DNA of 64,000 nucleotides. Origin: Undaria pinnatifida (taxonomy: Eukaryota > Sar > Phaeophyceae > Laminariales > Alariaceae). Below are positions 1 to 64,000 of this stretch, in pieces. A program made the translations under genes and the position numbers. Position 1 is the first letter of the stretch. Each line of letters opens with the position of its first letter. The stretch lies in NCBI GenBank assembly GCA_012845835.1, contig JABAKD010000020.1:4982720-5046719 (forward strand), written 5' to 3'. Below the pieces are notes generated by a model, which searched no databases, was not told where the DNA came from, and worked only from the letters and a program-made list of their open reading frames with translations.

Positions 1-3000
1 GCGTTGGTGTTGGTGCGGCCGTAGGGCTTGACGATGGCGTCGCCGTGTGATGTACAGTAGAGCCCAACGTGATGGGCGGCTTCGGACCGGGTGTTGGCGA
101 AGTTGTGGGTAACTCGGAGCGAACGTAGATCACGGGTTGTCTGGTGGGCGTAGCGGTCGGTGACTCGGTGTTGGTCAAGTACGTAGGGTTGAATGTCGGC
201 GTTGGTGTTGGTTTGGCCGTAGGGCTCGACGATGGCGTCGCCGTGTGATGTACAGTAGGGCCCAACGTGATGGGCGGCGTCGGACCGGGTGTTGGCGATG
301 TTGTGCGTAAATCGGGGGGAGCGTAGCTCACGGGTTGTCTGGTGTGCGTAGCGGTCGGTGACTCGGTGTTGGTCACGTACGTAGGGTTGAATGTCGGCAA
401 TGGTGTTGGTTCGGCCGTAGGGCTCGACGATGGCGTCGCCGTGTGATGTACAGTAGGGCCCAACGTGATGGGCGGCGTCGGACCGGGTGTTGGCGATGTT
501 GTGGGTAACTCGGAGCGAGCATCGATCACGGGTCGTCTGGTGGGCGTAGCTGTCCGTGACTCGGTGTTGGTCACGTACGTAGGGTTGAATGTCGGCGTTG
601 GTGTTGGTTCGGCCGTAGGGCTCGACGATGACGTCGCCGTGTAATGTACAGTAGGGCCCAACGTAATGGGCGGCGTCGGACCGGGTGTTGGCGATGTTGT
701 GGGTAACTCGGAGCGAGCGTAGATCACGGGTCGTCTGGTGGGCGTAGCGGTTGGTGACTCGGTGTTGGTCACGTACGTAGGGTTGAATGTCGGCGTTGGT
801 GTTGGTTCGGCCGTAGTGCTCGACGATGGCGTCGCCGTGTGATGTACAGTAAGACCCAACGTAATGGGCGGCGTCGGACCGGGTGTTGGCGATGTTGTAG
901 GTAACCCGGAGCGAGCGTAGCTCACGGGTTGTCTGGTGGGCGTAGCGGTCGGTGACTCGGTGTTGGCCAAGTACGTAGGGTTGAGATTCGGCGTTGGTGT
1001 TGGTTCGGCCGTAGGGCTCGACGATGGCGTCGCCGTGTGATGTACAGTCGGGCCCAACGTGATGGGCGGCGTCGGACCGGGTGTTGGCGATGTTGTGGGT
1101 AACTCGGAGCGAGCGTAGTGCACGGGTTGTCTGGTGGGCGTTGCGGTCGGTGACTCGGTGTCGGGTACGTACGTAGGGTTGAATGTCGGCGTTGGTGTTG
1201 GTTCGGCCGTAGGGCTCGACGATGGCGTCGCTGTTTGACGTATAGTAGGGCCCAACGTGGTAGGCGTCGTTGGACCGGGTGTTGGCGATGTTGTGGGTAA
1301 CTCGGAGCGAGCGTAGCTCACTGGTCGTCTGGTGGGCGTAGCAGTCGGTGACTCGGTGTTGGTCACGTACGTAGGGTTGAATGTCGGCGTTGGTGTTGGT
1401 TCGTTCGTAGGGCTCGACGATAGCGTCGCCGTGTGATGTACAGTAGGGCCCAACGTGATGGGCGGCGTCGGACCGGGTGTTGGCGATGTTGTGGGTAACT
1501 CGGAGCGAGCGTAGCTCACGGGTTGTCTGGTGGGCGTAGCGGTCGGTGACTCGGTGTCGGGTACGTACGTAGGGTTGAATGTCGGCGTTGGTGTTGGTTC
1601 GGCCGTAGGGCTCGACGATGGCGTCACCGTTCGATGTACAGTAGAACCAAACGTGGTAGTCGTCGTCGGACCGGGTGTTGGCGATGTTGTAGGAACCTCG
1701 GAGCGAGCGTAGCTCACGGGTCGTCTGGTGGGCGTAGCGGTCGGTGACTCGGTGTTGGTCACGTACGTGGGGTTGAATGTCGGCGTTGGTGTTGGTTCGT
1801 CCGTAGGGCTCGACGATGGCGTCGCCGTGTGATGTACAGTCGGGCCCAACGTGATGGGCGGCGTCGGCCCGGGTGTTGGCGATGTTGTGGGTAACTCGGA
1901 GCGAGCGTAGATCACGGGTCGTCTGGTGGGCGTAGCGGTCGGTGACTCGGTGTTGGTCACGTACGTAGGGTTGAATGTCGGCGTTGGTGTTGGTTCGGCC
2001 GTAGGGCTCGACGATGGCGTCGCCGTGTGATGTACAGTAGGGCCCAACGTAATGGGCGGCGTCGGACCGGGTGTTGGCGATGTTGTGGGTAACTCGGAGC
2101 GAGCGTAGCTCACGGGTCGTCTGGTGGGCGTAGCGGTCGGTGACTCGGTGTTGGTCGAGTACGTGGGGTTGAATGTCGGCGTTGGTGTTGGTTCGGCCGT
2201 AGGGCTCGACGATGGCGTCGCCGTGTGATGTACAGTAGGGCCCAACGTGATAGGCTTCGTCGGACCGGGTGTTGGCGATGTTGTGGGAAACTCGGAGCGA
2301 GCGTAGCTCACGGGTCGTCTGGTGGGCGTAGCGGTCGGTGACTCGGTGTTGGTCACGTACGTAGGGTTGAATGTCGGCGTTGGTGTTGGTTCGGCCGTAG
2401 GGCTCGACGATGGCGTCGCCGTGTGATGTACAGTAGGGCCCAACGTAATGGGCGGCGTCGGACCGGGTGTTGGCGATAGTTGTGGGTAACTCGGAGCGAG
2501 CGTAGCTCACGGGTTGTCTGGTGGGCGTAGCGGTCGGTGACTCGGTGTTGGTCACGTACGTAGGGTTGAATGTCGGCGTTGGTGTTGGTTCGGCCGTAGG
2601 GCTCGACGATGGCGTCGCCGTGTGATGTGAAGTCGGGCCCAACGTAATGGGCGGCGTCGGCCTGGGTGTTGGCGATGTTGTAGGTAACTCGGAGCGAGCA
2701 TCGATCACGGGTTGTCTGGTGGGCGTAGCGGTCGGTGACTCGGTGTTGGTCAAGTACGTGGGGTTGAATGTCGGCGTTGGTGTTGGTTCGGCCGTAGGAC
2801 TCGACGATGGCGTCGCCGTGTGATGTACAGTAGGGCCTAACGTGATGGGCGGCGTCGGACCGGGTGTTGGCGATGTTGTAGGTAACTCGGAGCGAGCGTA
2901 GCTCACGGGTTGTCTGGTGGGCGTTGCGGTCGTTGACTCGGTGTTGGTCACGTACGTAGGGTTGAATGTCGGCGTTGGTGTTTTGCCGGCCGTAAGGCTC

Positions 3001-6000
3001 GACGATGGCGTCGTCGTGTGATGTACAGTAGGGCCCAACGTGATAGGCTTCGTCGGACCGGGTGTTGGCGATGTTGTGGGTAACTCGGAGCGAGCGTAGA
3101 TCACGGGTTGTCTGGTGGGCGTAGCGGTCGGTGACTCGGTGTTGGTCACGTACGTAGGGTTGAATGTCGGCGTTGGTGTTGGTTCGGCCGTAGGGCTCGA
3201 CGATGGCGTCGCCGTGTAATGTACAGTCGGGCCCAACGTGATGGGCGGCGTCGGCCCGGGTGTTGGCGATGTTGTGGGTAACTCGGAGCGAGCATATATC
3301 ACGGGTCGTCTGGTGGGCGTAGCGGTCGGTGACTCGGTGTTGGCCACGTACGTAGGGTTGAATGTCGGCGTTGGTGTTGGTTCGGCCGTAGGTCTCGACG
3401 ATGGCGTCGCCGTGTGATGTACAGTAGGGCCCAACGTGATGGGCGGCGTCGGACCGGGTGTTGGCGATGTTGTGGGTAACTCGGAGCGAGCATCGATCAC
3501 GGGTCGTCTGGTGGGCGTAGCGGTCGGTGACTCGGTGTTGGTCACGTACGTAGGGTTGAATGTCGGCGTTGGTTTTTTTCCGGCCGTAAGGCTCGACGAT
3601 GGCGTCGTCGTGTGATGTACAGTAGGGCCCAACGTGATAGGCTCAGTCGGACCGGGTGTTGGCGATGTTGTGGGTAACTCGGAGCGAGCGTAGATCACGG
3701 GTTGTCTGGTGGGCGTAGCGGTCGGTGACTCGGTGTTGGTCACGTACGTAGGGTTGAATGTCGGCGTTGGTGTTGGTTCGTCCGTAGGGCTCGACGATGG
3801 CGTCGCCGTGTGATGTACAGTCGGGCCCATCGTGATGGGCGGCGTCGGCCCGGGTGTTGGCGATGTTGTGGGTAACTCGGAGCGAGCATAGATCACGGGT
3901 CGTCTGGTGGGCGTAGCGGTCCGTGACTCGGTGTTGGCCACGTACGTAGGGTTGAATGTCGGCGTTGGTGTTGGTTCGGCCGTAGCTCTCGACGATGGCG
4001 TCGCCGTGTGATGTACAGTAGGGCCCAACGTGATGGGCGGCGTCGGACCGGGTGTTGGCGATGTTGTGGGTAACTCGGAGCGAGCATCGATCACGGGTCG
4101 TCTGGTGGGCGTAGCGGTCGGTGACTCGGTGTTGGTCACGTACGTAGGGTTGAATGTCGGCGTTGGTGTTGGTTCGGCCGTAGGGCTCGACGATGGCGTC
4201 GCCGTGTGATGTACAGTAGGGCCCAACGTGATGGGCGGCGTCGGACCGGGTGTTGGCGATGTTGTCGGAATCTCGGAGAGAGCGTAGCTCACGGGTTGTC
4301 TGGTGGGCGTAGCGGTCGGTGACTCGGTGTTGGTCAAGTACGTAGGGTTGAATGTCGGCGTTGGTGTTGGTTCGGCCGTACGGCTCGACGATAGCGTCGC
4401 CGTGTGATGTACAGTAGGGCCCAACGTAATGGGCGGCGTCGGACCGGGTGTTGGCGATGTTGTGGGTAACTCGGAGCGAGCGTAGCTCACGGGTTGTCTG
4501 GTGGGCGTAGCGGTCGGTGACTCGGTGTTGGTCAAGTACGTGGGGTTGAATGTCGGCGTTGGTGTTGGTTCGGCCGTAGGGCTCGACGATGGCGTCGCCG
4601 TATGATGTACAGTAGGGTCCAACGTGATGGGCAGGGTTGGACCGGGTGTTGGCGATGTTGTGGGTAACTCGGAGCGAGCGTAGCTCACGGGTTGTCTGGT
4701 GGGCGTAGCGGTCGGTGACTCGGTGTTGGGCACGTACGTAGGGTTGAATGTCGGCGTTGGTGTTGGTTCGGCCGTAAGGCTCGACGAAGGCGTCGTCGTG
4801 TGATGTACAGTAGGACCCAACGTGGAGGGCGGCGTCGGCCTGGGTGTTGGCGATGTCGTGGGTAACTCGGAGCGAGCGTAGCTCACGGGTTGTCTGGTGG
4901 GCGTAGCGGTCGGTGACTCGGTGTTGGTCACGTACGTAGGGTTGAATGTCGGCGTTGGTTCGGCGGTAGGGGTGGACGATGGCGTTGCCGTGTGATGTAC
5001 AGTAGGGCTTAACGTGGAGGGCGGCGTCGGACCGGGTGTTGGCGATGTTGTGGGAAACTCGGAGCGAGCGTAGCTCACGGGTCGTCTGGTGGGCGTAGCG
5101 GTCGGTGACTCGGTGTTGGTCACGTACGTAGGGTTGAATGTCGGCGTTGGTGTTGGTTCGGCCGTAGGGCTCGACGATGGCGTCGCCTTGTGATATAAAG
5201 TAGGGACCAAGGTGATGGGTGGCGTCGGACCGGATGGTGGCGACGTTGTGTGTAGGTCGGGGCGAGCTGCGCTTTGGTGTGGTCTTGTGGGTGCAGGGGT
5301 CGGGGACTCAGTGTAAGTCTCGTACGTAGGATTTGACGTTGGGGTTGGTGTTGGTTTTGCCGTAGTGCTCGACGATGTCGTCGCCGTTTGATCTCGAGAA
5401 AGGCCCACCGTGATAGGCGGCGTCGGACTGGGTGTTGGCGATGCTGTGGGTAACTCGGGGCGAGTTGGTCTCAGGTGTGTTCTTGTGGGTGCAGCTGTCG
5501 GTGACTCGGTGTTGGTCATGTACGTAGGGGTGACCGTTGGCGTTGGTGTTGGTTCGGTCGTAGCGCTCGATGTTGGCGGCGCCTTTTCATCTTGAGTAGG
5601 GCCGTACGTGATGGGCGGCGTCGGACCGGGTGTTGGCGATGTTGTGGGTGACTCTGAGCGTGCGGGGCTCAGGTGATGTCTTGTGGGTGCAGCGGTCGGT
5701 GACTCGGTGTTGGTCACGTACGTAGGATTCAATGTCGGCGTTGGTGTTGGTTCGACCGTAGGGCTCGACGAAGGCGTCACCGGTTGATCTTGAGTAGGGG
5801 TCGACGTTAAGGACGGCGTTGGACCGGATGTTGGCGATGGTGTGGTCAAGTCTGGGCGACTTGGTCTCAGATCTTGTCCCGTAGGCGTAGCGGTCGGTGA
5901 CTTGGTATTGGTCATGTACGTCGGATTGAACGTTGGTGTTGGTGTTGGTGAGGCCAAAGGGCTCGACGAAGGCGTCACCGTTCGATGCACAGTAGGGCTC

Positions 6001-6740
6001 GACGTGATGGTCACCGTCGGACCAGGTGTCGGCGATATTGTGGGTAACTTGGGGCGACTTGGTCTCAGGTGTTGTCTGGTGGGCGTAGCGGTCGGTGACT
6101 CGTTGTTGGTCACGTACGTAGGATTCAACGTTGGCGTTGGTGTTCGTTCGGCCGTAGGGCTCGACAAAGGCGTCGCCGTGTGATGTACAGTAGAGCCCAA
6201 CGTGATGGGCGGTGTCGGCCCGGGTGTTGGCGATGTTGTGGGTGAATCGGGGTGATCGTGTCTTCGGTGGTGTCTGGTGGGCGTAGCGGTGGGGGTCGTG
6301 GCGTTGACCACGTATGTAGGATTCAACGTTGGCGTCGGTGTTCGCTCGGCTGTAGGGTTCCACGAAGGCGTCGCCGTGTGATATACGGTAGAGCTCAATG
6401 TGATAGGCGGCGTTGGATCGGGTGTTGGTGACCTTTTGGATAAAGAGGTCGGAGCCTGCGTGAGCCGCCCCGTTGGGACTCTGGTGGGCGACTCGGGGTT
6501 GGGCATGTACTTTGGATTCAAAGTTGGTGTCGATGTTGGCTCAGACGTGAATTTTGGCGATGGTGTCGCCGTCGGAGCTGTATTAGGGCTCGACGCGATG
6601 GACGGCGTCGGGCCAGGTGTTGCCGACGGTGTGGGTGAAGAATTTGGAGCTGGTTTCGACGGTTCGGTCGACCAAATGGTTGCATGGGTAGGGGACTCGG
6701 TGTTGGGCATGTACGCAGGATGCGGCGTTGTCGTCGGTGT
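1..6740. repeat. 198-bp tandem repeat array (about 34 units)
   Basis: The anchor GCGTTGGTGTTGGT recurs at 1, 199, 397, 595, 793 and onward with period 198, which is 66 codons. One extra base at 2478 and in-frame losses near 4958 and 6500 are the only length changes I found. Units between 1 and about 5230 are nearly identical. Units from 5230 to 6740 are clearly diverged, as expected when unequal exchange homogenises the core but not the edge. Confidence 0.95.
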
Positions 6741-6820
6741 TGGCTCAATCGTAGGAGGAAGGGGTGTAACCGACGGGTAGAACACGACAGGTGCTTGCGT
6801 GGGCCTTGAACTTGTCGATG
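1..6820 (-). CDS. Large 3'-side exon of a modular Pro/Thr-rich protein, 66-residue repeats (partial)
   Basis: On the minus strand one frame is open from the acceptor at 6821 to the left edge of the window. It reads as about 34 copies of a 66-residue unit with blocks such as AEPTPTPTFNPT, TNTESPTATPT, LPTTSPTPGPTPP and HHTATPSSSPT. The frame has almost no Met inside the repeats. The start was chosen at a 3' splice site: branch-like GCTAAC near 6880, then TTTCACAG, then CA TCG ACA. This gives phase 1, matching the phase-1 donors of the small upstream exons. The first residues (ASTSSRPTQAP) resemble the start of those exons. Length changes at about 4958 (6 bp) and about 6500 (3 bp) keep the frame. 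An extra A at 2478 shifts it, yet both frames stay open to position 1. Pro/Thr arrays of this sort are typical of extracellular, O-glycosylated or wall-associated proteins; the function here is inferred. The terminal exon end lies outside the window. Confidence 0.6.
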
Positions 6821-6900
6821 CTGTGAAATTGCCATTGTTCACCGTAGGCATGTAGTCAGGAAAGAGTGCGAAGTGTTAGCATTTGAAAAAATTGACATCT
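6821..6900 (-). promoter_or_regulatory. Candidate 3' splice site of the large repeat exon
   Basis: Read on the minus strand, a T-rich stretch is followed by GCTAACACTTCGCACTC, a branch-like CTAAC with pyrimidines, and then TTTCACAG. In the Pro/Thr frame a TAA lies at 6876-6878, so the frame must be entered by splicing or from the in-frame ATG at 6851. The acceptor phase (1) matches the donor phase of the exon at 16700. Confidence 0.5.
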
Positions 6901-8316
6901 ATTTCTGGTTCGATGCTTACGTCGGTAATGTTGGTGCAACATTTGAACGTGGAAATATATGTTTGTTATCGATGTTACAATTGTGATCACGGTTTGTAAA
7001 TGAGTATTTCGAGTCGTCCCTTACGCTATAAAATTGCGTTCAGTTCGATCGCACTGCGATTGAAATCATACGTTTGAATCGTATTCCGAGATTTGGCCTC
7101 TAGCCGTAACGCACGAGTGCGCTCACGCCGACGTTCACCAAGAGCCTAGGGTGGGTGCCATCACATATGTATATCAGGTACGAAATTCATACGATTTTTA
7201 CAACGAAGCGTATCGAGGTTCTTACTCTGTGATGCGAACTGCAGAGGTGGCACTGAAGTGTCTGTGAATATCAGTTATTATGTACACGAAAAAGAGAAGA
7301 CAAGTGGGAAAGTATCGGCTCTGGCCAAAAAGTGATCACCACAGAAGGAGAGAAGTAGAAAGGAGAGAGAGAGACAAATGAGAAGTAAGGAGTGACCGGG
7401 GTGGGGCTGACCTTCACTTGATCGACAAGGCACAATACCCATGCTACAGGCAGATATACTCAACGGATCATCGTACTGGCCGGCAGATCATCCTGTATTA
7501 AAGTTTCTTACAATATTCCCTGCAATATTCTCCGATACTTATGATGGTAAGCTAGCTACAACTTGAATATACGATACACCGGTGAGAATTAACACACCGA
7601 GTTTCCCGCATATTACATTCCTCCCCGTATGTGGAATAAGATACCTTAGTGTACTCAGGGTAGTGACTACGAATCAACTAGGTACTGATGGATTGCAGAG
7701 TCCATATTCCAATACCCCCCTCGAGGGGAAGTCAGTAGTAGAGGAACTTGACACTCAACAAGAATGAACAAAAATATTTTGCCATATTCGAACCTGTGTA
7801 TGAACAGCGGCAATATGGGTGTGGCCATGTCACTCAGCGAATAATATACAAAATGGACATTATACTCAGACCTGTTATATGGACAGCGGTAACATGGATG
7901 TAATTATGTCAAAGCAATATGCGTGGTAGAATTACCAGAGAAATACTCTAGATGAGCAGCGCAAACCAGTCTTCTGGGAGTTCCTCGCGCCTCCAAAATT
8001 GACACTTAGAGCAAAGTGAAACCTAAGAAATAAGAACCTGTGGGCGCTGGCCCACTACAGCGAAAACGCGTGCTATTCAGTGTTATGTATATGCACTTGC
8101 TTACTCAAAACAAAATATTCAAATACAGATAGTACGGCAATAGACTGTATGGGCGTGATGGTATTACATAATCTATACCTGGTATTCGTTATTCTGTTAT
8201 ATTGTTGAGCGAGTTATATCGTAGAAAAATAAAGGATCAGAAAGTCTGCTGTATGGTTGCTACTCCCCCTCAGTCGAATCCTAGAAGAACCAAGGAATCG
8301 AATATATCGAAAATTG
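6901..8316. other. Intron or intergenic sequence, no gene seen
   Basis: Mixed-composition sequence with only short, unconvincing open frames. I see no domain, structured RNA or repeat array. By position it is the 3' part of the intron before the large repeat exon. Confidence 0.5.
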
Positions 8317-9474
8317 CAGGGCTTTCTTTGGTACGCATCTTTTAGGTTGGTATAATTTACCACGGTAACCAGCCACCACGGTAATGCACGGTAGTTATTG
8401 GATGGTAACGGACAACCTTGGTACTCATTGGTTCAGGAACCCGCCACTACGGTAATGGACGTTTTTTTTTCTACAGCGCGTGGCATGCCCACGTTACAAC
8501 GTATGCCCAAACATCCGAACAACAACAAATATAATGCGTGGGCCCAATGTTTGCAAACCTCAAATGCAAGCTTAGTCCTACATAGTGCAGGCAGACGGGC
8601 CCGGCGGACTCTCGCAGCCAAAAGGAAGATGAAGACGAACCAAAACCTTTACCCAAGCTACGCCAGCAATGTCAACCACGTCAATCAACAACCAAACCGT
8701 GAAGAAACCAAGATATCGCCACCCAACGCACCCCCCCCCCCCTCCTTCTATGGACACATATCGCAAAATGAAAGCTTGCAGCATGTCTTGACTCCGACAA
8801 CCAGATAAGAGCAACAATACAATAATCTACCAATGGTTCATAGCTCCAAAAAGTCAAGGTTACAGGCGCGCTCGCTGCCGCCGCCTCCACTTCAACAACT
8901 TTATTTTTGCACTGAGCTGCCGCTGCTTTGTTGGCTTAATAATCTAAGAAACACGTCTGCTGTGAATTCATATTCTGGAAAAAAAGGAAAATACAAAAAA
9001 CGCAAAATACTCCGGTAAATAATACTCCGGAGTAAAATAATACATACGTAGATGTGTGAATAAAAAAACCTTAGTGAGAGAATCGAACCCAGGACGTGGT
9101 CTGACGTAACCTGACGCCTAACCCATCGGGATGGGGGGTCACATCAAATTTGAGGTGATCACGGCATCTCATTAACGTTACTGTACGGTAATTGGTAACT
9201 GTACGTTTGGGCGGTATTTTGGTTGGATGGTAACGAGAAATAACAGGAATGCCGATATTTGCACGGTAATTGTTTGGATGGGAATGGGATAACATGATGT
9301 TCTCGGTAACGATTTGGATGGGAATTAGAGAACGTGATTTGCTTGGTAACGATTTGGATGGTATTGGTAATTCCGATTTATCACGGTAACGTACCGTTTA
9401 CCAATTACCGTGGTTTTACCGCGGTAATTTTACTGCGGTAAAATTAATGAAGAAAGCCATGGAAAATTGCCCTG
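8317..9474. mobile_element. Possible non-autonomous hAT-like element with GGTAA-rich subterminal arrays
   Basis: The ends read CAGGGCTTTCTTTGG on the left and, reverse-complemented from the right, CAGGGCAATTTTCC. Inside each end are many GGTAA/GGTAACG motifs (8330-8460 and 9170-9440, some in spaced units with TTTGGATGG), typical of subterminal transposase-binding repeats. CAGGG termini are a hAT hallmark. I found no 8-bp target duplication and no transposase, so the class is tentative. The middle carries a C run and a tRNA-like box near 9075. Confidence 0.35.
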
Positions 9475-10115
9475 ACTACACTGAAACGGGCACATGATTT
9501 GACAAGCGTGTGAGCTTGTGCTCGAAATACTATGGAACATAAGTTGTACGCGTACACCAGTACAACACAGTAGCTGCTACTGCTGCTATCGTGGACGACA
9601 ATTCACACGGAAACAAGTTGCACTATTATTAGTACTACTCTCATACGTACTTATTTGCAGTCGTAAAGCTCAACAGTGCTTTCTGGGTGAAAAACCTGCC
9701 AGTAATACTCCGAAAAGAAGCAACTTAGAAGCCAAAGACGCAACTAAACACACTTCAATTAGATCCTAGTACGCAAAATGTGCACTATGTTTAGTATGAG
9801 TTTGTACGATGCGTACTCGTATAATACTACGTGATGGAGCTGCAAAGGCCAAAAATAAACTCAAAAACATCACTGATAGAAGATCATACGTACGACACAA
9901 TGCATCCTTTATACAGCAGTACATTAGTAGTACTCGCACAAGTGCAATAGCTAAAGCATCAAGAAAGATGCTAAGATCCCAAACACCAACAGCATATCAA
10001 CACGTAGGCATCCAGCTCGCCCAGCTCGTGTTGCTGATGAATTGTCTGTTTTCTATCCTCCCTGTTAACTTTGCGTTGTTGTTGCTGTTGCTGCTGGTGC
10101 TGGAGCTGATGATGA
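9475..10115. other. Intron sequence left of the copia element, no gene seen
   Basis: Short open frames only. The right part is CTG/TTG-rich (10070-10115), like the CAG-rich islands seen in other introns of this gene. Confidence 0.4.
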
Positions 10116-10336
10116 TGATAGTTTGGATCGCCACAGCACGACGGTTACAAAAGTAGTGGAGGGTTGCGTAGACTATACATTCGTAGACGTTTTTATGCAA
10201 TTTCTCTCATGAGGGGAGAGCTCCAGCACCCCGCTCTCTGCTTTTTCTCTCCTCTATGACCTCTAATACCACGAAGATAAGAACACTCGTCAGACCGCGA
10301 GGCGGTCAGGGCATCCAGGCTTGGACTCTGCGAACA
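10116..10336 (+). repeat. 5' LTR
   Basis: Begins TGATAGTTTGGATCG and ends near GCGAACA. It matches 15996-16211 along its length, including TGCAATTTCTCTCATGAG and the block CGCGAGGCGGTCAGGGCATC, with scattered substitutions and small indels. The visible divergence says the insertion is not recent. Confidence 0.85.
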
Positions 10337-10366
10337 CACAAGTAAGTGGCTTGAAAGTAGAAGTTC

Positions 10367-10379
10367 TGGTACCAGGAGC
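10367..10379 (+). other. Candidate primer binding site
   Basis: TGGTACCAGGAGC resembles the TGGTATCAGAGC motif of initiator-Met-tRNA primed copia elements. It lies about 30 bp beyond the LTR end inferred from the LTR pair, farther than usual, so the LTR end or this site may be slightly off. Confidence 0.4.
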
Positions 10380-10384
10380 CAAGG

Positions 10385-11720
10385 ATGTCTGCACAGGAGA
10401 GAGACTCCTCGGATGAGATTCAGCAGCTGAGGAATGAGCTTCAGTTGGTGATAGAGGAGAAGCAAGCATCGATTATGCACGATATGAGGGAGATGATGAT
10501 CGAGCTCATGAGGAACAACGGCCCGTCGGAGTCCACCAGCGCTGAGGGAAGTGCTGCTGTATGGGCCCCGCTGCTGCATGGGCTTGCCTGCGAGGGGCTG
10601 AACCCATTGCTGTGAGGGGGAACGGCACTGAGGACAGCGCTGCTGAAAGGGGTAGCCAACAAAAGGTTGAACCCGCTGCTGCTGCACGACGAATTTCTGC
10701 TGCTGGTGCTGCTACTGCTGGAGGCGGAGCGCGAGGATATACAACAGCAACAAGAGAAATGATTTTCCGTGAGGATGCCTCGCGTAATGTTGGAGTGACG
10801 GGACGCAGGGGAGTCGCTGTTATTGTCGTGGTTGGCCCAGCAAGGGGTCAGCCAGATCAGCCAAGGGGGGCTGGAGAATGGGGGTCATACCCCGGCGGTT
10901 AGTTGGGAGTAGGATATGATATGCCGCTGTCTAGACTACTAGCTCTCAAACATACCACTGCCCCACAATTTAGTACCAGGTAGGAAAAAGCCCGAATTCA
11001 CTGGCTGGACCGAGACGTCAGGTGCTACGCGAAAGGGGTAGATTTCCTATCTGCGGTTGTGTCAGATCCACCCCAGTACGTTACCGTAGGAGAATTGGAT
11101 ACCGAAAACTCTGAACTTGTTGGAAGGGGGTACGATCGCGAAAGTGTACACATACATGCACTCGCATGGAATTTCCTATCGACGGCCATACAGAGCAAGA
11201 GCGACAAGAGTATCTTGCACAGGTGCACCTCGCCGAGAGAAGCGTGGGACGCGCTCGCGTGGTACGGCCCTCAAACGACGGGGCTCAAATCCGACCTCTC
11301 CCGCCGCCTCAATAGTTGTAAGATAGCGCCAGGGAGTAACCCTCTCGAGGAGATGGGAAGGATCGAAGATCTTGCCGCAAAAAATGTGCACAGCAGGAAT
11401 GACCCTCGATGGCCACATGGTGTACACAATTTTCATTGACGCTCTGCCTGCCGAATACGAGGTGGAGGCAAGGAACCTTGCATCTCGTGACAGTTTCGGC
11501 CGCGATAAAATCATCAAGGCTGTACGAGAACGGTATCACCGACTTTCTGGAATCAGGAAGAAGGGGTTCAATGCTGCCCATACCGGCCATGCTATGTTTG
11601 CCGGCGGCGGCGATGGTGGTCACAGAAAAAAATGGCCGGCGGCGGTGCCCACGGGAAAGGTAGAGGCCGCGGTAAAGGAAAGGTGGACGTCGGGGACGGC
11701 AAAGACGCGGCGGTAAAGGC
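10385..11720 (+). pseudogene. copia gag (capsid region), frameshifted
   Basis: The ATG at 10385 opens a short acidic, helical start (MSAQERDSSDEIQQLRNELQ), interrupted within about 70 codons. The capsid core is recognisable at 11059-11390 (VGRGYDRESVHIHALAWNFL, then TSPREAWDALAWYG), similar to UBN2/retrotran_gag_2. After a frameshift near 11370 it continues as MVYTIFIDALPAEYEVEARNL up to a Gly/Lys-rich basic tail ending at 11716. A basic tail before the zinc knuckle is normal for copia gag. At least three frame breaks make it non-functional as read. Confidence 0.7.
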
Positions 11721-11804
11721 CCCAGCGAGGACGGTGGTGGCTCGGCCGCGGCTGCCGGCGGTGATGGCAGCAGCGCCAAGGCCGCCGATGGTGGTACCTC
11801 CGAG

Positions 11805-12020
11805 GTGAGATGCCACAGGTGTGCCAAGAAGGGCCATTGGAGGGTCGACTGCACGGAGGAGCTATACAGCAGACGCCACGGACGGGGGCACGCGGTTGAT
11901 GTTTGCCCCACGTCAAAAGAGAAACCTGTGCTGGCGGCGTTGGACGACGAAGCTGATGATAATACGGTCGAGGGTTTAGCTTTTAAGGCCAGAGAGGCAG
12001 GCGAGTGCAGTAATGTTTGA
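11805..12020 (+). pseudogene. copia gag zinc knuckle
   Basis: MRCHRCAKKGHWRVDC is a CCHC zinc knuckle (C-x2-C-x4-H-x4-C), the nucleic-acid binding end of gag. It is followed by an acidic stretch and a stop at 12018. In an intact element it would continue into protease. Confidence 0.85.
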
Positions 12021-12231
12021 GCAGAAAGGGGGAAGGGAAGTCGGCTTGGCAGGTACCTGGCTTTGCGATAGTGGAGCGTCTATCCGCATAACGCCCTCTG
12101 CAGATGGTATGATCAACTACAGAGAGTGCAATTTGAAACTGCGCATTGCTGACGGCTCAACCCGCATGACCGAAGAATATGGCGATATATTATTTTTGTC
12201 TTTTGATCCAGCAACGGTCTCGTACAAGTAA
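12013..12231 (+). pseudogene. copia aspartic protease
   Basis: WLCDSGASIRITPS holds the DSGA catalytic motif of a retroelement aspartic protease, followed by LRIADGSTRM where copia proteases have the conserved ADG turn. It overlaps the end of the zinc-knuckle frame by 8 bp and stops at 12231, before the normal junction to integrase. Confidence 0.8.
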
Positions 12232-12251
12232 CGCTGACGAATGTTGCGCAC

Positions 12252-13602
12252 GTGCCAGTGCTCCGATACTATTTCTTTTCCCTACCCGCTCTCGTGAAGC
12301 ACGTTCATACTTTTGAAGGGCGTCCCGCAGGGATTGTAGTCAAGCTCAAATCTGAGCGTTCGATCGTGTTTCCGTTGAACGGGAACCTGAACAGCCTTCA
12401 CGGCTACCGGATCGACTGCATCATTAAGGGAGATGCCTGTACTCGCCCCGGGAAAATTGCCAAACAAGTCAACACAAACGACTACCATCTCGCGGCCGGA
12501 CACTCCCACGAGGCGCTGTTCCGCAAGACCGCGGAGCAGCAAGGGATCGTCCTTGAAGGAAAGCTGCTCGAGTGCAAAGGGTGCTCCATGGCGAAGGGTC
12601 TCCGCCAAGGTATCAAGCAGTCCACACACACTCGAGCAGATAAGAAATTAGTTAGGGCTTTTGTAGATGTGAGTGGGCCTAACGTGGTAAAGTCTCACGA
12701 GGAAATGCGTTGTACTCTCACGGTGCGCGACGGTTTGTCACGGTATACGTGGGTGTACTTTATGCGCCACAAATCGGACGCCGCGGAAACGTTCAAGCAG
12801 TTCCTCTCCGATACACGTGCATTTGGTGTTCCGTCACAGGTGGTGACCGTCCGATTCGATGGGGGCGGTGAATTTTGTTGGGGGAAGTTCGGCGACCTGT
12901 GTAGATCGCGATGCATTAAGCAAGAACTCACCACGGCCGACAGTCCCCAATCCAATGGCGTAGCCGAGCGCGCGCTAGGTTTGATTGAGACGGCCGCAAT
13001 GGCGGGTCGAATCCAAGCTCGTGAGCTTGTTCCCGAAGCGCACTTGCCGGCAACTGAATCGTCGTACTGGGAGTGCGATGCTTTGAACTGCACGGCAACG
13101 TCCGCTAACCCCACAAACAAGTCGCTGTACGAAATGTGCTACGGTACCCCCCCCCCCGGTAGTGCTTCTACCTTTCCTCAAGCCTGGTTACTGCAAGGTG
13201 AAGAGGGAGAACAAGTCTCAGGCAAAAGCACAGCGGTGTTTTTACTTGGGCCCTGCGCCCAACCACCCCCGAGACGCCATACGAGTGCTGACCAAACACC
13301 GTGCGCTGCTTAATACGCGTCATGTGACCTGGCAACGCGTGTCGCCTTCACCACCTGTACCTGCCCAAATGCATGAATTCCTGTCTAAGGAGGAAGGGGG
13401 ATCCGAGGTCGACGACGGGAGCACGTCAGATCGAGGTGGTGGTGGAGTGGCGGACGAGCAGGACGAAGGTCTGGCTCGCCTGATCGACCTCGACGTGACG
13501 TGGGGGTTTGATCTGCACGCGTTCTTGCGGGAGCGCTCACAGGAGACACCGGCTGCCGGCGATGCTGGCGGTCTGCACGCGCGCTTGCAGGAGCGCTCAT
13601 AG
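12252..13602 (+). pseudogene. copia integrase, two frames
   Basis: The frame 12252-13313 covers the pre-integrase region (HSHEALF, then CKGCSMAKG, the HHCC-type zinc site with the first part poorly visible) and the catalytic core. D is in FVDVSGP, D in VRFDGGGEF (more usually SDNGGEF) and E in SNGVAERA. After a run of C at 13148 the frame shifts to 13162-13602, where the C-terminal strand region (KRENKSQAKAQRCFYLGPAP, TRHVTW) is readable. A short direct repeat of about 54 bp (GAGCGCTCA...GAGACACC) follows at 13530-13620. Confidence 0.85.
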
Positions 13603-14029
13603 GAGACACCTGTCGCCGGTGATGCTGGCGACAGAACAGCCGAGAGATGGATTCGTCTCAAGGGAGCGCGGTGGACGTCTCCTCGGTCCCCTCAGGGAGG
13701 GCCGAAACAGTCGAGACGATGGATTCGTCTGAAGGAGGCGCGGTGAACGCTTCCTCGGTCCCGGCAGGGAGGGTCGAACGCGGCTCAGACGCATCAGCAG
13801 CCTCCGGCACCGACCAAGAGAACGGCGACGATCCCCCCGCGGTCCTGTCGGGAAGGGCAGCTCACGAGCTCAGTAGCTACAGTAATGGGCCGGACTCGGG
13901 GTCAGAGTCAACGCCTGCAGGATGAATCTGCTCAACGTCAGCGTGTGATCGAGGACGCGATGACTACGGCAGTACAAAGTGGACGGAGTTTGGGAGTATA
14001 CTGGCGAACACATCCTGGACGACGGAGGA

Positions 14030-15224
14030 CGAAATGGCCATGATGGCTGGAGGACCTGCTGTGGAAGAAAACAAAGAGGTGTCAAACGTGTGCACGCCGA
14101 GTGGTTTTCCAGAAGATGTAGAACCACCCCCGGAATCCGTAGCAGATGTAGAGGGTTCCCAGTACAAAGCGGCGTGGCGCAAGGCCATGAAAACTTAAGG
14201 CTATGAGTTGGACGGACACAAAATGACCGTTACATACGAAGTTGCGACTCCGCCGCAAGGGCGGAAACCTGTACGTGCAAAAAGGGTAATATCGTACCAG
14301 ACTGACAACGATGGTATCATAGCGAAGAAGAAAGCAAGACTTGTGGCTAAGGGCTTTAGCCAGGTGCAAGAATAAGATTATTTTGGAACGTTTGCACCAA
14401 CTCCATCATCAGCGTCGATCAAAATTTTGGCGGCCGTTGCAAACGAGCAAGGTCTGAAGATTTTCCATTTTGACGTAGGACAAGCTTTTGTCCGCGCGAA
14501 ACTCGACGCCGAGATATACATGAAACTACTCGATGGGTGTGGTGACATGTCATGAAAGACTGTTCACCTCAACAGATCACTATATGGTCTAACACGGAGT
14601 GGACGGCAGTTGGCCGGACTACTGGTAGAGACCGTGGTAGAATTCGGCATGGAACAGAGCAGTACTGATCCTTGTGTTTTTCGCATGGTTGTGGATGGCA
14701 AGGCAGAAATGAGTATGGCCGTTCATGTAGATGACATTGTGATTGCAGGATCGGACGAGACATGCAGAGACTTCCACGCCGCATTAAATACTAAGTTTCC
14801 CACAAATAACCTACGCGAGTTAACTTGGTATACTGGTTGTGCTTTCAAACGTAACTGGGAATTGGGCACGTTGGAGAGCACGCAGAAGGCTTTCGTCGAA
14901 AGCATGCTGAATCATCTTGGTGTGAACTCGTCCTCTGACATCCCCGCGACCCCTGGCGTTGAACTAGGTCCAAGAGAGGAGGGCGAATCAAAGGGAGACA
15001 GGCTGTACAGGAAGGCTGTGGGCAGTCTGATGTGGCTGTCGACCATGACGCGGCCAGACATCTCAAACGCGGTTCGTGCTGTGGCGCGCCATTATCACAA
15101 CCCCACAGACAGGCACCGGAAAGCACTTCTGAAGATCATGGCATACCTCCACGGAACAAGGGGTATGGGATTTGACTTTTGTAAGGGGTTCGGGGTTGCA
15201 TCTGACTGCATATGGCGATGCTGA
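14030..15224 (+). pseudogene. copia reverse transcriptase
   Basis: Motifs run in order: WRKAMKT, KARLVAKGFSQVQ, FAPTPSSASIKIL, IFHFDVGQAF (catalytic Asp region), RSLYGLTRSGRQL, DPCVFRM, VHVDDIVIAG (the DD active site) and SLMWLSTMTRPDISNAV. Stops follow KAMKT and SQVQE and fall inside the DGCGDMS stretch, and the last frame ends at 15224. The longest intact piece is 14610-15224, which keeps the VDD catalytic motif. Confidence 0.9.
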
Positions 15225-15732
15225 CTACGCTGATGAGTCCAATGACAAGCGCTCGGTGTCGGGGACGGTAATTACCTTGGGGGGTGCTACCGTCAGTTGA
15301 GCAAGTAGCACGCAGAGGTGCGTTACGTTGTCTACAGCAGAAGAAGAGTATGTAGCCCTGGGTGAAGGGGTGAAGGAGGCTATGTTTACCGGGGCAGTAA
15401 TATCTTTTATTTGTCCAGAGCTAACTGGATCGTGTGTTCGAGTTTTTGAAGATAATCAAGAGGTCATAGCACTAGCTGAGAACCCTCTTAGTTCTGCGCG
15501 GAGCAAGCACATAGATGTGCGGTTCCATTTCGTCCGAGGGCCACTCCGCGCAAAGAAAATTGACATTCAATTCGTAGCTTCGGAAGAGCAGCACGCGGAT
15601 ATTTTGACGAAATCCCTTGCTGCGACCCCTTTTAAATCTCACCGTAAGTTTTTGTTGAACTACCGTTGGGGGATGGGTAAGGGGTGTGAGCATTATTCGA
15701 TTAGTACCATGTTTGAGTCATGTGAGGAATAA
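15225..15732 (+). pseudogene. copia RNase H
   Basis: DADYADESNDKRSVSG and STAEEEYVALGEGVKEA carry the copia RNase H signature, followed by FEDNQEVIALAENP and RSKHIDVRFHFVR. Between them a TGA stands where intact elements have Trp in the VSW motif. The final Asp-containing ADILTKSL and the end of the polyprotein are intact to 15732. Confidence 0.85.
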
Positions 15733-15980
15733 CTTGTCAGGCCGTCACCCAACGCTGCTTTGAGGGGCATGGGTGAGTAGGGCGCTGCTTGGCCTTTTAG
15801 TTTTTGGCCATGGTCATCGTTTGAATGCGGCTATTGTTACAATTACGATAGTCTGGATGATGTGAGACATACAGAGGGTTTTGACCTGGTGGCCGGGTTT
15901 CCTCCTGCGGGACTGTCGTTAGCTATTCTTCGGTCCTGGCTTGTGGTTTTGGATGCCCGCTCGGTCTCGTCACTGCTGTG

Positions 15981-15995
15981 AAGAGCCAGGGAGGA
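15981..15995 (+). other. Polypurine tract before 3' LTR
   Basis: AAGAGCCAGGGAGGA immediately precedes the TGTTAG start of the 3' LTR, the expected site for plus-strand priming. Confidence 0.6.
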
Positions 15996-16211
15996 TGTTA
16001 GTTTGGATCGTCACAGCACGACGGTTACAAGTGTTGCAGAGGGTTGCGTATACATTCGTAGGTGTTTTTATGCAATTTCTCTCATGAGAGGAGAGCGCCA
16101 GCACTCCGCTCTCCGATCCTTCTCTCCTCTCTGTCCTCAAATACAACGAAGACAAAGAAACTCGTCAAACCGCGAGGCGGTCAGGGCATCCAGGCTTGGA
16201 CTCTAGGAACA
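15996..16211 (+). repeat. 3' LTR
   Basis: Begins TGTTAGTTTGGATCG and ends TAGGAACA. It is the direct counterpart of 10116-10336. Confidence 0.85.
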
Positions 16212-16318
16212 TAGGCGTACACATGTTGGTACAGCTGTCGCCAGGGACTCGCGCAGCACGATATTTGTATCTGTTGTCAACTTGTCTGCGTCGGTGGACG
16301 ATGGACAATTGCTATACA

Positions 16319-16450
16319 AACTCAGCAGCAGCCAGCAGCAGCCAGCGGGCAGCAGGCAGCAGTAGACTACATAAAACAGAGAGCAGGCAGCAGCAGGGAA
16401 CATCATGCTGCAAATCCAGCATTAGCCAGCAGCAGTCAGCAGGGAAAGTA
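16319..16450. repeat. CAG-rich island 1
   Basis: Irregular CAGCAGCCAGCAGCAG-type sequence with AGCAGGCAGCAG and CATTAGCCAGCAGCAG blocks. Flanking sequence (CTTGTCTGCGTCGGTGGA) matches the island at 23762, so it is one copy of a dispersed intronic element. Confidence 0.7.
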
Positions 16451-16699
16451 ACAATAATAGATTTGCCGGTAGATGAAATAACGGCATCTGCCGGTGCTTA
16501 AGATGGAAATTGGAAGCCTCGTGGCTTGAACGGCAACGCACGGTTAGCAGATGGAGAACATTTGGAACCCCGCCCGGGCGTGCTTGTTTCTAATGCGCAC
16601 ATCTACGGGCTACAATGCTACGTAAAAAATTCAACACCAGATACACGAGGCATGCCTCTGAATCAATCGCCCGGCTCGTCAAGGCTGGGCAACACTTAC

Positions 16700-16774
16700 C
16701 CGAAGTTGCCGTCGGTGTCGGTGTTGGGTCCTGGGCGGCAGGATCTTGCGTAGGGCTTGCCGCCGTACTCGGAA
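16700..16774 (-). CDS. Pro/Thr exon P16.7
   Basis: Acceptor ACTGCAG, donor GTAAGT (plus ACTTAC at 16694-16699). Phase 1 at both ends, 25 codons, reading VPSTAASPTQDP then AAQDPTPTPTATSG. It is the last small exon before the large repeat exon. Its intron would hold the copia element. It is paralogous to the copy at 22165. Confidence 0.55.
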
Positions 16775-17310
16775 CTGCAGTGATTGTGGTTGGGGTGGAA
16801 AGGATATAACCGCGAAACGTCATTGTCGGAACGTCGACAGCGGCGTCGTTATCGGGGCTTTCATGGATCGATTTCAGTGTATGATGCGAGAACATGATTC
16901 AAGTCTCGATTGACACTTGTTCAACGGAGGCGAGTAAGGTTGTGAAGACTGGGGTGATATTTTCAAGTTTGTGGGCACTACGTGCATCCAAAGAGATCTA
17001 GTGTCTAGAATATAGCTCGATAGTCGGCAAATAGGGACTGTTGGGATTGTTTGTGGTATTTCCAAGTTGTCGGATGCGTGCATCCGAAGGGATCCAGTGT
17101 CCAGGGCACAGCTCGATTGTCGGGCAGCAGAAATAAAAGTCATGAACGCACCCGTGCTTTCTTCTACCAAAACATACGAACACTAAAATGATACAAGGTC
17201 GGCATCTCTATCAAGCACGTGGTTTCCGATATTGTGGTGAGCAAAACGAGGTATGCAAGATCAGCATCTCTATCAAGCACGTGGTTCCCCAAGACTCGGA
17301 TGGCACTTAC

Positions 17311-17394
17311 CCGAGGTTGCAGACGGTGTCGGTGTCGGATTTTGCGTGTAAGCCCCTTGCGTGGGGCTCGGCGTCGTGCTTGGGACGACGGTGG
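17311..17394 (-). pseudogene. Pro/Thr exon copy P17.3, acceptor lost
   Basis: The donor GTAAGT (17305-17310) and 28 frame-compatible codons (VVPSTTPSPTQG-like) remain. The expected CAG acceptor is CGG, while the sister copy at 22738 has CAG at the same place. Probably skipped in splicing, or spliced at an unseen site. Confidence 0.5.
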
Positions 17395-18050
17395 CCGCCG
17401 ATATCGTTGAATTGGGAAACAAAACGAGCATTTATTGCCGGGACGTTGGCGACGATGCCATCGTCGGGGTTCCAGTACTAGGCATATGGTCCGAGAATGA
17501 AGCCGGTATCGAGTAACGCTGGTGCATCAGAAATAATGGCTCTTAGCGTCATTCGTAGTCAATGAGATTCGCCTTTACTGTAGGCGAGGGGGACATACTA
17601 CGTACCAGGTGCACAGGCAAACAAACAACCTCCAAATTTCGAATGGCACGTAATGCGCCCCATGTACTGCGTATAACTCTTCTAGCCCTCAGTGGTGGCG
17701 TGTCTCGTGCAATGTAGGTTGTGGTACGACGTGCATCTCTTCATATTAAAGTGGCTCTCGAACAATTGGATCAATAGTTCGCGCCCAAAGAAGCTAGGTA
17801 GTGCCTGAGGTGGAGATTCGCCTGCTTCTGGCATTAAATATACGTATATACGGATTAGAACACCTAGGGATTTAGGTCGGCCCCTCTGCCCCTATGGCGA
17901 ACGGGCCAATTTCGGGAAGTACGGGTTGTCATGCAGTACATGCCACATAAAGTTGTTGGCGTTAGGCTTATCGTAGGCACAAGGGGGAACATTGTGTGAG
18001 TGCCGGAGGCGAAGGTTTTCAACGGTAGTTGATCTGCGCGTCTTGCGAGC

Positions 18051-18215
18051 ATCAGCACCAGGCAACAACAGCAGCCAGGCAGCAGCAGACAGCAGCAGAC
18101 ATACCGAGAGCAGACAGCAGCGTGCAGCAACAGGCTGCAAAGCCAGGGTTTGCCGGCGCAGCAAGCAGGGGTAATATCCGACAACAAGCAGAAGCAGCAA
18201 CAGCAGCAGCAGCGG
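18051..18215. repeat. CAG-rich island 2
   Basis: CAACAACAGCAGCCAGGCAGCAGC-type sequence, broken by short spacers, with flanks (CATTGTGTGAGTGCCGGAGG) that match 23555-23580. Confidence 0.7.
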
Positions 18216-18291
18216 ACTATGACGGTGTGTACAAGATGGAACAGACGAGTTACCGCCGTAGTAGATACTCCAAGAGTTGGGCAACACTGAC

Positions 18292-18369
18292 CTGAAGTAA
18301 CAGCTGGTGTAGGGTTGAGGGTGGAAGGCGATGGCCTGGGGCTTGCCGTTGTACTCGAAGGGTCGATAG
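18292..18369 (-). CDS. Pro/Thr exon P18.3
   Basis: Acceptor ACGGCAG, donor GTCAGT. 26 codons, phase 1/1, reading AIDPSSTTASPRPSP then STLNPTPAVTSG. It directly follows the second Cys-rich exon. Its first half (DPSSTT) is closest to the copy at 33401, which follows the first Cys-rich exon by one step. Confidence 0.55.
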
Positions 18370-18539
18370 CTGCCGTAAGCGGTGAATCACGCAACACGAT
18401 AAGCAATCGTAGTCGGCTGCCAACTTCGGCGATGCCGTCGGGGCGTGCCCCACTCACAATGGGTGAATTATTGAACTAGAACCCCTTCAGTGTGCAACAA
18501 CATGCGTTGGAGACCTCTAACACCCCCTCCGCCTTATTC

Positions 18540-18940
18540 CTGGTGTTCCCCCCCTCGTACAATGACCTAAGTGTTTTGTTTGAGGCAACACCGAAGGTTC
18601 CTTGGAGTCATCCCACGCTAGCGGTGCAGCTGAAGTTCCTGAGCTCCTGACATGTCATCATGATGAGGAGCTCAACACCTAACCCGAAAGTTGGCTTCGA
18701 ATACATCAGTTCGCGCTAACCCGACAAAAATATCTAAGCGCTAATAAGGGTGATAGTCCTATAGCGGAAACTATTCGTGAAGCTATCATTATAACCGACA
18801 GTTCCGCGCTTGAGGAGCTCAACCAGTGAAAAGGTCAGAAAAAAAGCGCTTGGGAGAAAAATTGCTAACCCCTATCGTGGGATGACTTTCTGGTGCAGAA
18901 ATCTTCACAACCATCTTGTGCTGAATCGCTTGGGTCGTCG
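18540..18940. repeat. Dispersed intronic repeat, copy 1 (pair with 25230-25570)
   Basis: Shares diverged blocks with 25230-25570: GTCATCCCACGCTAGCGGTG against GTCGTCCCACGGTAGGGATG, a GAGGAGCTCAACAC/GAGGGGCTCAATCT block, and CTAACCCCTATCGTGGGAT against CAACCCCTGCCGTGGATC. Both lie in introns. Confidence 0.55.
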
Positions 18941-19369
18941 TCAACTTGAACGACGGCCAGAAAAGGAATCAATCCCATAATTGTATCCAGTTCCGTACAA
19001 CTTATTTGTTGTACTCTCTTGACAGAATGGCCCGTTCAATCGGCGGTAAAGACTTGCCGGCAGTCAGGCGCCCAAGAGGCATCCGCGCGAACCTGAGTGG
19101 CAATGATAACTTGCCGTTGTGGCAATACGTCGACGGAGTACGCCGCGAAGTGTCTTTCAGTATCCCCGGGACCGGCAAGGCCTGTAATGATTTCGCTGGA
19201 TTCAGTGTCTAGACGTTGGTCAATATTGTTATTCCGCATCCCGTTCCTGACATTGTACATCTTGTACCTGGTGTGTGTTCGGCGGAGCATAATAACCATT
19301 CTAGGCATATCAATCGCGCTGTTTGGAGCAAACAGCAAGATAATCCACCCTTTCTCCAGCCGCACTCAC

Positions 19370-19573
19370 TTTGACAGCACTTTTCGTCGCTGCATAGATT
19401 GTCGACCAATTCCAACCTGCGACCTCTGGAAAAGACCGTGAAGTCGTCGTCGAAATAATCGTTGTCCGTGTCCCACGTTAGGCAGTTACCAGCACCAGGG
19501 TTAGCCGCCGAACCAGACCCGCACGCCCATTCTTCACATTTAATACAGTCGGGGTTGTCCAGCGTACATGCCG
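19370..19573 (-). CDS. Cys-rich module exon 2
   Basis: 68 codons between the acceptor TTGGCAG and the donor GTGAGT (plus ACTCAC at 19364-19369), phase 1 at both ends. It has eight Cys in the pattern C-x6-C-x2-C-x4-C-x12-C-x29-C-x4-C-C. Fragments are ACTLDNPDCIKCEEWAC, NPGAGNCLTWDTDND and LVDNLCSDEKCCQ. The spacing matches the exon at 36398 except for the x29/x33 loop, which in both copies holds an acidic/Ser stretch. I do not recognise the family; a disulfide-stabilised secreted domain is likely. Just upstream the unspliced frame reads IVWLSLLRAFVLAAA, resembling a signal-peptide core, but no in-frame ATG precedes it. This exon could therefore begin a second tandem gene. Confidence 0.6.
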
Positions 19574-20090
19574 CTGCCAATACGAACGCGCGGAGAAGAG
19601 AAAGCCAAACAATGTGGGCGGAGCTATTCAGGTTGACGTGGCCTGCAACTCACGTTGCGTGGAGCAAAAACGGATAGATCACTCTTCCAGGAAGCCGTCA
19701 CAGCGGCCAGCCGACGGAGGCAAACCCGACATGAGGTGATGCCCTTGCACAAAGGTACAACTATATACAGTTTGGCTTCAGGTCATTGTTGCTTGCGTGT
19801 TTAGCACTTTAACGTACTCCCAGACTGCAAAGCTGCATGGAGCTGCATCTTGATTCGCGAATGTGAGTTTTGCATATACCTCTAAATTGAACCGTCTACG
19901 AAAGTCAATGGTTCCGCCAGCAGCGTCGCCGTGGTATCGTTTTGGTTGTGCAGAATTGTTTCGCCTGCCGACGTTAAAAGAAAGTTGAATGTTACAGCAG
20001 AGCAGTGATCCTCTCTTCGTTGTCCGCGTCCTGGAGGTGATGAGCAGATAAAATCACCTTTCTGCGCACCTGATTACCTTTTATATATAG

Positions 20091-20204
20091 CACTACCCGC
20101 CAACACAGCGTTCAGGCGTTCCCATTCGGATTGGAAACCACTTTTAAAAATAACACCACCCACCAACACAGCCTTCAGGCCTTCCCAATCAGATTGGAAA
20201 CCAG
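20091..20204. repeat. Two-copy tandem repeat, 63-bp period
   Basis: CACTACCCGCCAACACAGCG starting at 20091 recurs as CACCACCCACCAACACAGCC at 20154, each ending in GATTGGAAACCA. Confidence 0.8.
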
Positions 20205-20570
20205 GATCAGATACCCAATGCATGTACGCGATTCTCGTCATACATAGCGGTCGCGTGTTCAATTGGCATTCAACAAAGGCTGACACTAGTTCTCCGTGTT
20301 GATAGCAGCAATTGTGTACATTCTTTCTCTGAGTCCGGACGTCCGCGTGAAAACAATACCTGTTTTTATCTTGGGGTCCTCACACCACATTCGCGCCGAT
20401 TTTTTTTTTTATCTACGTGAAAACCGAGTAAATTGTCAATGTGTCTTGAGCCGAATACCGTAGCTCTGGCACAGAACGAGAACAACCACGGGCTACGACG
20501 ATACGCAGGGATACAGCATTTGAATTTGCACCAATCGCTTGGTGATCCAAGAATAGGGGGGAATACAAAC

Positions 20571-20654
20571 CCGAAGTTGCAGACGGTGTCGGTGTCGGAT
20601 CCTGAGTGGCAGGCCATTGCGTTGGGCTTGGCGACGTACTTGGAGCACCAGTGT
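20571..20654 (-). CDS. Pro/Thr exon P20.6
   Basis: Acceptor ACGGCAG, donor GTTTGT (weaker than its relatives). 28 codons, phase 1/1, reading DTGAPSTSPSPTQWP then ATQDPTPTPSATSG. It is the last Pro/Thr exon before the second Cys-rich exon; joined to it the junction codon is GCG (Ala). Confidence 0.55.
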
Positions 20655-21220
20655 CTGCCGTTTTTGTTTTATTGGGGGCCGAAGATAATTTTATCCTTTT
20701 CAGAATGCGGAAGTCGATGTTGCCGTCGGTGTGGGACCCGATATTACGACTATCTTCCACCGACACGAAAACAGGAACGACAATTGGTTATGGTTCTATT
20801 CTTCTTTATGATCAATATTCCTTAGCTGCAGTGCAGGCGAGGGGCATATATCCGGCCGGGTTTTGCGTATCTGCTGTATATAGTCTGTCAACGATGATAT
20901 ATAATTCTGTCCCGTTGCTCCTAGACGGTTACGAACAAGGCTTTCAAACTGCTTGCTCATATACGTACTTACGGTGTTGTTTCACGGCTCATGGGTTCGG
21001 CTTCGTTCGGAATGCAAAACAGGGGATGTGGGGATGACAGACGATATGCACAACATACACTGTAGTCCCCGAATACCCATGCCACTTTCGTAACGCTAAC
21101 CCAGATATCGGAAGCCGGCCCCTCCTCCACCCTCCCCACTACGGTACGTATGTCGTGCCTTCATTTTTATGGCGAGAATATCTCAGATTTTTCTCCCCTC
21201 GTCGACTCGCGATATAATAT

Positions 21221-21290
21221 TATAAAAAATGAAAATACACTCCAGCTGTGAGATCGAAGATTTCGTCGAAACTCATCTTTATATATATGT
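21221..21290 (+). repeat. Dispersed family A, short copy
   Basis: Holds CTCCAGCTGTGAGATCGAAG and CGTCGAAACTCATCTTT, the family's terminal block, then diverges. Confidence 0.75.
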
Positions 21291-21359
21291 TGTACCTACC
21301 CACGCTGCCATTTGGGCGCTCTCAGCAGCAGTTGATCCTTTCTCTCGGCATTTTTGCAA

Positions 21360-21475
21360 ATAAAACCAAAATCTCACCACGGTGAGAATCGAACTCAAGG
21401 ACCAACGCTAGTAGTAGTATTCGACGGTAACCGTTAGACCACCGGGGCGACCGGCTTGCTTAAAGTATGATTGGC
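21360..21475 (-). repeat. tRNA-like SINE head
   Basis: On the minus strand, GCCCCGGTGGTCTAACGG resembles a pol III A box and GAGTTCGATTCTCACC a B box with T-arm pairing. CCCCGGT can pair with ACCGTGG with one mismatch. The anticodon arm does not fold well, so this is a tRNA-derived repeat rather than a tRNA gene. It shares ACCGGGGCGACCG with the SINE at 45.6 kb. Confidence 0.5.
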
Positions 21476-22164
21476 TTAGGACAACCGCATAGAAGTGGGG
21501 GTTGGTCGGGCTGCGCGAACGAATGTCTTCGAAGTCATATTTCGGGTGAGATATTCACCTCCTCTTCATGGTAGGACCTTCTACCAAAGTGTAGATCTAT
21601 GTATGCTGTGAATTGTTCTCCTCAAGGCTTGGCAGGGTCCTATCACGTCGTCTGTTCTAAGAATTGTGCCTGCACCTGGCATGGTTGAATACCTGGATTC
21701 AGCTCTTGTGTCTTGCGTACCCCGGTGGTGTCGTGCAGTGTCAGCATCGCTCGTGAAAGCGCAGGGTTATGTAACATGCGTAGGATACTGCAGACCATAG
21801 TTCCGCGTTATAGAGATGTTCCACATTATTGAAATACGGTCCGCTTAGACACTTAATTTTGGTAATCTGTCGCATAGGTTAATAATGCGGCTTGCGTCGT
21901 CACGGTTCTCCTGCACAGCAGGGTCACGCCTGTTTGAGCTACGTAACGCGTAAGCTGCCGGTGCCTAAGATGGAAATTCGAAGCCTCGTGGTTTGAACGG
22001 CACCGCACCGTAGTCAGATGGAAAAAATTTGGAACCCCACCCGCGCCTGCTTGTGATTCATGTTAACTAATACGGGCTGTCATGGTTCGTATAAAATGCA
22101 ATACCAGGTACACGATGTGCATCTGCGTCAATCGCTTGGCTCGTCAAGGCTGGGCAGCACTTTC

Positions 22165-22239
22165 CCGAAGGTGCCGTCGGTGTCGGGGTTGGGATTTGGG
22201 CGGCAGGTCCTTGCGTAGGGTTTGCTGTCGTACGCGGAA
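22165..22239 (-). pseudogene. Pro/Thr exon copy P22.2, donor lost
   Basis: Same length and frame as its paralogue at 16700 (25 codons, VPRTTANPTQGP then IPTPTPTAPSG) with a CCGCAG acceptor. The donor reads GAAAGT instead of GTAAGT, a GT-to-GA loss. Confidence 0.5.
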
Positions 22240-22737
22240 CTGCGGTGGCTGTTGGTTGCGGTGAATAGGGTACAAGCGCGAAACATCATTGTCGGAACGC
22301 CGACCGCGGCATCGTCGTCGTGGCGTCCATCAATCGATTCAAGTGTATAACGCGAGAAAACGACTCAAGTCGATTGACACTTTGTGCAACTGAGGCGAGT
22401 ATGGGTTGTGCGGATTGTGATGGTAAATTCAATTTGTGGGCACTACGTGCATCCGAAGAGATCTAGTGTCTAGGACACAGCTCGATAGTCAGAGAGAAAG
22501 GATTGCTAGGGTTGTGTGTGGCATTTCCAATTTGCCGAATATGTGCATCCGGAGAGATGCAGCGTTAAGGGCACAGCTCGATAGTCGGACAGCAGGAAAA
22601 TATATCATGAACGCACCCGTGCCTTCTTGTGCCAAAACATACGAACCTTAAAATGATATTATGGTGAGCAAAGAGAGATATACCAGATCTACCTCTCCAT
22701 TCAGCACGCGGTGCCCCAAGACTCGGGTGGCACTTAC

Positions 22738-22821
22738 CCGAGGTTGTAGACGGTGTCGGTGTCGCGTCTTGCGTGAAAGGCCCTTGCTTGGGGCTCGGCG
22801 TCGTGCTTGGAATGACGGTTG
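22738..22821 (-). CDS. Pro/Thr exon P22.7
   Basis: Acceptor TCGGCAG after a TTCGTTTGTTTCCC pyrimidine tract, donor GTAAGT. 28 codons, phase 1/1, reading ATVIPSTTPSPKQGP then FTQDATPTPSTTSG. It is the clearest model for the exon boundaries of the whole series. Confidence 0.6.
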
Positions 22822-23761
22822 CTGCCGATATCATTGGATTGGGAAACAAACGAATACTCATTTGTCGGAACGTCGACGACGACGCCATCGTCGGAGTTTT
22901 CGTCCTTCGCCTTCCAGTACTAGGCATATAGTCCGAGAATGATATCAGTTTCGACCTACACCGGTACAACACAAACCGGTGATACTGGCTTGTATCGTGT
23001 TGCGTAGTCAACGAGGTTCACCGTTAGTACAGGCGAGGGGGACAGGTCCGGCTGAGGTTTGGCGGGCTATCATGCCGTAGATTCAGCTTGCTATATTTAT
23101 GCAACGCTACTCCGAGGGGAAGGCAACATTCTTTTATCGTTGGTTTCTCGTCTCTGCCAAAGTTGTTCATGACTCATGGTTGCTTTGGGGTCGAACGCAA
23201 GACTAAGGGGCTGACAGAGACGATGTTAGCCATAGCTCTGATAATCTCGATATACTTGCAATGTCCGTAACGCCACGCGAAGCGTCAGAGCATTCCACAT
23301 GCTTAGAAGTAGTTCATTCCAGGTGCAAAGACAAATTGACACCCACTAAATGTCTACTGGCACGTAGCGCTCTCCCGACTCTACGTCTATCAGTACTAGT
23401 CTGGCATTAGAAACAAACACCTACGGGTTAGAACTCGTAGGGGTTTGGGTCGGTCCGTATGTCTCAATGGCGGAGGGGGCACATTTGGGAACTACGGGTT
23501 CTCGTGCAGTGCATGCCATATACGTAGTTGACGATAGTCCAGTCATAGTACAAGGGGCAACATTGTGTGAGTCCCGGAGGTAAAACGTTCAAACGGCAAC
23601 TGATATGTGAGTCTCGTGGGCCGTCGGAAGATAGATATCGTCGACAACATATAAGATACTACTGTAGTATAGACTTCGCTAGGAACTCACGCAGCAGGAT
23701 AATTCTAGCTGCTACCAGCTTGTCTGCGTTGGTGGATGGTAGACGGTCGTCATACGAAACT

Positions 23762-23990
23762 CAGCAGCAGGTAGTAGTAGCCAGACAGTAGCAGCCAGCA
23801 GCAGCAGACAGCAGCAGATAGAGAGCAGGCAGCAGCAGGCAGCAACATGGTGCAAAGCCGGCATTAGCCAGCAGGAGCTAGCAGGAGCATCGAACCCTAC
23901 AAAAGGCACAAGCAGCAGCAGCAGCTGGCAGCAGAAGGCAGTAAAGCCAGCACCAGTAAGAGACAGCTAGAAGAAGCAGCAGTTGCAGTC
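23762..23990. repeat. CAG-rich island 3
   Basis: CAGCAGCAGGTAGTAGTAGC-type and AGCAGCAGACAGCAGCAG blocks. The flank TTGTCTGCGTTGGTGGATGG matches island 1. Confidence 0.7.
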
Positions 23991-24386
23991 AGCTCGGTGC
24001 GTGTGGGTGGGCTACTGTTCAGTCTTAAAAAGTAGGGCACGTGAAAGCCCGAAGGCGGTTTTGCTGAAGCGCCTTAGTAGCCGTTAAGTATGCAATGCCG
24101 ACAACGCAAGGTGATATGAAGCCATGATCGACTGTTCCCATAATGGTTTTTCGTCCGTCCGCACAAGGGCAATAGTAGATGACGACGACAAATCCAAGGT
24201 TATTCCGTTGTCTGTTGCTCGCGATGCCCTAGATCGCTGTCCTGCAAGGTGCATCACAACACACTAAATGCAAGGTAAAGCCAACGAAAGATCCGCCCTC
24301 AGGTTGATTAGCTAGTAAATATAAACCCGATTAAACGACCGCCAACTGTAGTACGTTTGGTGACCCAAGACATGGAAGGCACTAAC

Positions 24387-24455
24387 CTGAAGTTACAGAC
24401 GGTGACGGGCCTTGAGTGGTAGGCCCTTGCGTAGGGCCCGGCGTCGTATTTGGAA
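24387..24455 (-). CDS. Pro/Thr exon P24.4
   Basis: Acceptor GCTGCAG, donor GTTAGT, 23 codons, reading VPNTTPGPTQGP then TTQGPSPSVTSG. It forms a close tandem pair with the next exon, about 330 bp apart; exon and intron were duplicated together. Confidence 0.55.
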
Positions 24456-24719
24456 CTGCAGCGGCCGACGTTTGCGTTTTTTGGTCAACAAGGGTAGTTA
24501 TCAATGTCAGAACGCCGACGGTGGTTTCGTCTTCGGGACTTGCATCAGTCACAGTAGGTGCACAGAAGTGTAGAACCCGATATCGCAATCAGATTTCAAT
24601 TGATGCTGCTACAACAATGGCTATTGGTGATGGATCTACAATTATCATCCGGGAAGAAAAGATCTGCATCAATCATTTGATGGCCCAAAAATGGAAGGCA
24701 CAAACCTGAAGATACTAAC

Positions 24720-24788
24720 CTGATGTTGCAGACGGTGTCGGGCCTTGGGTGGTAGGCCCTTGCGTACGGCTTGGCATCGTACTCGGAA
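24720..24788 (-). CDS. Pro/Thr exon P24.7
   Basis: Acceptor ACTGCAG, donor GTTAGT, 23 codons, reading VPSTMPSRTQGP then TTQGPTPSATSG. The surrounding 300 bp repeats the sequence around P24.4 nearly base for base, making it the youngest-looking duplication in the series. Confidence 0.55.
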
Positions 24789-25229
24789 CTGCAGTGGCGG
24801 CCGTTAGCGTTGATTTGGTAAATGATGTTAGTTATCAATGCCAGAACACCGACGGTGGTTTCGTCTTCGGGACTTGCGTCAGTCACAGTAGGTGTATAGG
24901 AGTAAAGAATCCTATATCGCAATCATATTTCAGTTGATGCTGCTACAACAACCGCAATAGGTGATGGATCTACAGCTCTCATCTTGAAAAGGAACGCTCA
25001 GCAGCTGTAGTGTAGGTGAAAGCAATGTATCAAGATGAAGCCTGTGTAGCTACTATACATGGTAGACTCGTACTTGTAGAATTATGCCACGATGCTTCGA
25101 ACGGGGCACACGGACATCTATAATACCGTTGCTCATGTAGACGATGTGATTTTCATGGCTCATGGTGGTTTCAACGTCAAGTATAACACAACGATAGGAA
25201 GATCCGACGCAGAGATTACATAGCCTCCT

Positions 25230-25570
25230 TCATTTTGACATCGGACCCTCAGCAGCACTCCACATGACCACAAACACCTCGCACCATACCCCTCCTGAGT
25301 CGTCCCACGGTAGGGATGCAGCGGCCATTTCTGAGCCCCTGCCATGAGGGGCTCAATCTCTCATCCAGGACATGACTTTGAAGGCATTCGTTTGCGCAAT
25401 CCCATCAGCAACTTCATGCTCTAGTCTAGACTCAAAACAATTTCGCTCGCGGAATTATCAGACTAACCGATAGGTCCTCACTTGAGGTGTTCAACCAATC
25501 AGATTGTCAGAAGGCCAGGAACACCGTATGGCCCAAACAAAAAATCAACCCCTGCCGTGGATCAATCTCC
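25230..25570. repeat. Dispersed intronic repeat, copy 2
   Basis: Diverged partner of 18540-18940 (see that entry for shared blocks). Confidence 0.5.
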
Positions 25571-25935
25571 GTTGGTCTATGTATACCACGTAGACCACGT
25601 AGACTGCTGTAGACGTAGACGTCCAACGATCGTTTGTGGCGCCTGACCACGTGTAACGTCGTTCGGTGTCGGGACACGCGTTTCTTCTTGATGTTTTTGA
25701 TCAACGGGATCAAGCGGTATTGCCTCACGTACCCTGCTACAGTAGTATCCAAGGTCGACAGCCCAAGCGTTGCGGTGTCATAGGCGCCGCCGTGAAGTCA
25801 GACTGCAGAAATCCTCAAATCAACTGGATCTTCCTTTGAACATCTGTACAAAACTACGGGCTATGGCGGTGTGCACGAAAAGGAACACACATCTGCACCA
25901 ATCGTTTTGTGCCCCAAGGCTTTGGTAGCACCAAC

Positions 25936-26005
25936 GCAAAGCTGCAGACGGTGTCGGGATGTTGGTGGCAGGCCCTTACGTCGGGCTTGGCGTTGTATTT
26001 GGTGG
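25936..26005 (-). pseudogene. Pro/Thr exon copy P25.9, frameshifted
   Basis: The acceptor ACGGTAG is present, but the segment is 70 nt (not a multiple of 3). In the aligned frame the conserved CAA (Gln) is TAA. The donor position reads GTTGGT. Homology to the other exons is clear, coding use unlikely. Confidence 0.5.
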
Positions 26006-27099
26006 CTACCGTTTGCTTTTGATTACGAAAAAAGGAAAATTCTGATTGTCGGAACGCCGAAGACAGTGTCATCTTCGGAGCTTGTATCCGTCCTATCATG
26101 TGTATGGCCAGAGAGGCGGCATATATTTACTGATTGACGCTGGTACGACCGTGGCAGTTTGTGGTTCTGACAGTCATCGTCATCGACGGAAACCAGCTGT
26201 GCACACTCCTCGTCAGGATAAAGAGATGATGCTGATGAGGGGAATCTGTCCGAATGAAGTCTTCGTTGCTACATAAACTAAGCTATAAGTCGTGTTAGCT
26301 ACGAATAGTCGGTGTTACTTCCCGGCCACTTGAGCGATGCCATTGTACATTCTTTAGTTTTCAAGAGGTACTTTTCGTTATACCTCTGGTTCTACTGCGG
26401 TAGCTCATACGAACATATGAGTTCCTCGTTTCAACGTGCGACACCCCCGCGATTTCAAGCCAACCACATCCCGCAGGGGAACCTTTTACCATAGGGTTAT
26501 GTTGCGTTCGCCCAGCAGACGCACGGGGAGGTACAAGTCGCTGATTGCTCAGTTGATGATAGATGAGCGTCTCTTATTGTCCATGTCTTCCTGGGGGTCG
26601 ACTACGAAAGTGAAATGAGTGGCACTACTGCAACACCGATGATATTAGTCCCCTTCAGGCCGGTATCCATCATCGCCTGTCAAAGCTCACAGTCATTCTA
26701 CACTCTACTTGTTTGGATTCTACATACCACATGTCCCCGTAGAAGAGAATGGTCTGTAGTCTACCCGTGAACATCGCAGGCACTTAGTGCTGACTTTTCA
26801 CGGATCACGTAGGTTCGTGTTGTGACTTGGGCATCTTTTTCGTGAGTTTTGAATAACAGGTTCCCGCTTGTTTGGCGTACGTGTGCGCACTCCGGTGGTG
26901 TCAAAGGTAAAGGTTCGAGGATTGCAGCGTCAAGGTCACCGTTCAGTTGTCAGACTGCGCGGTGAAACAATACTACGGCTGTGCCCACTTCTACCATCAA
27001 ATGCAAACAACTGCGCTATGACGGTATGCACAACATAAGGAAAACACAGCCTAGACCTCCATCGATCTCTCTGTGTCCCAAGGCTTGAATGGCACTAAC

Positions 27100-27183
27100 C
27101 CGATGTTGCAGACGGTGTCGGTGTCGGGTCCTGGGAGACAGGTCCTTGTGTGGGACTCGGTGTCGTACTTGGGCCTCCAGCGG
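27100..27183 (-). CDS. Pro/Thr exon P27.1
   Basis: Acceptor ACGGCAG, donor GTTAGT, 28 codons, reading AAGGPSTTPSPTQGP then VSQDPTPTPSATSG. In this copy the frame is also open upstream to a strong CTACCTTAG site near 27257, so a longer exon form is possible. Confidence 0.55.
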
Positions 27184-28021
27184 CTGCCGTTTGCGCTGGA
27201 TTGGGAAGCAGCGATATTAACCATTGTGGGAGCGTCGACGGTGTCGTTTGCACTAAGGTAGGATCCCACAGCGCAAAACAGTTTTAATCATGCTTGTGCG
27301 ACAAAGACAGCATACGTTCATTCTGCTCGTCGCGTTCGGTATAATTCAGCTTCACTGCAAACGAGACGCCTACGTCCAGCTGACGCCAGCCTAGCTACCA
27401 TACACGGTGGTGGTTGAATTATGCAACCCTGACTCCGAGGGGGGCACATGGATGGACTCGACCCGTGTTGCACATTCTCTGCCACACGAGGTTGTCTCAT
27501 GGCTTGCTTCGGTGCCGGGGATAAACGTAGACGAAGGGGGGCTTACAGACAACGCATACTGTATCCCCGTTTAACCCGGTATGTGTACATCTTCTGTTAT
27601 CCTTCGCAAGGCACCAGAAGCACTTCACACGTTTACAAAAACCGTGTGCCGTACTCCGCCGTTGTGTTCGTACGGTCATGCATGTTAGCAGGGTATATAT
27701 CACCCCATGAAAATATTGACAGTAACACGTGACGTGTCCCGTAGTGTGTGGTACGACGTGTGTCCATTCGCCAATTTATTTAAAAAGCCGGATCGAGTAT
27801 CCGTGGCGCACTTACTCTAACCTGGCTTGAGGTGGGGACTCCAACCGTGGCATTGTCACAGGCATCGCTCACTAGTCGGACTGCGAAAAACCTGAGTCCT
27901 GCCCAGGCTTTGCTTCTCACATGAAATGTGAACAACAATGAGTCATGTCGGCATGCAAAATGATAGCACGATCGGCATGTGCATCAAGTCAATGATACCT
28001 CAACCCTTGCGCGGCACTAGC

Positions 28022-28114
28022 CCGAAATAGAGGAAGTAGCAAATGGTGTCGGTGTCGGGTCCTGGGTGGCAGGCTCTTGCGTGGAGCTTGGCATCGTAGT
28101 TGGATAATCAGCGA
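28022..28114 (-). CDS. Pro/Thr exon P28.0 with GC donor
   Basis: Acceptor GACGCAG, 31 codons in phase 1/1, reading VADYPTTMPSSTQEP then DPTPTPFATSSISG. The donor is GCTAGT: either a rare GC-AG intron or a dying site. Extra codons near the 3' end lengthen it by three. Confidence 0.4.
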
Positions 28115-28199
28115 CTGCGTCGCTATAATACCCTGTACAGTCAGTGTATCTTGGGAGTATTACGTTGAGCTTTTCCTACCGGGGCACAGGTTTACACAT

Positions 28200-29015
28200 G
28201 AATACGGCCGAACATCCGGCTCACGTTATGTCGAACTTGAAAAATACCCTCCCCGGTATCCCCAGGAAAAAAAAACCGCTTGGATATTGACAGGTCCGCC
28301 CGTATATCCGGCCAACCTGGTATCCCGCCGTTTCAGGGGGGGAGAGTGCTATCAACTGAGCTTAGTTTGGGTAAGCTATGGGCTAACCTTTTGCAAGTGG
28401 TCAAACGGACTAATACTCTACTAATCCCTTAACGAATGGCGTCGTCGATAAACCATGGGTTTTTTGGGTTGTGGGTGCAAATCTCACCATCCACAGTAAT
28501 AAACCTTTTTCAGACTTTCCCCATGTCGAACTTGAAGAATACTCTCTACGGTATACCCAGGAAATGAAACCGCGTGGATATTGACAGGCCCGCCCGTATA
28601 TCCGGCCGACCTGGTATCCCGCGGTTTCAGGGGGGGAGAGTGCTATCAACTAGGCTTATTTTGGGTAAGCTATCGGTTAACTTTTTGCAAGTAGTCAAAC
28701 GGAATAATGCCCCACTAGACTAATCCCTCAACAAATGGCGTATAGACCATGTTTTTTTGGGGTGGTGGGTTCAAATCCACCATCCACAATAACAAACTTT
28801 TTCAGACTTTCCCCATGTCGAACGTAAAAAATACTCTCCCCGGTATCTCCAGGAAATGAAACCGCTTGGATATTGGCAGGTCTGCCCGTATATCCGGCCG
28901 ACCTGGTATCCCGCCGTTTCAGGGGGGGAGAGTGCTATCAAATGAGCTTGGTTTGGGTAAGCTATGGGCTAACCTTTTGCAAGTGGTGAAACAGACTTAT
29001 GCCCAACAAATTCCT
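28200..29015 (+). repeat. Tandem tRNA-like SINE-like units (2.6 copies, about 295 bp)
   Basis: ATGTCGAAC recurs near 28228, 28524 and 28815. Each unit holds a GTATATCCGGCC block, a GTTTCAGGGGGGGAGAGTGC block, an AATGGCGTCGTCGATAAACC A-box-like element and a T-arm such as GGTGGGTTCAAATCCACC. The third unit is truncated near 29010. The same family occurs inverted at 44395-44790. The array lies within an intron of the Pro/Thr gene. Confidence 0.7.
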
Positions 29016-29579
29016 GAAAATTCGAGATCGACGAACTTCTCTCGTGGTTGCATGGTTCCTCGAGGTGGAAACGTAGGAAGCAAAATGTAACAGACAATAC
29101 GCAGCTCCGTTTATGACAGGGTCAGACTCGCTAATATAGCAGCCAAGTCTACATATTTCCACATTCTTTGAAATATATATGCAAGAGGCCGTATATTCAT
29201 GGCGTAGAAACAGCACATCATAACTGTTCTACACATATCCCGCCCATACTAATAACTGGAATATGTCATGTGGGTCGCGTAGGTTTGCTGTACGCGTTTT
29301 GTATGTACCTGCTGGGCGTTCTTGACATTAGGATCCAGTCTCCGCGCCTTACGTACGAATTCTCTGGTATCGTCTGATTTTGCATGGAAAATCGAAGCGC
29401 TGCAGTGTCAACGCCATCGCTCGGTAGTCGGACAGCGTAGTAATTGAAACAAGCCGTAACCTGCTTCGACAATGAAACTTGGACAACAACCGTACGTAAT
29501 ATGAAAGTATGTTCAAACCGATGTACACGATTAGCATCTGCATCAACGGTTTGATACCCTACGATTGGGCGGCACTGAC

Positions 29580-29657
29580 CTGACGTTTCCGAAGGTGTCG
29601 GGAACTCAGTGGCAGGCCCTTGCGTGGGGCTTGGCGTCGTACTTGGCACTGCAGTGG
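29580..29657 (-). CDS. Pro/Thr exon P29.6
   Basis: Acceptor ATGGCAG preceded by CTGAC and a CCCCCCTTGTTGCCC tract, donor GTCAGT. 26 codons, reading ATAVPSTTPSPTQGP then ATEFPTPSETSG. In-frame stops just upstream of the acceptor support the boundary. Confidence 0.6.
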
Positions 29658-30496
29658 CTGCCATTTGCGTTGGATTGGGCAACAAGGGGGGTCAGTTTTG
29701 TAGAACCGCCTACGGCGGTGTTTGCATCGTGGCTTGCGTCAGTCATATCTGGTGTATGGTCAGATATCGAAATTGAAATCTGTTTCGATCGACCCCGACA
29801 CAATCGAGGCAAGGAATGATTCTGGCAGTCGTCTTGGTCAATCCCGGTATAATTCAGCTGTAGTGCAGACGAGGGGCATATTTCGGGCTGACGAGTCCCT
29901 TAGTAGCCCCTTACACTCTCTCGGCAGGAGAGCGGACTAGTAATCGCTGATTCTTCAGCTCGTGATAGATGGAAGTCTGTAATGACTCGCGATTTCCTCA
30001 AGGTAGAGGTGTTCAGAAATGAAGAGGGGCCTGACAGACACGATGTAATCGCCCGCCGTATCTCGATACTACTACACAGTTTCCGCAACGCCGTTGCAAT
30101 CGGAATTCCATGTGCTTCAAGTATTATAGCTCATCGCGTTTCCCCATGGTGTGTGTACCATACAAACACCTCTCTTCTAGGTGTTTAGTAAACTGTAATG
30201 GAGTGTTTGTCACGTGGCGCGTGTTTCGCACTGCTTTGCGCTACGACTTGTTGCTCGCTACGATGTTCATGGACGAGAGGATCCGGCCTGGATGTTCCTT
30301 CCGTACGCGTATTCCGGCAATGACTAAGATGGAGATTCAACGACGTGTAGAGTCAAAGGAACCACTTGGTTGGCGTGCGCCGTAATTGCTGCTTGTCCTG
30401 GCTTTCGTCAGACAACATGTGAACAACTACTGCGCGGAGAACACGGTCGGCATCTGCATCAATCGCTAAGTGCCACAGGCGTTGGTTAGCACTTAC

Positions 30497-30574
30497 CCGA
30501 ACTTGCTGGCAGTGTCGGGCCCTGCGTCGTAGGCGCTTGCGAGGGGTTTGACGGCGTGCTTGGGACTTGAGTAG
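30497..30574 (-). CDS. Pro/Thr exon P30.5
   Basis: Acceptor ACGGCAG, donor GTAAGT, 26 codons, reading ATQVPSTPSNPSQAP then TTQGPTLPASSG. Less Thr-Pro regular than its neighbours. Confidence 0.55.
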
Positions 30575-31120
30575 CTGCCGTTTGCATGAAATGAGAAGGA
30601 AGGGGATCAGTCATTTTCGGCACGCCGACGGCGGTGTCAGCGCCGGAACTTATGTTGGCCACGTTTTGCATAAAGTACGAGACTGAAAAAGCTTTCTGGT
30701 GACGCTCGTGCAACAGCTACAATTAACGATTGCCATGCTTGTCTTACGAGTATCCAACGTGCTCGGCATATAAACTATGTGTCTAGTGCAGGGGAGAGGG
30801 ATATTTCCGACTGAAACCTGCGTAGCTATCACGCAGAATAGTCGCGGGTTGTTTTTTTCCTGACTGGTGGTGTTCTTTCAAGGCTCATGGTTGCCTCGGG
30901 GTTGAAAGTAGGGGAGGTGGGCCTGACAGAGACAATGTATATTGCGGCCCTGATAATCTTGACACCCATACAACGCCCAACGTCCGCAACGGCTTGCCCA
31001 ACATCAGAGGTGTTCCACGTGCTTAGACACACCGTATATCAAGTACGCAGACGAGCATAGGAATATGAGGCCTGTATCTGCATCAATAGATTCGTAACCC
31101 AATATGAGAGCAGCACTAAC

Positions 31121-31204
31121 CCGAAATTGCAGACGGCGTCGGTGTCGGGTCCTGTGTGGCAGGACCTTGGATAGGACTTGGCGTTGTATTTGAAGCGCTA
31201 TTAG
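31121..31204 (-). CDS. Pro/Thr exon P31.1
   Basis: Acceptor ACGGCAG, donor GTTAGT, 28 codons, reading ANSASNTTPSPIQGP then ATQDPTPTPSAISG. Confidence 0.55.
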
Positions 31205-32593
31205 CTGCCGTTGACGTTGGATTGGGAGACGTTGCGATCAATCATGGTTGGAACACCGACGATGGTGTTGACATCCGGGCTTGTATCGTTAACATAATTC
31301 AGGCATGTGGGCTGACAATTTAATCCATTTCACTTGAGGTTGGCACAACTGAGGCAAGTTTTGAGTCGGATACAGGAGTCGTCTGCTGTCTTTCGTACTT
31401 AACTGCTGTGCAAACTGGGGGCATCCAATCCCACTGAAGCCTGCGCAGCTACAATATTCAGTGTGTGTATGCGGGTACTGTAGTACTACGTTACTCATCC
31501 CAGGCGGGAAAACGATGGTGTTTATTTGACCGGTTGCTCATTCGTTGGCAGCCGGTGCTCTTTCTTGGCTCATTATTGACCTTGAGGGCGAGTGTAACAG
31601 GAATATCTGAGTCAGTGGCGAAGGCGATACATAGCCCCCTTGACAGCGATATGCATTATATCGTGCACTCTGTAGTCCATTAGTGTATATTTGATTCGTA
31701 GTCACTACACTGTTGATGAAGATACACACAATATGCGGGGAATCTCGGTTTGACAGTTCCCGTCGGTATGTTGTTTGTTCAAGTTGTTACTACCTTCCCA
31801 TCAAAGTATCGGGGAACGTTGCAGGCAATGCTGCAAGGAATTTTACTATAGGACGGTTTGTCGGTAAGTACACCTAACCGTAGAGTACATATTCCGGTAA
31901 CATGGGCATTGTGCCGTATTGAGCAGGTGACGGCAAACCCACTCCCTACACCTCCTTTCTTTTTCTCTTCTCCTTCTACTTCCGACCTATCTCCTTCGTT
32001 TCCATGTTTTGGCCACATAAACGCCGCTTTGAATCTATCTTCTTTCCTCTTCACAAGGGATCCTAACAGACACTTTGGCGCCACCTCTGCAGCTCTAAGC
32101 AACAAGACAGAGCCTCGAGACGTGTTAGTGTTTCATGCGTAAGGCGCCCGCAACGTTGCGCAAGCGGCCAAAGACATTGCACGTGGGTTAGGCTACAGTC
32201 TGCAGCCAGCACGACATAGTTCCCGTTTTCGGGCCGTTTTACGTACATCACTGCGTATTAAACCATCTTAGACATGTGTTTTGTAGAGTGGTAGTGGCAT
32301 GTTACCTTTCAGGTCATTAGTCTATATCTCACGGTACGTGTCTCTCTTGGTAGTGGTTTCGAATAACGTGATCAAGCAGTCGTGCCTTGCGTACTTTGGC
32401 AGCGTCTAAGGTGGATACTCGAATAATTGAAGATCCTAGGGAACCACGCTTGCGTCGGACAACAGAACACTTTAAAATCCGCCCAGACCTGCTTCCGACC
32501 AACATATGAACACGATCGGGCGCATGACGATACGTGTAAGGATAGACATACAATCTGCATCTTCATCTGCACACAACTCTTGGGAAGGCTAAC

Positions 32594-32677
32594 CCGAACC
32601 TGCAGTTGGTGTCGGCGTCGGGTCCTGTGTGGTAGGTCCTTGAGTAGGTCTTGGTGTCGTAATTAAAGCGTCCATAG
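32594..32677 (-). CDS. Pro/Thr exon P32.6
   Basis: Acceptor CTAAAAG (atypical), donor GTTAGC. 28 codons, phase 1/1, reading AMDALITTPRPTQGP then DPTPTPTAGSG. A GCAGGT insertion sits next to the donor and offers an alternative GT. Confidence 0.5.
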
Positions 32678-33400
32678 CTTTTAGGTGCGCCGAATGGAGA
32701 AGCAAGGCGAAGGACGGTTGTCGGAAAGCCGACGGCGGTTTCGGTGTCGTGGCTTGCGTTAGTGAAAATTATGTGTCGCATCCGTCATTGAAACCAGTCT
32801 CGAATGCCGCCAGAATAACAGACGCATGCACCGATGTCTGTAAGCGTGTGGTACATATATTGTAACTAGTCTATAGTGCTGGCGATGGGGATATTGACGC
32901 TGGAGCCGACTTAGCCATCGTACATCAGGATGAATTGCTCTGGGGTCGAGTCTTTAACGCCACCTGTTACTTTATTTACATGTGCGATGCCATGGCTCAT
33001 GGTTGTATTGCGGTCGAGTATGTAGAAGAGAGGGAAGGAGATCTACAACAGTAATACACACACCAAAACATAACCCCTTTTATCCAGATACGTATACCGC
33101 GTCTGCAGCGCCAGCCAAATGTCAGACCATATTACGCCCCGTGGAAAACGTAGTGCACCTGTTCCAAGTACATCCCTCTTGGGAACATAATGGTAACGTT
33201 CAGCTCCACGTAGAGTATTCAAATTTTGTGCGACTACGACTTGCGCCTCTTCCAATGTCTTTTTTTAAGAGCAGAATACCGCGTTCGGGCACTGCTTGGT
33301 AGTCGAAGTGCTCGGCAATCGGACTGCAGAAAACGCGAAATCTGGCCGAACCTGCAGTACAGGGTCTACGGTGGTATTGTAAAACTTCGGCAGCACTGAC

Positions 33401-33484
33401 CCGAAGTTGCAGTCGGTGTCGGCGTCGGGTCCTGAGTGGCAGACCCTATCGTTGGACTTGGCGTCGTACTCGAAGGGTCGTCAG
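33401..33484 (-). CDS. Pro/Thr exon P33.4
   Basis: Acceptor AACGACAG (or AACTCAG, 12 nt earlier in frame), donor GTCAGT. 28 codons, reading ADDPSSTTPSPTIGS then ATQDPTPTPTATSG. Confidence 0.55.
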
Positions 33485-34556
33485 CTGTCGTTTCCGCTGA
33501 GTTGGGCGACGAGGCGAACAATCGTTGTCGGGACGCCGACGGTGGTGTCAATGGCGGAGATTGCACCAGTCACACATTAGGTATACGGTTCAAGATTGCA
33601 ACCCGTTCCGACTGACGCTGATGCACCAAAGGTAATCATGCCGTTTCTCTCGTCTTGGTCGATGTATTGTCCCTCTTTCTCAAGCATTAGACTACATGAA
33701 CAACCATCCCTCCAAAGGAAATCATTAATTAAGCAATTGCTTAGGTACACCGGGTCCCGTTTTGCTAAGTAGATTATTTAGGCCAACCCCCCCCCCCCAA
33801 ATAAATGGACGCAAATGATATAATAAATATAATGGTATACAGAAGCTCACCCATTACATACATATACCCCAGTCGTAGCGGAGACAAGGGGCAAATTTTT
33901 AGGCTGAACCTGTGTATCAGGCACGATGCAGTAGATCCAGACCGGTAGGATAGTACTGTACGCTGCTCGGAGAGTCACAGGATGTCTTCAACACGAGTTG
34001 CTGATTCCTGGAAACATGACGTGCTTTCACGGCCCATGTCTGCCTCGGGGAGACAGAGCTAGGGGGACACACCGGGTATGCGTTACGCAGCCCCGTGTAT
34101 CCTGATGTTATCATGCATCGTCCGTGCCTCTGCCGTCACCCCAGCGTGTTCCACGTGCCTACGATCACTGCGCACCATTTATTTCCCGTTGTCTATAGCT
34201 AATAATACTACGTACAGCTTTCATAGATGGTACGTGTTTGCAGAATAGTCGCACGCCATGAGTCACGGGGGTTTGCAAAGTCTTGCATTTCTTGTTGGTG
34301 TTTGTGAGGAACCGCACTCAGCGTCCGTGCCTCACGTGCTCCGGTAGTGGCTACAGTAACGACGAGTACACACTCAACAAGTAGTAATACGGGCGAAGAC
34401 ACCGCGTGGAAGTGAGACTGCATCTTACCTTAACCACGCCATGGACTTGTTATGGCATCAGAGATGAGCAACTTTGGGCTATGGCGGCGTGTTCACAACA
34501 ATGAGACACAAGGCCTGCGTCACCGGTTGGTGACGTAAGACTTGGGGAGAACTAAC

Positions 34557-34652
34557 ATCTATTTGCTATCGGCGCCGGTGTCGGATCCTGGGTGGCAGGC
34601 CCTTGCGTGGAGCTTGTCGTCGTATCTGACGAGTCAGTAGCGCTCGTCAGCG
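34557..34652 (-). CDS. Pro/Thr exon P34.6
   Basis: Acceptor CTGAAG (or the in-frame GTCAG 27 nt later), donor GTTAGT, 32 codons, reading ALTSATDSSDTTTSS then TQDPTPAPIANR. It is the most diverged member and the first Pro/Thr exon after Cys-rich exon 1; the joined junction codon is ACG (Thr). Confidence 0.45.
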
Positions 34653-35880
34653 CTTCAGCGCGTGTCAAGGCGATACATTAGTGTCAGATAAATTACGGCA
34701 GTGTCGGCTCCGGGGCTTGCGTCGGTAAAACTAGGCGTGGTGTGACCGGCTTGGATTGACGTCGTTACAACACAGAAAAGTAACTGTTTTACGTCCCAGT
34801 ATTAGTTTTCTCGTCGTTTGGTAATGAACGGTTCAGTATTTTTATTCCGATTGCATTATATTGGGCAAATTGGATAACCGAGAGGTGCGTTAAAACACAT
34901 ATAGCCAAGGCAAGAGATTGCACAGGATCATAGCTTCAGCACGAGAGAGCTGACGCCGAACATCAGAATATAAGTAATGCGTGATGTCCAAATTTGATTG
35001 TAGAAATACTATCTCGTCCGCTTATTAACGAACACGAGCCTTCTCTTGTGACGAATTCATCTGCCAGATCTATTACTGGTAACTATTAATAGCAGCAAAG
35101 TGCTATAACAAGGATTACAATGTATGTATGGTACATGTTACGACACGCAGCTTACTTAAACGTGCCAACGGTTCGCCGTCATCCATATAGTCTACTGATT
35201 GGCGATTGGCAAGAGATGGAGCGGCCTATTTTCATCACGCTTTGTCCCGAATAGCCAAGTAATGAAGAACGCACACACTGTTAACAATATACTAAAGTAT
35301 GGCACGGGTTAGCCGCGTGCCAGCGATTTGCAGCGCCTTGTATTGATGCGGTAGACCATGAAACTGGGCAACAACCGTGAATATCACACAACTCCCAACC
35401 CCCCCCTTGACCTTGTCCCTGATTTTCAGCCCTCACACACAGGTAGGTGAACATCAGCATCTGGGGCAATAACAAGCGCTCTTGACGAAAGCAAGTCACA
35501 AAATAGGTTATAGCAATCCAAACCAGGTAATGGCGTGTCCTGTATCAGGTAGAGGCGTGCCCTGTTCGTAAGACGGGTAGAAATCGCGTTGAACTACCCT
35601 TATCTGGAGTTCCGTGTGACGATGGTTTTGAAGAATAGACGCGTAACTGAGCGATACATATGGTACCGGCTGTCCGGTGGCTATAGGAAATAACAAGACT
35701 GCAAGCAATAGCGATGATGTACGGCAAGTCAACTGCCTTGATGGAAAATGTCGCGGCACGTAATGAAGTCGTTCATCTGTTTTGCTCGCCTCGATTTCGA
35801 ACTACCAGTATCGCGCCACATTAGGCGAAGGGCCCTTATTTTTCACATACATCCGCGACGCGGAATGCAAAACCCGATAT

Positions 35881-36320
35881 ATTATAAAAATGAAAATACA
35901 CTCCAGCTGTGAGATCGAAGATTTCGTCGAAACTCATCTTTGCAAGCTGTGTGTGATACTCCGATTGCGCGCATTACGAGTTGTGTGTCCTCATTAAGGA
36001 TATAGGTCGGCAACTCCCCTTACAACTACAGTGTAGCTATCAGGGTCAACAGGGTGATTTTAGTCAGTCTGTGCGCGGAAACTATAAAACCCGTTTCTGA
36101 GGGGGACAAAATCTGACAGCTGTGGAGATATATTATAAAATAATGAAAATACACTCCGGCTGTGAGACAGAAGATTTCGTCGAAACTCATCTTTGCAAGC
36201 TGTGTGTGATACTCCGATCGCGCGCATTAAGAGTTGTGTGTCCTCATTAAGGATATAGGTCGGCGACTCCCCTTACAACTACAGTGTAGCTATCAGGGTC
36301 AACAGGATGATTTTAGTCAG
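35881..36320 (+). repeat. Dispersed family A, two direct copies
   Basis: Two head-to-tail copies (35881-36125 and 36128-36320). Each begins with a TATAAAAATGAAAATACACT-like end followed by GTGAGATCGAAGATTTCGTC, and runs through CTCATTAAGGATATAGGTCG and the TATCAGGGTCAACAGG block. Confidence 0.85.
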
Positions 36321-36397
36321 TAGATATATAAGACATCGGCCACAATCACTGAGCAAACATCCAGCAAGCACAACGTCATACCCCTGGCGGCACTCAC

Positions 36398-36613
36398 TTT
36401 GGCAGCACTTGGCCTCGCTGCATATCCCGTCGTCAAGTTGCAACGCGCGGCCCGCGAGCGAACTGTCAAACCAAGTTGAAGATGAGGACAAGGTTTCGCC
36501 AGAGTCCGTATCTTCCAATAGGCAGTTCCCAGCATCAGGAATAACCTCAGAGCCAAGGTCGCAACCCCAATCCTCGCATGAAATACAGCCATCCTCTCCC
36601 AGTGTACAGTCAT
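36398..36613 (-). CDS. Cys-rich module exon 1
   Basis: 72 codons between the acceptor TTTTCGATAG (after a CCACGTTTGTTTT tract) and the donor GTGAGT (plus ACTCAC at 36392-36397), phase 1 at both ends. It has eight Cys: C-x6-C-x2-C-x4-C-x12-C-x33-C-x4-C-C. Fragments are DDCTLGEDGCISCEDWGC, IPDAGNCLLEDTDSGE and LQLDDGICSEAKCCQ. About half the residues and all Cys match exon 2 at 19370. The apparent read-through SEC after CCQ is the donor itself (GTGAGTGC). No signal peptide is visible in the adjoining 36614-36830, so an earlier exon is expected to the right. Family not recognised. Confidence 0.6.
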
Positions 36614-36829
36614 CTATCGAAAACAAACGTGGAGGAGAGACAGCGAAACGGCGTGTGCTGAGGAATTCAAACTGGCGCCCTTTGCCAAAGGTTGCCAAAC
36701 GTTTATGGCCAAAGCAGATAGCCGGCTGCCAAGCAACCGTCGCGTCCACGAGAAAATGGCGGTGGAGTTGAGATGAGGTGATTTCCTTGCTCCAAAGGGA
36801 AACAAGACGGTATGCTTGACGCCTCAAGG

Positions 36830-38220
36830 GGTCATTTTGTTGGGGTTATTGGCTCATCATGCATCAACCAACAATCATGAAAAATGCGTAGAACTTCGTC
36901 CTGGTGCACAAGAAAGGGCAATTGATGCCTCCAAGTTGCACAGCCGATCAAAACCATAAGTTCCAGCAGTGTTGCCATGTTGCCGTAGTGTTGCGAATGA
37001 TGACGTTAAATACGTTACGAAGAATGCACAATAATGCAGCAAGGCAATTGTCCTCCAATCTGTGGTAATCTCTTCCGGAAGATAGTAACAACTTGATTGG
37101 CATTACAAATCTCTCGTCCATACATCAGCTATATCTGATTATTCGAGAACTAACACTACCCGGCTTCGTCAGCCCTCGCACTTTTCAAAGTAAGGACTGT
37201 TACCGGTACGCCTCTCTGGGCATATTTGTTGATTGACTATCATACGGCATGGTTCGGAATACGCCCATCCGCGACGGTAAAAATTCTAATCAATCCTCTG
37301 GCCTTGCGCCCCGGACCAAAACATCCGCGTACAGTTAAGGTTATCCACGGTGCCTTCCCTCGTTGTCTTGTTTTTCGTTCGAACGCACGTTGTTGTTACT
37401 CGATTATCGATATGCAGCCGGCGGAACCTCCACAGTTGGGACCACGGCCAGGCTATTATAATATTGTAGTTGCCCTGATCCGCCTCGTGGTATCAAGAGG
37501 TGGTGAGCACCTAGAGGGAAAATCGGATGTACTAGACCCAGATAAGCTTGCGTTAGATTGTGCGAAGCTACCCTATATACTGCTGTATGTGATGGATGTA
37601 TTAATAGTAGACTAGATTTATCGGGCTCCTCATACGAGGAGAGCAACAAAAAAAAGGTGTTTTTGAGTGACAGCAGTGCCGTCAAAAACAGTTCGAAGCT
37701 TTTAGGCCACACGTCAATGCTCCTATGATACTCCTACATTCAAAACACAATACTTGTAGGGTCGTTCGAAAACCAGTATTATGGTTGGTGCCCCCGACGT
37801 TGGCTGGATGACGTCATCTATTGTGTTGCTACGATTCGTGGGGATGCCCCCAAAAAGGACGAAGTTCCAAAATCCTCACCATCATGATATATAGTCTGGT
37901 CTAGACTATAGGAACAAAGTTGAATATCTCGGGTCAAGATCAATCTTTTTGGGCCAGCTGCAAGACGTGAGACATTTCGATCGCACGTGCCACCACCGGT
38001 TGTAGGTGACCTCATTGCTATGAAGGACGCATGACGTGTCTGCAACTCCTCACTACACACCCAGCTAGCGCCAGAAGGGTGACTTACAAAGAGGACGGTC
38101 AGTCCAAGAAGAGCATAACCATTCAACTCTATGCATACCTTCCTTGACGGGGTCAAAATCAGACAGGTAAAATATAGTCTCAAGACTACGGCTTACTTCG
38201 GAATACGGGGGATGTTCGTA
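36830..38220. other. No gene recognised
   Basis: Mixed sequence. A 129-codon frame at 37226-37615 (+) has no recognisable domain and no splice or composition support. TAGTCTGGTCTAGACTATAG occurs near 37889. Confidence 0.4.
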
Positions 38221-38230
38221 TTACTATTAT

Positions 38231-38312
38231 TATAGAAAATGAAAATACACTCCAGCTGTGAGATCGAAGATTTCGTCGAAACTCATCTTTGCAACCTGTG
38301 TGATACTCCGTT
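38231..38312 (+). repeat. Dispersed family A, short copy
   Basis: Terminal block only (CCAGCTGTGAGATCGAAGAT, then CATCTTTGCAACCTGTGTGA). Confidence 0.75.
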
Positions 38313-38509
38313 ATATATCATTTTTACTACTGTGGTCTATACTGCAGACTCGCTTGTCTCGTTTCTAATTAATTGCTGTATCACCCTGTTCACATAATGA
38401 TCTTTATCATTGCAGGCTACAGGTTGTCGACGTTATTACTAGTCTAGAGTCTATGATGATTTTGGTTGCGTACCGGTGAGCCTAGGGGCTTTTCCTACTT
38501 TTATACGCT

Positions 38510-38985
38510 GACGCGAGGGCACATGCACAATCATAGGCGGGAGATCCACTACAGTTGTTGCTGCTGTTCTCACAGTAACTCGCATCATCAAGTCCGTGGT
38601 CACAGGACAGGCTCCAGTCACTCTGGAGCTGGGGAATACCCCAAGGAAAAACACAAACAACCCAAGGTGGTACACGCATATACAAGAGCTGACGCATTTC
38701 ATGCCTCCACCAGAAACATATAAAAGTGAAATCGGGAGTCAGTCTACGATGTGCCAGGTCCATACCGATCCATACGTCTCAATACTCGCGCCTAAAAAGC
38801 TGACTTTACCGCTTGCGACCCAAGACCACCACGTATATATTACACGTAGTATCTATCACTACGCATACGCACGACAGACGCAAGTCAGTTGGAGAAAATA
38901 AACAAAGAAAAGAAAAGAAGATAAAGGAAAGGAAAGAAAGGAGAAGAAGGGGAAGAAAGTTAACAGCTACCAAGCGTATCATGTC
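38510..38985 (-). mobile_element. AAC-tailed retroposon, copy 1
   Basis: Shares CAAGTCCGTGGTCACAGGAC, CTCCAGTCACTCTGGAGCTG, CCAGAAACATATAAAAGTGA and AGTCAGTCTACGATGTGCCA with copies at 42.1, 52.3 and 55.3 kb. An A/G-rich block (AAAGAAAAGAAAAGAAG type) lies near 38900. The tail side here is only a short GTTGTTGCTGCTGTTCTCAC. Repeat-flank structure and shared ends indicate a mobile element; no coding region is seen. Confidence 0.65.
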
Positions 38986-38999
38986 CAAGACCTGGACAA

Positions 39000-39760
39000 G
39001 GAGTGTACGATACGCACGAAAAACAAGCGATACTTGAAGTAATCTATCAAGTAAAACTCAGGCAATCACAGTTTGATACCGGTATCATACCACGCCCTCG
39101 CGCGTCGTGGTTCTTTTTTTCTTTATTCCATGCACGTAGCCTGGTGTACTGGCTTGCATGTTTTCCGACTCCGCATTCATTGCGTCTCATATTGGATAGT
39201 CAAATCACCTAGACGATAATGTTTGCACTCTGTCAATGAGCTTATGTTTTGAAGCTTGCGACATCAGATAGGGGTCGTCTCTCTCAAGGAAGGGGCATCG
39301 GCGCGGACACCGGTTGCGCTGGATGCTGTAGAACATGGGTTGAAATATCAGTTTAATGTGAAGGACACACACTAGTTTGCTATTAGACTACGCGTGTTCT
39401 TTCGTTGAGGGGGTACGCATTCTTTTCATGACAGATTGCTGTACGAGTTCAAATTGGAGGGTGTTCGTAGCGCCCTTACCCGATGTTGAGTTGCCGCGCA
39501 CACCCGATATGTTGGTGCAGTATGCGCTCATCATGCGGGACCACTAGGTGAGACGCTACGAACGGTAAAGACGTATCCTTAATTTTCAACCAAAACGGGG
39601 CCAAATTCGCCAGAAAAGCTGCCGCGCCGCGTGTCACGAGCGATAAGAGGTACCTGGTAGAGACAATACTCAACTGCAAACCACGACACGAACAACAACA
39701 GGGTGAACGATCCCGCAATTCATGAAGGCATAGACTACAGCAGCATCTTCTCCGATCAAA
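39000..39760. other. No gene recognised
   Basis: Short frames only. A 134-codon minus frame at 39476-39880 has no recognisable domain and runs into the repeat at its right end. Confidence 0.4.
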
Positions 39761-39764
39761 TCGA

Positions 39765-41025
39765 GAAACCGAAATATTATTCACAGCCGAAGTGTATTTG
39801 AATATTATTTGTGACCTAAACCTCCTAAAAATCCCCCCCCCCCCCCCCTCTTGCTCTCCCTTACTCAAACGCCCCACCAAATATCAAAATCCGCCACATT
39901 AACAAACACTTCACGCACAGGATATCACCTCATTATCTTTCGAGAGCCATCCATGCCGCTGTGCTCCCCCCCCCCCCCCCCCCCCCCTCCAACGCCCCCT
40001 CTTTCCCGACCACCTGCACGATCACGTAGACCTAGCACCATGCGTATAACAAGCTGATACATATCTTTGATCTCACAGCCGAAGTGTATTTGAATATTAT
40101 TTGTGACCTAAACCTCCTCAAAAACCTCTCCCCCCCCCCCCCCCCCCCCCCCCTCTTGCTCTCCCTTACTCAAACGCCCCACCAAATATCGAAATCCGCC
40201 ACATTAATAAACACTTCACGCACAGGATATCACCTCATTATCTTTCGAGAGCCATCCATACCGCTGTGTCCCCCCCCCCCCCGCCTCGAACGCCCCTTTC
40301 TTCCCCATCACCCGCACCTTCGCCTAGACCTAGCACCACACGTATAACAAACCCCTCACCTAAAACCCTTTCCCCCCCCCCCCCCCCCCGCCCCCCGCCC
40401 CCGCCCCCACCCCCCACCCTCCCCCCCCCCAACCCATCCCAACCCCACCCCCTCGAACACTCCACCCTCTCTTTACTCACTGATTGTACGACTTACCCCA
40501 GAATATACACGATAAACTGATGTATTATTTCCAAAAATGTCACATTTGTCCCCTCGAAATAATGTATAGTTTCCAGGCACATATCGACCTGCCCCCCCCC
40601 CCCCCCCCCCCCCCCCCCGCCCCCAATAATATACTGGTGCCAAAACCGTCAGATTTATCCCCTCGAAAGGATTTATAGCTTACATGCACAAATTGCCCCT
40701 TTCCCCCCCCCCCCCCCCCCCCCGCCCCCCTCCAAACCCGCTCGCTTTTGATCAAAACCAGGCCCCCCCTTTGCCTTCACAGCTGTCAGATTTTGTCCCC
40801 CTCAGAAACGGGTTTTATAGTTTCCGCGCACAGACTGACTAAAATCATCCTGTTGACCCTGATAGCTACACTGTAGCTGTAAGGGGAGTCGCCGACCTAT
40901 ATCCTTAATGAGGACACACAACTCGTAATGCGCGCGATCGGAGTATCACACACAGCTTGCAAAGATGAGTTTCGACGAAATCTTCGATCTCACAGCTGGA
41001 GTGTATTTTAATTTTTATAATATTT
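39765..41025 (-). repeat. Dispersed family A composite with C runs
   Basis: Minus-oriented family A end at 40785-41020. To its left are repeated modules: GTGTATTTGAATATTATTTG at 39795 and 40085, ACGCACAGGATATCACCTCA twice, and GTTTTATAGTTTCCGCGCAC. They are separated by C runs of about 12 to 28 bases (39832, 39967, 40130, 40371, 40591, 40704). The two left modules form a direct repeat of about 300 bp. Confidence 0.8.
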
Positions 41026-41496
41026 ACGAGAATTTAAAATGAAAACATTCACTACTCAATAGTATATATAATACTATCTATGTGGCAGCTGCGGTGTGTG
41101 TTCGTCACTGTTACAACACGAGCGGTCAGTGTGGGGATACGTGGCGCATGGACGGAGAAACAAAAAAACAAATGCCTACTATGATACGTGGTATGACATC
41201 ATGCACGGATTTTTTTCACGAAAAGGATTTTCTTCTTGACCGACAAACGACCAAGTTTAAACGACGAAATGCGAACGACCGTGGTTGCATCGAAATTGTT
41301 GCGTTGTGTGACCGTCCTCCACGGAACCATAATCGATTTTGAAGACGACGCGGTCTATCAAGGCCTCTAAGTGTTGCCAACGTCTGCCACTCGCCTGTCC
41401 TGCTGTGACGGGACTTCGGTTAGTTCGCTTGTGGTATGTCTCCATTCAACGCCTGTCCCTCGTGTTGCGGGCACCCCCTGTTCGTTGTTGTTATTG

Positions 41497-42099
<603 letters not shown>

Positions 42100-42115
<16 letters not shown>

Positions 42116-42640
42116 ACTCGCATGATCAAGTCCGTGGTCAGTGGACAGGCTCCAGTACTCTGGAGCTGGGGAAAACCCCAGAGAAAAACACAAACAAAAC
42201 AAAGGTGGTGCACGCATAGTCTATATCACAGCTGACGCAATTCATGCCTCCGCCAGAAACATTTAAAAAATGAAATTGGGAGCCAGCCTACGATGTGCCA
42301 GGTTCATGCTGGTGATTACGTCTCACTACTCGCGGGTGAAAAACCCACTATAATACAAGTACCGCCTGCTTCCTATCTCTACGCATACGCACGTCAGACT
42401 CAGGTCAATCTGAAAAAAAAGAAACAACAAAGAAAAGAAAAGAAAATCAAAGAAAGGAAAGGAAAGAAAAGACACGAAAATACAAGACAAGAAGGGGGAG
42501 CAAGGAAAAGGGGAAAAAAGTCATTCTAGCAGACCCTAGGAACTAACTAAAGACGGCATTGGGCTCATAGAGGGTATCAAGGGCATCACTGGCACTCGGG
42601 GGAGAACGCAACAAAGCGAAGAAGTCAGGACGGCGTTATG
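42100..42640 (-). mobile_element. AAC-tailed retroposon, copy 2 (long tail)
   Basis: Matches 52235-52990 in reverse complement from CGCCCTGACTTCTTCGC at the 5' side to CTTGATCATGCGAGTTAA next to the tail. It contains the A/G-rich block near 42420-42520. The AAC tail is the 600-bp microsatellite to its left. Confidence 0.75.
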
Positions 42641-42854
42641 GCTGAGTGGCTAAAGCCCCCCACGAGAGAAGAAGCACCCTTCCCAACCCTCGTCTTGAAG
42701 AGGGGGGGTGGGGACTCTGACGAAGCGCCGCCCACATGATGATTGCGCTGTTGACTCGATGTCGACGGCACCGTGACCTGTGCCAGAGGAATTTAGAGAA
42801 ATATAACCAAGAACGGGTATTAGAAGGAAATATTAGATGCGTATCATGGTATTA

Positions 42855-43771
42855 CAGTCAAACCCCGCTTAAAGACGCATATCGGTACTTTTTTTCAAGG
42901 CGTCTTTAACGCGGGGAATCGTCTTTAAGATTCCGGGGACGATAACGCACCATCCCCGGGGCCGATGGAGGCATAACGTACATCAAAAGACGCGCCGTTG
43001 CAGCAGGTATACTATAACGAAACGAGAATCCACAAATCTGACCGTCACAACGTTGCCGTGGTTGAAAGTGGAATGTACTTAAAAACCAAGTTTATACAGT
43101 AGTTGCCGCACCCCACCGCCCGAAATAAAATGCTCCGAGAAGTGGGTTCAATGTTGCAGGATGAAGGTTATTATGACTGCAGTGAACTCTCTCTCTCGGT
43201 TGGTGTCGACTGTGTTTTTCTTATTATCTTCTCGTCCTCATGTTGGAAACCTCGCCGATATATCATTCACCACCTCTGTTCCAACTTTGACATGTCAAAT
43301 CCTACCTGATAAGGACACAGATGGACATCAACTCAGAAAAACGGTGAAGATAAACAACGCTAGACAACAACAAGAGAACCGTACATCACAAACAGGCCCA
43401 TTGCTATATGCCCTCCACAAAAAAATAAAACCTACCGCCCCCACATGTCGCCAAGAGTGGCCTGCACCTCGCCCCCCTGCTTCGCTCTTCGGTTGACTTG
43501 AGTTTCATGAGTGAACGAATGCACAGTCCTCGAAAGAAGGTACAGGGTTTCGCTGTACTCGCCGTTCTTCCCTTTCGCGTTGAAAAAGGAGCGGCACTCC
43601 TCGAGGCGAGAGCGGACGTCGGCCTCTGTAAGCGACGTTGTCATGCACGACTCTGGCCTACCGTCGCCTTCCTCTTCGCTGGACACATCGTCACCCTGGT
43701 TCAGATTTTTTTTTCGTCTTTATAGCGGGGAGTTGACTTAAGAAGTGCGTCTTTAAGCGGGGTTTGACTGT
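42855..43771. mobile_element. pogo-like non-autonomous element
   Basis: Both ends read CAGTCAAACCCCGCTTAAAG in inverted orientation and both are flanked by TA, the target duplication of the Tc1/mariner-pogo group. CAGT starts are typical of pogo/Tigger elements. Further inner repeats (GTCTTTAACGCGGGG) follow the left end. At 917 bp it is too short for a full transposase. Confidence 0.8.
43432..43686 (-). pseudogene. Possible C-terminal remnant of a pogo-like transposase
   Basis: The frame reads MTTSLTEADVRSRLEECRSF, then FNAKGKNGEYSETLYLLSRT, an acidic-helical stretch like the C-terminal tails of Tigger/pogo transposases (an EA..L..LR.F pattern). It lies inside the element above and stops short of the inverted repeat. 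No DDE catalytic residue is in range, so the call rests on location and weak resemblance. Confidence 0.35.
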
Positions 43772-43779
43772 AGCTGTTT

Positions 43780-44394
43780 CTTGTCTAGACTAGTCTATAG
43801 ATAGTCTACAGTACGAAGCACCAAGCAGATCATTGAAGTTGTCAGATTTTTCTTGTATTGATAACCTAAAACAATTGCAATGCACAGCAGCAAGCAGCAG
43901 CTGGGACGTTGGGGTTTCGTTGAGGCGTCCATGTACATGTTTACAGTCGCAGATACGGTGGCGATCGCTACACACTGACGTAGCAGCGCACTGCTGTGGC
44001 TGCTCGCGTCCTGCTTTGTACTTTGTATCTTTGTGTATTGCTGATTTCCCTCGCAACATAAAATATATTATGCGTACACCAGAGATCGCTATCAGCACTA
44101 CAGAATAGTACTGGTTTTCCAATGTTCGATGGACGGCTGCAGGACAAAACCAACGAGGGCATGAACAAATGAAAGATCGCCTGAAACCGATGAACATAAC
44201 TCAGGCACTCGAATTCTGCCCTGCCACTACTACTACAGCTGTGTGGAGTGAAAATGATTAAAAACGACTGCCCAGAGGCCTGAAATAATCGTTTCCTCGT
44301 TAATGTAGTCCATGGACCACCCGGGGATGATACTCCCCCCCCCCCCCCCAAAATGACGCCATTTTTCCTGGAATGAGAGGAAATAGGGAAATTT
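43780..44394. other. No gene recognised
   Basis: Begins with CTAGACTAGTCTATAG, a short palindromic motif recurring elsewhere in the window. The 135- and 127-codon minus frames here overlap each other and show no domain. Confidence 0.4.
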
Positions 44395-44790
44395 TAGTGT
44401 GGTGATGTCAAGGTTATTAGTGGGGTATTAGTCCGTTTGACCACTTGCAAAAGGTTAACCAATAGCTTACCCAATCTAAGCCTTATAACAATCTTCCCCC
44501 CTGAAACGGCGGGATACCAGGTCGGCCGGATATACGGGCGGACCTGTCAATTATCCAAGCCGTTTCATTTGCTGGGTATACCGGGGAGAGTATTTTTCAA
44601 GTTCGCCATGGGAAAATCTGAAAAAGTTTATTATGGTGGATGTGGGGATCGAACCCACGACCCAAAAACCCATGGTCCTGCCGACTACGCCATTTGTTGG
44701 GGAATTTAGTGGGGTATTAGTCCGTTTGACCACTTGCAAAAGGTTAACCAATAGCTTACCCAAACTAAGCCTTATAACAGTGAGCTAAAG
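44395..44790 (-). repeat. tRNA-like SINE-like family, inverted copy
   Basis: Reverse complement of the 28.2-29.0 kb units. It includes CCTGAAACGGCGGGATACCA, and a tRNA-like segment at 44636-44702 whose minus strand reads TGGCGTAGTCGG (A box) and GTGGGTTCGATCCCCAC (B box and T-arm). The block GTCCGTTTGACCACTTGCAA occurs at 44430 and 44720, so about 1.3 units are present. Confidence 0.65.
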
Positions 44791-45084
44791 CTTTATTTTT
44801 CCCCATCAGCCAGATGATTAAAAAAAAAAATTAGGAATAGCTGGAAAAAGGCTGTTTCCCGGAAAATTTTGGGTTCCAGGTGAGGAATCACGCATCCTTG
44901 GGTTTAGAAGGAATTCAACCATTTAGGATCCCTCCAGCAGTCTGTCGTTGTATAAATATCTTTTAGTATGATTTCTTGTGTCGTGTACCTTCTCCGCTAT
45001 TCTATAGCCGTCTGTTGTATAGTCTACAGCAGTATTATAAAGATAAAATAAAGGTATGTAAATATATAGTCTAGTCTATGTATA

Positions 45085-45660
45085 TTGTTCTCACACTTTT
45101 ACTTTCCAGCTTCTGGACAAGCCGTGGTCGCAGGTGTCGTCCCTTCTCCCCCCCGGTTCTTGCCTTTAATTTTTATCGCGCAGAGGGTTCAGCAATCCCA
45201 CTGCTCGTCGATTTTTCATTGAGTGTTGTTAACCCACGCTCTTGTGCTTTCCGCAAGTTAGTTTAATAATGCACAAGAAAAAGTCTTAACGAATTTATTC
45301 GAATACGGCGGGGCTTGAACTCACGAAACTGATCTATACCATTTTTTTTTTTTTTTTCGCACTTTTACTTTCCAGCTTCTTGACAAGCCGTGGTCACAGG
45401 TGTTGTCCCTTTTCCCCCCCGGTTCTTGCCTTGAGTTTTTATTGCGCATAGGGGTCAGCAATCCCACTGCTCGTCGATTTTCCATCAAGTGTTGCTAACT
45501 CGCGCTCTCGCGCTTTTCGCAAGTCAATTTGTGCGCAAGAAAAAGTCCCAACAAATTTATTCGAGTATGCACTCGGCGGGGCTCGAACTCACGAAACTGA
45601 CCTATACCAGGCTCGTGGATAACCTGATACGCCACCGGGGCGACCGACCATACTCGAGGA
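45085..45660 (-). repeat. Two SINE copies, one inserted into the head of the other
   Basis: The block CAAGCCGTGGTC through TCAGCAATCCCACTGCTCGTCG to the tRNA-like GGGGCTTGAACTCACGAAAC occurs twice (45105-45342 and 45365-45650). On the minus strand the right copy starts with a full tRNA-like head (GCCCCGGTGGCGTATCAGG, then GAGTTCGAGCCCC) and ends in about 16 A at 45343-45358. There it interrupts the head of the left copy. A tRNA head plus poly(A) end is a SINE layout. Confidence 0.65.
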
Positions 45661-45679
45661 TGATACACCGGCGTATATG

Positions 45680-47115
45680 ATACTATAAAAATTAAAATAC
45701 ACTCAATCCAGCTGTGAGATCGAATATTTTGTCGAAACTCATCTTTGCAAGCTGTGTGATACTCCGATCGCGCGTATTACGGGTTGTGTGTCCTCATTAA
45801 TGATATAGGTCGGCGACTCCCCTTGCAACTACAGTGTAGCTGTCAGGGTCAACATGGTGATGTTAGTCAGTCTGTGCGCGGAAACTATAAAACCCGTCTA
45901 TGAGGGGGACAAAATCTGGCAGCTGTGGAAGGAAATGCATCAGTTTATCGAGTGAATCCTGTAAGTCGGATAACCGGTGAGGGGAGGGCGGAGTTTTTAA
46001 GGACGTGGGGGCCTTGGTTTGATCAAGAGGGAGCGGGGGGGGTGGGCGGGACCGGCGGGGCAGGTCAATTTGTGCGTGGAAACTATAACACTCCTTTAAG
46101 GGGATACATTTGACGGTTGTGGAAAGAATGCACCAGTTTATCATGTATATCCTGTAAGTCGTACAGCCAGTGAGGAGAGGGCGGAGCGTTGGAAGGGGTG
46201 GGGGGAGGAAGAGGTGGGGGAGGGGGGGGGGGGCGAAAGGGTTTTTAAAAAACATCTTTAGGTCGCATACATGTAGGGGTGTTTGCTATAGGCGTGGTGC
46301 TAGGTCTAGGCGATGGTGCGGGTGGTGGGGAAGGCGGGGGCATTTGTGGGGGGGTGGTGGGGGTGAATTGCAGCAGCGGCATGGATGGCGAGCTCTACAA
46401 AGATAATGAGATGCTATCAAGTGCTTGGAAGTGGTTATTACTCTGGCAGATTTCGATGTTAGGTTGGGCGTTTGAGCAAGAAGAGGGAGCCGAAAAAGAA
46501 ATTTAAACAAAAAGGGGAGGGGGGGGGAGGGTTTTGAAGAGGTTTAGGTCACATATGACATAAAACCACACTCCAGCTGTGAGATCGAAGATTTGGTCGA
46601 AACTCATCTTTGCAAGCTTGTGTGTGTGTGATATTCCGATCGCGCGTACTACGCATAGTCTATATGTAGGGGCTTGCTATACGTGTGGTGCTAGGTCTAG
46701 GCGATCGTGCGGGTGATGGGGAAGGAGGGGGCATTGGTGGGGGGGGGTGGGGGGGGGTTATGAAAGCTACGTCATGGGTGGCTAGAAAGATAATTACGTG
46801 ATATCAATTGCGCAGAAGTGTTTATTTCTCCGGCCGATTTCGATTGTAGGTGGGGCGTTTGAACAAAGGAAAGGGGGTGGGGGGGCTGGGGGGGGGGGGG
46901 GCGGAAATTAAATGTAGCTACGGCATGGATGGCTCGAAAGATAATGAGGTGATATCAGCTAGCTGGTAGTGTTTACTACTCTGGCAGATTTTGATTTTAG
47001 GTGGGGCGTTTGAACAAGAGGGATCGGGGAGGGGGGGGGACACTTCAAAATGTGCGCGGAAACTATAAATCCTCAAAGGGGAAAAATCTGACGGTTGCAG
47101 CAAAAAGACATCCCT
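45680..47115 (+). repeat. Dispersed family A composite with G runs
   Basis: A plus-oriented family A copy at 45684-45935 is followed by GTTTATCGAGTGAATCCTGT, GGTGAGGGGAGGGCGGAG, GGTGCTAGGTCTAGGCGATG and ATGGATGGCGAGCTC modules with G runs. A second terminal block lies at 46558-46660 with further modules after it. Module order mirrors 55.5-56.2 kb. Confidence 0.75.
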
Positions 47116-47119
47116 TTAT

Positions 47120-47825
47120 ATCACCCGCCTGGTTTGTATATTATTCTAGAAGATTTGATGTTGGAAGTGGTATGCAACACAATCTTTAGGTGTGGTAAGA
47201 AACGTGTAAAAGCTTCATAAATTGTCATTAGACATGGATCGCAAGATAGAATATTTCAATCCATAGGTAGTTGTCATTATTTTCTGACTTCGCTAACAAT
47301 AAAGCAACTGAGTCAAATCGACACACGACGCGTATGAAAATACGTAGAAGTGTGGTGAGCTTTATTTTTCCCCATCCGCCGGAGGATAAAAAACAAATAA
47401 CAAAAACGCCAGTTATTTCCAGAGGTTGTCAGGCGATCATGCAGACGGCAAGTAGGCAAGAAATACCCTGCGTAATAGGTTGGTTGTGTGGTCTACCGCA
47501 GTGTTAACATAATATGAATAAGTCGTTCTACGATGGCCCCTATTGTGGCGAAATTCAAATTGGCAATTTTTTGTTATTCCGTTCTTTTTACCCAGCAAAA
47601 TCAGTACACCCATTATTGTCCGTGCTGATTCTTCATCCTACGATAGGGAGATAAGAATTATGTGGTCACAAACTGCTGTGAGACAGTCAATGTAAACCAA
47701 TGTATTTAATATTTACAGAAAGAAAGGAAAATGAGAGAAATGATAATCCAACAATGGGAACAAAAAAGCAACAAAAAATGTACTCCTCCAGTAAAATACA
47801 GTCTACTCCTAGGTTTTATTTATCA
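47120..47825. other. No gene recognised
   Basis: AT-richer sequence with short frames only; nothing further supportable. Confidence 0.4.
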
Positions 47826-47829
47826 TAAA

Positions 47830-48095
47830 GGATGAAAACACACTCCAGCTGTGAGATCGAAGATATTGTCGAAACTCATCTTTGCAAGCTGTGTGTGATA
47901 CTCCGATCGCGCGTATTTATAGCACAACATAACAGATGATGCAAGTATAGTCGACTTTATACGTATCGAAACGACATCTACGCTTTACACTATACCAGGT
48001 AGCCGTACATGTATATTATAAAAATTCAAATACACTCCAGCTGTGAGATCGAATATTTTGTCGAAACTCATCTTGGCAAGTTGTGTATATTCTCG
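47830..48095 (+). repeat. Dispersed family A, two short copies
   Basis: Terminal blocks at 47838-47920 and 48015-48095 (CACTCCAGCTGTGAGATCGA in each) with about 95 bp of other sequence between them. Confidence 0.8.
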
Positions 48096-48213
48096 ATCTA
48101 TCTCTATAGACTACACAACTTGTATCCCCGTCAAGAGTATTTTGTGTCCAGCCGAGAAACTCTTGCCCTCTTTCTCAAAAATGTTAGAAGCGCGATCCTC
48201 ACAACTACCCACC

Positions 48214-48384
48214 TGGTGTCTCGAGGAACGCCTCTGCGCGCAGACTCGTTGCTTTTGTGCTGATCTCCTGGTCGCGGCGACAACCAACTTCCACTCTGCG
48301 TCGCCATCCTTTTGCAATGTCTTATCAAAGCTTTCGAAAAATTGTGAGTGCACAGGGGGCACTCCTTGCCTTCTCCGCGCTTCA
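48214..48384 (-). CDS. Candidate exon of a minus-strand gene (48.2-48.9 kb)
   Basis: Acceptor CTGTCTGAAG and donor region ACACCAG then GTGGGT. Two frames look protein-like: one with GKECPLCTHNFSKALIRHC, a possible C-x2-C...H zinc finger-like motif, and one with FFESFDKTLQKDGDAEWKL. The preceding exon candidate ends in phase 0 (ACT AAG then GTGAAT), which joins to the zinc-finger-like frame. Which frame is used cannot be settled from sequence alone. Confidence 0.3.
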
Positions 48385-48493
48385 GACAGCAATTATTTGA
48401 CGTTCTCGCCGTGGTTCGGCCCAGACAGAACCGCCGGTCAACACTTACTTTGCGAAGCAGGGCCAGGCAGGGGGCATCTTTTAGCCGAAACCT

Positions 48494-48850
48494 GTAGTGA
48501 CATTCACCTTAGTGGGTGTCGTTGTCGAACCAAAAATGAAGCTTGCTGGTGCTGCAGTCGCATGGGAAGCCGCCACAAAAAAAAGAAAATAACTACCAGG
48601 TAGAGCGTTATCTTTGTTTTCTTCGGATGAAAGACCGTGAGCAGGTGCAGGCGTTGCAGCAGCTATTATATCAGGCGGGGGTATCACAGCAGCAGGTCAT
48701 GCTGCTGGTGTGGACGTCGCAGGAACAGAAGGAGGTGGTGGTGCACCAGACGGAACATAGTCCATCGGAGTCGGCATTGGATTTGCTACTTTGTAGCTGG
48801 TTGATGGATCAAGACCGAGTGGGCAGTGGATGTGTGTGCCTCATGGGCCA
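48494..48850 (-). CDS. Candidate Pro/Ala-rich exons of a minus-strand gene
   Basis: The frame reads CPLGLDPSTSYKVANPMPTP, MDYVPSG, then AATPAPAHGLSSEENKDNAL up to a phase-1 GTAGTT donor near 48600. After a T-rich tract and the acceptor GCGACTGCAG it continues APASFIFGSTTTPTK to a GTGAAT donor near 48507. An in-frame TGA near 48700 can be removed by a candidate short intron (GTGCAC to AATAG, phase 1). The phase-1, Pro-rich mini-exon style is like the giant gene to the left, though sequence similarity is weak. Confidence 0.3.
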
Positions 48851-49094
48851 GAAGCAGCTACAGGAAAGTATGATGATAGTAGATCCTCAAATAAATAAGG
48901 TGTATCACGCAGGTTGCAAAGAAAGGTGAGTATCGACACAAATTTTTCAGTCACAGCTGACGCGTTGAGATATTTGTTTCAAACTAAAACGGCTACGAAT
49001 CGGTATAAAATTATGTCTAATGTATACCTGGTAACACTATTAGCCGATCATAATCAAAACGAAAACATAGAAAAACGTCAGTGTGCACTTTTCA

Positions 49095-49560
49095 GTACGG
49101 GGTAACACATGGGCCAGCCCGTGGGCCGACCCATGAGCCGGGTCTTTCAATCCACGGGCCGGTCCATATGAAGCCCGTGTCTCATGGGCCTCGCAGCGAA
49201 TGTCATGGGCCGGGCCGGGCCGGGCCGATGTATTTTGAAATTCGATGGGCCGGGCCGGGCCGCAGCCCATCCTCTGAAAAATAGACGGGCCGGGCCGGGT
49301 CGCGGCCCGGCCTCTGAATATTTGGTGGGCCGGGCCGGGCCACGGCCCATCCTCATAAAAATTGATGGGCCGGGCTGGGCCGTGGCCCATCCTATGAAAA
49401 TTTGGTAGGCCTGGCCGTGCCGCGGCCTATCAAATAGAAAACTGATGGGCCGCCGCAGCCCACAAAAAACAAACTTGATGGGACGAGCCGGGCCGCGGCC
49501 CACTACATGAAAAAATGATGGGCCGCCCCACCAGCGCCGGCCCATTACAAGGCCTCGGCA
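49095..49560. repeat. GGGCCGGGCC tandem repeat, about 40-bp unit
   Basis: Some ten imperfect units, each with GGGCCGGGCCGGGCC followed by GCAGCCCATCCT-like sequence and an A-rich spacer. Each unit can fold as a GC hairpin (GGGCC paired with GGCCC). It sits directly upstream of the LINE coding region and may be its 5' region or an independent satellite. Confidence 0.8.
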
Positions 49561-49657
49561 AAAAATGAAAGAAGCTCGGCGTCGGGCCAAAACGTTGAAA
49601 GCAAGAAGCTAGTCGCTAGTCGAGCCAAGAAGTTTGTGAAAGCGACAGCGGCAAGAA

Positions 49658-50110
49658 ATGGAAGAAGCTACTCGGGCCAAGAAGTTAAAGGCAACAAGCT
49701 GGTCGGACCAAAAGGCCCTGTACAGGCCAGCCCGCTTGGGCTGCTCGTATCGGCCAGTACCGAGGGGCTGGTGTGCGACCGAGGCGACGAAAGTGAAGTT
49801 GAACGCACGATTGCAGGATATGGAAGACGCGAGGAAACGGGTCCGTTCTGCTCCAAACGATCGTGGTCTACAGCAAGCCTTGAAGGCGACCACCGAACAG
49901 CTGAAACGCACGCGGGCCGAAGCTGTTCAGAGGTTCTTCGAAGATTACGTTAGCCAACTCGAAGGGCGTATCCCAAAAGGTGATCAATTTGGCTCCTTCA
50001 AACACCTCAAGGGGATGAATGTGGAAGGGAAGAGGACGTTTAACTCGCAGTACATCAAAGACGAGGAACGTCGATTGCTGCGGGATAATGCCCTCATCCG
50101 CGAGCGGTGA
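49658..50110 (+). pseudogene. LINE pre-RT region
   Basis: Basic, helical sequence (KVKLNARLQDMEDARKR, QALKATTEQLKRTRAEAVQR, FNSQYIKDEERRLLRDNAL) of the kind joining endonuclease to RT in LINE ORF2. It stops at 50110, and the same protein resumes in another frame (RYEVEEAICALANRKAVGPD at 50225). Confidence 0.65.
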
Positions 50111-50224
50111 GTGAAGGTGGTTTCACAAACTGCTCGACACCAAGTCGCCGCCCCTTGATCCAAGCGTTGTGGACGGGCTTAAGCAGTGGCCCCCATGCAG
50201 ACCACTGCACGATGTCCCGTCTAG

Positions 50225-51103
50225 GTACGAAGTAGAGGAGGCGATCTGTGCGTTGGCGAACCGAAAGGCGGTAGGGCCCGATGGTCTACCGGCCGAGCTC
50301 TTGAAGGTTTTAGTCGACGAAGGAGAGTTGAACACCCTCGGAAAGTCCCACGATATCATCGTCGCTGTGTGAAGGAGAGGTGGCGTACCGCGACAATAGC
50401 AAGGTGCAACGATTAAGGTGCTTCACAAGAAGAAAGATCGGACTGAGTGTGACAATTATCGTGGCATCTCCCTCGTGGCTCACGGTGGCAAAATACTCCT
50501 CAAAGTCATCGAGGGTCGCCGGAGTGACCATTGCAAACGCGAGAACATTCTGCCGGAGGAACAGCGTGGGTTCAGACCCCAACGCTCGACGGTTGACATA
50601 ATGTTCGTAGTACGACGACAGCAGGAACTGGCGCGGAAGAAGGATACCCCCTTGTATTTGTACTTTATCGACCTCACCAAAGCATACGACTCCGTCGACC
50701 GAACCCTTCTGTGGTATGTCCTTGCTCGTTTCGGCGTGCCACCGAGAATGCTCGCCGTCATCCACCAATTCCACGACGGTATGCAAGCATGTGTGCGGCT
50801 GGATGATGGAGAGTGCTCGGATAAGTTCGACGTGGGGCAAGGTCTCAGGCAAGGATGGTTTCTCGCGCTACTGCTGTTCAACATGTTTTTCACGGCGGTA
50901 CTGCATGTGGCCGAGAAACGCCTCCTCGCTGATGCAGCCATCACGGACAACATGGTGCAGCTCCAACGAAAGGAGAGAGGCGAGAAAAATGGCACTTCAC
51001 GCATAGGCGAAGTCGACGGGCGGAGGGGGAAGAAGGGGGATAAGGTGCAGAGATTGTGGGGTATGCTGTACGCGGACGATGCGGGCATTGTATCGCGATA
51101 ATC
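50225..51103 (+). pseudogene. LINE reverse transcriptase
   Basis: RT motifs in order: [64 protein letters not shown] (motif A, catalytic Asp), [16 protein letters not shown] (motif B; Pro residues usual here are replaced) and [11 protein letters not shown] (motif C, YADD). A TAA at 51101-51103 follows. The main frame is 50418-51103, joined to the upstream part across a frameshift near 50370. Confidence 0.85.
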
Positions 51104-51960
51104 CGAAGGGCTGGAGAGGATGATGACGGTGATCGTGACTGCGTGCTCGTCGTTCGGGCTTACGGTATCCGAGGCAAAAACAGAGATAATGAGCCTGGAA
51201 ACCAAAGGCGGGGGAAACTTGTCCTTCACAATCAATGCAGCCGGCCAGGTATACAAACAAACAATCGAGTTTGTGTACTTGGGCGGCGCTATCACCGCAG
51301 ACAGAGACCTCAGCATTGGAATAACGAGGCACCTTCGAGGGCCTGTGCGTGCTTCCAGCGGTACAAGATGGAAATCTATGATCGCCCGGGTGTGCGCTTA
51401 CGGTTGAAGGTGCGGCTGCTGAAAGCTGAGATGGTCGAGACACTTCTTTACGGTTGCATGACGTGGAGCCCGAAGAAGCCTGACTATGACAGGCTACGAC
51501 GGGCTCACCACTCCATGCTCCTCCGATGCCTCGGATGGCAGAAACGGAAGCGCGACGACCACACCCAATCGTACGCCGACGCGCTTGCCAAGACAGCTTC
51601 CGAGAGCATGGAGGCGATAGTGCGCAAACGGAGGATATTGTTTGCGGGATTCGTAGCACGTATGGGGGAGGAGCGTCTGCCACAGAGGGTGATGTTTGGG
51701 GAGCTTGTTGAGGGTAAGGGCTACTCAGGGGGGCAAGAGAAAGACCCGGCATGGATCATCTGAAAGAGGACATGTCGGTCTTTGAAATGAAATTCGAAGG
51801 GTGGCGAAAGGCTGCTCAGAAGGCTGGCAGATGGTTTCGATGAGTAGAGGAGAGAGCCAAGTTGTTCATGCGGAATTAGCATGAAACGGAGAGACGCACA
51901 GCTGCAGAGCGCAGAGCAACGCGCGAAGGCTGCGGCAGCGCCATCCACCGTCGGCACCTC
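51104..51960 (+). pseudogene. LINE C-terminal region
   Basis: CSSFGLTVSEAKTEIM and IEFVYLGGAITADRDLS (the YLG motif after RT), then after a frameshift KVRLLKAEMVETLLYGCMTW and HHSMLLRCLGWQKRKRDD, RKRRILFAGFVARMGEERLP to 51763. A last shift gives DMSVFEMKFEGWRKAAQKAG. Confidence 0.8.
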
Positions 51961-51984
51961 TAAGCGGCCGGGGAAAGGGAGAAG

Positions 51985-52155
51985 GGTGGGGGGGGGGTGG
52001 GGGGGGGGGGGGGGGGGGGGCAAGGGAAAGGGGGGAAGGGGGGGGGGGGGGAAGGGGGGGATGGGGGGGGGGGGAGGGGAAGGGGGGAAGGGGGGTAGAG
52101 GGGGGGTGGGGGAGGGGGGGGGGTGGGAGGAAGGGGCGGGGAAGGGGGGGCGTCA
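51985..52155 (+). repeat. G-run tract
   Basis: Runs of G up to about 30 broken by AAG, T and A. It could form quadruplexes. It separates the LINE 3' end from the AAC-tailed retroposon. Confidence 0.9.
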
Positions 52156-52234
52156 TGCCCAAGAGACTGAAGTCTGGGTTTGGACATCATCATCTTGAAA
52201 GTTGTGGGCCTTCCCATGGCCGTCACAAGATAGC

Positions 52235-52851
52235 GTAAGAACGCCCTGACTTCTTCGCCATGTTGCGTTCCCTCCCCAGTACCATAGATGATGCACTTGA
52301 TACCCTCTATGAGCCCAATGCCGTCTTTAGTCAGTTCCTAGGGTCTGATAGTATGACATTTTTTTCTCTTTTCCGTTCCTTGATTCCTCTTCTTGCCTTG
52401 TCTTTTCTTGCTTTTCTTGTATTTTATTTTTTTTCCTTTCCTTTATCTTCTTTTCTTTTCTTTGTTTCTTCTCTCCAATTGACTTGCGTCTGTCGTTCAT
52501 ATGCGTAGTGATAGATACTACGTGTAACATATACGTGGTAGTCTTTGGTGGGTGGCAAGTGGTATAGTCGGTTTTTCCAGGCGCGGCTAATGAGACGTAT
52601 GCACTGGTATGGACTTGGCACATCGTAGACTGACTCCCGATTTCACTTTTATATGTTTCTGGTGGGGGCATGGACTGCGTCAGCTGTGATATATGCGTGT
52701 ACCACCTTGGGTTGGTTGTGCTTTTCCCTGGGGTATTCCTCAGCTCCAGAGTGACTGGAGCCTGTCATGTGACCACGGACTTGATTATGCGGGTTGGTGT
52801 GAGAACAACAACAACAACAACGAGAACAACAACAACAACAACAACAACAAT

Positions 52852-52945
<94 letters not shown>

Positions 52946-52990
52946 CCAACAACCACAACAACAACAGCAACAGTTACAACATCGGCCACC
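52235..52990 (+). mobile_element. AAC-tailed retroposon, copy 3 (most complete)
   Basis: The plus-strand reading starts near CGCCCTGACTTCTTCGCC and passes a T/C-rich block (52360-52480, CTTTTCTTGCTTTTCTTG type). It continues through CCACCTTGGGTTGGTTGTG and GACTTGATTATGCGGGTTGG into (AAC)n at 52803-52980. The order and 3' microsatellite tail suit a non-autonomous non-LTR retroposon. Confidence 0.75.
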
Positions 52991-53129
52991 CTAGACGAAT
53001 TTATATATAGAAAAAATTAATATTTTAATATTCTCAAAATTTCAATCCACCTCGAAAAATTATCGTACAATTCCCGGAATAAATCCCTTCAAAATTCACA
53101 AGTCAAAACGACCCTATCGAAGGTAATGC

Positions 53130-54145
53130 ACCAAAAAAAAAAATGCCTGCCTCCATAACCCACGACAAGAAAATACTTTTTTTTGTAAGCCCCATTTTTT
53201 TTTTTCTCGCTTCCTCTCGCTTAAACGCCCCATCTACTACCAAAATCCGCCAGAGTAATAAATACTTGCCACGCCCTGGATATCGCTTCGGTATCTTTTT
53301 CGAGCCCTCCATGCCGCTGCTGCAATTCCCACCCACCCCCGCCCCCAACGCCCCCTCCTTCCCCACCACCCGCACCATCGCCTAGACCTAGCACCACGCG
53401 TATAGCAAACCCCTACACCTATGCGACCTAAAGCCCTCCCCCCCCGCCCCCCGCCTCCCCCGCCACATCCCCCCCCCCTCTTCCACAAGAAGGATTTATA
53501 GTTTCCACGCACAAATTGACCTGCCCCACCCGTCCCGTCCCCCCCCCTCCCCCCCTCCCGCCCCCCTACTGATCAAAATCAGGCCCCCACGTCCTTAAAA
53601 ACTCCGCCCTCCCCTCACCGGATATTCGACTTACAGGATTTACTTGATAAACTGATGCGTTTCCTTCCACAGCTGTCAGATATCGTCCCCCTCAAGAAAC
53701 GGGTTTTATAGTTTCCGCGCACAGACTGCTTAATATCATCCTGTTGACCCTGATAGCTACTACAGTGTAGTTGCAAGGGGAGTCGCCGACCTATATCCTT
53801 AATGAGGACACACAACCCGTAATACGCGCGATCGGAGTATCACACACAGCTTGCAAAGATGAGTTTCGACAAAATATTCGATCTCACAGCTGGAGTGTAT
53901 TTTTAATTTTTTTACGTAGTACCAGGTATAATTTAAAAATACACTCCAGCCGTGAGATCGAATATTTTGTCGAAACTTATCTTTGCAAGCTGTGTGTGAT
54001 ACTCCGATCGCGCGTATTACGGGTTGTGTGTCCTCATTAAGGATATAGGTCGGCGACTCCCCTTGCAACTACAGCAGGGTAGCTATCAGGGTCAACGGGG
54101 TGATGTTAGTCAGTCTGTACGCGGAAACTATAAAACCCGTTTGTA
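53130..54145. repeat. Dispersed family A, head-to-head inverted pair
   Basis: A minus-oriented composite (53140-53910: GCTTAAACGCCCCATCTAC, CCTAGACCTAGCACCACGCG, C runs, then the family end) meets a plus-oriented copy (53935-54145) with their GTGAGATCGA ends facing across about 30 bp near 53920. The right copy is cut by the pogo-like element at 54150. Confidence 0.8.
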
Positions 54146-54149
54146 CATA

Positions 54150-55254
54150 CAGTACTGGGCCCTCTATGGTGAAGGTTGAATAGTGCAGGTGCCCGGTATA
54201 GTGCGTGTAAAATCTCTGGACACAGAGAGTGCCCTCGATAGTGCAGGACCTACACTATTATTGAGGGAGATCCCGCTATAGTGCAGGTTTTTCACCGCGG
54301 TGCCCCGCAATAGTGCAGGTTGGACACACCCACACGGGCAGGCAAACAGCGGACAGACGCAACACAGAAACAAGGGTACACGTGCTGCTGCAGACCCAAA
54401 GAGCTCTATGCAGCGCAGGGGCGCACCATGCCTTGTGCGGACGGTGAACTGTGGCATCAACAAGACAGAACGCCGCAAGCCCCTTATGGCCACGTTTGTC
54501 AGGGAGGATGTGGCGGATGGCTCCACGGTAATTGCGGCAGCATGTGTGACGACCACGAAACGAAGCGCATCTGCGGCAAGTGCGTCGCCGAGGCTGGCAA
54601 GCGCAAAGCGACACCAGCTGAGGGTGCCGGGGCGGGACCATCTCAACGCCCGAAGAAAACGAAGGGGAGGAGTGAGAAGTGTTCTGGTTCTCGTGCGCAG
54701 CCGGACAACAACGCGAAGCTTGAGATTCTCAATTTTTTCGTGACGTTGCGCGGTCGAGGGGTACATGGTTGTTTGTTTTTCTTGCGGTGCGCTTCCTGTC
54801 GTGCTTGTCTTGGTTTGTTTGTGTTTGTTTTCTTCTTGCACCATCGAAGCGGGTGCGTCAGGCAGACATGAAAGAGTTATGTCACCACGTAATGAGGGCG
54901 GGGGGCAGTAGTACATGGTTGCTCGTTTTTTTGCAGTGCGCTTCCTGTCGTGTTTCTTCTTCTGTTTGGTCTTTTTCTATCTTCGAACATTGAAGGAAGG
55001 CAACGAGGACTGAGATTTAGCTTCGTCTACATAATTTCGATTAATTTCGTACTCCGTTAGCCCCGCAAAGCGTGAGCGCCACACCATGAACTCAATGAGA
55101 GCCTCATCCTGCACTATTGAGGGATATTCAACACCTCAATAGCGCCGAACCTGCACTATTGAGGCGTGCCCACTTTTATGAGTAGTGCAGGTGCTTGCTA
55201 TAGTGCCGGAAACATCTCTGAACACACCCTTGCACCATACCTGGCCCAGTACTG
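54150..55254. mobile_element. pogo-like element with subterminal ATAGTGCAGG repeats
   Basis: Inverted ends begin CAGTACTGGGCC on both sides, flanked by TA. The match extends imperfectly (TCTATGGTGAAGG against AGGTATGGTGCAAGG). About ten copies of ATAGTGCAGG or its complement lie within 170 bp of either end, likely transposase-binding sites. Length is 1,105 bp. Confidence 0.8.
54320..54871 (+). CDS. PHD-like zinc finger ORF inside the pogo-like element
   Basis: 183-codon frame. Around residues 55-90 it reads HVCQGGCGGWLHGNC, then GSMCDDHETKRICGKC. The C-x3-C-x3-WLHG-x-C and final C-x2-C spacing is that of the second half of a PHD-type cross-brace finger, with more Cys/His earlier (TCCCRPKEL, MPCADGELWH). 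A basic stretch (QRPKKTKGR) follows, then low-complexity hydrophobic residues that are probably not coding. No DDE domain is present. It may be the C-terminal finger of a deleted transposase or a captured host domain. Confidence 0.45.
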   Translation: MDTPTRAGKQRTDATQKQGYTCCCRPKELYAAQGRTMPCADGELWHQQDRTPQAPYGHVCQGGCGGWLHGNCGSMCDDHETKRICGKCVAEAGKRKATPAEGAGAGPSQRPKKTKGRSEKCSGSRAQPDNNAKLEILNFFVTLRGRGVHGCLFFLRCASCRACLGLFVFVFFLHHRSGCVRQT

Positions 55255-55319
55255 TATCGACTGATCTGAAACGAAACAAAACGAAACCTTACGGAACCAC
55301 CCACGTTTTCGTCGGCGGA

Positions 55320-55520
55320 CTGCTGTAGTTGTTGTTGTTCTCACATTAACTTGCATAATCAAGTCCGTGGTCATAGGACACGCTCCAGTCACTCTGGAAC
55401 TGAGGAATATCCTAGGAAAAAACCCAACCAACCCAAGGTGGTACACGCATATATCACAGCTGACGCAGTTCATGCCTACACCAGAAACATATAGAAGTGA
55501 AATTGGGAGTCAGTCTACGA
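55320..55520 (-). mobile_element. AAC-tailed retroposon, copy 4 (truncated)
   Basis: TTGTTGTTGTTCTCACATTAAC, then CAAGTCCGTGGTCATAGGAC and CCAGTCACTCTGGAAC to AGTCAGTCTACGATG. The 5' part is missing. Confidence 0.7.
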
Positions 55521-55527
55521 TGACATA

Positions 55528-56250
55528 TTATAAGAATTAAAATACACTCTAGCTGTGAGATCGAATATTTTGTCGAAACTCATCTTTGCAAGCTGTGTGT
55601 GATACTCCGATCGCGCGTATTACGGGTTGTGTGCCCTCATTAAGGATATAGGTCGGCGACTCCCCTTGCAACTACACTGTAGTAGCTATCAGGGTCAACA
55701 GGGTGATGTTAAGCAGTCTGTGCGCGGAAACTATAAAACCCGTTTCTTGAGGGGGACGATATCTGACAGCTGTGGAAGGAAACGCATCAGTTTATCAAGT
55801 ATATCCTGTAAGTCGAATATCCGGTGAGGGGAGGGCGGAGTTTTTAAGGACGTGGGGGCCTGATTTTGATCAGTAGGGGGGCGGGAGGGGGGGAGGGGGG
55901 GGGACGGGACGGGTGGGGCAGGTCAATTTGTGCGTGGAAACTATAAATCCTTCTTGTGGGAGAGGGGGGGGGAATGTGGCGGGGGAGGCGGGGGGCGGGG
56001 GGGAAGGGCTTTAGGTCGCATAGATGTAGGGGTTTGCTATACGCGTGGTGCTAGGTCTAGGCGATGGTGCGGGTGGTGGGGAAGGAGGGGGCGTTGGGGG
56101 CAGGGGTGGGTGGGAATTGCAGCAGCGGCATGGACGGGTCGAAAAAGATACCGACGCGATATCCGGGGCGTGGCAAGTATTTATTACTCTGGCGGATTTC
56201 GATAGTAGGTGGGGCGTTTAAGCGAGAGGAAGCGAGAAAAAAAAAAACGA
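55528..56250 (+). repeat. Dispersed family A composite, plus orientation
   Basis: Near-perfect reverse complement of 53140-53910 in module order: family end, CTGACAGCTGTGGAAGGAAA, GGTGAGGGGAGGGCGGAG, G runs, GGTGCTAGGTCTAGGCGATG, GCAGCAGCGGCATGGA, AGTAGGTGGGGCGTTTAAGC. Confidence 0.85.
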
Positions 56251-56397
56251 TGACGTATGTGCCAGGTCTATATACCTGGTGCATTCGTCTCAGTATTCAC
56301 GCCTGGAAAAACCGACGACACACCGCTTGCCACCCAAGAAAGACTACCACGTATATATTACACACGTAGTATCTATCAATACGCATACGCACGACAT

Positions 56398-56545
56398 TAT
56401 TATAAAAATTAAAATACACTCCAGCTGTGAGATCGAAGATTTCGTCGAAACTCATCTTTGCAAGCTGTGTGTGATACTCCGATCGCGCGCATTACGAGTT
56501 GTGTGTCCTCATTAAGGATATAGGTCGGCGACTCCCCTTACATTA
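56398..56545 (+). repeat. Dispersed family A, partial copy
   Basis: Terminal block through GGATATAGGTCGGCGACTCC, then lost. Confidence 0.8.
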
Positions 56546-57013
56546 TGTAGTACGACTTGCCAATTACTTCCGATTCCCAGAATACGACAATCACCAAACC
56601 TCCAAAACAAAAAAGCGTTAAAATCCTAGGATCCAAAATACGTATTACATCGCCCTATTAATAATAGAGCCTACAAGGACCAAGACCAACCAAGATAAAA
56701 AAGCGAAAAAAACGAAATACCTGCCTTCTGCGAACAAGAGGCTTTGTCCAGTAGGTGACGAGTGACCTTGAATCTCTCGAGCACCTTCTCTCGCCGCGGC
56801 TTGGTCGGGCGACGACCGTCCGGCTCCGCTCCCCAGCTCCCGAAGGTGCTGAGGATTGCCCGCGTACCGATCTCCTGTATCTCTCCCTATTTCTTTCCTA
56901 ATCGCCATGCTTTTCTCCGCCCCCCCAAACACCAAAACCACCACATTCCAGAGGGATCTAGTCTCGCGATCAGAGTTCTCAGACCGGGGCAATCCCTGCA
57001 GCGCTGGTGGTGG

Positions 57014-57540
57014 TCACGGCAATGATGGTACCTCGGCCGGTAGCTGCTGTTTAATATCGGGCTCGTCTTCTTTCTCCACAACCACCATCTCCCGCTGCTG
57101 CAGCAACGTTCCCCCCGGCCCCCCTGCCTCTTTATCCACCACGTCGAACCACGGTCTTCCTTCACGACCACCGTTGGTTCTCCGTTATCCCCCGCCTGCC
57201 GCTGCTCTTCCAGCTCTATCGCCTCCGCTTGGGGCGATGACAGCGACAGCGCTGGCGGTGGCGAAGCAACCAACTCACCAACCTGCTCAACACAATGATC
57301 CGCCTCATTCAGCGGTGGCGACGGCGGAGATGGAGCGTTCCTCGGGTCCTCCTTTTCCTCCCTGACTTCTTTATCCATATTTTCTTCTTGCTCTTCCTCT
57401 ACCACCTTGACTTCCCCTAGCACCTGCTCCTCCTCTTTTTCCTTCTTCTGCACATGCATAGTCACCTCCTGCTCACCAATCGTAGCCACCTGCTGCTGCT
57501 GTAGTTGCTGGCACCGTTTCTCCAGCTCTAGTTGTACCAT
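57014..57540 (-). CDS. Acidic, Glu-rich probable coiled-coil protein, one frameshift
   Basis: The ATG at 57540 follows two in-frame TAA. The frame reads MVQLELEKRCQQLQQQQVAT, EKEEEQVLGEVKVVEEEQEE and EVREEKEDPRNAPSPPSPP, then a Pro/Ser stretch and VVVKEDRG. There the downstream protein-like sequence continues in another frame (FDVVDKEAGGPGGTLLQQRE, MVVVEKEDEPDIKQQLPAEV) to a TGA at 57014-57016. The change near 57185 is a 1-nt shift or a small unseen intron. No domain recognised; both parts share Glu/Gln/Val-rich composition, which supports one gene. Confidence 0.4.
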
Positions 57541-57627
57541 GTACCATTATTACAACCGAATAAGCAATGAGCTTTTCGTTGGCTTGAATTTCAAAACGTT
57601 TCTCTGCTGGGCCAATTGGTCTGCTAT

Positions 57628-57813
57628 TTATCTTGCCACTCCCACGAGGGGGCCATCAGGCGTCGGAAACGCGGCACTCCTTGGGCGCCCGTCATCTTCT
57701 CGACTACTCTTCACGTTCTCGGAGGACGATAGCGGCAGTTTGTTGAACTTTTTTTCTTCATGGGCGACGGCCAATCTCCTCGCAGCAGCAAGTTCGTCTT
57801 CAAATCTTCTTGC
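57628..57813 (-). CDS. Candidate exon, charged helical protein
   Basis: After an acceptor TCATATAG a frame of 61 codons reads ARRFEDELAAARRLAVAHEE, KKFNKLPLSSSENVKSSRED and AFPTPDGPLVGVAR to TAA at 57628. In-frame TAG precedes the acceptor. It may be the end of one gene or, with an internal donor, lead into the exon at 57540. Confidence 0.35.
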   Translation of the reverse strand, partial: ARRFEDELAAARRLAVAHEEKKFNKLPLSSSENVKSSREDDGRPRSAAFPTPDGPLVGVAR

Positions 57814-57851
57814 CTATATGACTTCCGGGATTTTCCAAGAGTATAGACAAT

Positions 57852-58023
57852 ATGTGGTTCATTTTGCCTAACCCCTTGTACGAATTGTCTTCTGGATCGG
57901 ATTCTCCTAGTGCTAGCGTAATAGACCGCTTCGTACACGGGGTCGACTCGAAGCGAGAACAGGCAGATGACGACGGTGTCGAGGTGCCACGAAGCTCAGG
58001 AGATGAGGGAAAACACGTACCAG
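57852..58023 (+). CDS. Candidate plus-strand exon
   Basis: The frame reads LYELSSGSDSPSASVIDRFV, HGVDSKREQADDDGVEVPRS then SGDEGKHVP up to a GTATAT donor after CCAG. Hydrophilic and protein-like, but it lies on the strand opposite to the exons just left of it. Start uncertain. Confidence 0.25.
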
Positions 58024-58229
58024 GTATATATTAACCATACATTGTAGACCGAAGTCAATGCAGGAGCAGAAGCGTAAAAATAAGAAGTGCAAGTGAGCTG
58101 CGGAGCACCACCTTTACCAGACTTCTCTCCGTGTCATACCATGACTCAATTTACGCGCTAAATTGCACAATATAGACTCCTTCGGTGATCGAAAAATGAT
58201 TTTCATCCACCCGGGGCAACATGAAATCG

Positions 58230-58945
58230 CTCCGTACTACTACATTCCAAATAATATATATACGGCAGCTGATATCACCTCATTATCTTTCTAGCCATCC
58301 ATGCCGTAGCTCCAATTCATCCCCCTCCCCCCTCCTTCCCTCCCCCCGCTCCCTCTTGTTCCAACGCCCCATCTATAACCAAAATATGCCAGAGTAATAA
58401 GCACTACCAGGCAGTTGATATCGCCAAATTACATTTCTAGCCACCCATGTCGAACCTCCAATTCATTCCACCCCCCCCTCCCCCCAAACGCCCCCTCCTT
58501 CCCCACCACCCGAACCATCGCCTAGACAGAATACACTTGATAAACTGATGCATTTTCTTCCACAGCTGTCAGATTTAGTCCCCCTCAAAAACGGGTTTAA
58601 TAGTTTCCGCACAGACTAACTAACATCACCCTGTTGACCCTGGTACAAGCTACGTTGCAGTTCCAAGGGGAGTCGATGACCTATATCCTTAATGAGGACA
58701 CACAACCCGTAATACGCGCGATCGGAGTATCACACACAGCTTGCAAATATTAGTTTCGATAAAGAAATCTTCGATCTCACAGCTGAAGTGTATTTATATT
58801 TTTATAATAATTCGTGTCATACTCCGATCGCGCGAATCACGGGTTGTGTGTCCTCATTTTGGATGTAGGTCGGCGACCCCCCTTGGAACTACAGTGTAGC
58901 TATCATGGTCAACAGTGTGATGTTAGTCAGTTTGTGCGCTATATA
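58230..58945. repeat. Dispersed family A, second head-to-head inverted pair
   Basis: A minus-oriented composite (CTGATATCACCTCATTATCT, CTCCCCCC runs, CCACAGCTGTCAGATTTAGT, end at 58790) faces a plus-oriented copy (58800-58945, CATACTCCGATCGCGCG) across about 20 bp of TATTTTTATAATAA. Confidence 0.75.
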
Positions 58946-59168
58946 CAACATTATTAGTACTAACTAGCAGCCATAGAGCAAGGCTACACGGCGGTAGGGG
59001 GGTCACTTTCGGAGCCTTCTTTTCGAATTGGGTCGGGGTCATTCGCGCCAGCGACCCCCCCCCGTTCCGTTGCGGTTTAGATCTGTCGTGCTGCGAATCC
59101 GCAAGCAATCGCCGGGATGAAACATTTTAATCCGTGCACAGGGGCACTCGTGCGAGCGGCTCAAACCC

Positions 59169-59169
<1 letters not shown>

Positions 59170-59214
<45 letters not shown>

Positions 59215-59230
59215 ATGGTAGTAGTAGTAT

Positions 59231-59307
<77 letters not shown>

Positions 59308-59310
59308 ATG

Positions 59311-59360
<50 letters not shown>
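59170..59360. repeat. (GTA)n microsatellite
   Basis: About 63 GTA units with rare AATG, GTATTA interruptions. It produces Val and Leu run frames that are not genes. Confidence 0.95.
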
Positions 59361-59362
<2 letters not shown>

Positions 59363-59738
59363 CGAAAAATGGAGTGCCCCCCGGACTGCATCCTTGATCA
59401 ACAACTCCTTATTCCCAAATCTGGTATTATGGTATCATAGCGTACCAGGTACCTGGTACCACGAACAGGGTAACGCATGTAAGCCTAGTGTGGCTTTGGT
59501 GCCTATTGATAGTATCCTAGGTTGCATACCATGTAGACTAGACTACAACATTAAAATAGATGAGAAATACATTTCAGCTGTGAGATCCACCAAAACGGAT
59601 TCTTTGATCAAAACTCAGCTTTGCATCACACATGGTGACGAGAACGTTATGCAATCTTGCACGACATCGTCGCACGTGAGGCTCAAGCTCGTTAGATTTC
59701 ACACCCGCCTGTTCACACGTACATATATATGATCTCAC

Positions 59739-59874
59739 CTATGTTTGACGCGCCGACGATGGCCGCCGTGTTTTCTGCCGGTGCCTTGGGTTTCGGGTAT
59801 ATTCGCAATCGCGGTGTAGCCTCCGATGAAGATACCAAAATCGCCGCTAGTAGTGCCGCTGTAACGGTCCACAT
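59739..59874 (-). CDS. First exon of a secreted protein (signal peptide)
   Basis: The ATG at 59874 starts MWTVTAALLAAILVSSSEA, a textbook signal peptide with a likely cut after SSSEA. TPRLRIYPKPKAPAEN and TAAIVGASNI follow, then the donor GTGAGA (plus TCTCAC at 59733-59738) in phase 1. The next exon must lie to the left on the minus strand. Phase 1 is the phase used by every module of the Pro/Thr-Cys gene and by the 48.6 kb exons, so joining is frame-compatible, but distance and intervening repeats leave this open. A plus-strand frame overlaps (59729-60184) with no supporting signal. Confidence 0.5.
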
Positions 59875-59879
59875 CGTTG

Positions 59880-60575
59880 GATCGAAACGAACCCGAACCA
59901 AGCGCAATGGTGCCACAGTTGCAGCCGCCCTGACATCACGTCTCGCCCGCCGCCTGCTGCTACTCGCAAGAGCCGGAGCATCGTGCAACATGCTACCAAA
60001 AGCAGAACCACCCCCACAGTATCAACCACAGAATCTGCTCAGATGGTTTAGATTCTACCAGGTAGTCTATATAGTCTATAGACTAGTCGATACTTTAAGA
60101 GTTAGATCCTCGAAGCCCGAGAGTTTTGGAAAACTCGTCGTTCTTTCCTACCCGATCGTCTCTATGCAGAGCAGCCGTTGTTGAGCTTTAGTCACCCGCC
60201 ACACACACACAACAGACGATGCTTGAGGGCCAGAGGGCCAGACCCAATGATCAGATGCAGATTGGACCAGGACTGGCTGGGGTGTTTATGGCAAAACATG
60301 GTCGAGAATGATGCCTGACTAAGTGGTACAATTTTCCATGTATCGATCGACCTTGCATTTCCGACTGAAACTTCGAAATAAGTATCCTACCAACGCGACC
60401 CTGGGTATATCTGACGGATAGCACTTCGAAAGCAAAGAAGGCCTTCGGCGCAGAATGATGACTCATTTATGACAGCTTTCGTACTTAAAACGGCCGGCCG
60501 GTGTTTCGCGCAGCTTGCAAAGAAAGATTAGTGTCGACCTTAAATTTGTCGAACTCACAACTGACGACGTTGTTA
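59880..60575. other. No further gene recognised
   Basis: Upstream side of the signal-peptide exon, so its promoter and 5' UTR should be here. No clear TATA box. TAGTCTATAGACTAGTC occurs near 60070. Confidence 0.35.
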
Positions 60576-60579
60576 TTAT

Positions 60580-61510
60580 TATATTAACATTTATTCGACA
60601 TCTTCTTGAAGCACTCTATACTATATACCTCGAACGGTTGGAATTCTCCCTCCTCCCCCAACCCCTCCCCCAACACCGCCCTCCGCTTTGAACACTCCGC
60701 CCTCCCCTCACCGGTTGTACAACTCACGGGATACACATGATAAACTGATTCATTCCTTCCACAACCGTCAGATTTGCCCCCGTAAAACGCTTGATAGTTT
60801 TCGTGCACAGATTGAGTTGCCCCCGCCCCCCGCCCCCCGTTCCCCCCTCTTTTTCAAACACCCCGTCTCCCCGCCCCGGCCCCCACGCCCTTGAAAATGT
60901 CCGCCCTCGCCTCACGGGTTGTACGACTTACAGGATAATATACTTGATAAACTGATGATGCCTTTCCTTCCACAGCTGCCAGATATTGTCCCCCTCAAGA
61001 ACGGGTTTTATAGTTTCCGCGCACAGAGTTATTAACACCACCCTGTTGACCCTGATAGATACACTGTAGTTCCAAGGGGAGTTGCCGACCCATGTCCCTA
61101 ATGAGGACACACACGCAGTAATACGCGCGATCGGAGTATCACACACAGCTTGCAAAAATTACAAATATGAGTTTCGACGAAATCTTCGATCTCACAGCTG
61201 ATTTATTTATTTTTTTGTTATTTATTATGAAAAAAGTACCAGGTAGAAAAGTACACTTCCGCTATGAGATCTCAGATCGACCAGCTCGGATCGACCAAAA
61301 AGGATCTCGATCAAAACCCGCCTTTGCAAGCTGTGTGTGATACTTCGATCGCGCGTGTTACGGGTTATGTATACCCTCATGAAAGATACAGGTCGGTGAC
61401 TCCCCTGCAAATATTAAACGCCAGGGTCAACAGGACGAAGACGTTTCACCTTGATCTGCGCATGGAAATAGAAACTGTACAATAACCCGCATTGAGGGGG
61501 ACACAACCAG
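60580..61510. repeat. Dispersed family A, third head-to-head inverted pair
   Basis: A minus-oriented composite (GTGATAAACTGATTC-like module, C runs, CCACAGCTGCCAGATATTGT, end at about 61200) faces a diverged plus-oriented copy (61240-61510: CTATGAGATCTCAGATCGAC, TTTGCAAGCTGTGTGTGATA) across about 40 bp of AT-rich sequence. Confidence 0.75.
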
Positions 61511-61868
61511 ATATCTATCTGTGGAATCCAGTATGCATGAAACAAGAAGTGTTATAGACTAGACTAGACTATTATAGTGTGAGCTAACTTTTGAGGTGGC
61601 TACTTTGGTCTACCGGGTTCGTTCACAAGTACTTAGTTCTTGTGTACTCCCTGTATATGTGGCAGACCATCGGAGGTCCAGCCCAGGCCCAATGCTCGGG
61701 TTGTTTGTGCTGTCTAGTCATGATGGAACATGCGGTGGACGTCGATCTGTACTGTTCCGACGTGATCTCTCTTCTGCTCTTGATGTAATGCAAAGGCACA
61801 CTCACACACCTGTATTTATTTATCGAAGGAAGACCGACGAGTGAGATCTGGCGTTCTGCATCATCAGG

Positions 61869-62023
61869 CGTCGGGCGGTGCACACTTGATCCTAAAAAAA
61901 CTGTTCGAACGCCCATCTCACACACTACCAGGGAATACACAAATTAAAGCGTGTGGATCGAAAACGCCAGACCCCTGCACTCCTACAGATGGAAGCTCTT
62001 GCACTAATACTGAATGTTCAAAG
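61869..62023 (+). CDS. Candidate exon, Cys-containing
   Basis: The frame from the acceptor CATCATCAG (or the later CACTACCAG at 61931) reads ASGGAHLILKKLFERPSHTL, PGNTQIKACGSKTPDPC and TPTDGSSCTNTECSK to a GTGCGT donor. Closely spaced Cys and Thr/Ser suggest an extracellular segment. Family not recognised. Confidence 0.35.
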
Positions 62024-62559
62024 GTGCGTGTCGCCGAATAATAGTCGATTGTTTTGCTAATCCAGAGATCCTCCATGTGGTCATTCCCGAGTGGAGCACC
62101 CGCAGGTCACAAATGGCAGCTCACCGGTGTAAAGGTGTTGGGGAAAGTCGGAAGTCATATCGTGAAAACCACGGAGCGACTCCCTCCATAATTCGAGTAA
62201 TTGCGTTTAAATAATTCAACCTAAAATTCCATGAAAAAAAATCGCCGAGCGAACTTTGAAGGAAGAATTTGCCCCAAAACGGCATGAAAATTCCGATTTG
62301 AGTGAACGATTTAGAGCGAACTTCCATCAATGACGATCAGCTCATACGATTGGCCTACAAACACCGAGCTTACCACTGTTGCTCTCCAGGCACAACGGCA
62401 CAACAATCAGAGGGCACGAGGGCACAACCCACACGGCAGCACACAGCAGACACTGCTCGCTGTGCACTGTGCTTGGCAGCGGTAGACACAACCCAACCTT
62501 AGTGCGAAGGCACCAAAGGGTAGCTTGGGAAGCATGGCGCGTACGCGCAACCTCACGGG

Positions 62560-63010
62560 TAGGTGCTAGTAAGCCAGCGCTCCCGCGCGCTCTGCGATGT
62601 GACCTGGTTCTGTGCTGCTGCGTGATGTCGTATTCGGTGCTGATTTTTTTTAACCACCATCGCTATACCACAACGCCGACGCCGAAGCCTCCACCGCCAC
62701 CGCCTCTCACGCCGCACGGCCGCCGCCGCGGCTACTGCTGCTGCTGCTGCTGCTGTGCGGCGGCTATTGTGCTGCAGCTGCAGTTGGTGTCTCCTGCGTT
62801 TGTTTCTAAAAAAAAAAACTGGCTTTTCTGCTGTGGTGATCGTGGTGATCGAGCCAGGCCGAGCCCAGCCACCGTGCCGCAACTCGTCTGGCGGGGCCAT
62901 CGCCACCGCCACCTCCGCCCCCATCCCCGCCGCCGCTGCTGCTGCTGCTGCGGCAGCGGCTGCGCCGCTGCTACTGCGCTGCTGCTTCTGTGCTGCTGTT
63001 TGTCTGATGG
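62560..63010. repeat. CTG/CCG-rich low-complexity segment
   Basis: CCACCGCCACCGCC, CTGCTGCTGCTGCTGCTG and GCCGCCGCTGCTGCTG blocks. The long plus frame across it (62379-63155) is Pro/Cys/Ala run sequence without domain support. Could be a GC-rich 5' region. Confidence 0.6.
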
Positions 63011-63339
63011 TGTTGTGCTGGGCCTCCCCCTGTCGGTGAGTCTATTAATAGGTGCTACCGCACCATGTCTAAATTCAAAATCTGATGCTGCCTCCCCGCG
63101 CCCCGCCTGTGATATGGAGGCCGTGTACGCCTGTTCTGCGAGTCGTTCACCGTAAACACAACCAAAAGCATGAGGGAGTGAATCTGGCCTTTTTCTAGCA
63201 TGATGGAAGAATTTTTAGTGATCTTTTTTAACGCAAAAAAAACTCGATTCATTTTTTAAAAATAATACGTAATGTATTAATTGTTGGCATACTACCGTAG
63301 TACCGGTATAATATAATATTCGCATGGTCCAGACACACA

Positions 63340-63470
63340 TGCAGAAACCAATACCCAAAACGATGCCAGCACCAACAATGCCAGCACCACATTCAGCGGG
63401 AGGAGGTCTATACGGACATTTGAAAATACTGCAAAAACACTCATCACGCGACTTGCCCACGCGTTTGTTG
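63340..63470 (+). CDS. Candidate exon, Asn/Thr-rich
   Basis: The frame reads THAETNTQNDASTNNASTTF, SGRRSIRTFENTAKTLITRL then AHAFVE before TAA; a GTTGAG donor lies just before the stop. A minus frame over the same bases holds a hydrophobic stretch (AGIVGAGIVLGIGF), so strand is uncertain. Confidence 0.25.
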
Positions 63471-63539
63471 AGTAATTGCATGGCCTAATCACCTTGCTGT
63501 ACTTGCAATGTGTATCTCTGTCGTAGCTTGTGACCACAG

Positions 63540-63651
63540 ATTCTGAGGTCATCTGCTCTATAGGAGGCTGTCTGGTCAGGTCAACCTGCCCAACAGAGGC
63601 ACCGGCACGGACTACTGGTTGTGTGCTGGATGTAGAATATGTCCGCACAAG
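63540..63651 (+). CDS. Candidate exon, Cys-containing
   Basis: Strong acceptor TGTGACCACAG and strong donor GTACGT bracket 112 nt reading DSEVICSIGGCLVRSTCP, then TEAPARTTGCVLDVEYVRT. It begins in phase 1 and ends in phase 2. Four Cys in 30 residues. It may belong with the exon at 61869. Confidence 0.4.
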
Positions 63652-64000
63652 GTACGTGTTACGGCGAGGCCTGGCATGTACGTCCGGGGTACGTGCCATG
63701 CGATCGTCTCCACTACTACTAGCTAACAGCGCTTTTCATCGAATCAACGGACGCACTACTTACTATACCACACTGACCACACATGCCGCTCATCCCACAC
63801 GCACGAGCATACCCTTGCACGTAATTTGCAACACGCAGGCACGTTTTTTTCACAGGCTCACGCACTCGGTACAAGTACTCCCGAGGTACGCGAGCAGACT
63901 CCAGAGTCGCGTACGTACGACGCAAGATTTTAACGCAACGTGTATCTATTCTCACTAGAGGATAATGCGTACGTCACAGAACCGAGACACACGCACTCAC

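Follow-up and report, generated by a model that had tools for sequence, protein, structure and literature searches.

Do the short, homologous Pro/Thr-rich segments repeated along the minus strand of a 64,000-nucleotide stretch of Undaria pinnatifida DNA (the window) form the exons of a working gene and, if so, how is their number put to use? The segments probably belong to a giant Pro/Thr-rich gene on this strand whose middle part is covered by the window. The gene would run from Cys-rich exon 1 through a series of Pro/Thr mini-exons to Cys-rich exon 2, followed by a few more mini-exons and a very long Pro/Thr repeat exon. Listed in this direction and in window coordinates, the predicted features are:

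36398..36613, minus strand: Cys-rich exon 1, symmetric phase 1, 216 nt (~71 aa), GATAG acceptor, GTGAGT donor
34557..34625, minus strand: mini-exon 1, 69 nt, acceptor ambiguous (another phase-1 AG 27 nt upstream)
33401..33496, minus strand: mini-exon 2, 96 nt (84 nt from a second phase-1 AG)
32594..32677, minus strand: mini-exon 3, 84 nt, donor GTTAGC
31121..31204, minus strand: mini-exon 4, 84 nt
30497..30574, minus strand: mini-exon 5, 78 nt
29580..29657, minus strand: mini-exon 6, 78 nt
28022..28114, minus strand: mini-exon 7, 93 nt, GC donor
27100..27183, minus strand: mini-exon 8, 84 nt
25928..26088, minus strand: copy with an in-frame TAA and an 8-base deletion, decayed (coordinates of the matched segment)
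24720..24788, minus strand: mini-exon 9, 69 nt, recent duplicate of mini-exon 10
24387..24455, minus strand: mini-exon 10, 69 nt
22738..22821, minus strand: mini-exon 11, 84 nt, sister of the decayed 17.4-kb copy in the tree
22157..22331, minus strand: copy lacking a GT donor, decayed (coordinates of the matched segment), paired in the tree with the 16.8-kb copy
20571..20654, minus strand: mini-exon 12, 84 nt, donor GTTTGT
19370..19573, minus strand: Cys-rich exon 2, symmetric phase 1, 204 nt (~68 aa), GGCAG acceptor, GTGAGT donor
18292..18369, minus strand: mini-exon 13, 78 nt
17303..17470, minus strand: copy lacking a usable AG acceptor, decayed (coordinates of the matched segment)
16700..16774, minus strand: mini-exon 14, 75 nt
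1..6820, running on past the window start, minus strand: long terminal exon, opening with a mini-exon unit and holding a 198-bp (66-aa) Pro/Thr array
Span 20971..34070, minus strand: intronic segment A, nine copies, ~312-549 nt before the core of the next mini-exon
Span 16495..32467, minus strand: intronic segment B, twelve copies, ~115-283 nt past the preceding mini-exon
16488..17595, minus strand: two-exon block, duplicate of 23044-21955, 76.7% identical over 1,134 columns

All 17 segments claimed in the initial annotation as homologous were recovered on the minus strand by a single nhmmer profile (34723-16693; E 7e-45 to 6.9e-23), which also fits the start of the long terminal exon as an eighteenth match (6923-6771). 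Over 294 kb around the locus, on both strands, the profile returned these 18 matches and two at chance level (E 0.017 outside the window and E 0.068 within the 198-bp array); no further copy was found in the 294 kb or, in a search of low sensitivity, in the genome. A mini-exon-like match in L010 (E 0.0017) sits in a GCTAAC-like repetitive stretch and was rejected. Most of the segments had been described as exons of 69-96 nt, divisible by 3, with an AG acceptor and a GT-type donor; this description holds for 13 of the 17 copies, fits the 28.1-kb copy except for its GC donor, and fails for the three broken copies at 26.0, 22.2 and 17.4 kb. Phase 1 at both ends is found in all 14 usable copies, as claimed, and is shared by the two Cys-rich exons. 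Gain or loss of a unit thus leaves the frame intact. Several copies have two possible acceptors in the same phase, and their exact lengths are therefore provisional.

The introns between the mini-exons are homologous as well, which makes exon plus intron the unit of duplication, with a spacing mostly of ~0.3-1.6 kb. These repeats indicate that the copies arose by repeated tandem duplication of such units, singly and as a two-exon block. A recent single duplication (24.98/24.65 kb) retains 85% identity and the recent block duplication (23.04/17.60 kb) 77%; a tree of the copies supported three recent pairs, with 3 of its 15 inner branches well supported. Turnover of the array through gain and loss of units, one of the two uses first proposed for it, is visible in the two recent duplications and the three decayed copies.

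The differences among the copies indicate that the mini-exon set as a whole is under coding constraint. Copies differed pairwise by 0.258 in the exons; two intron segments that could be aligned gave 0.421 and 0.423. These segments were found by profile, so that any bias is towards conserved intron. By codon position, the differences were 0.258, 0.238 and 0.381, with an excess at position 3 over positions 1 and 2 in the 17 copies (p = 0.002) that persisted without CpG columns (p = 0.005; 17 copies). Furthermore, dN/dS in 16 of the 17 copies was 0.47 in the Pro/Thr frame versus 1.19 in each of the other frames. A value near 1 across all copies had been named beforehand as refuting the array; the pooled value lies well below it, and the youngest pairs are nearly neutral. 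Indeed, little constraint is visible in the two youngest duplications (exon 0.142 versus intron 0.190, and 0.147 versus 0.150), which in the first of them is partly expected, one member of every exon pair being broken. An open frame and GT-AG sites are retained in 13/17 copies, where neutral decay by substitutions only at the divergence of the flanks would leave 6.05/17 intact (P = 7e-4 for at least 13). Integrity alone is not decisive if the divergence of the recent pairs or of the exon itself is used instead: 11.8 or 10.0 of 17 copies would then stay intact under neutrality.

The two Cys-rich exons were also open. They are homologous (50-52% identical) and all eight cysteines align. Genome searches with each of them gave only these two exons as credible matches; a third match for the module (C57, E 6.6) had no Cys pattern and was rejected. 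Pfam had no match for the frames of either exon or for 958 aa of repeat sequence (0/3), and exon 2, the only one of the two used in these searches, matched two plant methyltransferases at chance level among PDB sequences (E 0.48 and 1) and gave five pattern matches in viral_contigs, none of them confirmed. The predicted fold of exon 2, from a two-row alignment, had a mean pLDDT of 63. With no Pfam match and, as far as the genome searches could detect, no copy outside this gene, the Cys-rich module would be a new one to characterise. The terminal exon contributes ~2,270 codons inside the window, and its array continues outside for ~9 more copies up to a 500-N gap; the 3' end of the gene lies in or past the assembly gap. 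The initial annotation had noted neither this gap, nor the mini-exon unit that opens the terminal exon, nor the repetition of the introns. In the Pro/Thr frame, the 27 copies of exactly 198 nt contain no stops versus 8.2 expected (Poisson probability of zero, exp(-8.19)). The dN/dS of this array is only ~0.87, and one copy of 199 nt shifts the frame.

Little else was recognised at the locus. No signal exon or start codon was established upstream of Cys-rich exon 1: the single candidate (59874, minus strand) is at the chance rate, with seven comparable matches in 588 kb of strand, and the sequence of another candidate at 34.4 kb recurs, as judged by eye, in other introns. Rfam at gathering thresholds gave no matches and no tRNA genes were found. 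Reverse-transcriptase elements are present in the window, and a Copia element lies inside the last intron.

Such elements, together with the repetition of intron-like sequence, would fit a non-genic family, of tandem repeats or mobile elements, that merely resembles exons. This explanation is hardly credible, however, given a constraint specific to the Pro/Thr frame, splice sites at both ends of 14/17 copies, the use of the same unit to open the long repeat exon and the absence of further copies in the 294 kb and, at low sensitivity, in the genome. Unlikely, too, is a once-real gene now in decay, its array a relic and its recent duplications neutral, a scenario that draws on the three broken copies, the near-neutral divergence of the two youngest duplications, the weak constraint and frame-shifting copy of the terminal array and the Copia insertion. 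Yet splice sites and frame are kept in 13 of 17 copies, both Cys-rich exons are open with every cysteine aligned, and the terminal array is free of stops; its 199-nt copy, ~4 kb from a contig end, may reflect a sequencing error, the assembly being probably one of long reads. An array that was only decaying would still be a clean case of exon loss after unit duplication.

If the gene is active, cells could also splice in a different subset of mini-exons in each tissue or condition and so set the distance between the Cys-rich modules. The 14 usable mini-exons sum to 375 aa, far fewer than the codons of the terminal exon, and skipping would therefore chiefly alter module spacing rather than overall length. 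Regulated cassette splicing, the other use first proposed, is consistent with the symmetric phase of 14/14 usable copies and with the alternative splicing of tandem LRR exons in brown algal ROCO genes, as described in the accessible text of PMC11378527. However, tandem duplication of a single phase-1 exon yields symmetric phase by itself, and only a weak common fold emerges in the sequence immediately 5' to the exons (four pairs, -3.07 kcal/mol; 15/17 copies aligned), each pair with one sequence changed on both sides and pairing kept. We consider such regulation quite unlikely. Upstream of the exon core, at ~100-60 nt, an intronic block is conserved (13/17 copies, the 28.1-, 24.45-, 17.4- and 16.8-kb copies left out); its common fold amounts to these four weak pairs. 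In the same copies, codon position 3 of the block had no excess; its frame 0 contains no stops in 225 codons, versus 14/225 and 6/224 in the other frames, a count we discount, since inspection shows that almost none of the consensus codons in this frame could become a stop by a single change.

We lean towards a transcribed giant gene built of duplicated exon-intron units with constrained Pro/Thr mini-exons and a predicted secreted wall or mucilage product, a reading that we regard as reasonably likely from the DNA. The gene would be transcribed and translated into a secreted, O-glycosylated protein in which disordered Pro/Thr stretches may act as spacers for the Cys-rich modules. By default, splicing would include most intact mini-exons, and linker length would shift mainly over evolutionary time via unit gain and loss, so that the linkers between and after the modules lengthen or shorten as units duplicate and decay. 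Provided the exons are in use, this one gene displays exon birth, block duplication and decay together, and a linker-type exon array exists in a lineage whose multicellularity and walls evolved independently of animals and plants.

The composition of the predicted product resembles that of known wall glycoproteins. Arabinogalactan-like Hyp-rich glycoproteins have at least 50% Pro, Ala, Ser and Thr and frequent AP, PA, SP, TP, VP and GP pairs; extensins are marked by SPPP motifs. The former composition is that of both the 14 mini-exon peptides (73% Pro+Ala+Ser+Thr; AP 3, PA 9, SP 11, TP 28, VP 5 and GP 13 in 375 aa) and the 66-aa unit (68%; SP 3, TP 6, GP 2, others 0), and an extensin was rejected, with no SPPP motifs in either. 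Brown algae reportedly have arabinogalactan-like proteins, the subject of Herve et al. 2016. As represented in the accessible text of citing papers (PMC8307928, PMC11468063), these proteins share with the present product a high Pro/Ala/Ser/Thr content, many SP and TP pairs and the junction to another module. They differ in that the secretion signal, proline hydroxylation and glycans are only predicted here and the Cys-rich module has no Pfam family.

No description in the literature searched was recognised as matching this gene, and the closest parallels are in exon layout. In the same lineage, brown algal ROCO genes carry tandem LRR exons of 72 nt, all of one phase with one repeat each, according to the accessible text of PMC11378527, in which a cited title points to NB-ARC-TPR exon arrays as well. 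The unit-per-exon layout is similar, but the ROCO exons are in phase 2 and encode folded LRR repeats, whereas the mini-exons are in phase 1 and encode Pro/Thr linker peptides. No LRR or TPR repeat was recognised in the 14 exon peptides, all of which read as Pro/Thr-rich. Nor did the Cys-rich exon frames and 958 aa of repeat match a ROC-COR or NB-ARC domain in Pfam, in a gene with both ends missing. If its exons are used, the array is a second, different type in brown algae beside the reported LRR and TPR arrays. The other parallel is the PEVK region of vertebrate titin, an extensible linker described in the accessible text of PMC6469411 as encoded by many short, repetitive, proline-rich exons with large tandem block duplications and many spliced isoforms. 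The mini-exons share this kind of organisation, being short, proline-rich and homologous, all in one phase and separated by introns that are homologous too. Titin, by contrast, is a muscle protein rich in Pro-Glu-Val-Lys, with demonstrated splicing and more than 100 annotated exons in human; the kelp array is Pro/Thr-rich, with 17 copies, two Cys-rich modules and at most putative alternative splicing. It is distinctly improbable that splicing in the alga adjusts how far apart new Cys-rich modules stand by selecting among Pro/Thr cassette exons, at most 12 of them between the modules and two after, as a counterpart of the PEVK spring in a walled organism, of independent origin and still turning over. 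The likeness would at most be one in the way of working, with no homology claimed; if the exons are used, a titin-like route to length-adjustable proteins extends beyond animals.

The initial annotation described 17 homologous minus-strand segments, and we recovered all of them (34723 to 16693) with a single nhmmer profile, seeded with four of these Pro/Thr-rich mini-exons and iterated on the minus strand. An 18th match (6923–6771, E 8.7e-16) lies where the long terminal exon begins. When the profile was run over the surrounding 294 kb, it returned these 18 matches plus two at chance level. With the 31.2-kb copy as query, a DNA search of the whole genome found four places, all within the mini-exon locus, but was insensitive, as the locus alone has 17 copies. 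Splice sites read copy by copy gave a GT donor, an AG acceptor, phase 1 and an open frame in 13 of the 17. The proposed structure (AG acceptor, GT donor, phase 1, 69–96 nt) thus describes most of the array, with a GC donor in one further copy, and fails in three broken copies:

26.0 kb, minus strand, broken mini-exon copy with an in-frame stop and an 8-base deletion
22.2 kb, minus strand, broken mini-exon copy without a GT donor
17.4 kb, minus strand, broken mini-exon copy without a usable acceptor

All 14 usable copies (69–96 nt; 375 aa altogether) have a length divisible by 3, as had been claimed, with exact lengths provisional because several copies have two possible same-phase acceptors. 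Introns in the usable chain span 264–2,311 nt. The last intron (9.9 kb) contains a Copia-type element with 226-bp repeats on both sides (85% identical). This element and further repeats in the window are:

10111–16211, pol on the plus strand, Copia-type element in the last intron, with a weak integrase match and an RVT_2 match
50400–51101, plus strand, RVT_1 reverse transcriptase fragment (E 2.7e-21)
41479–42106, long TGT trinucleotide array
52804–52972, long AAC trinucleotide array
59169–59360, long AGT trinucleotide array

The suggestion that the array evolves by unit gain and loss is borne out by the three broken copies and by duplications visible in self-comparison, one recent (24983–24708/24649–24375, 85%) and one of a two-exon block (23044–21955/17595–16488, 77%). 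In a tree of the 18 segments, three of 15 inner branches support the pairs expected from these duplications (24.88/24.55, 22.90/17.47 and 22.33/16.86), and most of the others (10 of 15) are open. Two intronic sequences recur among the mini-exons. Segment A occurs nine times, about 312–549 nt ahead of the core of the mini-exon that follows, and segment B occurs 12 times, about 115–283 nt past the preceding mini-exon. The duplicated unit was therefore exon plus intron; the mini-exons owe their phase symmetry to descent from a single phase-1 exon, not to selection on each copy. A CTG-rich stretch (16443–16238) matches 23885–23676 (77%, self-comparison) and looks like the start of another two-exon block, the third, truncated by the Copia insertion. 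An intronic block about 100–60 nt upstream of each core (e.g., 33565–33524) is conserved above its surroundings (difference 0.36–0.41 versus 0.53 in the adjoining 20 nt on the exon side). Its consensus in the exon's frame, read by eye, is TQAPTTTPPSAFRQ, usually followed by a stop, and it could be what remains of an ancestral Pro/Thr exon that was longer.

Across the 17 copies, exons differ by a pairwise mean of 0.258, versus 0.414 for the flank directly upstream and 0.421 and 0.423 for segments A and B. By codon position (1/2/3) it is 0.258/0.238/0.381, with position 3 exceeding the others (p = 0.002; p = 0.005 with CpG columns removed). A dN/dS near 1 across copies, named by the initial annotation together with absent expression as evidence against the system, is not what the pooled NG86 estimate gave: the Pro/Thr frame has 0.47 and the two other frames 1.19 each (16 copies, leaving out the 26.0-kb copy). 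In the two youngest duplications, exon and intron differ at 25/176 and 169/888 sites in the two-exon block (gaps, 0 versus 11), where one member of each exon pair is broken, and at 10/68 and 31/207 sites in the second comparison. Both are close to neutral, which counts against coding constraint. In simulations with substitutions only on a star tree, 6.05 of 17 copies were expected intact at flank divergence (P = 7e-4 for 13 or more), 11.8 at recent-pair divergence (P = 0.37) and 10.0 at the exon's own divergence (P = 0.11). Integrity is therefore informative only for the older copies. Mini-exon use looks constrained in the long term, with a recent relaxation that would be expected of a linker whose single copies are dispensable.

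The terminal exon (minus strand, 6820 to beyond the window start) carries a 198-bp tandem repeat at 1–6428 (32.5 copies, 90% matches; Tandem Repeats Finder). Among 27 copies of exactly 198 nt (27/30 intervals between anchors), the Pro/Thr frame has no stops versus 8.2 expected, with a probability (exp(−8.19), about 3e-4) that ignores the copies' shared ancestry. The other frames have 9 versus 11.4 and 2 versus 10.3. The dN/dS values (about 0.87 in the Pro/Thr frame, 1.09 and 0.96 in the others) give a weak signal of coding constraint. One 199-nt interval near 2480 (minus), which may be a sequencing error or real, shifts the frame; the new frame happens to remain open as far as the window extends. 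Beyond the window lie about nine more copies, of which the last are disrupted by changes in length. Directly past them is a 500-N gap (7768–8267 of the neighbouring sequence L009), and the assembly lacks the gene's 3′ end there.

Two Cys-rich exons punctuate the putative gene:

36613–36398, minus strand, Cys-rich exon 1 (216 nt)
19573–19370, minus strand, Cys-rich exon 2 (204 nt)

They share 46–48% identity by tblastn (50% in genome searches), with 8/8 cysteines aligned. Searches of the 511-Mb assembly, whose sensitivity was limited by the first-look filter such that distant relatives may exist, placed exon 2 at the two Cys-rich exons themselves and exon 1 at three sites; the third (E 6.6) lacks the Cys pattern and was rejected. 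No Pfam relative was found for the frames of either exon, nor a PDB relative for exon 2. A short interspersed repeat occurs at 36321–36127 and 36068–35876 (95% identical), at 21280–21217 and as 31–43-nt pieces at 40.8–61.1 kb, on both strands.

Pro, Ala, Ser and Thr make up 73% of the mini-exon peptides and 68% of the 66-aa unit encoded by the terminal repeat; TP and SP pairs are numerous in both, and neither has an SPPP motif. This composition, together with two Cys-rich modules, would fit the expectation for a chimeric protein of the wall or mucilage that is secreted and O-glycosylated. Work on AGP-like proteins of brown algae is cited in PMC8307928 and PMC11468063. A search for a signal exon established none: the signal-peptide-like candidate at 59874 (−), with a phase-1 donor, has similar matches seven times in 588 kb of strand. 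Twelve of the 14 usable mini-exons lie between the Cys-rich modules and the other two separate module 2 from the long repeat, so that copy number would set the predicted module spacing.

The array is similar in organization to the PEVK exons of titin, which PMC6469411 describes as short, repetitive and proline-rich, with block duplications and many isoforms. Within the lineage, it resembles the arrays of LRR exons in ROCO genes of brown algae, for which PMC11378527 reports 72-nt phase-2 exons and alternative splicing. Because sequence and phase differ, we assign the mini-exon array to neither the titin PEVK nor the ROCO LRR type.
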